From positions 434,001 through 498,000 of the forward strand of contig OX637634.1 in assembly GCA_951802195.1 (NCBI GenBank): a stretch of DNA of 64,000 nt, written 5' to 3'. The notes below the pieces were generated by a model. The model was not told where the DNA came from, ran no database searches, and worked only from the letters and a program-made list of their open reading frames with translations. This document shows, one piece after another, positions 1-64,000 of the stretch (within the stretch, counting starts at the first letter, position 1; every line of letters begins with the position of its first letter). Source of the DNA: Tausonia pullulans (lineage: Eukaryota > Basidiomycota > Tremellomycetes > Cystofilobasidiales > Mrakiaceae). Made by a program: the position numbers and the translations under genes.

Positions 1-978
1 GACGGCCAGTCGGCCTCCCAGCGGTCCAAGACTATCATGATCTCTGTCTCTGACGTCCGTCCATGTCGCCCTGCTCTGCCAGCTCATGCTCATAGCCCGC
101 TGATGGACGCACTGCTTCACATACAGCACGAAACCGGCGGCCTCGCTCTCGCTCGGCAACTCGATCCTAAGATCTACCCGACTTACGAATGGCAAGCCCA
201 GCCCCTGTGTGTGTGACTCCCCCTCACTGACGTCCATCTTTGCAAACCTCCCACCCCCCCCCCTTTTTCCTCTTCCTCCCCACCCTTCTCCGCCCGTTCC
301 CCCACAGGTATCCCGCTGCTCTTGCCAACGCGACCCACTCCTCCATCTACCTCGGCCTCTCCATCACTCGTCGTGCCGCCGAGTCCGGCGACAATAAGAT
401 CCCCGAGGAGTGGCTTCGCGAGGAGATCCTCGGTCAAGGTCTTGGAATTTGGGACGCGAGCGAGCATGAGGTCCAGAAAATCTGGAAGAAGAAGAAGGAC
501 GCAGAGGGGTTGAATAGATTGCTGGCGGATATGAGCTCGAGAAGGGCGCAGGTTGGATGGTCGACTTCGGGGCACTCGGCGGTGGATGTTGTAAGTAGAG
601 GTGATGTGCGTGTGGCTAGAGGAAATGGAGCTGACGTGTCTCCTGCTCGATCCTCGCAGAACCTCTACCTCCATCCGTCTTCAATGTACCCAGACTTCCG
701 AGGCTCGAAGGAGAACACCGAGGTTCGCCTGATACTCGCCTCCTCGACCTTTCTCTCAAGCCTTCCCTTCCCATCTGACGCTCGTCCGCTCCCCTCAGGT
801 CGGCGAGCTCATCGTTCAGCATCTCGGGATCAATCTAGAGACCGTGACGGTCCAGCTCAGCGAGAACGTTGACTCGTGGTTCCACTGGGAGACGACATCC
901 CGCAAGGAGAAGGGCGGCCAGCAGAAGCGTGACTCGTGTGGAAGCCATGAGAGAGAGATCCAGCACTTCCACCATTGA
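1..978 (+). CDS. PHO8: Vacuolar alkaline phosphatase (PHO8-type), C-terminal part
   Basis: Partial gene running in from the left edge. It would be a metal-dependent phosphomonoesterase of the vacuole that dephosphorylates small phosphate esters. Five exons join in frame: 1-54, 127-206, 308-590, 660-722 and 799-978. The family motif around the metal and phosphate site is split by the first intron (ISVSD then HETGG). It is followed by YPAALANATHS and by GWSTSGHSAVDV, the block holding the late zinc-ligand histidine, and then by an ENTE/VGELI segment like the end of yeast Pho8. The first base of the window is already coding, so the signal anchor and the catalytic serine lie outside. The family is clear; vacuolar location is inferred from the fungal family. 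The C-terminus after the conserved region is short and basic. Confidence 0.9.
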
Positions 979-1051
979 GATTAGAAGAACGGTGAGGGCT
1001 TGTTCGTGATCCATACATGTCATTAGAGTTCGTACCTCTGCTCTTTATGTC

Positions 1052-2974
1052 TCACTCCGCCAGCGCGACTTCCTCGTCCATCGAGGCTCGGTCGAACCAG
1101 ATTCCGTACATGAGCGCACCCAGCATCGACCTCTGGACGATGGCCGCAAAGGTGGAGCCCCCAGGCTGTCTCTCCTCTGGCCCGCTGCTGCTGATATCGC
1201 CGGGAGACTCGAGGAGCAGCTTGGCGGCAACTAATGTTGAAGAATGGAAGATGGGGTCACTCAGAGTATAGGCTTCATGAGCCATCGCGCTGTACTAACT
1301 TTCGTTGAGGGCGTCGTCGGCATTCGGGTTGACGAAGAGGTCTTGGAGGCCGAACTGAAAGGGGTATCGGCGCAAATGTTGGTGGTAGGAACATCTGAGA
1401 CGAGACTGCCTGACGACGTACGACGACAGCGCTAAGCGTATTGACAGGACTCCAGTCCTCTTCCTGTGAACGAATCGGATGGTCAGGGTGATGTGACTTT
1501 GAGTTCTGACAAACGGCGCGGAGATGTGACTGCGAACCAGCTGCAGGGGCAGGAGCGATTCAGCCAATAAATGTGGAGACCGAAATGGGTCACTACAGGC
1601 TTACCAAACTCAAGCGGACGGCGCCAGTCTTCGGGTGGACGTTGGGGTGAAATATCTATCCCGAGTAAGAACGATCATGAATTTGGTCTTCATGAAATCG
1701 GTGTCCGAGGAAGATAACGAACGCTTTGCAAGCAACGGGCTTTCGGGGCTTCGAACGGGTAGTCAAGGGGCACATCCACGCCAAAGGCAAACTGGCCGCC
1801 TACATACAGACCTGATGAAAATGCATCAGCAAGGTTAGTCCATTGCTGAAGGTGGACGCCCATGGAAGGATTTGGCTGACCATCCTGTGGCTGGATGCGG
1901 AGGATGAGATGGAGAGGATCGTCGGAATGGATAGAAGTAAGGGTGAGGTGGGAGGGTAGATCCATCTCGGCCACATCTGAGAGACAGGAGTTTGCGCATC
2001 AGCTGACAGCATCCACGGGTGAAGTCAAGAGTGTCATTTCACCTTTCTTTACCCTGGCTCGCGCCGTGGCTCTCTTCTTCTGTGCTTCAGGGTCGTCCTC
2101 CAGCATGGCCGCATCCTCTCCGTGGGAGTCATCCATTACTGCCAGTGAGCTGTTCCCGAATCCTTGGAAGAGGGCACCAGGACCAGTGGGGACGATGATC
2201 TCCAAGCCGTCCGGGCTCGTGAGAAAAAAATGGTGGACACCGGCAACGGCCTGCCACTTGATCGCGAACCCGGGTGGGAGGAACATGTTGAAGTCTATGA
2301 CGAGCTCTGGCCGCTGTCCGAGGAGTATCGTGACACTATCGACCAAGGTGATCGTGTCGAAGCTGGCCTGTCCCGATCAGTGGTGGGCATTACGCAACCG
2401 TTGACCAATCGGAGCTTCCACATACACCTGTGCCTGATACTGCTGCATAATGGCAATGAGTTGATCGTAAGTCTCTGGCCGGTCTCTGAATTCGGACTGA
2501 GGGTGGACAAAAGCAGGATTGTGTCAGAGGCGCGTCTGGAGAGAGCTCGGACGATGCCCGTCGGTCCTCGTTTATCCTCTCTCAACAAGAGTGAGCTCCC
2601 CCGATGTGCATCAAAAGGCTGATAAAATAAAGACGAAGGCCGTTCTGGGCTGAAGATGCTTATTCCATGAGCTACCAAGAAGATGCCGTGGCCCTTTCAC
2701 TTAACGTCACCTCTCTACGCCCTTCTGGTGCGCCAAGCGATAGCGACTACCTTTCTGGTCTCCTGGTCTTTCACTCACCTTGATTCGGTTAAGAAAGCTG
2801 ACGGCATCGCTAAAGTCTCAGGACGTGGGCGATGCGGCAGAGGGATGTGGATGAGCAGATAATCAGAGGGAGGATTAAGAATTGGGAGCAACACCGGGAG
2901 ACTGGCCCTTACCGTACACGAAGCGGGCGATGTCTTACGCCAAGAGAGTGTCTCTGACTGAAGATGTTGTCCAT
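1052..2974 (-). CDS. Chimeric protein: SIN3-type PAH domain fused to a UBC12-like E2 without catalytic cysteine
   Basis: Nine exons read in phase on the minus strand: 2816-2779, 2496-2428, 2367-2043, 1976-1881, 1811-1723, 1655-1605, 1463-1422, 1354-1300 and 1230-1052. The first three give a complete paired amphipathic helix (FSDAVSFLNRIK, then FRDRPETYDQL, then DFNMFLPPGFAIKW), the protein-binding fold of the SIN3 corepressor. With no stop the frame continues into a ubiquitin-conjugating fold closest to UBC12, the NEDD8 E2: DVAEMDLP, LYVGGQFAF, YPFEAPKARC, IFHPN, EEDWSP and GLQDLFVNPNA. At the place of the active cysteine (GNVCLN in the family) it reads GAVRLS, with arginine codon CGC at 1616-1614. 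The UBC12 N-terminal docking peptide is replaced by the PAH part. The first exon is unresolved; an ATG at 2974 is a candidate. It could be a pseudo-E2 adaptor, a decaying gene, or a sequencing error at the cysteine codon. Confidence 0.75.
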
Positions 2975-3261
2975 CAAGGGGAGTGAGGGTGAAGGCGGAG
3001 AGCGACGATGGAAGGTGATGATGGTTGGAAATGAGTCGAACGAAATGGCGAGCGTGAGGCGAGGTGGGTCCGCGCGGATCATCGTCGGCTCGGCTCTCGC
3101 CGAGGACAGGTTGTTAGGTGGCACGCTATGAATTGTCTGATTCCGATCTGATGACGTAGTTTTGATCGGAGACGGTGATGACAGTGGGAAATTATCTGTG
3201 TTACTATTCGAATAGTCTGATCTTGTCGTAGACGGGACATGGAAGACAAAAAGAAATCATT

Positions 3262-3358
3262 AGCCCCACGGGGGGGTCGAACCCCCAACCTTCAGATCAC
3301 CGAAGTGAGTTGAGCACCTGCTAAGAGTCTGACGCTCTACCGATTGAGCTAGCAGGGC
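3262..3358 (-). tRNA. tRNA-Lys(CUU) with a 24-nt intron
   Basis: A full cloverleaf folds on the minus strand. The acceptor stem is GCCCTGC/GTGGGGC, the anticodon loop CTCTTAA carries anticodon CTT, and the T arm is GGGGG-TTCGACC-CCCCC. A 24-nt intron sits one base 3' of the anticodon, the canonical place. A TTTCTTTTT terminator follows the gene. Retroelements begin 79 bp upstream of its 5' end. Confidence 0.95.
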
Positions 3359-3437
3359 GACATAGTACACTGTACTCGGTTTGATAAGCCTTGCCCAAAG
3401 GTAAATTATGAGTACTACAGAAAAAAAGAGCATCACA

Positions 3438-3838
3438 CAACCACCATCCCGGTGGTTCGACCAACCCCCCCCTCTCACGGCGCCCATCACGCCGTCCGGC
3501 CAACCATCCCCAGTGGTTCGACCAACCCCCTTCCGGCCAACCACCATCCCGGTGGTTCGACCAACCCCCTTCCGGCCAACCACCATCCCGGTGGTTCGAC
3601 CAACCCCCCCCTCTCACGGCGCCCATCACGCCGTCCGGCCAACCATCCCCAGTGGTTCGACCAACCCCCTTCCGGCCAACCATCCCCAGTGGTTCGGCCA
3701 ACCCTCTTCCCACGGCGCCTCGCCCGACGTCCTCGCGCTCGGTCATGTCCGCTCTCCCTCTATCTAGCTACAACTCGCTATCTCTCATAGGGTTACCTCG
3801 TTCTCCACGTATAACTCATGACTTAAATACAAAAAAAA
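3438..3838 (+). mobile_element. SINE copy with six head units and LINE-like tail
   Basis: Non-coding element made of GC-rich head units of about 37 bp (ending CCTTCCGG) or about 62 bp (ending with CTCACGGCGCCC and a CCGTCCGG block), six here. Next come a unique body of about 55 bp and a 3' tail of about 75 bp ending ACTCATGACTTAAATAC plus poly(A). The tail is nearly that of the LINE at 28607-33155. Each unit contains a short hairpin (ACCACC...GGTGGT) and a GGTTCGACC core resembling a Pol III B box. Reading frames through the units are artefacts of the repeat. It lies 79 bp upstream of tRNA-Lys and points away from it. Confidence 0.85.
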
Positions 3839-4174
3839 CACAACCACCATCCCGGTGGTTCGACCAACCCCCCCCCCCCCTCTCACGGCGCCCATCACGC
3901 CGTCCGGCCAACCATCCCCGGTGGTTCGACCAACCCTCTTCCGGCCAACCACCATCCCGGTGGTTCGACCCCCCCTCTCACGGCGCCCATCACGCCGTCC
4001 GGCCAACCATCCCCAGTGGTTCGGCCAACCCTCTTCCCACGGCTCCTCGCCCGACGTTCTCGCGCTCGGTCATGTCCGCTCTCCCTCTATCTAGCTACAA
4101 CTCGCTATCTCTCATAGGGTTACCTCGTTCTCCACGTATAACTCATGACTTAAATACAAAAAAAAATAAAAAAA
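3839..4174 (+). mobile_element. Second SINE copy, four head units
   Basis: Same family, directly abutting the previous copy and in the same orientation. It has four head units with a 12-base C run in the first, the same body, the same tail and an interrupted poly(A). It lies one step farther from tRNA-Lys. It could be a separate insertion or a tandem duplication of the neighbour, because no clear target duplication separates them. Confidence 0.8.
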
Positions 4175-4176
4175 TT

Positions 4177-4436
4177 GGTGCCGCCATCGATCCTGGGTGA
4201 AAAGCAAGTCAGGGGAGGTAAAATATGGCTGGTCCATAGCCAATGCTTTGTGTAACTGGTCATCTTGATATCTTACCTTTTTGATGGGCCTATGTCCATA
4301 CCCATATGTTGCTTTCCTTCCACCTGTTCTTTATTTTTGCTCTCCCTCCATCTAGCTACGACTCACCATCTCTCATAAAGTTACCTCGTCCTCTAAGTAA
4401 CACTCAGGACTTGAATACAACAAACAAACAAAAAAC
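4177..4436 (+). mobile_element. Old 3' fragment of the LINE
   Basis: Starts in the last codons of LINE ORF2 (GATCCTGGGTGAAAAGCA), then follows the LINE 3' UTR with many differences and ends in a degenerate TTGAATACAA tail. It is clearly more diverged than the SINEs between it and tRNA-Lys, which makes it an older layer. Confidence 0.8.
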
Positions 4437-4499
4437 CATTGTAGGAGCATGCCTATTTCTTAAGTCTTTAATCAAACAGAGGAAATGGTACAGTGGGAC

Positions 4500-4745
4500 A
4501 TATTCTGACTAGGGATGGAGTGGATAGTGTCCATAGAGGAAATAGTGAATAGGGGGGGAGGAAGAAACAGACCGGAGAGGGGGGGGAAGGAAAGACGAGG
4601 CCCAAACTCACATGCCGGCCGTCCGAATGACGACAGCCATTCTCTCCCCGACACCCCTCAGCCCTCAGCGTCGCAGCCATCTCTACTGCCATCACCAGCA
4701 CCACCCTCAGCCTCAGCGTGTTGACCATTCCACCACCTCGTGTTC
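4500..4745 (-). repeat. Dispersed repeat R2 (unclassified short element)
   Basis: Matches, in reverse complement, 33385-33735 and part of 35350-35530. The shared core reads, in element sense, GGCAGTAGAGATGGCT then CTGAGGGCTGAGGGGTGT followed by a pyrimidine-rich stretch. No coding potential seen. It sits where the plus-oriented elements of tRNA-Lys meet the minus-oriented ones of tRNA-Tyr. 4746-4875 shows nothing recognisable. Confidence 0.55.
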
Positions 4746-4875
4746 GTCGGCCGATGCTTCCACCGAATGATGGATGCGATCGATCGGATCTCGTTGTCCG
4801 TGACATTGACGAAGCCTTGAGCTTGTAATGTCGTCATCAGCTGAGCAAAGGATCACCTTTGCCTTTTTGTGTGTG

Positions 4876-4936
4876 TGCCAGTTTTTTTTTTGTATTCAAG
4901 TCATGAGTCAGTTTTTATTTATTTAAGTCATGACAG
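4876..4936 (-). mobile_element. Two stacked, very short retro-tails
   Basis: Two stubs in minus orientation, each only the terminal CTCATGACTTRAAT motif plus A-rich end. They look like extreme 5'-truncated insertions of the LINE or SINE family, outward of the intact SINE next to tRNA-Tyr. Confidence 0.65.
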
Positions 4937-4942
4937 AATAGG

Positions 4943-5172
4943 TTTTTTTTTTGTATTTAAGTCATGAGTTATACGTGGAGAACGAGGTAACCCTATGAGA
5001 GATAGCGAGTTGTAGCTAGATAGAGGGAGAGCGGACATGACCGAGCGCGAGAACGTCGGGCGAGGCGCCGTGGGAAGAGGGTTGGCCGAACCACTGGGGA
5101 TGGTTGGCCGGACGGCGTGATGGGCGCCGTGAGAGGGGGGGTTGGTCGAACCACCGGGATGGTGGTTGCCCA
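4943..5172 (-). mobile_element. SINE copy upstream of tRNA-Tyr, with 6-bp target duplication
   Basis: Two head units, body, tail and poly(A) (read as poly-T at 4943). It is flanked by a direct repeat AATAGG at 4937-4942 and 5173-5178, i.e. a 6-bp target-site duplication. Its 5' end is 69 bp upstream of the tRNA-Tyr 5' end and it points away from the tRNA. Confidence 0.85.
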
Positions 5173-5241
5173 AATAGGGGCTACCATGAAAGGTATTGAG
5201 TATATATTAATATTATAATCTGATGTTTATATCTGCTTTAT

Positions 5242-5326
5242 CACCGCTTAGCTCATCTGGTAGAGCGTGAGACTGTAATGATCCGGAGTCCTCTCAAGGT
5301 GTGCGGTTCGAGTCCGCAAGCGGTGA
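5242..5326 (+). tRNA. tRNA-Tyr(GUA) with a 12-nt intron
   Basis: Acceptor stem CACCGCT/AGCGGTG with the C1-G72 pair and A73 typical of eukaryotic tRNA-Tyr. Anticodon stem TGAGA/TCTCA, anticodon GTA, intron of 12 nt after position 37, T arm TGCGG-TTCGAGT-CCGCA. A TTTT terminator follows at about 5335. Confidence 0.95.
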
Positions 5327-5782
5327 TTGTACTTTTGTATCTCGGCTGTTTGTGTTATAACCTGATATTCTCCTTTGCCCGGAACTAGCCCCTTGTCGAG
5401 GACAGCGTTATCCTACGCCTTCATGTTAGGAGATGCAACGAGGACAAGAAACGGCGCACCGGCCAGGACGACCGCTAATAAGCGTCCGTCCACGTCTAAG
5501 AAAGGCGGACACCCCGCCTTCCGTCTAACGGCGACCATCCCCTCAGTTCAACGAAACCACTCACGTCCTGCGCCAGGCCATCGACGCGGCCCACCCAGAC
5601 AGCTTTCCGGCTGTACACGCTATGCTGGAGAGTGAGTGCCTCCGCCAACGAACATCTACTTCTTCCCTTGAGGTTGACACGCATTATCCTTCTGGACTAT
5701 AGCCGAGCTCTCTACGTTAGCCTCTCCCTTTCGCATCCACTGTCATCCTCATCCTTAATATCTGCTTGGGCCTCACAGTGAT
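5327..5782 (+). other. Intergenic stretch with one orphan exon-like segment
   Basis: A segment at about 5548-5631 has an acceptor (CCCCTCAG) and a donor (GTGAGT) and reads as a plausible helical peptide (FNETTHVLRQAIDAA...), but no start or partner exon was found. Otherwise this is the upstream region of MED21. Nothing else recognised. Confidence 0.3.
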
Positions 5783-6553
5783 ATGGACAGACTTACTCAG
5801 CTTCAAGATGCGATCGAAGCGGTCCGTCGTCGCGTCCTACCCGTCTGACATGGTCGATTCTGGGTTTGACGCGTTAGTTGCATGTTTCCAGCTCTTCAAC
5901 CGCGCCAACACTTCGCTCCAATACCTCACCACTAAGACTAATTTCAAGGCTCTCAACCCGGATATCCCCGTGACGTTCCGCTCCGAAACCGCGGACTCGG
6001 TGAAAGAGTTTGAGGGTTCGTCGTTGCATGCATCTTCGTCCTCATGCTCTCGTCACGTCTGAACTAGAACGGGTTACCAGCAAACAAGAAGGAGCTTGTG
6101 GCTGACCTGACAAAGAAGGCCAAGGAAGTCGAATTCCTCATAAAAAATATGCCAGAGAAGGACAACGAGGCGGAGCAAGTACGTAGAGTCCGGCTCGAGG
6201 AGCGAGAGGCGTGACGCGATCCGGCTTTTCTGATTCCCCTTGACCTTTGCCGCAGAAAACACGCCTCGAGGGCCTGCAGCGGGAGATCTCGATCGCCAAC
6301 GACGAGTACCGAGAAGCGGTCAAGGTTGCTGGTAGGTCGCGTCTATCTGCAGAGTCGTTATTAGGCGCGCCCGAGCTTAACAGAAGCAGTCAGCTGAACC
6401 TAGTGCCATCCGTCATTAATTATACTAGAGGTCCTTCTGGAGGAGATCAAAAGCACGATGAAGATCCTGCTTCAAGGCGGGCAGTGGACGAAGGTCGATC
6501 TGCCTTTTGAGTCGGCCATGGAATGGGTTAAGCCGGCCACCAGCGCAAGCTGA
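5783..6553 (+). CDS. MED21: Mediator complex subunit 21
   Basis: Subunit of the Mediator middle module that links activators to RNA polymerase II in the nucleus. The start is diagnostic: MDRLTQLQDAIEA. After a short intron come LFNRANTSLQYL, ANKKELVADLTKKAKEVE, FLIKNMPEKDNEAEQ, KTRLEGLQREI and EVLLEEIKSTM, matching the Med21 order (DRLTQLQD, then AKDIDVLIDSLP, then the helical C-terminus). Exons: 5783 to about 5828, 5878-6015, 6081-6178, 6256-6331, 6429-6553. The first donor is ambiguous (GT at 5826 or 5829); both keep the frame. The protein is about 160 residues, close to the family size. Confidence 0.88.
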
Positions 6554-7026
6554 GACCTGAGACCTTGCATCCACAAGAGCGAGGGCGCTGCTCCGAAGGC
6601 GTCGAGCCACCCCGAAGAATGATAGCACTGTAAGGACCTTCTAGCTCAAGCCGTAAGGAGCGGCACGCGCTAATATTATTCGCTCACAGGCTTAATGATC
6701 GCCGCCTACCGACACCCTCAACCCATGAATCACCCACAGCTCTGTCCGTGGCACGCTGAGCAGCGGTGCCAGAGGAGGGATGTCCAGGCTAGCGTTTTTC
6801 CGAGCGGCCCATTCAAAGTCAGCCGCTACAAAATAGGGAGGTCTAGCTTTGGGGCGAGGCTATTGGGAACCTGGGTCTGTGGCCATGATGTGTATGATTA
6901 GAAGACTTCTTGCGTGATGAGAGTGACGCTTGTCGCGTCCTATCTATGCAAGTGCGTCAAGCCGCAGGCCAAGTCAGATGACGGGGGACGCCGACGCCAA
7001 GGCTCGAGTTCAGCGACAGCGACTTT
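6554..7026. other. Intergenic region between MED21 and WAPL
   Basis: Contains the MED21 3' end and the WAPL promoter. No gene, repeat or RNA recognised. Confidence 0.5.
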
Positions 7027-10000
7027 ATGGCGTCCTTCAGCCTTCAACCACCGCACGCCTCCCATTCTTCCCTCCTCCTCCCTCCTTCACCTTCGATGTC
7101 CTCATCCCCTCCAGCTAATATATACAGAAAACCGACCGCCGTGTATGGCAGGACGGCAAACCGGGGCCGCCAGTACGGCTCCTCAGTGGCTGCTAGGCAG
7201 GCCGCCGCCATTGCTCTAAAGCCCAAGGTCCTGTCCGACAGCTCCTCGGATGACGACGCTCCTCGCCCAACAAGTTCCTCCAAGTCATCAGGACGGGCTT
7301 CTCAGGCTTTCAAAACTGGAGCCTTCCCACCGGTCGCGTCATCCACGCCCGCTTCTAGCCGCAAGGGCAAACGGAAAGCCTCGACGGAGACAACGCAGGA
7401 GGTCGCGATCGACTGGAAGACGGTCTCAAACGCGCCTCCATCCGCGAGCACGTCTCGGACGACTCGAAGCAAGCGAGCAAGGGCTGTGGAGGAAGAGGCG
7501 GACAAGCCGGAGGATGAAGCGACAAGTAAGTGCAATAGTCGCGCGCCGTGCAATATCGACGCGTGCGTGCTGATGGACCGGCCTTTGGGCAGCCCCGACA
7601 GCTCCGTCCAAGTTCAAGGTCACTCTAAACTCCAAGCTTTCCGTGGATGCGGAGTCCCCTGCTGCCATCGGTGCGTGAGGACGGCTGCGAAGTTGTCCGC
7701 CCATGACGCATTCAATGCTTACACCTGTCTCCCTCTGCTTCGCTCAGCATCGAAGTCAACACCGGTTCGGCAGCGACGTTCAACAGCCAAGACGGTTAAA
7801 GCATCGACGACGTCATCTATGGCCCAAGGTGGGCCATATTGATTGCATTCCCAAGCGAGTCTGCTCTGGCTGACTTAGGCCACGACGTATTCAGCCGACA
7901 ACACGGATACTCTTCCCCAAACAAGGACGACAAGATCTCGGGCGTCTATCGGTTCCGTCTTGGCTCCTGATCAAAACTCTCCGTCTCAGTCCTCGCTGCC
8001 GGTCCCCTCAGTTGTCTCGCCCCTTGCTCAGAGTCCCAAGCCGGCCCGCCTTGCCAACGATGCCATGCCTCTCGCTTCTCCCTCCCGCCTCCAACGCGGC
8101 GTCGCAACAGCCCACTTGCTGTCAGACTCACCCTCGGCCCTACTCGCTGCCCAGCCACGGCCCTCAACTTCCTCACCTCGACCCGCGACCCCGACTACCC
8201 CTCGAGCGGCGGCTGCCTCGCCATCTGGCATCATCACCCCTACCCGCCCGCCCCGCGATGTCTCCGCTCTGTTCGCTACGCATAGTGCCCCGGATGTCAC
8301 TACAACAGCGATTGCCTCGCCGAGTACCGAGGATGAAGCTCTCCTGATGATCAACCCTCTTAGGCAGTCCCAAGGTGGAGGCGTCGTTCGACGGATGATG
8401 CTCCAGCGCAGCACGACCGCCCCCGACGCTGTCCGCTCGTCTGTCCCTCCTTCGGCAGCAGTATCGCCTCTACGGAAGACGAGCAGCTGGGTGCCCTCAG
8501 CTCCGGCAACGCCGTCGAATTCTATCCCTACTGCTGTCGCGATCTTGTCGGCGCCTGGGTCGCCCATGTTGGGATCACCGCGCGGTACGGCGAGCAGCCA
8601 GACAGCTGCTCCACCGAAAAGAACTTACGGGGGAGAGAGGACGATGCTGGCCTCGATGACTGATGCCAACACTCTCGAGAGGGCGGAGAGTTACTCGGCC
8701 TTGGCGAGAAGATGGGGTGTCACCGATGAGGACGAGGACGACGAGGTAGTTGAAGAGCTAACCCTCTCCTAAGCATTATTGGACCGGAGGCTGACTAGCT
8801 TGGCTGCTGTCGCAGGACATGGCCGATCTTCCTACCATTACCGAGCTCCGGGCGCGGGGCGAGAACCAGAGATTTCTTGACGATCTAGGCTACATCATCG
8901 ACGGCATAAAGGGCCAAGGAACCTCGGTGCGGCGACCCAGGTGAGAGGATGGGCGAATTTCGAAGATGTCGCTCTCTCTGACGAAATCTTGTTGCCCAGC
9001 GCTGTCGATCTCGTTCGCCGACTGCTCAATCCGGACTTCAGAAGGTCGATCAAGACTTTAGACGAGGCTCTGCCCGTATACAACGTCCTCCGCGAAGCTG
9101 GCGCTGGGGAAGGCGATGCCGTGCTCGATGCCTCTCTCGGCATCTTTGTCGCTATCCTTGCCAAGTACGAGAGGATCATTGAGCCCATCCTCCTTCAAGA
9201 TGGCCAGTCGTGCATGGAAGTCGTTGGTCGCATGATGACCAGGAAGGAGGACGGATTTGCCAAGGCCGAGAAGAAGATCAGCATCAAGGATCGCCCGGTG
9301 ATCAATCTCGTAAGCTGGACCGCCACTGCACCAGTTCTCCAGAAAAAAAATCGAAGCTGACCTTCCTCCCCTAAAGACCATCGAGCTTGCTCGGATATAC
9401 GAGCTGTCTGGCGTTGGCCTCACTTCTGCAGCCTCTGTGCGTTTTACTTAGGCATAGAGAAACCGATGCCAAGATCTGACTCGGATGCTCTCAGGTCTCC
9501 CTTACCCGCATCCTCTCGTGTTTCCTCGCTCTCGTCGTCAAGACGGATCTCAATCCTCGAATCGATGCCCTGGGCCTTCTTGAGGCCGCCGAGCTCCCCA
9601 CTGTCATCGCCGACGTCCTACAGGCCGAGATCAAGAAGCTCGTACCTCGTTTGGAAGGACACGAGAAAGGACTCGTGAGTTCTCCACGTCCCGCCTTGAG
9701 TGAGCTACTTGCCTCCTAATCTTTGTCTCTACTTAGCCGCTGCTTCCCAGAGAACAACCCCCAGACCTTGAGCTCATCGCGAACTGTATTAGCGTGCTGG
9801 AAGGCAGCCTTGTCCGGTCCGAGGTCGTCCGCGAAGCCATCGACAAGTCTCATCAGGACCTCCCAAGCCTGCTGGGAAGTGTCCTTGCCGTTTGCAACTG
9901 CCTGTTGGAGCTGCAGAAGGAGGGAGATGACGAGGACGCTGAGCTTTTCACAATCTGTGCGTCGAATCCTTTACCACACGAAGTCGGCCGCACTGACTTG

Positions 10001-11000
10001 GGTGACGTTTGAGCAGCCACTTCGGCCCTTCTGATGACTCTCCGCGCTCTCGTCAACCTCACCAACATCAGCTCAACATGGGCGTCATCCCTGTTTGACT
10101 GCCCTTCCATTGTCTCCACCCTTTTACGCCTGATCAACTCATCGCGTCTGTCGCTCCTGGTCCCCTCCGACGTATCATCACCTCTCACCGAACCTTCAAG
10201 CCCTCCTTTGCGGTCCTCGTCGCCCCTCATTAAAGACGAGGCTCATACTGCTGAAGAGCAAGCGGCTGCTCGGGAGGTCGTCAAGGTGGACACACTTTGC
10301 CTCTCCCTCGGTCTCCTCAATAATCTCGTCGAGAGCGGGCCAGATGCGAAGGACCGAGTACGGACGACAGGTACGTTGAGAGAATGGAACCATCTCTGAT
10401 ATCCCCGATCAATATTAAGGGAGCGCCATCTTTCCGTGCTGTCCAGAGATCGCCAAGACGTGTCCAGGCGTCCAGGGCTGCGTGGTTCGCTGCCGTTGCC
10501 CGACCCGCCGGTCGGCCCTTCTCTCCCTTGTCGACTTTTATGCTGAGCAGCATCTCTCTTCGACGATAGAGGTGCGTTTTTGGGTCCTGCTTTTGCCAAG
10601 CTCAGATCCCCGGCCGCACACTGACTGAAAATGTATCTTTGTACAGGCGACGTACCTCGCGGGCTACACCACGCTCCTTCTCTCTCATCTCATCGCGACC
10701 TCCCCAGATAACGCCGCCATTGTGCTGAACTCTCTCCCGCTCGGGACCAAGGCTGCCAATCTCGAAGCGATGATTGCCGAGCTCCGGAACTTTGTGGACG
10801 TTCACCAGCGGTTCTTCCGCAAGCTTACCGAGATCACGGCCGAGGCTTCGGCAGCCGACAATAGTCTTGGTAGCACGCAGGAGGTGCTGAGCGTCGCCAA
10901 TGCTGCTCCGGCGGTAGTGCCGAGTGTGGAAGAGGGCATCGGGGCGGTTCAGCGTATGATGGGACTCTTGGAGGGGCTGAGGGAGAGAACTATTCTCTAA
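7027..11000 (+). CDS. WPL1: Cohesin release factor, WAPL/Rad61 family
   Basis: WAPL unloads cohesin from chromatin with Pds5 by opening the Smc3-Scc1 gate. Twelve exons join in phase: 7027-7525, 7593-7670, 7748-7828, 7880-8745, 8816-8940, 9000-9309, 9377-9436, 9495-9674, 9737-9956, 10017-10370, 10447-10571, 10647-11000, giving about 1083 residues. The N-terminal half is disordered and Ser/Pro/Thr-rich, with an early RKPTAVYGR motif like other fungal members. The WAPL domain starts near residue 510 (ITELRARGENQRFLDDLGY), continues with SAVDLVRRLLNPDFRR and helical repeats, and ends with LGLLNNLVESG, a Cys-containing block (CPGVQGCVVRCRCP) and LLSHLIA. A second in-frame ATG at 7096 may be the real start. 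Confidence 0.85.
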
Positions 11001-11165
11001 TTGTAGAGAGTAAGGCTTTATTGAGCATGGGGTGGAGAGGTCTTTGTTGTTTGTCACGAGAAAGGAGTGGCGCTCCAATGACCTTCGTGATCCGCAGCCA
11101 TCGCGCGCCACAAGCGGAGAGAGGGTCCCGCCAGCCCGCAAGCCCATTCTCGAAGCTTCCTCCAA

Positions 11166-12436
11166 ATGCACCACCACTGTCCCGCTCCCTTAGACCGCAT
11201 CCAATACGACCATGGACTCCAACTAACTACCATTCTCCAAACAGTCAATTTTACCACCGCCTCGATCTCGAGCCGTCCTGAGAGCGTGCAGGTGCGTCGG
11301 TTTGCGCTCTTCGACGGATCTCCCGCGCGGCAGCAAGCGGCCAGCCCTTTCTCCCGTGCGTCCTGACGCCAGAAACCATCTTCTCTCAGAATATTCCAGA
11401 CGATGAGGAGTTACGACGACTTCGAGCCGATGCCGAGGCAAGCGATCGCTCCCTCAAGTTCAACGACTACGTCAGTCACTCGCGCCACCCGTCCTAACAA
11501 GCGACTCCGAGACATGCGAATGAAGCGTAGCTGACGTATACTTCCACCTCACAGAGAAAGGGCTACCTCTACAGGAAACTGGGTCTCACCATCGGCCGAA
11601 CGGACCTCCAGCGTGCTCTCTCTCTCAGCTGGATGATGCGGAGCGAGCTGTCGAGAAGAGCGAGGCTGGGGAGAGGCTAGCCGAGGCTGATATTGGACGC
11701 ACGAGAGACCGTGAATACGACTGGTTATTAGTGTTGAGTGGAAGGATTTTTAATACGAGGTCCCTTTGACAGGCCCAACGGCGCTAGCAGAGGGCCTTGA
11801 GGAAAGGATGGCCGATCTTTGGGAAGCTCGAGCGCGCGGAACGTCTACGTATAACTCATGACTTAAATACAAAAAAAAAAAAAAAAAAAGTCGAGTGAGA
11901 TCCGGTTTGCCGAGAAGTCCGTCAACGCTGCCGTCCAACAGCTGAGAGACGAGGAATGTGTAAGTAGAGAAAGAGAGGGTTACCACTGTTCTGTTTCTGC
12001 GCCCTTCGTCATTCTTGTCGGACATGGATGTAAGTAGCAATCCGCGCTCTTCCGCCGATCCATCAGGCTTTTCCTCGGTCCGGGTGACCTCGAACGAAAG
12101 AAGGCTGCGCTGGAGAGGGCGGCAAGCATGACGAGAAGGGCAAGGCGGGAGGTCATCTCTGCTAGAAACGTGGTCAAGCGGATCCGCGAGCGTGAGTTGT
12201 GCCTGCACGTATGCGTGTTTGTTTTCGTCACTAATACATGCATGGGTTCGTTCCCCCCTGCAGTACAACGGGTCCTCAACGTCGACCTACAAGCCACAAG
12301 AGAAAAGCTGGAGGATGCCGAGGCGAGGCGAGCGTCGGCTTCCCAGGTCAATCGCCGAGGACAAGTGGAGTTTCATGATCTCGTGCTGACCGCTCAATCT
12401 TTGACAGACTCCTGTAACGTTCGATTGACTGTCTAG
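11166..12436 (+). pseudogene. Coiled-coil protein gene, disrupted
   Basis: Unrecognised. The first exons are in phase: ATG 11166 to about 11291, then NIPDDEELRRLRADAEAS..., then RKGYLYRKLGLTIGRTDLQ. After a CT-rich microsatellite (about 11617-11630) the coding signal continues only in another frame (LDDAERAVEKSEAGERLAEA). Further coiled-coil exons follow (LAEGLEERMADLWEARA, IRFAEKSVNAAVQQL, LERKKAALERAAS, VLNVDLQATREKLEDAEARR). A 44-bp retro-tail interrupts one exon and brings a stop. Removing the insert and one copy of its GTC target duplication gives an uninterrupted frame, so this was a gene before the insertion. Heptad-like, charged, probably a structural or kinetochore/cytoskeletal protein; function unknown. 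Confidence 0.45.
11846..11889 (+). mobile_element. 44-bp retro-tail insertion inside the coiled-coil gene
   Basis: Consists only of TACGTATAACTCATG then ACTTAAATAC and 19 A residues, the last bases of the LINE/SINE tail. It is bounded by GTC at 11843-11845 and 11890-11892. It is the one copy of the family in the window that is not upstream of a tRNA gene. Confidence 0.8.
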
Positions 12437-12821
12437 CAGCAGATTGAGAGATGCGCTCCTTCGATGTATTTTAAAGTTTGCTTGACAGTGATGAGTCTAA
12501 TACAAACGTCTCCCATCCATTTCTATGAGGACATACAGCGATAGTAGGGGCAATAGAGAGAGTCTTCTTTAGAACGCGAGACCCCCGAGAAAAGGGGGAA
12601 GGATGAGGGGACAGAACGAGAGACAGGACGAGGGCGCAGAACGAGGGCGCAGGGCGAGGGAAGTTACGGGAGGGGGGGGGGGCAAGCATAAGGAGACAGA
12701 CAAGAGTGCAGGGTCTGACGAGGCGGCTAAATGAGAGGATAAGGATGGTAACAAATGGACAACGAGGGGGTTATGCGAAGGAAGGCGACTGAGTTCCTTC
12801 CGGTAGCGAGTCAGTAGTTGC
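12437..12821. other. Convergent 3' region
   Basis: Lies between the ends of the coiled-coil gene and calcineurin A. Purine-rich on the plus strand with a G9 run near 12673. No gene recognised. Confidence 0.5.
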
Positions 12822-15800
12822 TCAAGGACCATCGACACTTGCATATGAAGCCGCGTCGGCAGCTGATTTGTTTGGCGTCATGTTGCCAAAAGGGCTAGCT
12901 CTCACCTTCGTCTTCACCGGGCTGCTCAGCGTCTGTGCAATCGCGCTCACTTGCTCCGTGTCCCCCTGGGCACTCTTGCCGTCGACGACCTCCTTGATGA
13001 GGCTGATTGTCGATTCGAGACTCCTCCGTCGCGTCGACGGGCTCGTTGTCGTTGTTCCCAATGACTGCTGCCTCCCGTGGCCACGACGGAAGGGGGTACC
13101 ACCATTGGACGAGCCGATGGGGGAACCGGCAGATCCATTAGAGCCTGGCGAGCCGGGCGTGTTGAAGGGGGACTGGGTCGGAGAGGAGGCTTTTGGCGAG
13201 TCGAAAATGTTCTGGTTGAAGCTTGAAGGAGGCGAGGACGGTTCGGACGGGGTATTGGGTGCCGAGGCGGAAGGAGAAGCGGGTCGGTCCTCATCGGCCT
13301 GATTGAGACGAAGTGTGAGGTCAGCGGATGATGGCTGAGAAGATATGGGAAGCACGCGCACATCGACCATATCTGGTGGCAGGCGCTCGTTTTCGATGTC
13401 GCTCGTCCGTCTAAGAGAGATAAAAAAAATCAGCCAACGAGCGCGCATGCGCAAATAAATAGCTAGGGACTCACGCTTGGCCGAAGCCCTTGATGGAGGA
13501 CCGGACCTCTTTCGACCCATCCATGAGTGTATCGCTATCGTGCTCCAAGCTCTCCAACGCCTTGAGCTCGGATCCAGACTCCGTTTCCTCCCGGAGGAGT
13601 CCAAAGACGCGCGACATGCGACCGACACCGAGGATCTTCTCCTTGATCGCCGCTCGGCGCGACTCTTCGGGGTCCTCACCGCCGTCTGGTGTGGGGACTT
13701 CTACAGGGGTGTCGTCCTCCTCTTCCTCTTCCTCCTCAAGCTCCTCCTTGGTACAGCAATTGAGGATTGCGATGAGCATGTCGGTGACTGTGGGTGGTAA
13801 GTCAGCGTGCCGACCAAAGGGAAAACAGCCCACTCCTGAGAAGAGCTCACTCTTTTCCCCAACGAAAGGCAGTGACCACGTGAAGACGTCCATGAAGTTT
13901 GGCAGCCAGTACGGATGCGGGGAGGCGTTGAACTGCCGAATGTTCATGACGTTGGCCTCGTACTTGAGGACGGCGCTGGGAGCGAGTAGACATCACAATC
14001 AGTTAACTCTAAATGCCCGATCTCGCTAGGGACGACTCACGCCTTGTTCTTATAGACATCAACTGCGGCCCATCAAATTGCCGTCCGTCAGCCAGCGGAA
14101 GAGCAGGAAGAGTGCAAAGAGCGCACGCACGGTAGTCCGGGGCCGAGAAGAGAGTCATGACGCTCGGGAAGCCCGTCGCCTTGGTCTTCCGGTACATCCG
14201 ATACCCGGAATCCTGCGCCTCGTGCGCCCGAATGATCGAGAGAAGATTATTCCGCTCGAGAAAGTCGCATGCGGCCTTATAGCTGGAATAGTTCCAAGCG
14301 TATCAGCGAGGCTGCCCAACGAAGAGAAAGCGAGACGAGGGGGACTAACGTAAAGAAGTAGGAACACCCACGGACGTGGTTGTGGATGAAGGACTCGTTG
14401 GTCGTCTCCTGGCCAAAGTCTTCAAATGGATCACTCCAGAGGAGGTCGCACATGATGCCATGCGTCGGGGGTTCCCGGAAGCGGTCGATCTGTCGGCGTC
14501 CCAGGAAGTGATCAGCAGCGGGTTCAAGAGAGGAGAGCACATTGCATGGTTAAGACGCACAGCGCGCAAGTCGTCAAGAGTGACGAGGTCGGGTGACAGA
14601 CCGCCGTGGACGCAGAGGAACTGCTTGTTGAGAACAGCGGCCAGGGGAAGGTTGCAAAACGACTCCATACAGGCGTTGTAAAAGATTTCAGAGTACTTGT
14701 GCTTGCCTGGAAGCATAGGAGAAAGGTCAGGACAATATTCCAGCGAGAGCTAGCCAAATGCGGAAGCAACGCACTCTCGAGCTTGAAGGTGAAGTAATCG
14801 GTCAAGTGTCGGCACTCGTGGTTGCCACGGAGAAGGAAGAGTGTGTCGGGGTAGTGGATCTTGAGCGCCCAGAGGTAGAGGACACACTGGAAGCGAGGAC
14901 CGAACGCGTCAGACTGGCGCTTCCGTGGCTGAAGCAGCGAGAATGCTCACCTCCACGCTGAAGTATCCTCGGTCGACATAGTCTCCGAGGAAGAGATACC
15001 GCGTGTCTGCCGGGTTACCTCCAACCTCAAAGAGCTTCATCAAGTCGAACTGGATGGCGGATGAGCAGAAAGTTAGCCTTGATCTACGGGCGTCCTGTAG
15101 TTCAGGCCGTCTCACGTATTGTCCGTGGATGTCTCCGCAGACTGAGAGAAACCCCCTTCGTCAGCATCACCGTGGCGTAGACAGGCCAACGATAGTACTC
15201 ACCAGTGATCGGGGCGTCGACCTCGAGGAGATTCGGCTCGTTCGCCAGAATCTCGCTCGCCCTGAGGGACGACGACAAGCGGAGGCCACGGATCAGCTCT
15301 TTCATGTCCACCTGGCTGCCGAGGACAGGCGACGACCGTTGGCAAGCGCAACGATGCCTCATCGAGGGGTGTTGTTTCCAGCCGCAAGATCAGACTTCGA
15401 CGGGCGATTCAGCCCACCGAGAGGAGGGCGCTTGAAGACGCGTCCTGTCGTGGACGCGCACCAGCGATGTCTCCGTCTCTCAGTCAACCTCCTCTGTGAG
15501 TCCCCGTACGCACCTGGAGAGAATGAAGAGCGCCTGCTCCTCCGTCAGTCGACCCTCGCGGTAGAAGTGGTTCTTAAGGAATGCAATATCCGGCTTCGTC
15601 GGGTCGGCCGCCGAGTAGAACTGCTCATCCGTGGGAAGGAACATCGCCGGGGCCTGGACCTGTAAGGACGAGCAAGCGAGGTGGGATGGAAGCGAAGGGT
15701 CCGTTAATAAAGATGACAGGTAAGGGCGACAAGGAGGGGAGGGTGTCAAAAGACAACCCGCCTGCAGCCAAGCGTGCAACGAGAGAGCGAACGAGCACAT

Positions 15801-16514
15801 GGAATAGAGAGACGCGAGGAGGTGCTACAGAGGGGTTGTCCCACCTCCTCGTCGCCGCCGTCGTGCAAGACCGAACTCAGATCACGTCTACCAGACGGTC
15901 TAAGACGTCAGGGGTGCCAAAATGCGGCAGCATTCCGAAGCCCGGACGTGACCTCGACGGCAAGAGCGGAACGAGGTCGGTCAACTCTCGCCCGCCTTTC
16001 CCCCGAGCACGTCGGCGAGCCTCTCGTCATCACTGCGAACACACGCGACGGCGGCTTTGGATGGCCAGGCGAACCGAGCACCTTGGGGTGTCCAGGGAAG
16101 GAACCAGCAGTGTCGATTAAGACTAAAGACCCTAGCGATGCAACGATCATGAGAGCAAGCCCTATTTTGCGAGCGGCATCGAGGTGCATGACATCCAAGG
16201 ACCGACGGTTGTCGACTGACGACGAGGCGACTCACGTCCTTCACCATCCGCTCCTGCGTGCTGACGATCGTTCCGTCGTCCATCTCATGCTGGGTAAAGT
16301 CGATCGTCGGCTAGAAAGGTCCAAGTTGGTCAGGTGTCAGTGCTGTGTTGCCAGGCGAGCGTGTGGTGGTGGGCTGAATGAGGGAGGACGACGAGGGACG
16401 GACAATGGGCGCCTTGTTCTTGATCGCCGCGACCGCTGCCTGGACATGGCTCTTGGTCTGCCTCTGGCCGGCAGAAGCGGCGGGTGCAGATGCAGGAGGG
16501 CTGGAGTCGGACAT
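12822..16514 (-). CDS. CNA1: Calcineurin A, catalytic subunit (PP2B)
   Basis: Ca2+/calmodulin-dependent Ser/Thr phosphatase that dephosphorylates targets such as Crz1. Start ATG at 16514 ([11 protein letters not shown]...). The order of motifs is complete: [28 protein letters not shown] (on a 26-nt microexon, 15141-15116), [76 protein letters not shown] and [19 protein letters not shown] (calcineurin B helix region). A calmodulin-binding stretch follows ([20 protein letters not shown]). The last exon, about 170 residues, is Ser/Pro/Asn-rich and disordered. One intron (about 15660-16235) is unusually long for the locus. A long plus-strand reading frame over the 5' half is an antisense shadow. 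Confidence 0.93.
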
Positions 16515-17067
16515 CTGGTAGGGCAGGAGAGGTGTGGTCGCCCTAGGGTCACTGTCGTGGGTGTGGGTTGGCGGTCGGAGGAAGCCCAGCGGGCGGGCGC
16601 GCGTCCGCGGGGCTTGTTCGTCGGCGGCTTCCCTCTTCCCGCTCTCCTGCGCAGGCAAGCTGCATGCATGCAAGACAGATCCCATCGAGGCCAGGCTCCC
16701 AACGTACGTCATTTCCACAGGAACAGGCGTTACTCGTCAGGGACAGCCTTTTCGCTCGCGAATCGCAGAGAATTCTTCCTGGATACACCACATATCCCAC
16801 AACACGGCATCAAGGAGGGGATATACGTTTGGCAGAGGCGGGTCTACGATCAGATTGCACAGCACGAGCAGCTTCTTCAGCGTTTGGAGGCGAACGTCGG
16901 TTTCGGGTTTGCAGATGAGCCGCGCCCCTTCCTCGCTCTGTTAGTTTCGAATGGGAAATGATGAACATTGCAGCAAAGGCAAGAGGTAGAGCGAATGTTG
17001 AAGAAAAAGGGGGGGAGGCGAACAGAAGGATCATGAGTGTGCGAGATCGACGATCACTGACTGGTCA
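16515..17067. other. 5' region of calcineurin A
   Basis: Lies between the calcineurin A start and the methyltransferase stop, both on the minus strand. Presumed calcineurin promoter; no definite element recognised. Confidence 0.45.
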
Positions 17068-18639
17068 TCACCACTTCCGCCGTATCACGACCACCTCGGT
17101 CTGATACGGGTAGTGGAAAACCTTCTCCCCATTCTCCTCTTCGCCCGTGAACTCCATGCCGTCACCGCGGTCGAGGATCTCGGCCAACTCCTCCTTGAGC
17201 TTGGTTTTCTCGTCTTCGGGAAGAACCGATGTGTACGATTTGGAGAGCGCGCGGTCGATCGCAAGCGAGGCCGTGCAGGGAAGAGTTGAGGCGTAGAAAG
17301 AGTGTTCGGGTGGGGAAAATAGAGCCGTGTAAGACGGGAGGGAGAAGGTCTTGTGCCAGAGCTCTGCGGGTGCCGAGCGGAGGGAATCAGGATAGATAAA
17401 CGAGCTGGTAAGAGTAATTCAAGAGAGGACATACTCAATCGGTATTGAGGAGAGCCTGCAGAAATGCAGGCAGTTAGCGTTAATGAGAGAGCAGGGGGAT
17501 AGGAGCCGGAACGTACCCGACTCAAACTGTTGGTACTTCTTCCGGAACTGCTTAACCCACGGCGCCGCATTCTCATCCTGAACAGGAAGAAGTATTAGGC
17601 CTGTGTGCTGTAAGGGAACTCATCGCGATGAGCAAATGCACCTCCATGTTCCAGACGAAGCAGGCAACGCCCGATTCAGGCTTTAGCGCCTTGGCCATTG
17701 CCTGTACGGCGGAGTCGTAATCCGGATCGGCCTGGAAACATAATGGCTCTTTGTCAGTGAATGGAAATCGTATACGGAGGGAGGCATGGCACTCACCCAA
17801 TGGAATGCCTTCCCGGAAGAGCGGAACTCAGTGTCAGTCTGTCTCTTAGGGTGCAACCGCATCGAGCCTTCTCGCTTTTTGTCCTACTTCCTCCTGCTTC
17901 TAGCAGTAGACATTCACCTGAGCGATGAGAATGGCGTCGATAGAACCCGGAGCGATGAACTCGGGCAGCTGCGAGAACGTGCCCGGAACACACTGGACCT
18001 GGGCGGAGATCGACGTCGGAAGCTTGCGGTCGAAGGAGGCGCGCTGCAGTATCACGACGTGAGATCAAAGTCAGTAATGTTCGTTCAGGGTTCATAAGAT
18101 GACAAAAGTTCTTGGAAGGGCCTCAGGGCCACGCACCATGCCCTCACTCGGCTCGACAGCAGTAAACGTGCGGATGGGGATTTTTGGGTAGCCTTCCGGC
18201 GGGTCGAGGACCAGTCTGGGGGTGTGCAGATGGGACTTTTCGTCAGCTCACCAATTTGAAGATGATTTTCTTCTGCTCACAATGTCGACTTACCTGGAGA
18301 AGATGCCCTATGGGATTCGGTCCACCGACATCACGAATATTCCCGCGTCGTTGTCAGCTCTAGCACGCGTCGCAAACTGCTGCTGCTGCTGCTGCCGTCT
18401 CCCCTCGCCCTCGGATGGGTAAGCGGGCAGAGGAAGTTGAACAGAAGGTAACTCACGGTCCCCGACCCGATCTCGAGGATGTTCTGGCCCTTGACGGCAT
18501 CGCGCACGGCCTCGAGCGCGGCGCGCGGGTAGGTCGGTCGCGTCCGGTCGTAGAAGTCGTTCCCGGCGCCGAAGCCGGTGAGCGCGATGGGGTTGACCTT
18601 GGGAGGAGTTGTCATTCGGAGGATCGAGGTTAGGCGCAT
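17068..18639 (-). CDS. SAM-dependent methyltransferase, type 11 (Crg1/Tmt1-like)
   Basis: Small-molecule methyltransferase fold. From ATG 18639 it reads GFGAGNDFYDRTRPTYP, then the SAM-binding motif I NILEIGSGTG split by an intron, then FTAVEPSEGM (acidic motif II), a block ending IAQ, AFHW, and ADPDYDSAVQAMAKALKPESG, followed by DENAAPWVKQFRKKYQQFE. It ends VVVIRRKW before the stop at 17068. This layout is that of yeast Crg1 and trans-aconitate methyltransferase relatives. The substrate cannot be read from sequence. An ATG at 18615 is an alternative start. The first intron holds a short CTG/CAG microsatellite (about 18380-18400). Confidence 0.8.
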
Positions 18640-19205
18640 CTCTGAGTCCCGGGAGTAAGCAGTGTTCTATTGGGCCGGCGAGGCGAGGTGGATCTAGGGA
18701 TGAGTGGGGGTTAGATTCCGCGGCAACGCGGCTCGTACCACTCGAACCTCGGTTGACGGCTTCGGGTTTCGAGCGCGACCGGCCGACCCACCTTTGAGAT
18801 GCATACATTGCATTGAACTCGAATTTAAATAACTATAGACTCCATGGCTGCCGACGGAGGAGGCCGATGCCTCGAGATGTAGAAACCACTCGACTCTAGA
18901 TCCGGCCGATTTTCGGACGCACAGGTCCGAGCACTCAGGACATCGATCGATCTGCGATAGGGCAGCTCATACGAACGTCTGTTTTTTTCGCTCGTATGTC
19001 GTCCTCGAATCCTACCTCGCGCAAGGGTGAGGTTCTGTGTATTTTGATGGGTGCCTGATCTCGCGACCCCTTGACGACCGTGGGTCAACACGCTCGAAGC
19101 AATCGAGGGGAAACGTCATCCGCGAGCTTGCCCTCCGCCTCTGCCTTCCAACAGTCACGACCTACCCTACTCCACTGTTGTTCCCCAACTTTCAACGGCA
19201 CAGTC
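18640..19205. other. Divergent promoter region
   Basis: Separates the minus-strand methyltransferase from the plus-strand acidic gene. No coding signal recognised; probably carries both promoters. Confidence 0.45.
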
Positions 19206-20935
19206 ATGGTCAGCCGCCTCGCCTCCCACCCAGCCAATCTATTTTTAGGCGTTTGACTTTCGATTACCGCGTCCCATCCTACCCACTAAGCCTCCACGTC
19301 GGCGCGGAGCAGGCCATCAAGCGACCGCCGCCGAGTTTTCCTCTGATTTCCGGGACGAACCCGAGCTCGCAGGACTGTCCCAAGCCCAGAAGAATCTCTT
19401 AGATTTCGCCTTTGACAACGCGGAGATTCACAAATCTGCTCGGAGGCCGGCAAAGAAGCGGCGGAGAGTCGACGAGACGGAGGGGTCGATGTCGCCTCCG
19501 GCCAGCACGACGACGATGACAGCGGCGGATCCGGTTGGCGAGGAAGGAGGAGGATTTCTCTTCCCGGGTGAGGATGCCGATATGGGAGGAGGCTTCATCG
19601 TGAATGACGAGAATGACGGCGGAGAAGGCGGTTTCATCGTCGACGACTTCGCTGGCGGGAAGGGAGCGTTCATGCCGGACGAGGACATTTCTATGATTGA
19701 TCCTGTCATTGAGAGAGACTTTGGTGAGTCTCAGGATCGATTGGGATGGTGACGGATAGTCAGATGGAGGATGAGAGACAGACAGATTGGCCGCGTCTTG
19801 ATGGCCACCCTCGCTCGCCACTCTTCGCTCGATGTCTCAATAGATATATTTCTGACTGATTGCCTCGAGTCGCGTCTTCCAGCTATGGTCCCCATCGACA
19901 AGAATACGCCCACTCCCCGGACCCACCTACCTCTCTCTCTCATCCCTGCTGCACTCAGCCTCGCCAAACTCCCTCCGTCAGATTCTCAAGCACTGGAAGT
20001 CTTCAAGCAGGCCGCTGAGGGTTGGGAGGAGCCCGAGTCCGCCGTCCAAGGTCCTGTCTACAGCCTCGAAGACGACGACGGCAGGCGCGGTTCGAAGGAG
20101 AAGGGCGTGAGCCGTAAGGACTTTTTCGCGGTCTGCGCCATCCTCATGGAGGGCCGCAAGGAGGAGATCGGCACTATGCAGGAGAAGAATGTCATCGAGG
20201 CTTCCGAGGATGAAGAACAGGAGGAGGAACAGGACCAGGACGACAGCGACGACGAGAGCGAGTTCGAGTTCGCCGACGATCTCGACGATGAGGAAGACGA
20301 CGACGACGACGGAGGTTTCATCCGCACGCCTGGATCGCGTAAGAAGGCCATTCGAGTCAACGATGCCGACGATTCAGAGGAAGTTGGAGTGGGAGGGGAC
20401 GACGACGATCTTAGTAACCCGAACCGGCGACGCAGACGACGGGTCGCCACCCGCTCAACGGCTATTTCGCCACCAGCGTCACTGCCCTCGTCTCCGACCT
20501 CGACGTCTGGCGGAGACGGCCGTAGTCGAAATAAGGCGAAAAAAGCCGCTGGCCGCCGTCAGTCGAGGCAGGACGTTTACGAGGGCGACGATGATGAGGA
20601 GGAGCTGGTGCTCTCGCGCAAGGAGAGGAGGGCCGCCCGCGACACGTTCGACCTGTTCCTCGGACCCGAAGGCGTCAAGCAAGGGAAGGAGGTGATTGGA
20701 TTTAAGGAGGTCAAGAAGGCCGTCCTACTGCTGAAGGAGCCGCTGGGGGTCGAGGACGTGAGTGGCGGAGTCATCTTTCCACTTCGTGAACACGCACACA
20801 CGCTGACGAGACGTCTGTTCTCTCACTATCCAGGTCAAGGAGATGATCTCTATCTTTTCGAGCGCTCCGGACAAGGCGAGCCTGACTCTGGCAGATTTTG
20901 AGCGACTGATGTGGGAGGGTGGATTCTTTGGGTGA
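19206..20935 (+). CDS. Acidic nuclear-type protein with degenerate EF-hand-like C-terminus
   Basis: Function not recognised. Three exons are secure: up to 19723, 19883-20757 and 20834-20935. The first reads back in frame to an acceptor at about 19245 (AFDFRLPRPILPTKPP...). The true start is uncertain; an ATG at 19206 would need a 40-nt intron. Parts: basic KKRRRVDE (nuclear-signal-like), repeated GGFIV/GGFLF acidic motifs, HLPLSLIPAALSLAKLPP, long Asp/Glu tracts, basic linkers, then RAARDTFDLFLGPEGVK to LTLADFERLMWEGGFFG. The last part resembles paired EF-hand helices without good calcium loops. Centrin-like repair proteins such as yeast Rad33 are a possible comparison, but this is only a hint. 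Confidence 0.6.
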
Positions 20936-21181
20936 ATGTGAATGTCAGGTTTGCCTTGTTTCGCCATTCTCCAGCCAGTTGTCGGAGATTTGTGCCTCCG
21001 AAGCGCGTCACCCGGGATGAGTTGGGTTGGAGGCGCCCCACGCGGTTTGAGCGAGATTGACCCCGACCACCGAGGAGTGGGGCGTGAGACCGCCCTTTCT
21101 GACCACCCTTTCGCCCATCATCTGTCACCACCCACCGAAGCCTGTCTCGCCCCTCTTTCCCTCTCGTCGCACCCCGCCTTC

Positions 21182-24100
21182 ATGTCGGGCCAGTCCAAGA
21201 GTCTCAACCAGACAGACACATCGCCTTCGCCTCACCCAGCGCCTATCCCGGCGTCGCTCCTGTCGTCGACCGACAGCAAGCCGAACAGCGAGCATATCGA
21301 GCGGCTGCCTCTGGGCGTAACGCACCTCCCTACGGGTCTCGTCAACGATGGTCAGTCTGCACGTCTCTTGGAGACAGAATGGCGAATACTGTTCTGCTTC
21401 TGTCCTCTTGTCATCCGATGGTCGGCACATGGAGAGCGCCGAGATACGTCCGTTATACGACGCAAGTGGACGACGTCGCCTGCCCTCTGGGCGAGCGTCA
21501 GAGGGAGAAAGACCAGCGCTGCTAGCTGCCCCAGCTCTCAGAGAACTCCTCTCAGTTCTCAATCCCTTCCTAGGAAGAGCTCTCCCCTGGCCTCCAATGG
21601 AAGTGAGGCGGCTGATAGCTTCCCTTCGGTCCTGGCTCGGGGGCGTCCCTTGATCTGTCGCGGCGACGCTTCTCCCTTTGGCAAGCTTTGCCTATCCTCT
21701 CGTCCCAACTTGGACAGCCTTAGGACTGGCGCTTTGCTTATACTCTCCTCGCATCGGGGCAGATGGCGAGGGCATGAGGTTTCTAGGACTGCATTCATGC
21801 TCGCTCAAGCGTGCGCGCTGACCGTCATCCGTCTTGCGACTGAGTCTGACTCGTTCTCTCTCTCTCTCCCAGGCAACACCTGCTATCTTAACAGTGTCTT
21901 CCAGAGCGTAAGTCTTGTGTCCTCATTCAAGGTTCACTCTGCTACCTCGCGACTCACGGCTCACCCCGAAACTTGTGGTTGGCCCCACACACCTCGCTTC
22001 CCTCGCTCCCTGTCCACCTCCCCTCACAGTTGATCCACACCCCTCCTCTCACGCAGCTCCTTGTCCCCGCCGACTGTCCCAAGCTGCCGTGGCAGCCCCC
22101 AACGACCATTGAGATCGACCGCTCGCGCTGTCCGGCACTCATGAGCGACCGGAACGAGCACCGGGACCTCATGCCCCTCGCCGCGACGTTCATCGAGAGC
22201 TCCAGCCGGAGCTGGCGGACCGAGCTCAAGGGCGTCGAGCCTGGGACTGGAGAGCGTAAAGGCCAGGGTCTCAAGTCAGTCGATCGAGAGGAGGCGGCGA
22301 GGTTGCGAGAGACTGGCTGACCCACCCATGTCGTCCCTCTAGGACACTTCTCTACACCATGTCCAAGAAGTATGATCAGTATGGCGACGTGAGTGCTCAA
22401 AAGCTCTGTCAACATGTTTCAGACCTTGCTGACTCATATGTATCCCCTCAAAAGTATGCCCAGCAGGACTCGCACGAGCTCCTTCGTCACTTGCTCGACT
22501 CGATCCGCATGGAGGAGGTCGACGTGAGTTTCCAAGGCTTCTTCACTGAGGTATCTACACGCCTGACACTCTCTTACTTAACAGGTCATCATGCGGCTTC
22601 ATCCTCCTGCGCCCAAGCAGAGCCGGAGAAAGACCCTCCCAGCCGTAGACACCCCAGCAACGTCCGCTTCGGCATCCATCGCATCCATCGCATCCATCGA
22701 GCTTAACTCTCCGGCTTCCTCGCTGTCCCCCTCTCTCGCCTCCTCGGCTGAAGCTGGAGCGGTAGCATCAACGATTCCTGTTCCCTTCGCTCCTGGTACA
22801 AACGAAGCGTCCCTGACGTCGCCTGCGCCGCACAACATGGTCTCGTTCATTGATCTGCTCTTTGGTGGCCGTCTCGCAAGCATGATTGTCTGCGAGACTT
22901 GCAAATCAGTGGGTGTCTGAATGAGAGCGAGGATAATTCTTGTCGTGTTGTTGATGACCAAGACGGGATTGTTTCTCGCAGGTGTCGCATACCTACGAGG
23001 ACTTCATGGATCTCAGCATGGGCTTGCCGGCCGATGAGCCGAGAGAGCGCAAAGTTGGTCTAATGGTCCCGTTAGGTCCGCCTTGCTGTGGCTGATGCTG
23101 ATTGCCGTTGCCTTTCCAGCGCGACCGCCTGAAGTCTATGGCCTCACGGTTCCGCGAGAAGCTCACTCGAACCGACAATGACAGTTCTGATGGCCATGTC
23201 GATGATTCTGCCATCGCCTCGGACGATGAGGACACTGACGACCAGCCTCCCTCTCGCAAGACGAGCCGACGGCCGACAATGGAGTCTGAAGTCGAGAGCG
23301 TCGGCGGAAGCACTCGCACGCCGGGCGGCCGCCGCTCGACCGTTGGCGAAAACAACGGCTCGGGTCTCGGTCGACGACCTTCAATCTTTAGCGGCGCCTT
23401 CACGAACCTGAGGAAGCGAAACTCGACGAGTCGACGTGCCTCAGCCGCCCAGTCAGACGCCGGCAGCGGCACCAACAGCCGGTCGGGTAGCCCAACGCTA
23501 ACTGACCGCATCCCGCGAGGGTCCTTCAGCAGCGGCAAGTCCGGACAGGCCATGACAGGCCTCTCGACGCTCACTGAGGTCCGCTCCGGTAAGACCTTCC
23601 CCAAGGTCACCCCGGCGCAGGCGGCCTACATATCGCGCATCCTCGGTAGTGGCCTTGACCCTTCCCGGCCGGACCCGCTCGCTGCCCTCCGGCTCCCGGG
23701 CATCTCCTCATCCCTCGCGAGCTGGTCAGCCTCGGACGCGATCCAGTCGACGGGTCTCCTCGATGCCCTTCGGCAGTTTACCGCGGTCGAGATCCTCGAG
23801 GGCGAAAACGCATTTGCTTGCAAACGGTGTTGGCGATGGGAAAACCCTAGGCCGGATGGTCGGCCTTGGCGCCGTGGAGGTGAGAGTGGCAACAACGCCG
23901 ATGATGAGGAGGAGGATGCCGAAGAGGAGGCTCTCGAAAGGGCTCGCGTCGCCAACGTTGCTACGGCGGAGGGTGGCACGAGCGGCGCAGAGCCGGTCGC
24001 TGCCTCTCTCAGCCAGCTGCAGCTCAACAGCGGCTCGTCCCCAGCCGAAGCCATCCTCCCCGACTCGACTATCTCCTCGGCCGCTCCCTCATTTTTGGAA

Positions 24101-25415
24101 CTCCCGACACTGCCCGAGGTTCCCTTGCCCGAGTCTGCGTCTTTCACTGAGGCCTTGATCCAGCCCGCCTCCCCTGTCCTGCCGTCGGAAGCGCAGGACA
24201 TGCCTGTCGAGCAATCTGTTTTCAGTGGCCCCAGCCAGCAGACAGCAGCGGCGGAGGAACAGCAGCAGCATTGCGTCGTTCCAGTTATTCAGACGACGCC
24301 GTTTTCCCCGATCACCGAGGTGCCCAACCCCATCCCAGAAGTTTCCAAAGCGAATGATGCCTTAAAAGCCAACTACGACGCAACCCTCCACGTCCCTACT
24401 AACAAACGCACCATCCGGCCAGACACGGCCCGCGGCCGATCTTTCACCCGGCACCACAACCCGACATTCGCAGACGGCATCGTTTCGGACTCGGACGCCT
24501 CTTCAGTCTCGTCCTATGAGCCGTCGACGGACGACGAGGCGAGCTCGGTCGGGACGGGCGAGGGCAGCACCAACGCGGGCTCATCAGAGGGCGCCATCCC
24601 GTTTGCATCGTCCGCGAGGCCCAAGCCGACGAGGCAAAAGTCGACGCAGTTTGTCATGGTTTGTGGTAATCTGTAGGTCTACTCCACATGCTGGTTCTGA
24701 CTTGTATTCCCTCTCAGCGCAAGGCCTTCAAGCGCTACCTCATCGTCAACCCGCCCCCGATTCTTGTCTTCCATCTGAAGCGCTTTGAGCAGATTACAGG
24801 CGGCCGTGGCTTTAATCCTTTTGGCGGTTTCACCGGCAGTAAGTCTCTCTGGACTCTCCGGGTTTAAATTACTTTCTAACCTCCTTTGATATCAGACTTC
24901 AAGAAAATAGATTCGTATATCTCGTTCCCCTTGACGGTCGACATCGCGCCCTTCCTTGCCCCCGCGCGTGTCGGTGCGCCCATTACGCCGTACAACGCCC
25001 CCGTAAAAAAGCGGGCGGGCAAGGCGGTCCTCGAGCAGGTTCTTTACCAGCTGTGTGCCATTGTCGTCCACATCGGCGTTATGGACGGAGGCCATTATGG
25101 TGCGTTGCTTTTCTCTGTCGCCTTCTGCCGTCACACGCTGACTTGCGACTCTTCTCAGTGTCTTATGTCCTATCTTCTCCGGACGCGCCGCCGGGCAATC
25201 ACGACCCGACCTCGACCATCCCGCCCACCGCGGTCCCCGTCACTCCCACTAAGCCCACCGATGGCAACAACACCAATGGCGCTGAGGCCACCGAGGAGAC
25301 GAAGGACAAGGACCCCCGCGTCTGGTGGTACTGTTCCGACACACTCGTCCGGCCCGTCCAGGTCGAGGACGTCCTTAAGGCCAAAGCATACCTCCTGTTC
25401 TATGATCGCATCTAA
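21182..25415 (+). CDS. Ubiquitin carboxyl-terminal hydrolase (USP16/45-like)
   Basis: Cysteine protease that removes ubiquitin from proteins. From ATG 21182 a short disordered start leads to LPTGLVND, then after a long intron (about 21350-21872) GNTCYLNSVFQS, which holds the catalytic Cys. Further blocks: QQDSHELLRHLLD, SFIDLLFGGRLASMIVCETC, SHTYEDFMDLSMGLP, a highly charged insert of about 450 residues with many SR/RS and Ser-rich runs, KRYLIVNPPPILVFHLKRFE, SYISFPLTVDIAPFL, the histidine box VHIGVMDGGHYVSYV, and a final WWYCSDTLVRPV...AYLLFYDRI. No N-terminal zf-UBP finger is visible, unlike human USP16. USP16 deubiquitinates histone H2A in animals; that role here is only inference. Confidence 0.88.
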
Positions 25416-25762
25416 AGGTGCAGAAACATGTCTCCTCACGTATAGGCTAGCTCTCCCATATATATTTTCTTCTCTGCTATCTGTCGTTTGCTGTCTCCAC
25501 GCCTCGCCACCTCTTGGCGCTGTCCCTCGCATTGTAGCTCCATCTGCAGCTGTGCTTATAGAATCTCATCTCTCGCTGTGCTTTCTTGTAAATTTTGCGC
25601 TCCTGCAGGTTGGAAATCAAGGCGGCCGTTGATTGTGCCGGCTTCCATACGTTCCAGACGTTTCGTCTCTTCTTCTTCCTCTGCCCCTTTATACGTGGCT
25701 TGTCCCTACCGTCCATCAAACGACCGCGATCTCCGCCCTGCCTCTTCTCTCCTCGCTCTCTC

Positions 25763-26035
25763 GCCCTTTAGTTCTCGCGCTCTAATTCACGCTATTCTCG
25801 ACATTCGTCCGCTACGCCCTATCCGCAAATCCACGTTGACATCCTCAGGCACATCCTCTTCCATGTCTTCGAGCCCAGCATGAAGCCCCCTCATCCATCT
25901 CCCTTTCCACCCTGCTCGCTGCAACGCTCAACTTTCTCCTTCTCTCTCGCAAGTTCCGCGAGGCCGTCTCCTACTTCTGGCGCTCGGCCACATTCTTTCG
26001 GGAGGATGACTGGATAACCCGCCCATGCGGTACCA
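25763..26035 (+). pseudogene. F-box-like remnant
   Basis: After an acceptor-like CCCTTTAG, one frame reads ...PQIHVDILRHILFHVFEPS. A second frame, one base off, continues LLAATLNFLLLSRKFREAVSYFWRSATFF. The pair resembles an F-box helix pair followed by the usual LSRKFRE segment. No start and no continuation were found, so it is probably a decayed gene or an exon of one I cannot assemble. Confidence 0.3.
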
Positions 26036-27808
26036 ATCCGACTTTCCGTCCCTAACTCATATTTTTCTCGGCTCTTTTCATGATTGGAGCTGGGCATGGG
26101 TGCTCGTTGATTCTTTTCGTCTGTACACTGTTGACGCACGTCAGCTAGGGTCTCCGAGTGGCACTCGATGACGTTTTATATGCTTGCCTGTCTTGCCTAT
26201 GTTCTCCCAACGAACATCCCTCCATTCCAAACCTCGCCCATCCTTATGTATTCTGCTCGTACCTGAGTTCCATCAGGTTCTACTGACTAGAAAGTTCGAG
26301 CAGTGTTCGGAATTAATTCTCGACGCTAGCGCTTAAGATCCAGGTCTGTTCACGGAGCAGCGCTTGATCATCAGAAGCACATAGTAACAAGGGAAGATAC
26401 TGTTGAAAGTTCACTGCGTGCCAATCGATGCCTGGAGTGGCCACAGTGAGAAGGTACAGGTATATGAATACAGACAAGAATAAGAGGGCATGAGAAGATT
26501 AGTGGGCCAAAGAACACACGGGACCTTGCATGATGATCGGATCACGGAGCAGAGATCCCAGCATTCTCTCCGTTGCCCTTCCCACCCCTGCTTCTTATAT
26601 ACTCCATCCCCCTTCGTATGCAGCAAAATTTGAGTAAGGAGCTGTGCGAGAAGTGCTGATGTAGACCGCATCGGCGAGAGGAGAGCTGAAGGAGGCAACT
26701 GCCGAGACGTACATGAATGGCACGTCGAGATTCCACCTAAGGGTGAACTCGAGTTTAAGTGAGTTCTCATTCCCACACGTGCCAGCACGATCTCAGTCCC
26801 TGCGTCTCATTCGCATTTTATCCAGATGACCGAAACAGCTATGAAGGCGCAGCATAAAGCGGATGGCCTCAATCAAATTCAATCCGTGAGCTGATCAGTA
26901 AGAAAGAGACGCAGAACACATCTTTCAGATACCGTGCTCGACCATCGGAACACAATCAATCGGAATCCCAAGCAGGAGCGCATCATGGCAGCTTGACCCC
27001 CAGCGCGGTGTGCCATCGACCCTATACCAGACCGGACCGCCTCCGACGTCCGTGTCACGCTACACTATCACGCCGCTATATTACACTATACCGACACCTC
27101 ACTCGAATAACAAGTAAAGGTGACACCCGACGTCATCCAATATGGTTGGATCGAGCGTTTCTCTGATCATAGCCCTCAACCCAGGGCCAACCCTTCGAAC
27201 CGGAGGCGTCGCAATAGGGGAAGGCGGCCCGGTCGAGATGGCGCAAAGTCCACAGCGAAACCTGAGAACGCAAGACCTTTACAGGCGCGAAGACGAGCAC
27301 GAGCTTCTGTAAGCCTGCGTGATCTACGAGGAGCTATGAGGCGTCGCTCGAAGGAGACGTCGGCCGTAATGACAAAATGAGGTAAGATTGGGGACAGAGG
27401 AGGTGGAGGTTCAAAGGAATCGTCTCGGCCGGAAACTCTGGCTGGGGAACCAGGTTAGTGAGCGACGATGCCTATCATTGGACCAGTTGAACAATAACTC
27501 GGCAGGCAGTCTTAGGTCGGCCGGCTGGGTCATGTTGAGGTTGGTATCCAGCGCAGAACAGGATTTGACAGGGTGCGGCATGCCCGCCAGTCGAATTCTT
27601 CGACTCGTTCCCGCCTCTCGTGGTACACTCCTTCGGTGTCCTCGCTCGCTCGACTGAGCCCAGTAAAGCGAAGACACCGCTTCCAGCCGCAGCTGGGCAA
27701 AGAGGAAGGAAAGTGCGAGCGAGCTAGGGCAAGAGTTATATTTCGATGCGCATTCCGCCGTTATGTTACGATCAAAATATCGAACGAATGTGAATGTATA
27801 AAAATATA
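26036..27808. other. Gene-poor region
   Basis: No reading frame with family motifs, no repeat shared with the rest of the window and no tRNA seen. Composition is less GC-rich than the neighbouring genes. Confidence 0.4.
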
Positions 27809-27880
27809 TTCCCCTGCCGGGAGTCGAACCCGGGCCTTGACGGTGAGAGCGTCATATCATAGCCGTTAGACAACAGAGGA
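27809..27880 (-). tRNA. tRNA-Glu(CUC)
   Basis: 72-nt cloverleaf: acceptor TCCTCTG/CAGGGGA with A73, anticodon stem TGACG/CGTCA, loop CTCTCAC (anticodon CTC), T arm CCGGG-TTCGACT-CCCGG. No intron. A TTTTT terminator follows on its strand. A retroelement array of more than 5 kb starts 82 bp upstream. Confidence 0.95.
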
Positions 27881-27962
27881 CTTCATAAGTTATATGTGTG
27901 TTAAAAATGATGAAAGTAGAAGAACCCTTGAATATTTGTCGCCCGAGTAAATACCTTACCTC

Positions 27963-28219
27963 CATCCCGGTGGTTCGACCAACCCCCCCCTCTCACGGCG
28001 CCCATCACGCCGTCCGGCCAACCATCCCCAGTGGTTCGACCAACCCCCTTCCGGCCAACCATCCCCAGTGGTTCGGCCAACCCTCTTCCCACGGCGCCTC
28101 GCCCGACGTCCTCGCGCTCGGTCATGTCCGCTCTCCCTCTATCTAGCTACAACTCGCTATCTCTCATAGGGTTACCTCGTTCTCCACGTATAACTCATGA
28201 CTTAAATACAAAAAAAAAA
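27963..28219 (+). mobile_element. SINE copy upstream of tRNA-Glu, inserted into a LINE tail
   Basis: Three head units (the first 5'-truncated), body, tail and poly(A). It is flanked by TACCTC at 27957-27962 and 28220-28225, a 6-bp target duplication. The flanking bases belong to the LINE 3' UTR (...CTTACCTCTTTAATGGGCC...), so this SINE landed inside an earlier LINE tail. It is 82 bp from the tRNA 5' end and points away. Confidence 0.85.
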
Positions 28220-28374
28220 TACCTCTTTAATGGGCCTATGCCCACACCCATATATTGCTTTCCTTCTACCTGGTCTTTACTTCTCGCTTTCCCTCTATAT
28301 AGCTACGAATCACCATCTCTCATAGGGTTACTTCGTCCTCTACGTATAACTCATGACTTAAATACAAAAAAAAA
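28220..28374 (+). mobile_element. LINE 3' tail fragment
   Basis: Matches the last ~150 bp of the LINE 3' UTR from TACCTCTTTAATGGGCC to poly(A). A few bases of the same fragment lie left of the SINE. Confidence 0.8.
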
Positions 28375-28606
28375 GTAGGTCGAACCACCATCCCCGGTGG
28401 TTCGACCAACCCCCCTCCCACGGCGCCCATCACGCCGTCCGGCCAACCATCCCCAGTGGTTCGGCCAACCCTCTTCCCACGGCGCCTCGCCCGACGTTCT
28501 CGCGCTCGGTCATGTCCGCTCTCCCTCTATCTAGCTACAACTCGCTATCTCTCATAGGGTTACCTCGTTCTCCACGTATAACTCATGACTTAAATACAAA
28601 AAAAAA
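28375..28606 (+). mobile_element. SINE copy with two head units
   Basis: Same family and orientation as its neighbours, between the LINE tail fragment and the large LINE. GTA at its 5' junction and GTAC after its poly(A) may be part of a short target duplication. Confidence 0.8.
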
Positions 28607-29238
28607 GTACAAGAGCTCGACCAGCCTCGTCATACTGCTATTACTGCCACTTATTTGAGCACGCTCGTGCCAAGTGTCCTACCGCTCCAGAGTGTGGCGG
28701 ATGCGGATCGCACGCTCACCCATCGGCCCGATGCCCAGGTCGTCCGAAGGCAAACCTTCCAGCGAGTGCGCGAGCACCAACCGAAGGACCCCCCCAACGG
28801 CCTGTCGAACCGGGACCAGACCTGGATGGATACCAGCTCGTACAAAGATCCAAAAGGAGGTCACTGAACAGACCGACTGGAGCCGCGACGGAGGTGACCA
28901 CACCTCCTGCCCACGCCGACTCCTCCCACTCCCACTCAGAGCAAGCACCGCGCAATGCGGGCTCGCAACCCGTTCTCACCCTGAGCGCCCTAGAGGATGA
29001 CAACGAGGGGGGTATGGCGAGGACAGAAGACGGGATGCAGGTCGAAGACGAGCATCCATCTTCCACTCCACCTCCCCTGTCACCATCGTCTCCCCCGCCC
29101 CCATCCCCATCCCCGCCATCTTCGCTCCTCCTGAACCCACCCTCTACTCCTTCTCTCATCCCCTCCACGCCGTCCTCCCAGGCATCCATCGCGCGCACCC
29201 TCGTGACCTTGGCTGAAGCCGAGGACATGGAAGAATAA
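28607..29238 (+). CDS. LINE ORF1 (nucleic-acid-binding protein), C-terminal part
   Basis: Open from the truncated left end to TAA at 29236-29238. Near its start lie zinc-knuckle-like cysteines (CYYCHLFEHARAKCP, then CGGCGSHAHPSARCP), as in gag-like ORF1 proteins of LINEs, which coat the element RNA. The rest is Pro/Ser-rich and disordered and ends EAEDMEE. No upstream start remains in this copy. Confidence 0.8.
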
Positions 29239-29240
29239 TG
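29236..29240 (+). promoter_or_regulatory. UAAUG stop-start overlap between ORF1 and ORF2
   Basis: The ORF1 stop TAA (29236-29238) shares its last A with the ORF2 start ATG (29238-29240). The same pentamer drives termination-reinitiation translation of ORF2 in the silkworm LINE SART1 (established). Use of that mechanism here is inference. Confidence 0.75.
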
Positions 29241-32200
29241 GTGTACAACGATGTACAGATCGTCGCGGCGAACATCCAGAGGGTGTTCACGCGAGATCGC
29301 GCCCGCAGTCTCCTCCTCTCCCTCTATTCACGATCCAAGGCAGACATATACCTTCTCTCAGAAGTGGCATGCACAACACCAGATCAGGTAGCGACCTGGA
29401 CAGCTGAGTGTGAAGATATGGGCTTCGGCTCGATCTTTACGGTTGACTGCCAGACGGCCATCCTCTGGCGGCATGCCTCTCGATTCCTCCCTCCTGATAC
29501 CCCTCCGACTAGGATCAGATCCATCTCCCGCTCCTCTCCCATCTTACGAACCAACCTGACGGATGCCGTGTTCGTCATTGCCGGCGAAGCCGTCAGGATG
29601 GCTGCAGTCTACGTCCCCTGCCGAGACAGCCAAACGAACGGCCGCTCGACAAAGGAGTTCCTCTCTACTCTATCTCGCAAGATACCTGCCCACTCTGACA
29701 TCCCTCTCCTCCTGGGCGGGGACTGGAACTGTGTGGAGGACAGCTACCTCGACGGGATGAGCCAATTTACCCAGAACGCGGGAAAGGAGGAAATGTGCCG
29801 GCTGGCCCGGGACTTTGCCCTCTCTGACCCATACCGATCCCTATACCCGCTCCAGCGCGAATACACTAACTATACTGGCATCACGCGAGCAGACCGCCGC
29901 ATTGATCGCTTCTATCTGTCCCCTCTGCTCGCTAGCCGAGCCGTACGACAGCGCTTCCTGCCACGACCGTCTGGCCATCTCTACTCTAGCCACAAGCCGA
30001 TCGAACTCAGCCTCACCTTCCCCGGTGCAATAGAGCACGGTCCCGGATCATACAAGATCGGTACACACCTTCTGAAGATTACCGGTCTTGTCGAATACTT
30101 CCTATTCCATATCCCCGAGTGGTACCACGATGCGCTTACAGAGACCAGGGACCCCTTCGGGGCCTGGGACGAGACCAAGCTTCAGATAGCGGATCACGCG
30201 TCAGACATCTCAAGACACCTCGCCCGAATGAGCAGAGTGTCAGGCGGGGATCCACACAGGTCGATCCTCCAAGGCCACGCTCTTCGAGCCCACCTCGAAC
30301 CAGCCAACACAAGCGAGTATGCCGTCAAGCAGCGACTCAAGATCGTCCGCCAGGCCGACACTATCGCAGCCCTGCGGCCACTCAACAACCCAGCGGCCGC
30401 AGCCATCGCAAACAACGAGAACATTCTAGCTACAGCACACGCCTTCTACACAACTCTCTATGAGACCAAGACGACGCCAGCCGCCGAGCACGCCAACGCC
30501 CTCCGATATGTCACCAAAACACTCGACGGCTCCCAAAGCCAGCCCCTCGAGTCTCCTTTCGAACTGGACGAGCTCAGACGGGCCACGTTCAGATCGAACC
30601 GTAACAAGACACCAGGAAGCGACGGGATCCCCGTCGAATTCTACCAGGCCACTTGGGCTGCCGTCGGCCCGATCCTCCTCAGCCTGCTGAACCTCGTCCC
30701 GGAGACAGGCCTCCGATCCGCCTCACAGCGCGAGGCCCATATCCATCTGATCTTCAAGAAGAAGGGAGATCGCGACCAGATTGCCAACTACCGTCCGATC
30801 TCGCTCATCAACGTTGACGCTCGCATCTTCTCCCTTGCCATCAACAGCCGCCTGCTCACCGTCGTCGACTCCCTCATCGACGGGGACCAGACAGGCTTCC
30901 TCCCTGGCCGCGACTCGGGTCGCAACATCTCCTCTCTCCAGCTCGCCATTGACGACGAAGACCTCTTGCCTGGCGTCCTCGCCCAGGTCGACTTCGAGAA
31001 GGCATACGACAGAGTGTCGCACGACTTTGTTGGCCGCTCCTGCCTCAGCCACATGGGGTTCGGTCCGCGCGCCGCCGCGTGGATCACCTCAACGATGACC
31101 TCTCAGACAGCTCGGCTCATGATCAACGGATGGATGGGTCAAGCCATCGACATCCGGTCTGGTGTCCGCCAGGGCGATCCCGCGGCACCGACGATCTTCG
31201 CCCTCCTCCTGGAGCCGCTGGCATGTATGCTCCGCCATCGCCTCCCACCGGCCAATCCACCCCCTCTACATGAGCGGAAGGTCCTCCTCTTTGCAGACGA
31301 TCTCAGTATCCGTTGTCGGACCTGGTCGGAGGTCGACGAGGCGACGGTCTGCCTCCGAGAGTACGAGAAAGCCGTAGCAAGCAAGCTGAACTACCAAAAA
31401 TCACTCCTTTATCCTCTAGGGTCATGCCGGACGGATGCACCTGCGTGGCACCACGAATGGCGCGTCCAAACGCTTTCATTCGACTTCCTCGGCGTCCCAT
31501 GTGGTCGCACGGTCAACGTGCCTGCTTGCTGGCGAGATGTCATCGGCAAACTGAAGGCTCGACTCGCGCGCATCCCGCTGCACGATCTCCCTCTCCTTGC
31601 GCGATGCAACGTCATCAACCAGTACATCTACTCGAAGATCATCTACCTGGACCGCTTCCTGCCGTGCCCAGACGATATCCTGGAAGACCTCGAGGCAACG
31701 GCCTACAAGTCCCTCTACCGATCGAAACACCACGACGTCAGCAGGGAGCGTCTGGAAACCCCTCGAGACCTCGGCGGCTTCGGCTTCACGCCACTCCGAT
31801 TCCGGCTCATCAAAGCGCGCGCCCAGTGGGCTGGCGATGTGCTCTTCAGACCGGAGCTTCCCGCATCGATCCGTATTCGCAAGCGGATCATCCATACCAT
31901 GAGCCTCGACCCAGGGGCCTATAGAATGCTGACTCGCACCATCTTCAGGGATGGAGAGTTCATCAGAGGACCTCGGCCCGCCAATTTCAGCTGGCTGGGC
32001 GTATTCCTTTCCCCAGTGGAAGGTCAATGGTTCTTCCCAGCCGTCTGGTGGAATGCCATCACAAAGCTCCAAGGAGCTCTCCCTGCACGATGGCAGGCTT
32101 ACCTCCGGGCATGGTTCGAAGAAATCAGCTTTGACACGAGCTACTGGAATCAAAACCGCTGGAGGAACACTGTCCACTGGATGTCTACGTTCGGTACAGA

Positions 32201-32918
32201 TAGCCAGTTGCGGATAGCTTTCCACCCTGGCCACACAAACCTGGGCCGGCTGAATGTTCCTCGTGAGCCCCACGGCGCACACAGTCGTACTCTAGCCAAC
32301 CGCGGCCTCATCATCCCAAAGGGCTGGCAAGACCACTTTCCGGCGCTTACCAAGATCGATTGGAAGCGTCAGTGGTGCTTGCTCAAGGCCGTGTCCCGAG
32401 CGTCGCCCGAAGACGTCGACTTGGCCCATCGCTTCTCGCTGTACAGTCTCCACCCAGGAAAGCATACTGCTGCGGCATTCCTCGCCGACGGAACCGCTAC
32501 GCCGCACAACAGGTCCAAGCGATGTGCGCTGTGCCTGACGGCCCCCGTTGAGTCCTTCTTCCACCTCTTCGACGAGCCGTGTCCCGTCGTGCGCGCTATC
32601 TGGTCTGCTGCTGCTGCTGCACGTGCCTCGCCTTCGATCCCCTCCCATCCTCCGTCCCTCCAGACGCTTGTCTGCCCGACACCGTCGCCGCCGAGGGCGG
32701 TCTTCCTCTTCCACTGCATCTTTGTTGCCCGGACATGGCGTTTTGTCCGGAGGCGGAGATACAGCAAGATCGCAGCCCTCGACCCTGTCACGGACGAGGA
32801 GATCCGCAAGATCGCGTCTATGATCCAGCAGAAACACTGGCAGTCGAGTACGAGGTGGATGGCTGGCAGGGACCAGATGGCTGGTTCTGCTGTCGGCGCC
32901 GACATCGATCCTGGGTGA
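29238..32918 (+). CDS. LINE ORF2: AP-type endonuclease and reverse transcriptase
   Basis: 1226 residues. Residues 1-260 form an apurinic endonuclease-like domain: VAANIQRVFTRDRARS, LLLGGDWNCVED near 160, RIDRFYLSP, and the SSHKPIEL histidine near 251. This domain nicks the target. The reverse transcriptase follows: PGSDGIPVEFY, IFKKKGDRDQIANYRPISL near 505, QVDFEKAYDRV near 584, SGVRQGDPAAP, and the catalytic LLFADDLS near 684. The last 450 residues lack a recognisable RNase H and carry a zf-RVT-like finger (CALCLTAPVESFFHLF...C). All catalytic motifs checked are present, so the protein may be active. It starts at the ATG overlapping the ORF1 stop and ends at the TGA at 32918. Confidence 0.93.
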   Translation: MVYNDVQIVAANIQRVFTRDRARSLLLSLYSRSKADIYLLSEVACTTPDQVATWTAECEDMGFGSIFTVDCQTAILWRHASRFLPPDTPPTRIRSISRSSPILRTNLTDAVFVIAGEAVRMAAVYVPCRDSQTNGRSTKEFLSTLSRKIPAHSDIPLLLGGDWNCVEDSYLDGMSQFTQNAGKEEMCRLARDFALSDPYRSLYPLQREYTNYTGITRADRRIDRFYLSPLLASRAVRQRFLPRPSGHLYSSHKPIELSLTFPGAIEHGPGSYKIGTHLLKITGLVEYFLFHIPEWYHDALTETRDPFGAWDETKLQIADHASDISRHLARMSRVSGGDPHRSILQGHALRAHLEPANTSEYAVKQRLKIVRQADTIAALRPLNNPAAAAIANNENILATAHAFYTTLYETKTTPAAEHANALRYVTKTLDGSQSQPLESPFELDELRRATFRSNRNKTPGSDGIPVEFYQATWAAVGPILLSLLNLVPETGLRSASQREAHIHLIFKKKGDRDQIANYRPISLINVDARIFSLAINSRLLTVVDSLIDGDQTGFLPGRDSGRNISSLQLAIDDEDLLPGVLAQVDFEKAYDRVSHDFVGRSCLSHMGFGPRAAAWITSTMTSQTARLMINGWMGQAIDIRSGVRQGDPAAPTIFALLLEPLACMLRHRLPPANPPPLHERKVLLFADDLSIRCRTWSEVDEATVCLREYEKAVASKLNYQKSLLYPLGSCRTDAPAWHHEWRVQTLSFDFLGVPCGRTVNVPACWRDVIGKLKARLARIPLHDLPLLARCNVINQYIYSKIIYLDRFLPCPDDILEDLEATAYKSLYRSKHHDVSRERLETPRDLGGFGFTPLRFRLIKARAQWAGDVLFRPELPASIRIRKRIIHTMSLDPGAYRMLTRTIFRDGEFIRGPRPANFSWLGVFLSPVEGQWFFPAVWWNAITKLQGALPARWQAYLRAWFEEISFDTSYWNQNRWRNTVHWMSTFGTDSQLRIAFHPGHTNLGRLNVPREPHGAHSRTLANRGLIIPKGWQDHFPALTKIDWKRQWCLLKAVSRASPEDVDLAHRFSLYSLHPGKHTAAAFLADGTATPHNRSKRCALCLTAPVESFFHLFDEPCPVVRAIWSAAAAARASPSIPSHPPSLQTLVCPTPSPPRAVFLFHCIFVARTWRFVRRRRYSKIAALDPVTDEEIRKIASMIQQKHWQSSTRWMAGRDQMAGSAVGADIDPG

Positions 32919-33155
32919 AAAGCAGGTTAGGGGTGGGGAAGTATGGTTAGACCATAGACCATATCCACCGCTCGACATAGCTGGTCATTTTGATATCTTA
33001 CCATTTCTAATAGGCATATGTCCATACCCATCTTTTGCTTTCCTTCCACCCCTACTTTCATTTTCGCTCTCTCTCTATCTAGCTACGAATCACCATCTCT
33101 CATAGGGTTACCTCGTTCTCTACGTATAACTCATGACTTAAATACAAAAAAAAAA

Positions 33156-33365
33156 TCGCTCTCCCTCTACCTTACCCAGCTACGTCTCAATATCTCTCAT
33201 AGGGTTATCTCGTTCTCTACGTATAACTCATGACTTAAATAAATAAAAAAGTATGGTTAGACTACTAAATACAAAAAAAAAAAAACACCCACATCACTCG
33301 CTATCTCTCATATGGTTACCTCGTCCTCTACATATAACTGACGACCTTTAATAGAAAAAGAAAAC
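33156..33365 (+). mobile_element. Three stacked, progressively diverged LINE/SINE tails
   Basis: Successive truncated tails at about 33156-33249, 33250-33285 (internally shortened) and 33290-33360, each ending in an A-rich run. They lie beyond the LINE as seen from tRNA-Glu and are more diverged the farther out they lie. Confidence 0.7.
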
Positions 33366-33384
33366 ACCCGAACACGAGGTGGTA

Positions 33385-33735
33385 GGACGGGGACGAGTCA
33401 ACACACTAGGACTGGAAGTGATGCTGGTGATGGTGAGGGGGATGTTTGGTAGTGATGGCAGTAGAGATGGCTACGATGTTGAGGGCTGATGGGCGTCGGG
33501 GAGAGATGACAGTTGTCGTTCAGACGTTCGGCAGATGTCTTTGATGATATCTTCTCTTCCCCTTCCTCTCCATCATCTTGTTCCCTTCCCTCTCCCCTTC
33601 GCCCTTTCTACCGTGGACCCTCTTCTCCTCTCGTTCCCTACTCCCTCTTCCCATCTGCTCAATCATCTCCTCTTCATCCATTTCCCTGTCTCTCATAGGC
33701 TCACGTCGTCCCCTACGCTTGATGAGGAGAAGTAG
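33385..33735 (+). repeat. Dispersed repeat R2
   Basis: Plus-strand copy of the repeat at 4500-4745. The core is followed by a pyrimidine-rich stretch and an end (CTCATAGG, then ACGTCGTC, then CCTACGCTTGA) distantly like the LINE tail. It lies at the meeting point of the tRNA-Glu array and the tRNA-Trp array. Confidence 0.6.
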
Positions 33736-33773
33736 ATGGACGCTTCCCTATTGCTCTTTATTTTAATGTGGGT

Positions 33774-33983
33774 TTGTTTTATTTTCAAAGTCATGAGTTA
33801 CACGTAGAGGGCGATATACCGCTACGAGTGATAGCGAGTCGTAACTAGATAGAGGGAGAGCGAAAAGAGAGAAGAGATAGAAAGAATGCAAAAGATGGGT
33901 ATGGACATAAACCCATTTAAAAAGGTAGAATGTCATGGTAAACAGCGTTGATTGGAGATGACAGATGTAGGAGGTAAAAGATC
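33774..33983 (-). mobile_element. Diverged LINE tail upstream of tRNA-Trp
   Basis: In minus sense it follows the older LINE 3' UTR type also seen at 51380-51560 (CCTACATCTGTCATC, then the AATGGGTTTATGTCCATACC region) and ends in a degenerate tail at 33774. It begins 89 bp upstream of the tRNA-Trp and points away. Confidence 0.75.
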
Positions 33984-34072
33984 TGTCCACTTTTCTCCCT
34001 CGAGGTCTGGTCTGGGAAGGAGGTACCGCAGTCGTCGATCTGCTTCTCTTCTGAGTCAAGATCCGGCGTGTA

Positions 34073-34146
34073 GATCCTTTAGCTCAGTTGGTTAGAGCAC
34101 CAGATTCCAAATCTGGGGGTCAACGGTTCAAATCCGTTAAGGGTCT
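34073..34146 (+). tRNA. tRNA-Trp(CCA), copy 1
   Basis: 74-nt cloverleaf without intron: acceptor GATCCTT/AAGGGTC, anticodon stem CCAGA/TCTGG, loop TTCCAAA (anticodon CCA), T arm AACGG-TTCAAAT-CCGTT. TTTT terminator follows. All four copies in the window are identical over these 74 nt. The discriminator base is T, which is unusual. Confidence 0.95.
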
Positions 34147-34701
34147 TACTTTTGCAAGTCTTCCTTGACTTGTAAGCCGTACGAATCTGGGAATCCGAGG
34201 GCGGGTGGGTCATTTCTCTCACGCCATTCCTTGTCTGTCTCAAACGTCCGATCAAATAGCATTCCATTGTCTAGGCGGGCTTTTTCTTTGTGTTCTACAG
34301 ACTGCTGGCTGCCTAGGTCGATACTCCGCCCGTTTCTGGAGAGGGGCATGAGCTTGTGCGCATCGTGGAGTAGGCGGGCTGATTTCAGTATAAGGACTGT
34401 GCGTCGGAGAATTTTGGAGCAACCTCTTGAGCCCTCTCTCGCGTATGGGAGGCTCAAGCACCCGGTTCTTCTCAGAGTATCTGAGAAGGTGAGGGGTGGA
34501 GCACTGATACAGGGGGAGATATACAAGGCGATCGACGAAAGATCGCCATGTCTCAAGGCCCAACTGCTGTGGACATCTGTCGCATTCTGCGGCGTGGCAT
34601 ACATATTGCCGACCTTGGGGAGTGACGTATCGAATTCCGCCGTTTGGTTGCTAAATTGCCATGCGACAGGGGGCCAAACCTCCTGGGGGAGGAAAAAGAG
34701 G
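34147..34701. other. Spacer between two tail-to-tail tRNA-Trp genes
   Basis: Open frames on both strands but none with recognisable motifs. Nothing assigned. Confidence 0.4.
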
Positions 34702-34775
34702 AGACCCTTAACGGATTTGAACCGTTGACCCCCAGATTTGGAATCTGGTGCTCTAACCAACTGAGCTAAAGGATC
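34702..34775 (-). tRNA. tRNA-Trp(CCA), copy 2
   Basis: Identical to copy 1, in inverse orientation, with a CTTTTT terminator. It shares about 60-90 bp of upstream flank with copies 1 and 3 but not the downstream flank. Confidence 0.95.
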
Positions 34776-34873
34776 TACACGCCGGATCTTGACTCAGAAG
34801 AGAAGCAGATCGACGACTGCGGTACCTCCTTCCCAGACTAGAGCGCGAAGGAAGAAAGGTGGACAGTTCTGTG

Positions 34874-35293
34874 TCAACCACCATCCCCGGTGGTTCGACC
34901 AACCCCCTTCCGGCCAACCACCATCCCGGTGGTTCGACCAACCCCCCCCCCCCCCCTCTCACGGCGCCCATCACGCCGTCCGGCCAACCATCCCCGGTGG
35001 TTCGACCAACCCCCTTCCGGCCAACCACCATCCCCAGTGGTTCGACCAACCCCCTTCCGGCCAACCACCATCCCCAGTGGTTCGACCAACCCCCCCCCCC
35101 CCCTCTCACGGCGCCCATCACGCCGTCCGGCCAACCATCCCCAGTGGTTCGGCCAACCCTCTTCCCACGGCGCCTCGCCCGACGTTCTCGCGCTCGGTCA
35201 TGTCCGCTCTCCCTCTATCTAGCTACAACTCGCTATCTCTCATAGGGTTACCTCGTTCTCCACGTATAACTCATGACTTAAATACAAAAAAAA
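34874..35293 (+). mobile_element. SINE copy upstream of tRNA-Trp copy 2, with 6-bp target duplication
   Basis: Six head units, two of them with runs of about 14 C, then body, tail and poly(A). Flanked by TCTGTG at 34868-34873 and 35294-35299. The 5' end is 98 bp upstream of the tRNA and the element points away. Confidence 0.88.
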
Positions 35294-35349
35294 TCTGTGA
35301 CTTAACTCCCAACTCCCTTTCTTTACAAAAATAATAATAAGATTAAAAT

Positions 35350-35530
35350 GTATAGCGGCGATGGCTGAGAGCGGCTGAGAAGTGTCGGGGAGGCATGACG
35401 GTCGTCGTTCGGATGGTCGGCGTGTGACTTTGGTCTACTCTTCTCTTTCCCCTTCCTCCCTATCGATGTCTTACAGGATCATACCGTCTTCTACGCTTGA
35501 CTAATGACTTGGATGCAGATGAGGAAAAAG
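35350..35530 (+). repeat. Dispersed repeat R2, partial
   Basis: Carries the R2 core (GGCTGAGAAGTGTCGGGGAG) and an end with TCTACGCTTGACTAATGACTT. More diverged than the other copies. It lies beyond the SINE as seen from tRNA-Trp copy 2. Confidence 0.5.
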
Positions 35531-36541
35531 TCAAGCATGACCTGGGTTTGGCATCTGGGCTGAAGAGACAGGCCATGAGGACTTTTCTGAAAGTTCGTGG
35601 GGTAGAGAAGAAGGCAGGACATGGTCAGAGTAATCTGGAGATTCTGGGTGGCTTGGGTCTCTGACTGGGTTGGTAGATTGAGGGACTAATGGTGGTGTTG
35701 AAGCTAGTGCTGGGAGTTTTGGTCGTGATGGGAGTGGATCGCCATGGGGCGTTCCCAGTGATCTCCTTGTCTCCTTGTCTCTCTTCCTTCCTTCCAACTC
35801 TCCTCTCTCCCCCTTTTTATCTTACATTTCTTGGTCATCCCTACCCCTTCTCCATTGGACACGGTCGTTGCACTTTTAAACCGCGGGTGATTTAAGGGCT
35901 GAAATCCACAAAAATGTCCACTCAATCCCAGCCATTACCAACCCAAATGTTCGCTCCATCTCCCATGACCTTCTGTCAACGATCGCATGTATACCAAACC
36001 TGCCGCTTGGGAAAACTCGAAGGGACCTACGATGGTGCAAAGGTGGATTTAGTTAGAATAGTCAGATTTCCTTCAGAGTCGCTCGTCCCAGTACTTGACG
36101 TTGAGTCAAGCGCTCCTTGTTCCAGGCATTTAAATGGTTGCGCCAGCGCGCGGAGAGGGCGATGCGCAGTTGATAATAGGGGCGGTAGCACAGGGGGGGC
36201 AAGTAACGGCAGTCGAGGCGAGGAAGACGCAGACCCAGCTGAGGGTGACGTGGCGGCTGGGCACTGGAGCCGATGATGTCCTTGAAGTCGGCGAGCAGAC
36301 TGTGTGTGGATCGCGCTGAACAGGCGGATCCAAATTCGGGGCGATGCTGAGAGCTTTGAATGGCAAAGGTACGTCGCCAATCCACTGGACTCGAGCAGGG
36401 AAGATGCGGTCAACGAGCAGGTGAGGCCATGGCCGTCATGCAAACGAGAGGCCTGCAGTCGGGGTGTTAGGAAGGGTCAAGGGCTGAGGAGGATGGATGA
36501 GAAGAGGAGCGTAGGTGGAGTAGTAGACTAAGAGTTGGTAG
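35531..36541. other. Region without recognised gene
   Basis: Minus-strand open frames between 36030 and 36440 have no motif I can name. Nothing else supported. Confidence 0.4.
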
Positions 36542-39291
36542 TGACACAGGCTCGCTTCGAGGTCTCGGGCAGATTTGTTATATCCAAATGATAATCAGAC
36601 TGCAGAACAAAAGGCACGATGAACTGAGCGTCTTATGGGCTAAAGGGTAAGAAAACCAAGAGTGTGTGACAGTGTGGCTGGAGAGAGGCTGAAAATACGG
36701 AAGCCGAGCAAGTAAGGGCGCTGCTACACAGACTCGGAGCCGAGGTGGCCGTTCCGCGAGATTCTCCAACCACATAGGCGCAGAGCCTATGTGGTGGACC
36801 CGTAAGATCCTGACATCCAAATCGAGTGCGTACGCGATGTTTCCGAATGCTCGAAGGTAGGTGAGGCCGGGTTTCCGCTTGTGGTAGGCCTGGAATGGGG
36901 ATTGTTGGTTGATCGAGGCGGATGGGATGCGGACAATCGTGATAGTGGCGTAATTCATGGCTTCTGCCTAGTACGATGAGTCAAGCTCCCTCACGTCTCG
37001 TAGCGCGCAGGTGAGCTTCTCCTCGATGGTCCGCATTCCTCGTTGTGCCTTACCGTTCTGTTGAGGTGTGCGTGAGATGGTCGTCTCCTCGGTGATCCCC
37101 TCGTCCCGGAGATAGGACTCGTTTTCCTTTGACGTGTATTCCCCGCCGCTGTCTGACCTGATCCGTTTGACGACGTGACCAGTCCGGGTTTCTTCCTTCT
37201 TCCTCCATGCGATGAATGTTGCTAACGCCTTCGACTTCCGATGCAAAGCGAACGACCAGTGGTTGTTCAAAAGTCGTCCTAAATCGCCATCCTGAAGCGG
37301 TTTCCTTGCGCTGACGCGACGGGCATTGGCCCTTGGAGATCCGTGTGAATGAGTTCGAGCGGAGAGGTTGTTTTGGTTGTGGAGGTGGGAAAGGGGGTCG
37401 GATGTTGTTTCCCTTCTACGCAAGGCACGCAGATCCGTTCTTTAAATCCATCGATGTCCTCCTTCGTGAAGACTGGTAGAAGTCTCTGACTGATGAGCTT
37501 CTCCATTGCCGAGATGGAGGCATGACTGAGCCGGCGGTGGATGAGTTCGATGTTGTTGACTCCCGATGCCGTGAGCGCCACGTCCTCCTCCCTTGTGCCG
37601 GCTCTTCCTGAGTCGGTCACATCCAGCACGTAGAGGTCTTTCGAAACCTCCCGACCCTCCATGAAGACTTGCCCGTTTCGGATGAATTGACAGTGCTTCT
37701 TGGAGGTGAGCTCCCTCTTGAGGAATCTCGTCTCGACTCCTTTGTTGCCGAGTTGTCCAATGCTGATTAGGTTTGCGAACCCGGGGATGTGATATACCTC
37801 CGAGATCGTGAAGTACCTCTCGACTCCTCCCACTCGCGAGCGCAGGCGGATTTCTCCGATTCCTAGCACTTGTGCTGGAGTTCCGTCGGCCGTCTTCACC
37901 GTGTGTTTGAACTGCTTGTACTTGACGAAGCGTTCTCGCTCTCCTACGATATGATTCGTGGTTCCGCTGTCTGCGATATATCCGAGCTTGATCACGATGT
38001 TCAGTGACTGGTCCAACACTGATGTGGTGGGTTCGACTGGAAGGCTGATATCCAAGACCGATGGCCCCGCAATGTTCGCCTCGTCCCTCCCTTTGTTTCC
38101 CTTCTTCCCCTTCTCTGGCTTCTTCCCTTTCCCGAACCCTTTGGGTTTTCCGACGGGTTCCCAACAATCGGTCTTGAAGTGTCCAACCTTTCCACAATGA
38201 TGGCACGTGGCCTTCTTCCTATCGATCATCAGCGCCGAGTCGTTCGACGTGATTGAGGTGGAGGGTTTGAATGACTCGTGGGTCCGGAGGTAGACCAGGA
38301 GGGATGTTGCGACGGTGGTGAGGGAGAGTTGTTCCTTTGTATCTTGAGGTCGGAGGGTTTGATGTTGGATGAATGACTCAAGGGAGGCGGGGAGCCCGCT
38401 GAGGAAGAACAGCGAGCTCATACGATCCGGGATGGAGAGGCTGAGGGCCGTCATGTCATCGACGATCCGTTGGAATTCGTCGATGTACTCTTGAACGGAC
38501 CCTCCCTCCTCCATCCTCAGATCCCTCATCCTCCTGATGGTCATTAACTCTCTTGCACTTCCTTCCAGCTTGTGACTCTTCCTCAGAAGATCCCACGCCT
38601 CCTTCGCGTGCGAGCAGTTTCGTATCCTCAGTAACTCCCGGTCGCTGACGGCCATCTGGATTCTGTGGAGCGCGAACTCATCCTTGCGGTCCCACTCCTT
38701 GATCTCTGCGGCGTTGGTAGGTGTGGTGGTTGTCTCTTGTGCGTCCTTGTCTGTGACTTCTTGGACTGGAACGGGGGTGGGCCTGGGTTTCGTACCTAGG
38801 ACGATGGGCTTGCAGTCCGCCTCTCCGAAAGCTATAAGCATCCTCACGGCCCAGGTCTCGTAGTTCATACCATCGAGAGCGGTGAGTTTGAAGAGCTTGT
38901 GATCGAGCTTATTGGAGTAGGATTCTGTTGAGAACATGGTGGCGAGTGGTGCTAATAACGTGTTGAAGGTCAGGGTTCGCCCTGTTGGAAGGAGCGATTC
39001 GCGGAGACCTAGTGTCAGAATCTTACGGGTTCACCGCATAGGCTCTGCGCCTGCCTATGTGGCTGCAGAATCTCGCGGGCCCGCGACCTCGGCTCCGAGT
39101 CTATGTAGCAGCGCCCTTATTTGCTCGGCTTCCATATTTTCAGCCTCTCTTCAGCCACACTGTCACACACTCTTGGTTTTCTTACCCTTTAGCCCATAAG
39201 ACGCTCAGTTCATCGTACCTTTTGTTCTATACTCTGATTACCATTTGATTTCGACAAACCAGCCCGAGGCATCGAAGCAAGCTTGCATCCA
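36542..39291 (-). mobile_element. Fossil Ty1/copia-type LTR element, broken
   Basis: Parts recognised on the minus strand between about 36960 and 38937: a gag-like start with a CCHC zinc knuckle, an aspartic protease signature, a GAG-pre-integrase His/Cys region and integrase core segments. Reverse transcriptase was not recognised. LTR-like ends of about 277 bp lie at 36542-36818 and 39013-39291, both with TG...CA ends, but in inverted orientation to each other. The element is incomplete, with several breaks. The two ends differ at many sites, so it is not recent. Confidence 0.8.
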
Positions 39292-39352
39292 CATTGGACC
39301 CCAGGGCGTGTTAAGGTCAAGGTTCGCCCTGGGGTCCAATGTGGTTGCAAGC
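39281..39352. repeat. Near-perfect 28-bp inverted repeat
   Basis: Arms 39281-39308 and 39325-39352 (one mismatch) around a 16-nt loop. It lies at the edge of the right LTR-like end of the copia fossil. Confidence 0.85.
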
Positions 39353-39953
39353 TTATTTCATATAGCTACTCGACTCTACCCGCTCACATAGGATTAACCG
39401 AGTGGCGTAGAAAATACTAGAAAGACGAGGACAAGGAATGAAAATTACTAGATTATAGGTCTCCGCGAATCGTTCCTTCCAACAGGATGCTCCCCTGAAC
39501 GCATTCCGAACGGCGGCCTCGTTTTCCGGCGGAGACATTGGCCTCCAAAGCCTCGGCACCTCTGCTTCCCTATTACTGGGCGGAGGACTTGGACGCGTCG
39601 TGTGAGCGGCCGACGATGTGATCCGGTTTGAAGGAGGAGATGAGCGGCGCTGCCGGATGGGGAGCCAGCGAGGCCGTATGATGAGACGCGCGGAGGGAGG
39701 GCAAAGTAGAGAGGACCGTGGTAAGAGTGAGAGAAAGTGGTGATCGGAAGAGTCGAAGCTAAGTTTGCAGAACTCTGCTGACGAGGCGTCGCTAGCTGCG
39801 CACGGGAACGCATTCATCCGTGTAAGCACCTCGAGGGTGAAGGCTCGCAGCAGGTCTTGCACGTGCCCCTCTTGCTTGCGCGACAGGAACTCATGGTCTC
39901 TGCTTTTTTTCATACCAAACGTAAGTACATACATCACCATCGAGGCTTGCCCA
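39353..39953. other. 3' flank of the amidase
   Basis: 39457-39486 is an inverted copy (one mismatch) of 38981-39010 in the fossil leader; the two enclose the inverted LTR. The rest to 39953 has no recognised feature. Confidence 0.5.
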
Positions 39954-42447
39954 CTATAGCTGCGCCCCTTCCTTCTCCTCCCTCCTCTTTCCGAGCGCTC
40001 CCTCAACCACGCGCATGCAGGCGAGACACTTTTCCTCCTGCCACCTCGGCAGGACGACCTGCACGCCGACGGGGAGCCCGGCCATCTCCTGCTCATCGTA
40101 TACCTTGCCTCCTCGGTGTGACGGAGAAGCGAACGGCCCACCGCCGTCATAAATGGCCCGCTCCAGGGAAGGAGCATTGCAGGAACTGGGGTTGCCGACG
40201 CGCCATTCGGGCGTCAGAGCGTCGCGTTTAGGGTCGACGTGAGTGACCGGGAGAACACCGACTGGATATGCGCGATGGATGAGTGAGAGGGGAGCAGTGG
40301 GCCGTCTAGATAGAACGCTCACCGGTCGAATCAACGACGTTCCAGAGCACTGTGCCGATACATAGGGGCGAGAGCGTGCTAGTGGCATTGTGGGGAAGAG
40401 CTGGAGTTGCCTGAACTGGGCAGATGACGGCGTCAAATGCGCCCTCGATCCAGGCCTGGTGGATGTTTCATTTTCAGCGAGGAGCAGCGAAGGAGGGACG
40501 AAAACTCTCCGATTGCTCACCGATTTTCGAACCTCGTCTGCAAATGCGTCGCGCCTGGCGTTGAACTGCCAGTACTCAGACACGCTCTTGGGCCGATTCG
40601 CGGCGAGCATAGTCGCGGCTATCTGGTCCTTGTAGAAGAAGGAGAGCACCCAGACGGCGACGCCGCGAAGCCAGGCTTCCGGGGATATCAATTTCATGGA
40701 ATGGCTCAAGGAGATGAGGCCTTGCTCACAAGGAAGCCGAGGGCCCATAGTCGTGAGCTTCATCGCGGGCTCCAAAGGATCGTTGCCGAGGTTTGAGAGA
40801 GCCGTCTGAAGGAAGGCTGATCAACTGAACTGTCTACCGATGAGTAGAAATCAGAGGTACCTTGTAACCATCTGAGGCGGAGAGCCCGGAAAAAATCTGA
40901 GCCCGCCAAGTCAGCTCGCGTGCGATGGTCGACGGCAAGTTCGCTCACTTGCAGCGCTCTCCAAGCTGTCAAGCACGAGAGAGTGCATCAGCTTTGTTTT
41001 TTCATGATCCCCCTCAAAAGAGCGGAGACTGACCCTCCTTCGGCACCCACTCGATGACTTCATGCCCCTCTCCCCTGAGCGCGTCAATGACTTCTTCCAC
41101 CGCCCGCTGCGCCACAGGGCTAGCTTTGACAGCGCCATCACTCTTGAAGTAACCTATGCGGAGCTTGGAGGGCAGGCGAGATGGCGAGGCGAGTTCGTCG
41201 CGCCAGGGGAGGGGCTGCTCGGCGTCCAGGGCGTTCAGGGATGGCGAGGCGAGCGCAACGCGGAAGGCGAGCTCGAGATCATTGATGGACCTGGGCGGAG
41301 GGCTTGGTCAGGGAACGGGCCTGCTGAAGGTGGAGCCTGCTCACCTCGCCATGGGACCAGAGCAAGTTTGAATGCCCGAGTAGCCGGGGACGACACCGCG
41401 AGCGCCACGGAAGGGGAAGCGCCCGCCTGAAGGGCAGTCAGCTTGTGATCCGCTGGAAGAACGATAGACGGGAGACGCACCAACACCCTTGATGGCATAG
41501 ATCCCGCAGTAGGAGGCAGGGATCCTCAGGCTACCGCCGATGCTGTAGCGCACAACTGTCAGCTGCTGTTGCGGAAGACTAACGTCCCTCTAGACCGACG
41601 CACTCTGTTCCAAAGCCAAGGCCGCTTCCCTGGCTCGCGAGCAAGGCAGCCTCACCTCCCGAGGAGCCGCCGCACGTGAAGGCCTTGCCGTACGGGTTGG
41701 TTGTACGCCCCCAGACGGGGTTTGAGCACTGGAGACGGCATCTTTAGCGTCGGGATCACAGACCGAGGAGGAGGGGACGCACCTCGAACGACAGCATCGT
41801 TTGCGGAACGTTAGTCTTGACAAAGGGCACGCCTCCGGCTGCACGCACGATGCGGACAAGCGTTGCGTCCTCTTCCGCTGGGTCGTTGCACCAGGGCGAG
41901 AGGCCGACGGTGCTGTCGAGGCCGCGGATGTTGAACTGATCCTTGAACGAGCATGGGACGCCGTGGAGGGGGCCGACGAGCTCGCCCGTTCGGCTGAACA
42001 CGTTGTCCAGCTCTGCGGCGCGGTCAAGAGCATCGGCGTACATGACTGGAACAGAGTAAGCATCGTGTTGGAGCTGTGTTCGGGGGAAAATGCTCACCCT
42101 CGGTCAGGCAGTTCGTCTCTTTCTGTGCGCGTGCGCTCGCCCGGACGTAGGCTCGCATGACGGCTGACGCCGACCATCCAGGCCGCCTATCTGCAATGTT
42201 CTGGGCGATCTCGGTGGCCCTAAGGAAATTTCAGCGTCAGATACAGCCCTGCTCACTCGATCCGAACTGAAACGCGAAGGAACAAGGGACCACCAGCTCA
42301 CGTCGCCGCTAGAAACTCCGCTTCGCGCACGTCATCTTCGGCGAGACCGACTCGTTCGAGTGCCTGAGCGATCAGGAGGTCCCGGTGAGTCTGTTTGGCG
42401 AAGGCAAGGGCGGCGGTCTGTGTTGGGATTGTTGAGAAGGGCCACAT
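39954..42447 (-). CDS. Amidase-signature hydrolase (fungal acetamidase/FAAH-like)
   Basis: Serine hydrolase that cleaves carboxamides. From ATG 42447 (MWPFSTIPTQTAALAFAKQ) it reads AFL/TATEIAQNIADR, RAYVRASARAQKETNCLTE, then LVGPLHGVPCSFKDQFNI with the catalytic Lys, LDSTVGLSPWCNDPAEEDA, and GGVPFVKTNVPQTMLSFE. The signature block GKAFTCGGSSGGEAALLA and FGTDVGGSLRIPASYCG (Ser-cisSer-Lys triad) is followed by a variable middle part. The end is EQEMAGLPVGVQVVLPRWQEEK before the TAG at 39954. There are about ten introns; frames were followed by motif continuity, so individual exon ends are approximate. A role in nitrogen scavenging from amides is likely; the substrate is unknown. Confidence 0.87.
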
Positions 42448-42971
42448 GCTGGTGGTTTGGGAGAAGAAGGTGAGAGAAGGCGGGGTTGGCCGAAGACGGG
42501 AGGCACACCGGCTGTTCTCGGCCCGCGAGCTAGCCATCTACTTGATTCGCTCTCGGCTCCATCGCATCTACAACGAGCTTCCCGCCTTTTCCAAGTGCAA
42601 TGCCATTTGATGACTTTTTCATATTCATTGAAGACGGAACTCTCTTCATCGGGCGCCGAGTCGCTGTTCAGCAGCTTTCCGAATTCAAGTTCGATCAAGG
42701 GTAGAGAGCAACATAATATTATGAATAAAAGCGAGATGAAGGAAGGGGAAAAGCTACCTAGAGAGGCCTAGAGGGAGGGAGGGGAAACGGTTTAGAAAGG
42801 AGGGTAAAAGGGGGTGAAAGGGAAGGACATTCATGGGAGGAAGAGCGGAGGGAGATTGTTAGGATTGGCCCAAGGGTCGATGGCAGAGAAGATTGGGCGA
42901 GGAGGGGACGTTGGTGACGAAGTGTACTGAGAGCGGTGGCGGGCGATGAAAGGGAACTGAAGTGATGGAGG
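42448..42971. other. Upstream region of the amidase
   Basis: Purine-rich on the plus strand from 42770 to 42900. No gene recognised. Confidence 0.45.
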
Positions 42972-43258
42972 TGACATGGGCTCGCTTAAGGGTCTTGGGC
43001 AGGTTTGTCGGGCCCAAATGATAGTCAGAGTGCAGAACAAAATCTACGATGAAATGAGCGTTTTATGGACGAGTGGTGAGAACAAGGGAGTGATGGGAAT
43101 AAGGGAGTGATGAGAAAGTTAGAAAGCAAAGAGTGTGGGACAGATGAGACAACAAAGGAATAAAGAAATGGAAATGGTGATCAAGCAAGGGAAAGGCTAC
43201 ACTGGCGCCGCGTTGGCCAGGCGCAGGGTCGAGGTAGCAAGTCCGCGAGATCCTGACA
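42972..43258 (-). mobile_element. Solo LTR related to the copia fossil
   Basis: 287 bp with TG...CA ends that aligns with the LTR-like ends at 36542-36818 and 39013-39291 (GGGCTCGCTT, CAAATGATAGTCAGA, GAGATCCTGACA). No internal part next to it. No clear flanking duplication. Confidence 0.75.
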
Positions 43259-43400
43259 GAGATGGAGAGAGGAGAGAGGAGAGTACAACAAGGGGAGGAC
43301 ATAGAGAAAGGCGGAAAGAGAAGATATCACCAAATTATGCCAACCAACCGCACAACCGATCGTAGCCCCCATCAACACTCCTCAGCCTTCAGTCATCGTC

Positions 43401-43442
43401 GCCATCGCCATCGCCATCGCCATCGCCATCGCCATCGCCATC
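43401..43442. repeat. (GCCATC)n microsatellite
   Basis: Seven tandem GCCATC copies, just after a short R2-like piece (CTCCTCAGCCTTCAG) and just before a tRNA-Trp fossil. Confidence 0.9.
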
Positions 43443-43446
43443 ATCA

Positions 43447-43497
43447 AGCATTAGATTGCAAATCTGGGATCAACGATTCAAATAGGTCAAATATCTC
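43447..43497 (+). pseudogene. tRNA-Trp fossil (3' two-thirds)
   Basis: Aligns with the 3' part of the tRNA-Trp gene: AGATTGCAAATCTGGG for the anticodon arm and CAACGATTCAAAT for the T arm, with many mismatches and no acceptor pairing. Not functional. Confidence 0.6.
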
Positions 43498-45404
43498 CTC
43501 TTAGGGCTGCGTACGGGAAAAGTTCTGAGTTACAGAGGGTGGCAGATACGACGGAAGGTGGATCTCCATCCACCGATATTATCCCATCGCCTCACGCCTA
43601 GCAGGCCGTTCCGTTGGGTCTGGATGTGCGAGGGGATGAGGGGGGTCTCCTCAATTTGGAGTGAATGCATCTGGTGACCTGATGCTCCCAACACAACGAT
43701 ATCCAGCACAGCGAGAGAAGCCTGCTTGAAGAAATACACTAGTCAGAGCGGGACTGGAGAGCACCCATCCGAAGAAGCGACGGGGAACATGATTGGCGCG
43801 CTCGACGACAACCGCGAACGGCGTATCCGCTAGACTGGGTTGTCATGGGTAAAAGCTGAAGATGAAGGATTCTTCTCCGGCTGTTGGACTGAATGGGGTG
43901 AAGTTGCGTGTGCTGGTCGAGCAGGGGCGGTCGAGCCTGACCTCATCAAGGAGAGCGTGCGCATCATCGAGCGAGATACAGGCGGACCAACGCGGGCTTC
44001 TTTAGCGGGGCTTCTCAGGCTGAGTTCAAGATGGCATCGCTGGCGGATGAGTGGCGTCCACTCGCATCGTACGAGACTAGGCATGTCACCCGCTCAAGCA
44101 CTACGCCACCCGCCGGACCTCATCAGCTCGGTTGAGCATGCCCGATGACGCCAGACGTGCCTCTCGTCAGGATGAAACGTTAGAGGATGGCATGATGCGT
44201 CGTGGTGCCTTTCGTTCTTCGATCAATGTAGATATCAGGACGGTAGCCGAAGCCGACGGCCAGCGAGGGCACGGCACCGACGCTTCGATGCGAGGCATCC
44301 AGCCCATACCCGAGCACAGAGAGCCAGAGTTCTCGAGGGAATACATCACGGGAAGGCGATGCGGCGGGAAAGAGACCCGAGAAGATGGAAAGAGAATGAG
44401 TGACGTGGCGAAATAACGAGGTCCATGGATGCATTTTGCGGGCCGGCTGGTGGGAGAACTACGCTCGCGAGCAGTAGCAGGCAGGCGGCGATGGCCCCGC
44501 TCTCCGTCGGGCCGAGCAGTCGCTCGCTCGCTCGAGGGAGCCCCGCCCCCTGCTATTCGACCGCAGGAAAGAAGGAAGGGCAGCGACGAGGGACGAGCGG
44601 CTCAGAGCAAACGCGTCCAGTCCGTCGCTTTGTTCGTCTCGTCCACCCATCCCCCCATCGTCGTTCTCTCGCTCGCTCGATTGCTCGCCCAGGCCCGAGC
44701 AGACCTCCTCTCCATCCTCAGGTAGCTCTCACCAGGTCAGTCGGCCAATCTTCCCAGTCTGCGCGCGTGACACCGGACTCTCCAAACAGAGGACGCGTGC
44801 TGAAGAGAAGTCGTCCCACCTCGCACGCTGTCCCACCTGGCCGCCATCCTTTCCTCGTCTCGTTCACTCGCCTCGCCACCTCCCACCCTTTCGTGGAAAT
44901 CAGCCCACCTCTCCTCAGTCCTCTTCCCTTCGATCGCCCGGCCGCCGCCCTTGCAGTAGTCGTCGTCGTTGAGGTCACGGCTCTCGTCGTCTTAATTCTC
45001 CCTTCGACCCGCTCGGTTCTCTTGCGCCCGAAGCGTCTCTCTTCTCTTGTCTGCTCAACCAGCTCCCTCCACCACCCGCACTCTTCAACCACACATAGCC
45101 CGATCGGCCCTCAACCGTCCACCCTACTCATCTTGCCTGCCGCTGTCCTCGACAACGCGTGAGTGTCCTCCATGGTGCACCAGACAGGCGAGAGAAGAAG
45201 CAGGAAAGCCGACGCGCGCGGACCACCCTTCAGTTGCGCGTCTCTGTCGCTCTCCCTGTCTCCTGCCTCTCTCCGTTGTTGCCTCTTGTCCTTCTCTCCC
45301 GCCATAGGACTCCCCACTGACAGCCAGCCCCCTTGTTTTCTCGGCCTCTCGATTCTCTGCCGTGTTTTCGATTCCCTTCGACAGTCGCGCGCCACCCCCG
45401 CCCA
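43498..45404. other. Upstream region of HMG-CoA reductase
   Basis: 43500-44420 holds no recognised gene. 44420-45404 is pyrimidine-rich on the plus strand and probably carries the promoter and 5' UTR. A 245-codon frame there is low-complexity and not accepted as a gene. Confidence 0.45.
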
Positions 45405-48400
45405 ATGACCCCCTTCGCAATCCGGAAGCGGCTCCTCCGACTCATCTCGGCCGTCGCCTCAGGTCATCCCATCGAGATCATTCTCCTCACTTTCGTCGTC
45501 GTTACCCTCACCTACTTCCAGCTTCTTCACACGATCAAGCACTCGGACTTGTGAGTGGCCTCCCTTTCCTCCCACTCTGCGCGAGGTCGAGAGAGCGAGC
45601 GGCATCGGCGGTTATCGACCTGTCGGCTGTCGGCCCACTTTTGGGCGGAGAGCTCGGGCCTTTGCTTGCTGATTGTCGCTCTTTCTATGTACATCGACTG
45701 ACTCGTCCCTGCTCGGCTCATTCCCCCTCCTTGACCCTCCACTTGCATCTGTGCTCACCGATCTAACTCGATCTGACACTCTCGCTCGCCATCGTTCGCC
45801 CAACCCTCGACGCGCGTTCCTCACCCGGCGCGCTCCAACCATGATCTCCGCCTTCGTGTTGTACTCCCACTAGCTTCTCCGAGTCTGCCATCTCCTCGTC
45901 CTGGGCTGCCCCGCGTAGCATCGTCGTTGCCCACGGTCCCGCCGTCTCGTCCTCGTCGCCCTCGGGCTGGTCGCCTCTTCCCCTGGACGACTGGCGCTCG
46001 ATTCGTGAGGGTGGCAGCTTCCTCTCTCCGGCCGCTTCCTCGGACCCTGCCCCGGCTCGTGTCGTCTTCGTCAAACAGCTCGTAATTAGCCTCGATCCGA
46101 TCGACGTCGTCGAACGCTCGAACCTCTTTGCCGGACAGGACTTCAACGCCGCCGCCACCAGCTCGCTCGTCGACGACGAAGACGATGAGCCCTCGGTTCG
46201 CTCGGCTTCGGCTTCCCCCTCCACCCGCTCGAGGCCCTCGCTTGCCGCTGGCGCTGCCTCCAATGCCGCGAGGGTTGCCCGTGCTGGCAGCGATGACATC
46301 GGCTTACTCGACGAGCAGGTTCAGGGCGCGCTCGCCCGATTCGAGGACTACGTTCTCACTGCCGCATCCGTCCCCTACCGCGCTCCCGCCAATCTCAGCT
46401 CGCTCCCCCTACTCGCCAAGGCCGTCAGGCAGGCATCGGCGCTCCGGAATCAGCACCAGCGCGTCCGTGAGGGACACCCGCTCACGTTCGCTTCGGATCT
46501 TTGCTACGTCCCCACCGCCGCCAACGAGGCCAACGAGTCAGCGTGCTTTCACCTCACGACGCTCACCCAGCGAACCCTAATTCTCACGCTCGCCTTCTCT
46601 GGCCGCCCGGAAACGCTCCCGGCCTCGTCAGCACTTCTCCCCGCCACCGCTGGATCGCTTCCCCCGGCCTCCTTCGCCCGAGACTTTGCTGCCCGGCTCG
46701 CCCAGCTCCCAACTTTTTCCGTTGACGGCCTAACCGTTTCGTCGCGCTCAATCGACAGTGAAGCCGACGCTACCCCCTCGGCTGCGTGGGGTGCCAACTC
46801 GATTGTCGGTGGCCGTCGGATCGGTGAGATGCGCTCAGCGCGCTGGGTCGCATATGCCTTTGTTGCGCTCGTCATGAGGTTTTGGGGTCTCGCCCGCCAG
46901 GCCGACTCGGCGGACGTCTTTGTCGTCCTCGCCGGGTACCTTATCATGCACCTCACCTTCGCCCGGCTCTTCCTCAGCATGCGTCGCATGGGCTCCAATT
47001 TCTGGCTCCCCGGAACGGTCCTCCTCTCGTCGTGCTTCGCCTTCCTCGTCGCCCTGCTCGCCGCGTCCGTCCTCGGCATCCAGGTCGACCCGGTCTGCCT
47101 CTCTGAGGCGCTCCCTTTCCTTGTTATCACGGTTGGCTTCGACAAGCCCTTCGCCCTGGCTCGCGCCGTCTTTACCTCGCCTGAGATCGCCCCGGTTCTT
47201 CTCCGCCGCCGGCCCTTCATCGCTCCGGGAGATGACGAGGACGAGCCCGCCCGCCCTGCTAGGAAGGACAAGGTCGAGTGGGCCCCGCCCGTCCCGGCTC
47301 GCGATATCGCCGTCAATGCCGTCTCGCGCGTCGGCCCGTCTATCGTCCACGACTACGCCCTCGAAGTCGCTGTCCTCACCGTCGGAGCCGCCTCGGGCGT
47401 TGGAGGCCTCAAGGAGTTCTGCAAGCTCGCTGCGCTCATACTCGTCGCCGACTGCTGCTTCCTCTTCTCCTTTTACGTCGCCATCCTCACGATCATGGTC
47501 GAGGTGAGCTGAGGCGTTCTCTTCCTCTGCGCTGCCTTTTCCTGCATCTGTTCTGCTGACTGAGTCGTATTTCTTTCCTCAAGGTCCACCGCATCAAGCT
47601 CATCCGTGGCCTCCGCCCTATCATCGGCCATCGCCCAACGCCCGTGACCTCGTCCCCGTCCACCCCGACATCCTCCTCGGCCAGCTCAAGTCACATTGCC
47701 AATGGCAACGCTTCCCCTGTCGCTGCCGAGCCCCCTGTATCGTTCCTCCGTCGCGTTTCGCGCATGCTTTTTGGCTCCTCTGAGGTCGACACTGTGCCTG
47801 GAGGCAAGACTAACCCCGTCGCTCGGCTCAAGCTTCTCCTCATTGGCGCCTTCCTTGTCCTCCACATCCTTAATCTCTGCACGACCCTTACTGAGACGAC
47901 TGCCATCCGTCGGCATACTACCCACCAGTCGACTGCGCTCGCCCAGCAGCAGCAGACCTTCCTCTCTCGGCGTGTCGACCCGGCGTCGCCCTCGGTCGCC
48001 GCCGTCCTTGGAGAGCTCGCTGCGCTCCACGCTGGCGAGAAAGTCAACCTCATCGCCCACGTCGCCCCGCCTGTCCACTTTGGCGTTTCAGTGCCTTCGA
48101 TGTCGATTTCGGCCTCAAAGCGCGCTGCCGCTACCGCCGCTCGCGGAGTCGGCCGTCAGACCCACCACGGCCTCGTCCTCCTCGACAACTTTATGACGGC
48201 CTGGACTGCGCTCGTCGGCGATCCCGTTCTTTCCAAGTGGATTATTGTCACCATGGCGGTCAGCATCATTCTCAACGGTTACCTCCTCAAGGGTATCGCC
48301 TCGGCATCCGCCTCGGGCTCTGGAACTCGTGGAGCTGGAGGAGCCGCTGCTGCTGCCGCTGCTGTTCTCCTAGGCGCCTGGGAGACTGACGGGCCTGAGA

Positions 48401-50429
48401 GAGAGCTCTTCATTAAGGCTGAGTCTGCTTCCGACACCACTCCTGCCGCTGCCGTCCCCGTTGCTGCTGCCCCCGTCGTCGCTCCCGCCCCCTCGGTCCC
48501 CGAGCCGCCCAAGTACGAGAAGCCCATGCCGGCCTTCATCGTCTCACCTGCCACGTCCAAGACCATCCGCGCTGCTCCCGCCTCTGCTCCTGTCGTCGCC
48601 GCTACCTCGCCCTCCATCGCTGTCGCTCGCCCAGACGTCGCTTCGGACCGCCCCGCTCTCGATGGTCTCGTCAACGGCAACGGCCCTGTCGCGCTCCCAA
48701 CCGATGTTGTCGCTCGTCTGCGTCCTCTTGAGGAGTGCGCCGAGATTCTCAAGGGCGGTCTCGGCCCCTGGGAGCTCGAGGACGAGGAGGTTGTGCTCAT
48801 GGTCCAGAAGGGCAAGATTGCTCCATATGCCCTCGAAAAGGTCCTCCAGGACTGCGAGCGGGCCGTCAAGATCCGTCGTGCCGTCGTCTCCCGCGCATCG
48901 GTCACCAAGTCGCTCGAGGCCTCAGATCTCCCTTATATCGGCTACGATTACGCTAAGGTCCTGGGTGCTTGCTGCGAGAACGTCGTCGGTTACATGCCTC
49001 TCCCCGTTGGAATCGCTGGTCCTCTCACCGTCGACGGCGAGTCGCTCCCGCTTCCGATGGCCACCACAGAGGGTACGCTTGTCGCTTCGACCTCGCGCGG
49101 TTGCAAGGCCCTCAACGCCGGAGGAGGTGTCACCACCGTCATCACTCAGGATGCTATGACTCGTGGACCAGCCGTCGAGTTCCCGAGCGTCACCATGGCT
49201 GCTCAGGCTAAGCGCTGGCTCGACTCGGAGGAAGGACTCACAGTGCGATTTTTTCTCTTCCTGTTGCTGCTTCTCTACTGTTCCGATCACTGATAACGTC
49301 TCTTCTTCTCATAACAGATCATCAAGGAAGCTTTCGACTCAACCTCCCGCTTCGCTCGTCTCCAGAGCATTAAGTGCGGCATGGCCGGTCGGACGCTCTA
49401 CATTCGTCTCGCGACGAGCACTGGTGACGCGATGGGCATGAACATGGCTGGTGGGTCCAGTCTCTCCTTGCTTCGTCTTTCCCCTAGTCACTGACAATTG
49501 TTCCCCACCTCCAATAGGCAAGGCGACGGAGAAGTGCCTCGAAGCGATGAACGAACATTTCCCGCACATGCAGATTCTTGCTCTTTCTGGCAACTATTGC
49601 ACCGACAAGAAGCCGGCCGCGATCAACTGGGTCGAGGGCCGCGGCAAGTCCGTTGTCGCCGAGGCCGTCATCTCGGGTGCGATCGTCAAGTCTGTTCTCA
49701 AGACGACCGTCGGAGACCTCGTCAACCTCAACCAGAAGAAGAACCTCATTGGCTCCGCCATGGCTGGATCGATTGGTGGTTTCAACGCGCACGCGTCTAA
49801 CATTCTCACCTCGATCTTCCTCGCCACTGGTCAGGATCCGGCCCAGAACGTCGAGTCATCGATGTGCATGACTCTCATGGAGTCGTGAGTCGCTCTCTTA
49901 TTCTTCTTGCTTCCTTCCCTCCGTCGGTGACGCCCCTCCTCCCCCCTCTCTCTGCAGCGTCAACGATGGCCAAGACCTCCTTATCACCGTCTCGATGCCT
50001 TGCATTGAGGTTGGTACCGTCGGCGGCGGAACATTCCTCCCTCCCCAGAACGCTTGTCTCCAGATGCTTGGTGTCGCTGGTGCTCACCCGGACTCCCCGG
50101 GCCACAACGCCCGGCGACTCGCGCGCGTCATTGCCGCATCCGTCATGGCCGGTGAACTCTCGCTTATGTCTGCTCTCGCCGCGGGCCACCTCATCAAGGC
50201 CCACATGACGCATAATCGATCGACACCCAACACGCCCTTGCTCGCTTCCCCGTTGGCGTCGAGGCCGACGACGCCAAGCCCTCACCCGAGGACGTTGGGC
50301 CTTCTGACACCCATGGCGAGCACGAGCTCCGTCGCGAGTATTTTCTCCAAGGGTGGGCTCACCCATAGCTCGAGCACGACAGAGGTTTCGTCAGCTACCG
50401 CTGAGGGAACGACCACCGTCGACCGATAG
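45405..50429 (+). CDS. HMG1: 3-hydroxy-3-methylglutaryl-CoA reductase
   Basis: Rate-limiting enzyme of sterol and isoprenoid synthesis in the ER membrane: HMG-CoA plus 2 NADPH to mevalonate. Six exons (45405-45550, 45874-47503, 47584-49242, 49318-49450, 49518-49884, 49958-50429) give 1468 residues. An N-terminal membrane helix ([15 protein letters not shown]) is followed by a lumenal part. A sterol-sensing domain lies near residues 365-590 ([32 protein letters not shown]), then an Ala/Pro-rich linker. The catalytic domain starts near 970: [34 protein letters not shown] with the catalytic Glu, [51 protein letters not shown] and [14 protein letters not shown] with the catalytic His. A Ser/Pro-rich tail follows. 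Confidence 0.97.
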
Positions 50430-50991
50430 TCTTCCTTTCCCTCTTCCTCTTTTCTATATTTTATGGACCCGCTCGTATCCTCCTCTTGAGGAGGTCGACT
50501 CTCATCTCCTCTCCATCTCTCTCGCGCTGTAGTGTCGTCATCTCCTGCTTCAAAAAGACACCCCCCTCGTACTCTTGCTCGCTCTACGTCGTCGTCGTCG
50601 TTGTTCCTCGTGCGTTCGTTCGTGTCGCTCTCCCTTTCCCTTTCCCTCGCTGCTCCTTTCTTCTCTTCTCACTGCTTGCCTTATACCGATCTGCTCTTTT
50701 GGGACAATCGTGGCTCAACGAAAAGGACAACCTAGCTCGGATCAGGCGAGCGAGTAGGAGCATGAAGGACAGCAGTTTAGGCCGTGCTCAGCAGCCTGGA
50801 TGGCTCCGTCCTCTTGCTCAAGCTCCATACCTCATTCGGCAAGGTCGTGACGGCTGGAGTTCTGCGCACAGGAAGGGAGCACCTGTTGCGAGGCTTGAGC
50901 GAAAGGCGGAAGCGCGACCCATCTCCTCTCCAGCCTAAACATGCCGCACGCCATTGGAAAAAACCTTCCACTCTTGTGAGTAGGAAAAGTG
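50430..50991. other. 3' flank of HMG-CoA reductase
   Basis: Pyrimidine-rich up to about 50700, presumably 3' UTR. No further gene seen before the tRNA. Confidence 0.5.
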
Positions 50992-51065
50992 AGACCCTTA
51001 ACGGATTTGAACCGTTGACCCCCAGATTTGGAATCTGGTGCTCTAACCAACTGAGCTAAAGGATC
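50992..51065 (-). tRNA. tRNA-Trp(CCA), copy 3
   Basis: Identical to the other three copies. TTTT terminator on its strand. Upstream flank (GCCGGATCTTGACTC, then GACGACTGCGGTACC) is shared with copies 1 and 2. Confidence 0.95.
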
Positions 51066-51163
51066 TGAACGCCGGATCTTGACTCGGAAGAGAAGCGGAT
51101 CGACGACTGCGGTACCTCTTCCCCGGACCAGACCGCGAAAGGAGAAAGATGGGCAGCTTCTCA

Positions 51164-51560
51164 CACTGGCAGTCGAGCACGAGGTGGATGGATGTCGGGC
51201 AGTGGCCAGATGGCTGATACTGCTGCCGGCGCCGCCATCGATCCTGGGTGACAAGCAGGTCAGGGGTGGGGAAGTATCGTAGACCATACATAGACCACAG
51301 CCACCGCTCGACGTAGCTGATCATCTTGATGTGTACTTTTAGGTCTCCCTTACCCCACCCCCCCCCCCCTCGTACTTCCTACATCTGACATCTTCAATCA
51401 ACGCTCTTTAACATGGACATTTTGCCTTTTCTAATGGACCTGTGTCTTTACCCATATCTTCGTTAATTTTCGCTCTCCCTCTATCTAGCTGCGACTCGCT
51501 ATCTCTCATGGGGTTACCTCGTCCTCTACGTATGACTCATGATTTAGATACAAAACACAA
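51164..51560 (+). mobile_element. LINE 3' fragments upstream of tRNA-Trp copy 3
   Basis: Begins in the last ~30 codons of ORF2 (CACTGGCAGTCGAGCACGAG) and runs into the 3' UTR. At about 51340, after a C-rich run, an older-type LINE tail (CCTACATCTGACATC onward) continues to TTTAGATACAAAACA. The first piece is 98 bp upstream of the tRNA; both point away. Confidence 0.8.
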
Positions 51561-51599
51561 AGTTCTCTATGGGGCGGAATATGTCAATAGTGTCGACCT

Positions 51600-52985
51600 G
51601 TCGGGAGATGTCCGAGGCCCACTGAGTAATGTGGAGCTTGGTCTTGACCCAGGCCTGGAAGGGGCCGTCGATATCTCTGAGCGCACTATGCTACCAGCTG
51701 AGAGTGTGACGGAGGAAGAATGAATGAAACCCCTGAGCTTGAATGTGGACGGATGCCGACCTTGTGTGAGCCAGCCCCTTGTTCGGTTGCGCCTAGGATG
51801 GTGAGGCAGAGCTCGACGGGGTTGTGGCTGGAGTAAAGGGAGCCACACGAGTGCGGCAAAATATTCTGGTGAACGGCTCGACTAGCTAGCAGGAGGAGTC
51901 ATGGAAGCGAACAAGGTGGCGGTTGGCTCTTCTGGTGCCAGTGTGGTTGGTGTACGCACGACGGAGTGCGTAGCGGCTACGGACAGAACGGGTGTGAGAG
52001 TAAAGGCGCGGGCGATCGGTCTCATCTGATCCCCTCTGGAGTTGTTGGTATTGAGGCTTATCCCGTCGAGTTCTTCGTTCTACGCAGTTCCAGTCACCGC
52101 TCAGCGAGAAGGAATGTCTAAGCGAGTAAGGAGTGGGTGGGAAAGAGCAGAGAGGAATGTCTTGTCGACGAGCCACTTCAGCAGGGGATGTAGACGGCAA
52201 AGGCTTTAGCGGTCTCACCGTCGATAGCGAGAAGGGCATTCCTGAGGTTGGAACGGAGATTGGGTGAGGAGGTGAAGATGGCAGGCAGTCTGGCAGTTGA
52301 CGGTGAAGATCGAGCCTGGGCCAAGCTCTTCACAATCAGCTGTCCAAGCCTCCACCTGTTCGGGGGTTTTGCGTGCAATGTCAGAGAGGATCAAGAAATT
52401 AGTACTGGAGCGAGAGTGGGAAGAGGGAAGAAGGCTGCGAACATGATCTCGCATGAATACCCGTTGAATGTTAGCCGCGACGATATAAAGTTCGTTGAAC
52501 ACCGTTATTATCTATGTCCCCGGCTAAGGCCGTAGTCAGGAGGGAGGGTATCAATATGAGGCATGATGGAACCGCTTGAGACCTGCTGGTTTGAGTTCGA
52601 GTCAACGAGCTGGGAGCCCTTGGCGTCCACCATTACGGGCGCGTTTCCGGTCGCAACTTTCGCTCTGACTGGGATGTTGGCCTTGAGACGGCCCGAGCAG
52701 CAAGCAGAGCGATGGAATCGCAGGCTACATCTTCCGCACGTCGGGGCGACGGGGCACTCGGCGCGCTCGTGCTTCATCGAGTGGCAATAGTGTAATGCGT
52801 CGACGATGGACGAGAGGAGAAGAAGACCATCTCCTACGACTCGGACTACGTATAGGTCGCGCCTCCTACGCTTTCCTTGACCGAGGTGTCGTAGAGGTAC
52901 TAGGCTCTTTCGGATTATGCTAGAGGGAGCTGGACAGACTTGACGCTGACCTCGCGATTCGTTCAAGCTGTGAGCGTCTGGAAAA
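51600..52985 (-). mobile_element. Old, related LINE: ORF1 end plus ORF2 endonuclease part
   Basis: Minus strand. The ORF1 zinc knuckles (CHSMKHERAECPVAPTC, CGRCSLRFHRSACC) lie near 52700-52800. The ORF2 start region (ELYIVAANIQRVFMRDHVRS) is near 52490, followed by remnants of GDWNCVE, YSSHNPVELCL and the following helix down to 51600. Clearly the same family but diverged, with frame breaks. At the ORF1/ORF2 junction it reads TAATAACGG instead of TAATGG, so the stop-start pentamer is gone. Confidence 0.8.
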
Positions 52986-53135
52986 AGCGTCAGCCTTGGG
53001 CATCTTCTTGAACCCAGAGAGATCAAGCTTGACCCGGGCTCGGCCTGTGGGAGCGCCGGGTGCTCAGAGGTAATACTGGCGCGAAAGGAGGCGGGTTCGC
53101 CGAAGTTGCGGATGACTAGGCGCCGAAAACGAGTA

Positions 53136-53834
53136 TTTTTTTTTGGTATTTAAGTCATGAGTTATACGTAGAGAACGAGGTAACCCTATGAGAGATATCG
53201 AGTAGTATCCAGATAGAGGGAGAGCGAAAGTAAAGAACAGGTAGAAGGAAAGCAATATATGGGTGTGGACATAGGCCCATTAAAGAGGTAAGATATTAAG
53301 ATGACCAGCTACATCAAGCAGTGGCTATGGACCAGCCATACTTCCCCACCCCAGACCTGCTTGTCACCCAGGATCGATGTCGGCGCCGACCGCAGTTCCA
53401 TCCATCTGGTCCCTGCCAGCCATCCACCTCGTGCTCGACTGCCAGTGTGTCAGCCGGATCATAGACGCGATCTTGCGGATCTCCTCGTCCGTGACAGGGT
53501 CGAGGGCTGCGATCTTGCTGTACCTCCGCCTCCGGACGAATCGCCATGTCCGGGCTACAAAGATACAGTGGAAGAGGAAGGCCGCCCTCGGCGGCGACGG
53601 TGTCGGGCAGACAAGCGTCTGGAGGGACGGAGGATGGGAGGGGATCGAAGGCGAGGCACTTGCAGCAGCAGCAGCAGACCAGATAGCGCGCACGACGGGA
53701 CACGGCTCGTCGAAGAGGTGGAAGAAGGACTCAACGGGGGCCGTCAGGCACAGCGCACATCGCTTGGACCTGTTGTGCGGCGTAGCGGTTCCGTCGGCGA
53801 GGAATGGCGCAGCGGTATGCTTTCCTGGGTGGAG
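53136..53834 (-). mobile_element. 5'-truncated LINE copy upstream of tRNA-Trp copy 4
   Basis: The last ~150 codons of ORF2, including the zf-RVT finger (CALCLTAPVESFFHLF), open to the stop, plus the full 3' UTR and poly(A) (poly-T at 53136). Nearly identical to 32450-33155, hence recent. It begins 107 bp upstream of the tRNA and points away. A GT-rich change in the 3' UTR distinguishes it from the large LINE. Confidence 0.88.
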
Positions 53835-53941
53835 GCCGAAAACGAGGCGGGCAGGATTGTATTCTGTAGACCTGATCGAACAAAGGCGTCCGCAGTCGTC
53901 AGCAGTCGTGAGATCAATCATTACTTGAGATCCGACTTCTA

Positions 53942-54015
53942 GATCCTTTAGCTCAGTTGGTTAGAGCACCAGATTCCAAATCTGGGGGTCAACGGTTCAA
54001 ATCCGTTAAGGGTCT
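53942..54015 (+). tRNA. tRNA-Trp(CCA), copy 4
   Basis: Identical to the other three copies. TTTTT terminator follows. Its upstream flank is only weakly similar to that of copies 1-3. Confidence 0.95.
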
Positions 54016-55270
54016 GTAATTTTTCCACAGCTCCCCGATATGGCGGAGAGATCTTCACTCAAGTTAGGCGATGGCTGCCAATGGCGTACCTCAACGACGT
54101 CGTGCAGTCCACGTCCTCGCAGACAGACTTGATCAGGAGAGACACCCACTGCCTGTATCAACGACCTCACAAGCATCATAGAAGCGAATTGAGAGGGGTA
54201 GAAGGGAGGACGGCCTGCGCCACCGCTCACCGAGCTGGATCCGAAGGCCCCTGGTCTCCTCTTCCTCCTGCATCACCTCCTTCTGTCCCTTCTCCTCATT
54301 CCCTGACTGATCGAAATCCACAGCCGCCTCGAGTCTCTACTACTCCTCCCCCGCGATCTCGCCCTCTCGCCCTCTGCCCCTCCTTTTTGCCTTCACTCGC
54401 CAACGTAATCCCTTCCACTCCAACCGCCACTTTACTTCCACTTCCGCCAACGCTGTCTCCTCGTGTTTCACTCTTCCTTCTCCTACCTTTCCACTTTCAG
54501 AATCAACGAGCCAAGCCACCATGTGCCCCGGCGTAGAGGATGCCAGCAGCACGGCCTAAGCGTTTGTTGGCAACTCGAGGATGCCCCAAGCCAAGCTGGC
54601 GGTGCCGACGCAGGAGGAATCCCGAAAGATCCAGGCGTCAACCACCAAGCGCGTAGGGTGGGTAGGAATCCGTGCGTAGCAATGAGGTAAAGGGGCGGGT
54701 GAGATCGGCGATCGCTGCCTCCTCTCCTGGGTGGGAAACGCGGATCTCCCGATCCCGAGGGAGCGTTTCGTACTGGAATTCGGAGAAAGGCGAGACGAGC
54801 TTGATGTTCCCACGACGGTGAGGATGTTGAAGGTCGTTCCGGCGGTGGATGAGGTTTGGGTGATAGTCTCTCTCATTTGTTTTCTTTTTTGCTCCTACCG
54901 GCTTATTCAGATATCTTCTTCCACTCTTGGTTCCTTTGCACCGTTTGCATTCATGTCTGAACCAACCTCGAATACAGCGTCTATTTCAGAGCTTAAGCGA
55001 TCCAATCGGGGTGGCGCCGAGTGCAGACGTGGCCCACTCGACGCGTTCGTGTAGGCGTCGCGTGCTCGCTTCGAGGCAACCTCCAACTACACTCGTCGCC
55101 TTCGTCTTACATCCCTTTTATCTCACAGGCAACCATTACAATCCTCTTCTTCCACATTCTTCACCGACTTGAACCTCTTGCCATCCACCTCGCTGTCCTA
55201 GCCGCGCTCCTAAGCGAGGCCGTCGGCCTCCACCGACCCTGCCAGTCTCCCCTCATCGCCGACTGCCGCG
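54016..55270. other. Region upstream of EXO5
   Basis: Pyrimidine-rich stretches (54250-54500) and mixed sequence. No gene, tRNA or known repeat recognised. Probably contains the EXO5 promoter. Confidence 0.4.
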
Positions 55271-58200
55271 ATGTCTTCCACGTACTCCGACGACTTTGGA
55301 GATGAATATTGTTTCGACGAAGCCTCGCTAGCCCAGATTGACCTCCTTTGCGAGCGAGTCTTCTCCCCCGGTCGGTCAGGATCTCCTCCGGCAACAGCAG
55401 CGACGCTTCCTGTGTCTCCTCCACCGCCATCCTTTGGGCTTCCGAACGACGAACAACCTCTCGCTGGCCCCTCAGGGCTCAACCTAGTCGCAGCTAACGG
55501 CCACTCTCCATTTATGGACCAACGCAGCAGCTCGACACAGTCTGTCAGCGATGTGCGTCGCTCGTTGCCTCTGGTGGTGACTGTCGACGCTCCTCCAACC
55601 GTAGGCGCGTCCTCCTTGTCTTCCCCGCTGGCTCCTCGTTCACCTCTGCGGCACCTCGAGATCGCTCTCGAGATGGAGCACCGAGCGGATAAGAGCCTTG
55701 AGGTTGAGGAGGGGGACAGCGATCTGTTGAGTTCGATTGGGGAAGACGAGAAGGAGCACGGGATGGACGTCGACGGGGACGCGTCAGGCTCGGACAGGGA
55801 CAAGAGCTGGATGAGCGAGAGTATCATTGAAGAGTGAGTTTCTCTTCTTCCGAATGATCGCTTATAGGAGTAGGCAGGGTATATTCGGTAGCACTTGTAG
55901 TATTTCGCCCCTGAAGGATTCTGTAGCGCCTCACCTCTTTGAATTGACACTTCTTTATATCCTCCGCAGACCCATCTATGCCAGCCTCTTCGCCGAATTC
56001 AAGCGCGGCGTCGGTCGCTTCTCTATCACGGATCTCACAGCTCCCGTTTGGTGCGAGGTTCAGTACGACTAGTGGGTGCTCCCTCCCCGCCATCGAACTC
56101 GCGCCCACGGACTAACCGAGATTTGCCACAGTGGGCTTCGCAGTCAGCGCTACCTTCCCCCCGAGCATCGCCCTGAGACGTTTAAATCAAGGATGGGTAG
56201 AGTGATCAAGCCGGACCGTGTGGCAGCGGCGTCGAACGACATGACTCTCAAGTGCGTCCCCATCTTCGGACATTGAAGTCAGCTCTCTTTGACGAGCCAT
56301 CACACAAAGACAAGGAACAAAGGTCCACGACGTGTTGGAGAAAGAGATTCACCCGGTCAAGATTCATGTCAAGGCAGAAACGAAGGAGGAGATCTGGGCT
56401 CTTCGAGTGAGTCTAATATACGGCATTGACGTCGCCAGGACCGCGGCTGACCATGTGCATCCGGCAGATCCTCGATATGCTGGCCTCTCTGGAATCACTT
56501 ATGGTCGGAGGTACTTGTCGAGAGATGCGTGTAATGGGGTGCGTCCGCGACTTCTGCCAGGTCTGTTGTCATCCCCCCTCCTCATTGACCGTTTGGCGCA
56601 TGCTGCAGGTTCATCCAGGGTTTCTTTGTGACGGGAATCATTGTGAGTGAATGTTACGGACTCTGCGGTAGCACCGAAGCCCACAAACTGACATTCCAGA
56701 CAGGACGAGATTCGGCGACAAGTGATACCAGGTCTAGAAGCATCACTGGCATCGTCATCCAAGGGCCTTAAGGCCCCTTCCAAAAAAAAGGCCCCGCCTC
56801 CGTCTCAGTCCAACAAGATAACGAGCTACTTTGAAAGGCCTCTGTCTTCAGTCCGTCCCCGGCCCGTGACGCCAACCCACACACTCCACATCAGCGACAC
56901 CAAGACGCGCCAGGTTAAGTCACTGCCTCCCGAAAGCGCCAGTCTCGCAGGTATGCCTTGGTTCCATTCGAAGGCCCAGACCTGAGCAGAGCCTGACACG
57001 TGTCGTTGCCTCTCCCTTAGGCAAGCTCCAAGTCCAAGCGTACAAGTTCCTTCTCGACACCCTTCTCCTCCCACGATCCGCCCCTGAGGCCTTCCCATTT
57101 CACATGCTCTACGAGCATATCGGTCTCAACCCCTGTGTCTCGCTCTCAGCCCACTTTCGCGCCCAGGCATGGGTCCTGATCAAGGGCAACGCGCTACAGA
57201 TTGCCGACTTTTGGTCTAAGGACGATGAGCTCACGCTCGAGATGCTTGTGGATGCCTGGGACGAATCCGTCGCTCGGCTGAGGATCGATCGCCACGCCGG
57301 TGTGAATGAGACGCTTGAGCTCGTTTATCGACTGAGGGAGAGGGGTAACCTTGAACTGGCGCGGTCCTCGTCCAAGAAAGGACCAGGTAAGAGGAAGGGG
57401 AAGAGGAAGTTCAGTCTGGCCGCGGAGCATGAGGATGGCTCTGCGTCCGCCTCGACGATGCCGTGGCAGGGATCAGAGACTTCAGAGCGGGAACTGCTCG
57501 AGGGGACGACCGCCGAGCTGCAGAGAACAATCTTGGCCTCCCTTGGTCTAGCTGGAGGATCAGACGAAGGCCACGACGGCGAGCAGGACGTCGAGGACGC
57601 CGAGCTGGCCAGGGCGATCGCGGCGAGCCTCCAGCCAGTCTCGACGACATCGGACACAATAGACCTCGAGGGTGCTCAACCCCGAGATCTTTCTCCACCA
57701 ATGATACCTCCTCGACTTGCTCCTCCTGCTCCGGACGACCAACCTCTCCAAGAAGACGAACCTCTCTTACCTCCGGCATCCGACCCTCTCGTCATTTCTT
57801 CTACGCCGCCGTCTCCCAGCGTGCCAGTTTTAATCCCCCTGGCCGTCGCTTCTCCACCTCTTACCGACTCTCAGGCGGCCACCCACTTATCTACTCCTGC
57901 CACCATCACCAGTCCCTCATCATCACCAACGAGCATTTTCCTTGCCAAAAACGAGCCCGCTTTACCATTATCGTCCGTCGTGATCCCCCCTCCTCCTACG
58001 CCCGCCTCGCCTCTCCCTCCTCCGCCTCCCTTCACCAAGGAGTCGCTTCTGAAGCTCAAACTCCCCGAGCTCAAGCGCATGTGCTACGACTGCCAGCTTC
58101 CCGCCTGGGGTCGTAAGATCGACATCGCCTCGCGCCTCATCAAGTCCCTTCAACCACCACTACCGCCAGCGATAGCCTCGTCATCCCCAATATCTGCGCC

Positions 58201-58671
58201 AGCTACCGCTTCTGCCTTGACGCAGCAGCAGCAGCAGTCTTCACCTGCTACGACGGCATCGGCGGACCCACTCCCAGCTGCCTCCTCCTCTGCTGCCCAC
58301 CCGATCGCCTTCACACCGCTGAAGTCTGGCGACATCATTGGCATCCGGCAGGTTAAGTACGACCACACGGCGCTCCTCGCCCATCTCGAGGACATCCTCG
58401 ATTTCTGGCTTGGCCAGCGCGCTCCGAGGGGAGTCAGCATGATGGAGACGGCCAAATGCGATTGTGAGTCGCCCTCTCTCTCTCTCTCTCTCTCTCTCTC
58501 GTGTGTTTTCTTGGCTGATGATCAACTCCGGCGACAGGGTGCGAGTTCAAAGACGGGTGCGAATGGCGGGAGAGCCAAGCGTTGAAGCTCACTGAAGAGA
58601 TGAGGGCGAGGAAGCTGCAAGAGAGGGCAGCGAGCAACCTTGGGGAACCTGGAGCGGAGACGAGAAGGTGA
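55271..58671 (+). CDS. EXO5: Exonuclease V (Exo5/DEM1) with added PIP-like, UIM and SAP segments
   Basis: Iron-sulphur single-strand DNA exonuclease of the PD-(D/E)XK fold, acting in genome or mitochondrial DNA maintenance. Nine exons (55271-55833, 55970-56071, 56132-56251, 56310-56406, 56468-56538, 56609-56642, 56704-56950, 57021-58463, 58538-58671) give 936 residues; human EXO5 has 373. Core motifs: SITDLTAPVWCEVQYDYGL (first cluster Cys), GTKVHDVLEKEIHPV, FVTGIIDEI, ISDTKTR, LQVQAYKFLLD, and CDWCEFKDGC with the last three Cys, its first codons split by an intron. Additions: SNKITSYF near 364 (PIP-box-like), DAELARAIAASLQ near 603 (a ubiquitin-interacting motif, with a weaker one near 574), a long Pro-rich linker, and a SAP-like helix pair near 750-790 (LLKLKLPELKRMCYD). 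Confidence 0.9.
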
Positions 58672-59252
58672 TGCTTTGAATATGATTGAGGAGACGCTTT
58701 TTTTTTTTGTTCTTGTAGCACAACGGAGATATGTGAGGAGGATGCAAGGGCTTTGGGGAGGAGAGCGAGCGAGAAGAGAGAAAACACAGGCTGGGTGAGT
58801 GGGGTGTTTATGGACAGATGATGGATGGATTGCATGGAAAAAGAAAGGGAACGGGCTAGAATGCTAAAGGGGGAGAAAAAAAAAAGTAACGAGGCACGGC
58901 AAGCCGCACGTTCAGAGACTGATGATGCAAGTGTAGGAGAAGAGAAGTCGTCATCGGATGAGACGGGAGCGTCTCAAAAGCAAGGCAAGGCAGGATGAGC
59001 GACGTAAATGGACAAGTGAGGAGGCAGTTGAGGTAGTGCGAGTGAGTTAGGCAGCGCGGGAAGAGGAGAGGGGATTGTGGTAACGCAAGCAGGGGAAAGA
59101 GAGAACGGGAGATGATGATGCGATGCTAAGGGAAGAGAGGGGTTCATGCTAAGGGCTGGGTCAGGCGAGGCAGGGTTGAGAATAAGATGATGAACAGATG
59201 CTAGAGGAGAGAGGTTGAGGACGATTGTGGCAAGATAAGGGAGGCGAGGGTG
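58672..59252. other. Convergent 3' region
   Basis: Between the ends of EXO5 and the HTH regulator. Purine-rich, no gene seen. Confidence 0.5.
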
Positions 59253-62200
59253 CTAGGCGAGGTGCGCGTAAGAAGAGACGGTCGTATAGACGGGTCCGTC
59301 GACGACGTCAGGGTCCTTGAACTCGTACATGGGTGCAGCAGGATATCCGGCGCCGTCGACCTGGTAGTGCTGCTGTTGCTGGTACTGTTGCGGCTGATGG
59401 GTAAGCTGCTGATGATGATAGTGGTGGCGTCCACTCGAGAGCTCGTGAGAGTACATCTGCTGTTGCTGGTGTAAGTGCTGGTATTGCCTGACGCTATGCG
59501 TTGGCGAGGCTTGCTGCGCGTGCTGCCCAGGGGTGAGGCGGACAGCGCCAGCGCCGTTGGCACCAAGCTGCTGACCGTAGCCACCACCTCCGCCGCGAAT
59601 CGAAGCAGGCGAACCAGAATACGCCGAGCCTAGGTGCGAGTTTGCCGACGTCTGGGCCGCGTACGAGGATGGAGTACGGACCATCGAGGACGAGTGGGCC
59701 GTTGAGGTTGAGTCGGTCCGGCGGTGGCTGATCTGCCACCCGTACGCAGCGCTATCCTCGACCGCAGATGGAGGAGGTCCGACAGGCTGCCAGCCCGAGG
59801 GGTCCGTTGGGGAGGGGGTCGCGGTAAAGCCGGGAAGGCCGCCCTCATGCGCGGCATGGTGTTGGGGACGATGATGGTGAGCCGGCGTGGCGTACGGCTG
59901 GTAAGGGGCATCCTCGGAAGTCGGGATGTAGCTCTCCCCCCAGCCAAAGGTCGTAGTCGTCTCCTCATACGCAGGTTGGACAGGGATTTGGTGCGCATGG
60001 GCCGATTGCTGGTGGTGGTGGTGAGAGGGAAGCTGCTGCGGCTGGCTTGGGGTGAAGGGCGACATGAGCTTCGACGGGACCATACGAAGTGTGCCGTGTG
60101 TGTGCGAGGGGACTGGTGGTTGCCGAACGGCCGCCGAGACAGCGTGGTAGGGCGAGCCGAGGGAGGACGGCGTCCCAGGAGCGTACGGGCTCGCCGCTCC
60201 GCTCTCAGCAGTCTTCGGCGAGGGGCCACCCGACGAAGCCTCCCTCATCGACGCGGGCGTGAACGTTAGCGACGCTCCGGAACGAGACCGGTTCCTCGTC
60301 GTCCGCTGGCGAGACGATGAAGAAGCGATGGATGCTGGGGATCCGCCGCTGACGCTGACGGAGGGGGCGGGCGAAGCGAGCGTCGACTGCTCGAGCGCTG
60401 AACCGAGCGTGGCAGAGGGCGAGGCCGGGATGGTGGAACTCGCCGTCGATGTCGAGGAGGGCTCGTCCTCAATTACAGCTGTGAGGCTGCCATAACTGAG
60501 AGACCGACTGAGACGACGCGACCTTCGCGGACGGTTAATTGCCGCAGGAAGAGGCAGGGACGAAGAAGCCATCGCGGACGAAGAAATGCTCTGTATGTGC
60601 GAATACGAAGCGTCCTCCTCGTCTTCGTCCTCATCATCGTCCCGCTCGCCCTCAGCGTCCTCATCGCTGCCGGGGTCGGGATGATCGACTTCCATCATGT
60701 TCTCCGCCATCGTAACCACCGGGGCCTTCTTCTTCTTCTTCAGCCCCTTCGATCCATCAGCAGCAGCCGCCTCGGCCGCCGCAAACGCCGGCGTCGGCGG
60801 GGCCGGCGTATCCTTGAGGCCGTGCCTCGTGCGGAACTTGGAGACCCAGCCAGGGGAAGCCTTGAACTTGGTCTTGGGTGGGAGGACCCGCTTGGCGAGC
60901 GAGAGAGCCTCCTCTTGGATCTGCTTCTCCGAGGGCGTCCGGCCGAGGTTGAGGATTCGCTGAACCCAGTCGGCCATTGGCTTTTCGAGCTCAGGGAATT
61001 TATGGTTCCTAGAGGAGGGAGAGAAGAGGATTAGTGACCGCGTGAGGATCATTTGGGGCTGTGCAGAACAGGACTCACGGTCCCCTGCGGACGTCCTTGG
61101 CCTCGGCCGCCTCCGCCTTGCACATCTGGAGATACTCCTCCTCGCTGTTGGCAAGCCATCGCTGCCAGGGAGGGGGGGGGGGGGGGGAAGAATCAGCTCC
61201 GATGCACCTAACGACAAGCAGAGAGACTGAGGATTCACCGCCTTCTCCCCAAGAATCTTGGAAACGGTGCTCCGCTCGACACCGTACGCCCTCGCAATGT
61301 CCTCCTGCTTGCTCTTCGGCCAGAGCGCCTTGAGCTGACACAACTCGCGCTTTTGCTCATCTGAGAGCTTCGACTTAGACTTGCCCGGTCCGGGAGGCCG
61401 AGTGATGAAGTTGTAACTACTTCCGGGCGCAAACGGTGAGTTGTCCTGGTCATCATCTTCGGCCGCTGCTGATGCTCCTTGGAACGGAGAGGGCTTGGCC
61501 GATGACGAGCCGCCACTTTTTGACGTGGATCCGCCAGCGGCGACGGAGGGCGACGGAGCCGCGGAAGATGTAGTTGAGGAGGTCGACGACGACGCGACGC
61601 TCGACACGACCGACGGTTGTCGCGATACGGCCTGCCTCTTCTTTGGCGTCGTCCGCTCATACGGCGAAGCCCGACGGGAGGACCTCGCCGAGGCCATCGA
61701 AAGCGTCGAGTGCGCCGAGGGTGAGGTCGACCGGCTGTAGTTGGAGGTGTACATCGTCGAGGGCGTGCCGGGCATGGACGACGACGCATCGCTGTGGGAT
61801 GACGTCGGGCGAGTCTGCTGCGAGATGGCATGAGAACAAAGGGGGTATGAACACTCCTTCTCCTCACTCTATCGCCAAACCGTCCAACTCGACTGACCAT
61901 CTGCTGAAAGGCAGCAACTCCGTGAGGCGAAGTGGCCGCCTCCTTGGAGGCGACACTTACCTGGCTTTCGGGCCGGTGCATAGTCGGGTGCGTCGACTCC
62001 CAGCCATCGCGAAACGGCGTAGCGAGAGCGCCCATGGACGCGGAACTAAAAAGAAACCAAGCGATATCAAAAGAAGCACCGCGCATGAGCAATTATCTCA
62101 GATCAGGAGAGAGGGAGAACAAAGGAGGAAGACTGAGTCGCGGCGAATGTAGAAGAAGCCGAGGAAGGACGCGACGAAAGTCCTCGCGGCCAAAGGTGAC

Positions 62201-63196
62201 TTTCCGTCCCTCCCCCGCTTTGTGGGTCTTATCTCACCACGCCGCAAAACATGGCTCGGCGCTAGACAGATCGCGACAGGCCACATGCAATATATGGAGA
62301 ATTGATAATGTGACTCACGAGGAAAGCTGCTGTCCTAGGGCTGGCGAGCCTCGCGACGACGACGAAGCCGATGAACGGAGATGGTCCGAGGCGTGCCGGA
62401 AATGATGCGCAGCCGCGGGGCCCCTGACACCCGGGTGCGGCTGCTGCAATTGCTGGTGCATCATTGAATGCTGAGAAAAGTCGAGCGGATCCCGGGCGGC
62501 ATTGAGAGAGTGTGAGCGGTTGTGTTGTTGTACATGGGTGTACGGCTGATCATAGGTCGACGGCGGCTGTGGCGCTGGAGGGGGCGGGGGTGGGAAGGCA
62601 AGGCCGCCGTCCTCATTGCTGCCAGTTGGGTGACTGACGTAGATGGGGGACTGCTGGCCGGAGAAGACAGAGGGGTAGGCAGCCGAGTAGGACGAGAGAT
62701 GGGTAGCAGGCGGCTGAGATGCAAACTGGGGAGGAAACGAACGCGGAGGCAAATGTTAGCTTTCGCATGCCCGATTCACTCCAGCACAATGTCAGTCGGA
62801 TCGCTCGTAGCCCAGGCGCCACCTCCAAGTTGAAGATTGCAATTGACTCAGGCAAGTTGGACAGGCAATTATCCACCTGCAAAGGAAGGGAGAGTGGCGC
62901 CCAAGCCAAAAGCCAAGACAGAGCAAGAGAGAGAGATGGCCACCCACCTGAAGTTCCGGGCCGCTCATCGTGCCTGGCGGAGGGCCGTAATCAAAGGGCG
63001 AGACGACAGTCCGTCCTGCACTTTCTGCCCCTCCTGAAATGGGATCGCCACCTCCTCCTCCGACACCGCCCTCGGGTCCCGCAGCCCACGACACCGGCTG
63101 AGCGGTGTCGGCCCCATTCAACGAATGGTATTCATCGGATGAGTAGCCGGCCGTCGTCGAGACGGGGAGAGAGGCGGGATGGTAGGCGTCGGCCAT
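59253..63196 (-). CDS. CENP-B/pogo-type HTH DNA-binding protein
   Basis: Likely nuclear DNA-binding regulator. Start ATG 63196 (MADAYHPASLPVST). The N-terminal half is disordered and Ser/Pro/Gln/His-rich. A first HTH of the psq type lies at about 61390-61235 (LSDEQKRELCQLKALW, DIARAYGVERSTVSKILGEK), continuing through an intron to RWLANSEEEYLQM. A second, CENP-B/Tc5-type HTH follows (FPELEKPMADWVQRIL, then QIQEEALSLAKRVL, then ASPGWVSKFRTRHGLKD). After that there is no DDE nuclease but an acidic segment, NRPRRSRRLSRSLSYG, and a very Gln/His-rich tail to the TAG at 59253. This is the layout of transcription factors derived from pogo transposases that kept only the DNA-binding half. Exon ends around the N-terminal half are approximate. 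Target sites unknown. Confidence 0.8.
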
Positions 63197-64000
63197 GACT
63201 TGTATGGCGTCATCGAAGTCCAGAAGGAATATCGGATGGGAGGGCACACACAAAGGCGAGCGGGCAAGGGTGGCACCACCGATGGAGGAGGGAGGTAGGA
63301 AAGAGTTCAGGAAAGCAAAAGCGCAACGAAGGTTAATGTGCGATTGTCATTGTACGAGGAGCGTTGGGGATCCAAAGAATGCGAAGATGGGGGGAGGAAG
63401 GAAGGGAGACCATGGTGACGGATGGGTGGAGCGGCGGCGCAGGGAGAGGGAGCACGGTTGACGGCGAGAGCGGCGAGAGGCGAGAACGGGAGCAGAGGGT
63501 GACAGTCAGACGTCAGCATTCCCGACCCTTCAGTCCTTTTCTTTTCCTTCTTCACGTCGTATGTAGCCGAGCCAGAAGATGTGGGCCACGGGCTCTTATA
63601 CACAAGATACAAAGCCCACAAGAGCAAGCCTGGCGCCCAATCAAACTGGCGCTTGGGACGACGAACAAGCGAGCGAGCGAGCGAACGACCGCGGCAGATA
63701 GACCAACGGGATGGCTGGCGCCACGACCTCACAAAGGAGATTTGAGACTCACGTTGCAAGGCCTGGGGTTAGACTATTGAATCTCCTGGAGAGCGCAGCG
63801 ACAAGGACGACCGGGTGTGAGGGAGGCGAGGGGAATCGGACAGCGGCGGCCGGCGATGACGGAAGGTCGAGAAGCGGGAGGGAGGAGAGCGGACGACAAC
63901 GACGTAGACGGACAGGGATGACATGGGCAGACAGGGACGACCACGGTCAGCGCGAAGCTCCCTGACATGATCGACCGTGAGAAGAGAAGGGGGAGAGAGG
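63197..64000. other. 5' region of the HTH regulator
   Basis: Presumed promoter and 5' leader. Purine-rich tracts and scattered GAGC repeats near 63670. No gene recognised. Confidence 0.45.

Follow-up and report, generated by a model that had tools for sequence, protein, structure and literature searches.

What places a copy of the same non-LTR element family directly upstream of every tRNA gene in a 64,000-nucleotide window of the genome of Tausonia pullulans, a basidiomycete? The seven genes and the copies beside them are collected in Table 1; Rfam confirms all seven above its cut-off, and ARAGORN, run with introns allowed, agrees. It had been claimed in the preliminary description that every intact tRNA gene has a LINE or SINE of one tail family 69-107 bp upstream, with the 5' end of the element facing the gene. 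Within the window this holds for 7/7 genes. The element edges found by BLAST lie, in gene order, 80, 73, 77, 136, 140, 96, and 106 bp from the tRNA. Because the edges at 136 and 140 bp (tRNA-Trp 34073 and 34702) are under-extended and shrink to about 90 and 100 bp on closer look, the claimed offsets stand, correct to within about 5 bp; at tRNA-Trp 34073 the diverged sequence can be followed by eye to about position 33983, some 90 bp from the gene. The 44-bp fragment at 11844-11887 is indeed the sole tail in the window without a link to a tRNA.

Table 1. tRNA genes of the window and the family copies associated with them (positions within the window).
Feature	Position	Strand	Remarks
tRNA-Lys(CTT)	3262..3358	-	24-nt intron; targeted; Rfam and ARAGORN
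At least three stacked family copies upstream of tRNA-Lys	3439..4428	+	nearest 5' end 80 bp away; tails at 3808, 4135, and about 4396
SINE, 5' end intact	4943..5167	-	73 bp upstream of tRNA-Tyr; likely TSD AATAGG, starting 6 nt from junction
tRNA-Tyr(GTA)	5242..5326	+	12-nt intron; targeted; Rfam and ARAGORN
Solitary tail fragment	11844..11887	+	19-A run; no tRNA nearby (exception)
tRNA-Glu(CTC)	27809..27880	-	targeted; Rfam
Three short copies stacked between tRNA-Glu and LINE	27958..28608	+	tails at 28187, 28343, and 28575
LINE copy, 5'-truncated, with common tail	28609..33156	+	followed by older tail fragments up to about 33364
LINE ORF1, 3' part	28609..29235	+	CCHC-type knuckles; compared with intact ORF1 of copy L013
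LINE ORF2, open	29238..32915	+	APE-type endonuclease and reverse transcriptase, domains tested on L013 copy; C-terminal zinc-knuckle-like motif (by eye)
Old, diverged element 3' part	33773..33935	-	upstream of tRNA-Trp 34073; BLAST
tRNA-Trp(CCA)	34073..34146	+	Rfam
tRNA-Trp(CCA)	34702..34775	-	Rfam
SINE	34876..35301	+	5' end 100 bp upstream of tRNA-Trp 34702; likely TSD CACAGA
tRNA-Trp(CCA)	50992..51065	-	Rfam
LINE 3' fragment with tail	51162..51561	+	edge 96 bp upstream of tRNA-Trp 50992
LINE 3' part with tail	53136..53834	-	edge 106 bp upstream of tRNA-Trp 53942
tRNA-Trp(CCA)	53942..54015	+	Rfam

The LINE is L1-like, with a CCHC-containing ORF1 and an ORF2 that carries APE and reverse transcriptase (RT) domains. 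In copy L013 position 5555 is both the last base of ORF1 and the first of ORF2, a one-base overlap, and Pfam finds RVT_1 in its ORF2 at 88 bits and Exo_endo_phos at 22.6 bits (E 1e-4), just below the cut-off of 24.5; no further Pfam domain, RNase H included, is found there at E<=0.001. Residues N12, E42, D162, N164, D223, and H252 and the RT ADD motif, which we take to be catalytic, are invariant between this protein and two relatives of 37-38% identity. Against relatives of solved structure, ORF2 scores 156 bits with human L1 ORF2p and at most 59 bits with R2-type entries, a comparison of scores rather than a tree. L1-type traits are also present in the copies themselves: a poly(A) tail, 5' truncation, and short, variable target site duplications (TSDs), a TSD-like match being seen in 11/16 intact copies. 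All 38 ORF2 copies scored are stop-free, and eight of them, the copy used as query among these, stand at a rounded 100%. No relative of ORF2 was found in viral contigs, and no dictyostelid is named among its 17 protein matches (7,999 candidates scored). LINE/SINE pairs with a common 3' tail are a known class; here about 95 nt of 3' end are common to the two, this end can form a hairpin, and one SINE tail folds better than its shuffles (z -3.3). What sets the pair apart from others that share a tail is that both partners occupy the same target, the upstream sites of tRNA genes. The genome also contains segmental repeats, namely tRNA clusters on contig C6, inverted pairs on C2, and a LINE array at C2:364-400 kb. 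The HMG-CoA reductases that score best come from Tremellomycetes, at about 48% over 70% of the query.

Across 339 kb of the same 23.9 Mb genome, the orientation of the family is fixed rather than random: all 60 upstream element edges within 200 bp of a tRNA are divergent, the 5' end of the element pointing toward the 5' end of the tRNA, and no family copy lies within 200 bp downstream of any of 116 nuclear tRNAs. An excess over random positions is likewise seen. Of 68 tails read, 56 have on their 5' side, across no more than 260 non-element bases, a tRNA in the proper orientation; 394 of 15,573 random non-element points in the same stretches (2.5%) qualify under a rule that places the tRNA 40-200 bp away, a rough yardstick, since the distance rule differs somewhat from that used for the tails. 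Two of the 68 tails lack a tRNA despite having room for one, that at 11848 in the window and that at C1:1969400, beside which Rfam detects no known RNA. A 26-nt tail pattern (up to three mismatches) matches 420 times in the genome, never reversed. Among 43 exact tails, 14 have a B-box no more than 400 bp off on their 5' side and on the opposite strand, the other arrangements giving 0, 1, and 0; within 1000 bp the counts are 22 versus 1, 7, and 0. These 43 tails belong to C1-C2 outside one array and come from listings of 100 tails (of 420) and 100 B-box sites (of 730), leaving out 14 tails and 25 B-box sites that belong to the C2 array, the B-box site C2:1456306, one tail beyond the B-box listing, and 42 tails on C3-C5. 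A SINE head followed by a 67-97 bp gap and an A-box gives 13 pattern matches in the observed orientation; there are none with the A-box reversed, none for a tail facing an A-box at 55-85 bp, and none in the built-in controls.

The word "every" holds for the window only. Across the genome occupancy is incomplete: a copy stands at 36 of 62 nuclear tRNAs selected by score (35/42 outside contig C6, 1/20 on it), the 62 being the top-scoring nuclear genes by RNA score (63 scored of 897 candidates). Four of the 62 are on C9, where one was judged by pattern and three by short stretches, which gave one tRNA occupied at 103 bp and two without a match. Among all tRNAs read on C6, 9/49 are occupied. The counts leave out four tRNAs of contig C21, which is presumed to be mitochondrial from its size (18.8 kb). 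Insertions are carried by 14 tRNA isotypes. As for other small RNA genes, the family copy nearest to the one U6 gene seen, at L019:6344, is a SINE whose 5' end is about 5.3 kb upstream, and one 5S rRNA gene was found in the genome. Circularly permuted tRNA-Gln genes came to light as a by-product; a pattern search for an element head facing a permuted tRNA yielded nothing (5 matches versus 15 in the control).

How precisely is the site placed? BLAST distances are too large for diverged copies (119-178 bp), and therefore exact 5' ends were used. The 24 that were found lie 65-152 bp from the tRNA, with a median of 80, and 21 fall at 65-100 bp; the outlying ends are at 116, 150, and 152 bp, and at 116 and 152 bp a tail-only insertion intervenes. 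The lowest BLAST edge is at 62 bp, and two possible tail remnants of less than 20 nt, at C1:508561 and C2:1222691, may end about 56-61 bp from the tRNA. In a small set (n=21, the three 5' ends beyond 112 bp left out), distance shows no dependence on intron length (rho -0.06), and its spread is SD 11.9 to the tRNA 5' end and SD 16.6 to the B-box, a descriptive difference.

Junctions of intact copies bear on how the elements arrived. When a flank match must begin within 6 nt of the 5' junction, 11/16 intact copies have one of at least 4 nt, as against 11% of 240 mismatched pairs, and 8/16 have one of at least 5 nt, as against 3.3%; the remaining five match over less than 4 nt, three of these not at all. 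At C6:964491, a 430-bp SINE is flanked by the TSD GGTAGAC, and four paralogous tRNA-Ala genes are uninterrupted at the corresponding site. At C6:826810, a second insertion lies within 1 bp of the first (83 and 82 bp from the tRNA). To the eye, the nick-side sequences are unlike between loci (AATAGG/GGC, CACAGA/ACT, GGTAGAC/GGG, GTCCGG/GCT). Together, the TSDs, the occupied and empty paralogues, and the dissimilar nicks indicate that integration is placed by the tRNA gene.

Stacks of copies at one tRNA gene have an order. The copy proximal to the gene is the less diverged in 26/31 informative adjacent pairs (BLAST; sign test p=0.0002), a set that counts the stray 11848 tail in the tRNA-Lys stack, against the trend; without that tail the figure is 26/30. 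The length of the A-run declines weakly from proximal to distal copies (22/32 pairs, p=0.05; rank rho -0.08), and over all 76 tails the correlation of stack rank with divergence is rho 0.19 (p=0.10).

Distance, polarity, stacking, target duplications, and the empty site are thus matters of direct observation, and targeted integration upstream of tRNA genes with the polarity of the Dictyostelium element TRE5 is strongly supported. Very probably, an L1-like LINE and its tail-sharing SINE integrate at a position that the tRNA gene determines. The autonomous LINE and the SINE would do so by target-primed reverse transcription, the pre-integration complex being held by the Pol III initiation complex, through TFIIIB, TFIIIC, or the neighbouring nucleosome edge. 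Some 60-100 bp upstream of where the mature tRNA begins, the LINE endonuclease would nick the tRNA-sense strand, the strand nicked first being deduced from the polarity. Reverse transcription would begin at the poly(A) end, so that the 5' end of the element comes to face the tRNA. A new copy would go between the tRNA and the older copies, or into the first bases of the last one: with a site measured from the tRNA, newcomers would insert on the tRNA side and build stacks with the youngest copy nearest the gene. We infer that Pol III factors are contacted by protein and that the family is active at present.

The most serious competitor, though an unlikely one, is guidance by the state of chromatin or DNA, in which insertions are drawn to highly active tRNA genes by accessible DNA, a nucleosome edge, R-loops, or stalled forks, without contact with Pol III factors. 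Because the nucleosome edge is left open in the preferred explanation also, the two overlap and their probabilities do not sum to one. The dissimilar nicks suit such guidance, and so does a site at 65-100 bp, beyond the cover of yeast TFIIIB, which on a 5S gene extends from about -40 to +5 according to the available text of PMC5391098. A polarity of 60/60 with 0/116 downstream copies is hard to obtain from open chromatin alone. Much less probable is a sequence-specific endonuclease that recognises a motif upstream of tRNA genes: site-specific APE-type LINEs do exist, but the nick-side sequences, compared by eye, vary from locus to locus. Less probable still is random insertion followed by selection, with survivors only in harmless places upstream of tRNAs. 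The compactness of the genome (24 Mb) and the tail-only copy at 11848 speak for it, but it leaves the 65-100 bp window, the fixed polarity, and the lack of downstream copies unaccounted for, and the stray tail, apparently young from its 19-A run, is among just two in 68 that lack an explanation. Least probable of all is co-duplication, by which a tRNA and its upstream element spread as one segment or the element includes the tRNA, since, for all the segmental repeats noted above, different copies with different spacers stand at 14 isotypes, TSDs are present, and paralogues are occupied and empty, as at C6:964491.

Integration directed by the tRNA gene has its closest likeness in TRE5-A of Dictyostelium discoideum, as described in the available parts of PMC5391098 and PMC5911963: an L1-type element with ORF1 and an APE/RT/zinc-finger ORF2, which inserts within a narrow range of distances upstream of tRNA genes, 5' end toward the tRNA, and forms TRE-TRE tandems. 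The LINE described here resembles it in ORF architecture, upstream window, orientation, and tandems at one tRNA. It differs in its basidiomycete host, in a tail-sharing SINE at the same sites, in the one-base ORF overlap of L013 where a -1 frameshift is said to be necessary in TRE5-A, and in offset, TRE5 inserting 40-54 bp upstream of the mature tRNA (PMC5911963). The greater distance of the fungal site (65-100 bp) suggests that it may correspond not to TFIIIB itself but to the periphery of the Pol III initiation complex or to the nucleosome next to it. Recruitment of, or cutting by, ORF2 in particular at the TFIIIB-proximal region, which the preliminary description proposed, would be one arrangement; as in TRE5-A the protein found to interact with TFIIIB subunits is ORF1 (PMC5911963), the tether here may be other than ORF2.

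The available text of PMC5911963 and PMC5006619 also places NLTR-A of D. purpureum (2-6 bp) and NLTR-B of P. pallidum (39-64 bp) upstream of tRNA genes; an RNase H domain is present in both, and Pfam detects none in the fungal LINE. Among fungi, Ty1, Ty3, Tyl6, Tca8, and others lie at Pol III genes with a tRNA-upstream bias (PMC5911963, PMC7175516), but these are LTR elements with an integrase and another integration chemistry. The fungal non-LTR elements Cnl1 of Cryptococcus (CRE-type, telomeric) and the Zorro LINEs of Candida (Zorro1/2 subtelomeric, Zorro3 at poly(A) sites) share a bias in location, and neither is described as tRNA-targeted in the portions of PMC7175516 available. Dada DNA transposons and Utopia LINEs, the latter at U2 snRNA genes, have in common with the fungal LINE, as far as the accessible accounts go, that multicopy small RNA genes are their targets. 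No basidiomycete LINE upstream of tRNA genes appears in titles or abstract openings among the matches listed, a scope that Repbase reports and most subscription papers lie outside, and none is named in the available text of PMC7175516, PMC5911963, or PMC5006619, the last of which, from 2016, regards the targeting of tRNA genes by TRE LINEs as unique to dictyostelids. Such targeting by non-LTR elements could otherwise be traced, in these sources, only to social amoebae. We lean, with moderate confidence, toward an independent fungal invention of a Pol III-directed LINE and SINE, in which the transcription complex, not sequence, sets the position of the nick, and stacks are time-ordered with the youngest copy on the tRNA side.

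A second case, in a distant kingdom and with stop-free ORF2 copies, a SINE partner, and a compact genome, would raise the questions of whether two lineages have hit upon the same Pol III surface and of why the offset differs. It would also bear on whether protein contact can aim a LINE at safe sites and, if true, a stack beside a constant landmark would be a readable record of past transposition.

Each of the seven tRNA genes in the window, which Rfam finds at the positions of the preliminary description, has a copy of one LINE/SINE tail family upstream on the opposite strand. That description had claimed that the element's 5' end faces every intact tRNA with the poly(A) end pointing away, as is seen at 7 of 7, and its spacing of 69-107 bp is correct to within about 5 bp; by BLAST the family edge lies 73-140 bp from the tRNA (the two largest values reflect under-extended matches). 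The one 44-bp copy reported away from tRNAs is also present, with its tail at 11844 (listed as 11848). The window further contains a Copia-type gag/pol fragment flanked by 233-nt inverted arms, and host genes for a Tc5/CENP-B-type HTH protein and an HMG-CoA reductase, whose best matches are in Tremellomycetes (about 48% over 70%).

The LINE encodes an ORF1 of 625 aa (in L013, a stretch outside the window) with CCHC knuckles recognized by eye, overlapping by one base an ORF2 of 1224 aa that comprises an APE-type endonuclease, an RT, and a zinc-knuckle-like C-terminus. None of 38 scored ORF2 copies has a stop, 8 of the 38 (including the query itself) are 100% identical to the query after rounding, and even the 5'-truncated copy at the window tRNA-Glu has an open ORF2. 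Among the matches listed, the nearest ORF2 proteins are two metagenome-type entries (36-37% over 95-97%), followed by proteins with 22-28% over 20-70% of the query; human L1 ORF2p is the nearest of the solved structures. The SINE is at least about 220 bp long, contains tandem head monomers, and has in common with the LINE a 3' end of about 95 nt, which folds better than shuffled sequences (z -3.3). On the sense strand the head monomers carry a B-box-like GGTTCGACC(A/C), which, judged by sequence, is possibly a promoter; 25 of 100 listed B-box matches fall within the C2 LINE array (C1, C2 and so on denote contigs of the assembly).

The window spans 434001-498000 of contig C15 in a genome of 23,855,473 bp and 21 contigs. 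Across this genome a 26-nt tail pattern has 420 matches versus 0 for the reversed pattern. The association was examined in eight 3-kb loci, twenty 10-kb stretches of C1 and C2 picked by exact tails, and 40 short stretches around tRNAs picked by covariance score, which with the window gives 338,912 bp in 61 segments. Among the 106 nuclear tRNAs whose sampled upstream sequence spans 200 bp or more, 60 show a family edge in the first 200 bp upstream, and the strand check proposed earlier finds 60/60 of these edges divergent; none lies within 200 bp downstream of 116 nuclear tRNAs with 200 bp of downstream sequence. Because the 106-tRNA set contains tail-anchored loci, occupancy was drawn solely from the 62 score-selected nuclear tRNAs (58 from sampled segments plus four on C9 judged separately, two occupied and two unoccupied). 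Of these 36 are occupied: 35/42 outside C6 and 1/20 on C6. Considering all C6 tRNAs examined, 9/49 are occupied, chiefly tRNA-Glu. (C6 carries several copies, some inverted, of a Leu-Lys-Asn-Glu-Ala tRNA cluster whose Asn and Ala genes have few family insertions nearby; it is possible that the cluster is a refuge from insertion or a recent amplification.)

Starting from the tails, 56/68 have a correctly oriented tRNA (one being a permuted tRNA-Gln gene) across no more than 260 non-element bases. The suggested comparison with random positions likewise favors targeting: a properly oriented tRNA lies 40-200 bp from 394/15,573 random non-element points of the sampled stretches, a rough yardstick whose distance rule differs somewhat. 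Around 43 exact C1-C2 tails, the listed matches place a B-box no more than 400 bp away 14 times on the tail's 5' side in the opposite strand, and 0, 1, and 0 times in the other arrangements; within 1000 bp the counts are 22 versus 1, 7, and 0, the 7 being on the 3' side and opposite strand, where neighboring tRNAs of clusters would fall. In pattern searches, a SINE 5' end is followed by an A-box at 67-97 bp in 13 matches, with 0 for a reversed A-box at that distance and 0 for a tail facing an A-box at 55-85 bp.

Of the remaining 12 tails, five are no more than 755 bp from where the sampled stretch stops on the expected tRNA side, and five belong to the C2 array and have its tRNA-Ile 30-37 kb further on, the intervening DNA being outside the sample. 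Two are without explanation, window 11848 and C1:1969400. The latter SINE is followed by a TATA-like ACATATATGG and later T-runs, and the distance to a U6 gene is 5.3 kb; Rfam reports no RNA in L019:900-2200 beside it. A Pol III gene of a new kind is possibly present there.

Insertion has left marks at the junctions. Of 16 copies whose 5' end is intact, 11 have a flank match of 4-14 nt that begins no more than 6 nt from the junction and 5 lack one; mismatched flank pairs show such a match in 11%. One C6 SINE has the TSD GGTAGAC, and the same site is uninterrupted at four paralogous tRNA-Ala genes. C6 tRNA-Glu paralogues have in common an insertion of tail sequence alone, about 17-20 nt long and bounded by the TSD CTTCCCG, and at one of them a second, longer insertion lies within 1 bp of it; such short insertions suggest that reverse transcription aborted very early. 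(Insertions of 17-20 nt of tail or less are seen upstream of C6 tRNA-Glu in stretches L053, L054, L055, L061, and L062, and also at C6 tRNA-Lys.)

At single tRNAs several copies can stand head to tail. The tRNA-proximal copy is less diverged in 26/31 informative neighboring pairs (p=0.0002) and has the longer A run in 22/32 (p=0.05); over the whole set, rank correlates weakly with divergence (rho 0.19, p=0.10). This order fits repeated insertion at a constant distance from the tRNA. Unlike these stacks, the head-to-tail C2 array probably grew by unequal exchange, as a later tandem amplification, since its six ORF2 copies score equally and are spaced by 6,096 or 6,286 bp. A C11 array of four copies, also head to tail and spaced by 5,830-5,876 bp, is not a simple amplification, because one copy is 100% and three are 96% identical to the query.

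A candidate tRNA-Gln(CTG) gene beside one SINE has its 3' half ahead of its 5' half. Allowing up to 3 mismatches, the genome contains this 3' half 21 times, and in at least 8 cases the 5' half comes next after it. By eye, acceptor stems of three types pair across the permutation, and T-runs follow the 5' half in 4/4 copies whose sequence reaches that far. Once rotated, the sequence is called as tRNA-Gln(ctg) by ARAGORN, which detects 0/3 unrotated copies scanned; Rfam misses the one copy scanned. One pattern search found no separate normal-order tRNA-Gln gene, its single match being rejected as a permuted copy with a chance match. These genes are predicted to be circularly permuted. Permuted tRNA genes are described from a red alga, prasinophytes, and Auxenochlorella (PMC12636532, consulted in part); no fungal example appears among the titles of the literature matches listed.

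Coordinates of features in the window and on other contigs
Feature	Sequence	Position
Tandem SINE head monomers (example)	window	3503-3608
Inverted arms	window	36547-36779; 39053-39285
Copia-type fragment	window	37282-39030
Host genes	window	45845-49290; 59256-61868
Permuted tRNA-Gln(CTG) beside SINE	C1 (L014:1144-1227)	751730-751813
SINE without nearby tRNA	C1 (L019:801-1030)	1969400
LINE array	C2	364000-400600
SINE-type head monomers in C2 array	C2	364286-395146
tRNA-Ile beyond array	C2	401189
tRNA cluster copies	C6	684000-1020600
SINE with TSD GGTAGAC	C6	964491
LINE array	C11	446973-468229
Further permuted tRNA-Gln(CTG)	C11	102239; 104189; 112225
Further permuted tRNA-Gln(CTG)	C12	826889; 903616; 966178
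Further permuted tRNA-Gln(CTG)	C14	35507

If insertion proceeds by target-primed reverse transcription, the element polarity would mean that the tRNA-sense strand is nicked first; nick sequences appear unrelated by eye. Insertion distance does not depend on intron length, and it varies less when measured to the tRNA 5' end than when measured to the B-box, which, in small numbers, points to a site set by the initiation complex more than by TFIIIC at the B-box.

In the parts of the sources consulted, tRNA targeting by TREs is called unique to dictyostelids (PMC5006619), Cnl1 of Cryptococcus is telomeric (yeast review, PMC7175516), and the open-access matches listed name no tRNA-upstream LINE in a basidiomycete. 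The Tausonia LINE resembles TRE5-A of Dictyostelium in polarity, tandems, and architecture, but TRE5-A is reported to insert 40-54 bp upstream of the tRNA; NLTR-A (2-6 bp) and NLTR-B (39-64 bp) differ in distance and in having RNase H. By analogy with TRE5-A (PMC5911963, PMC5391098, as far as consulted), we infer that the LINE may contact TFIIIB, and it would be classed by its way of working as TRE5-like rather than as a TRE.
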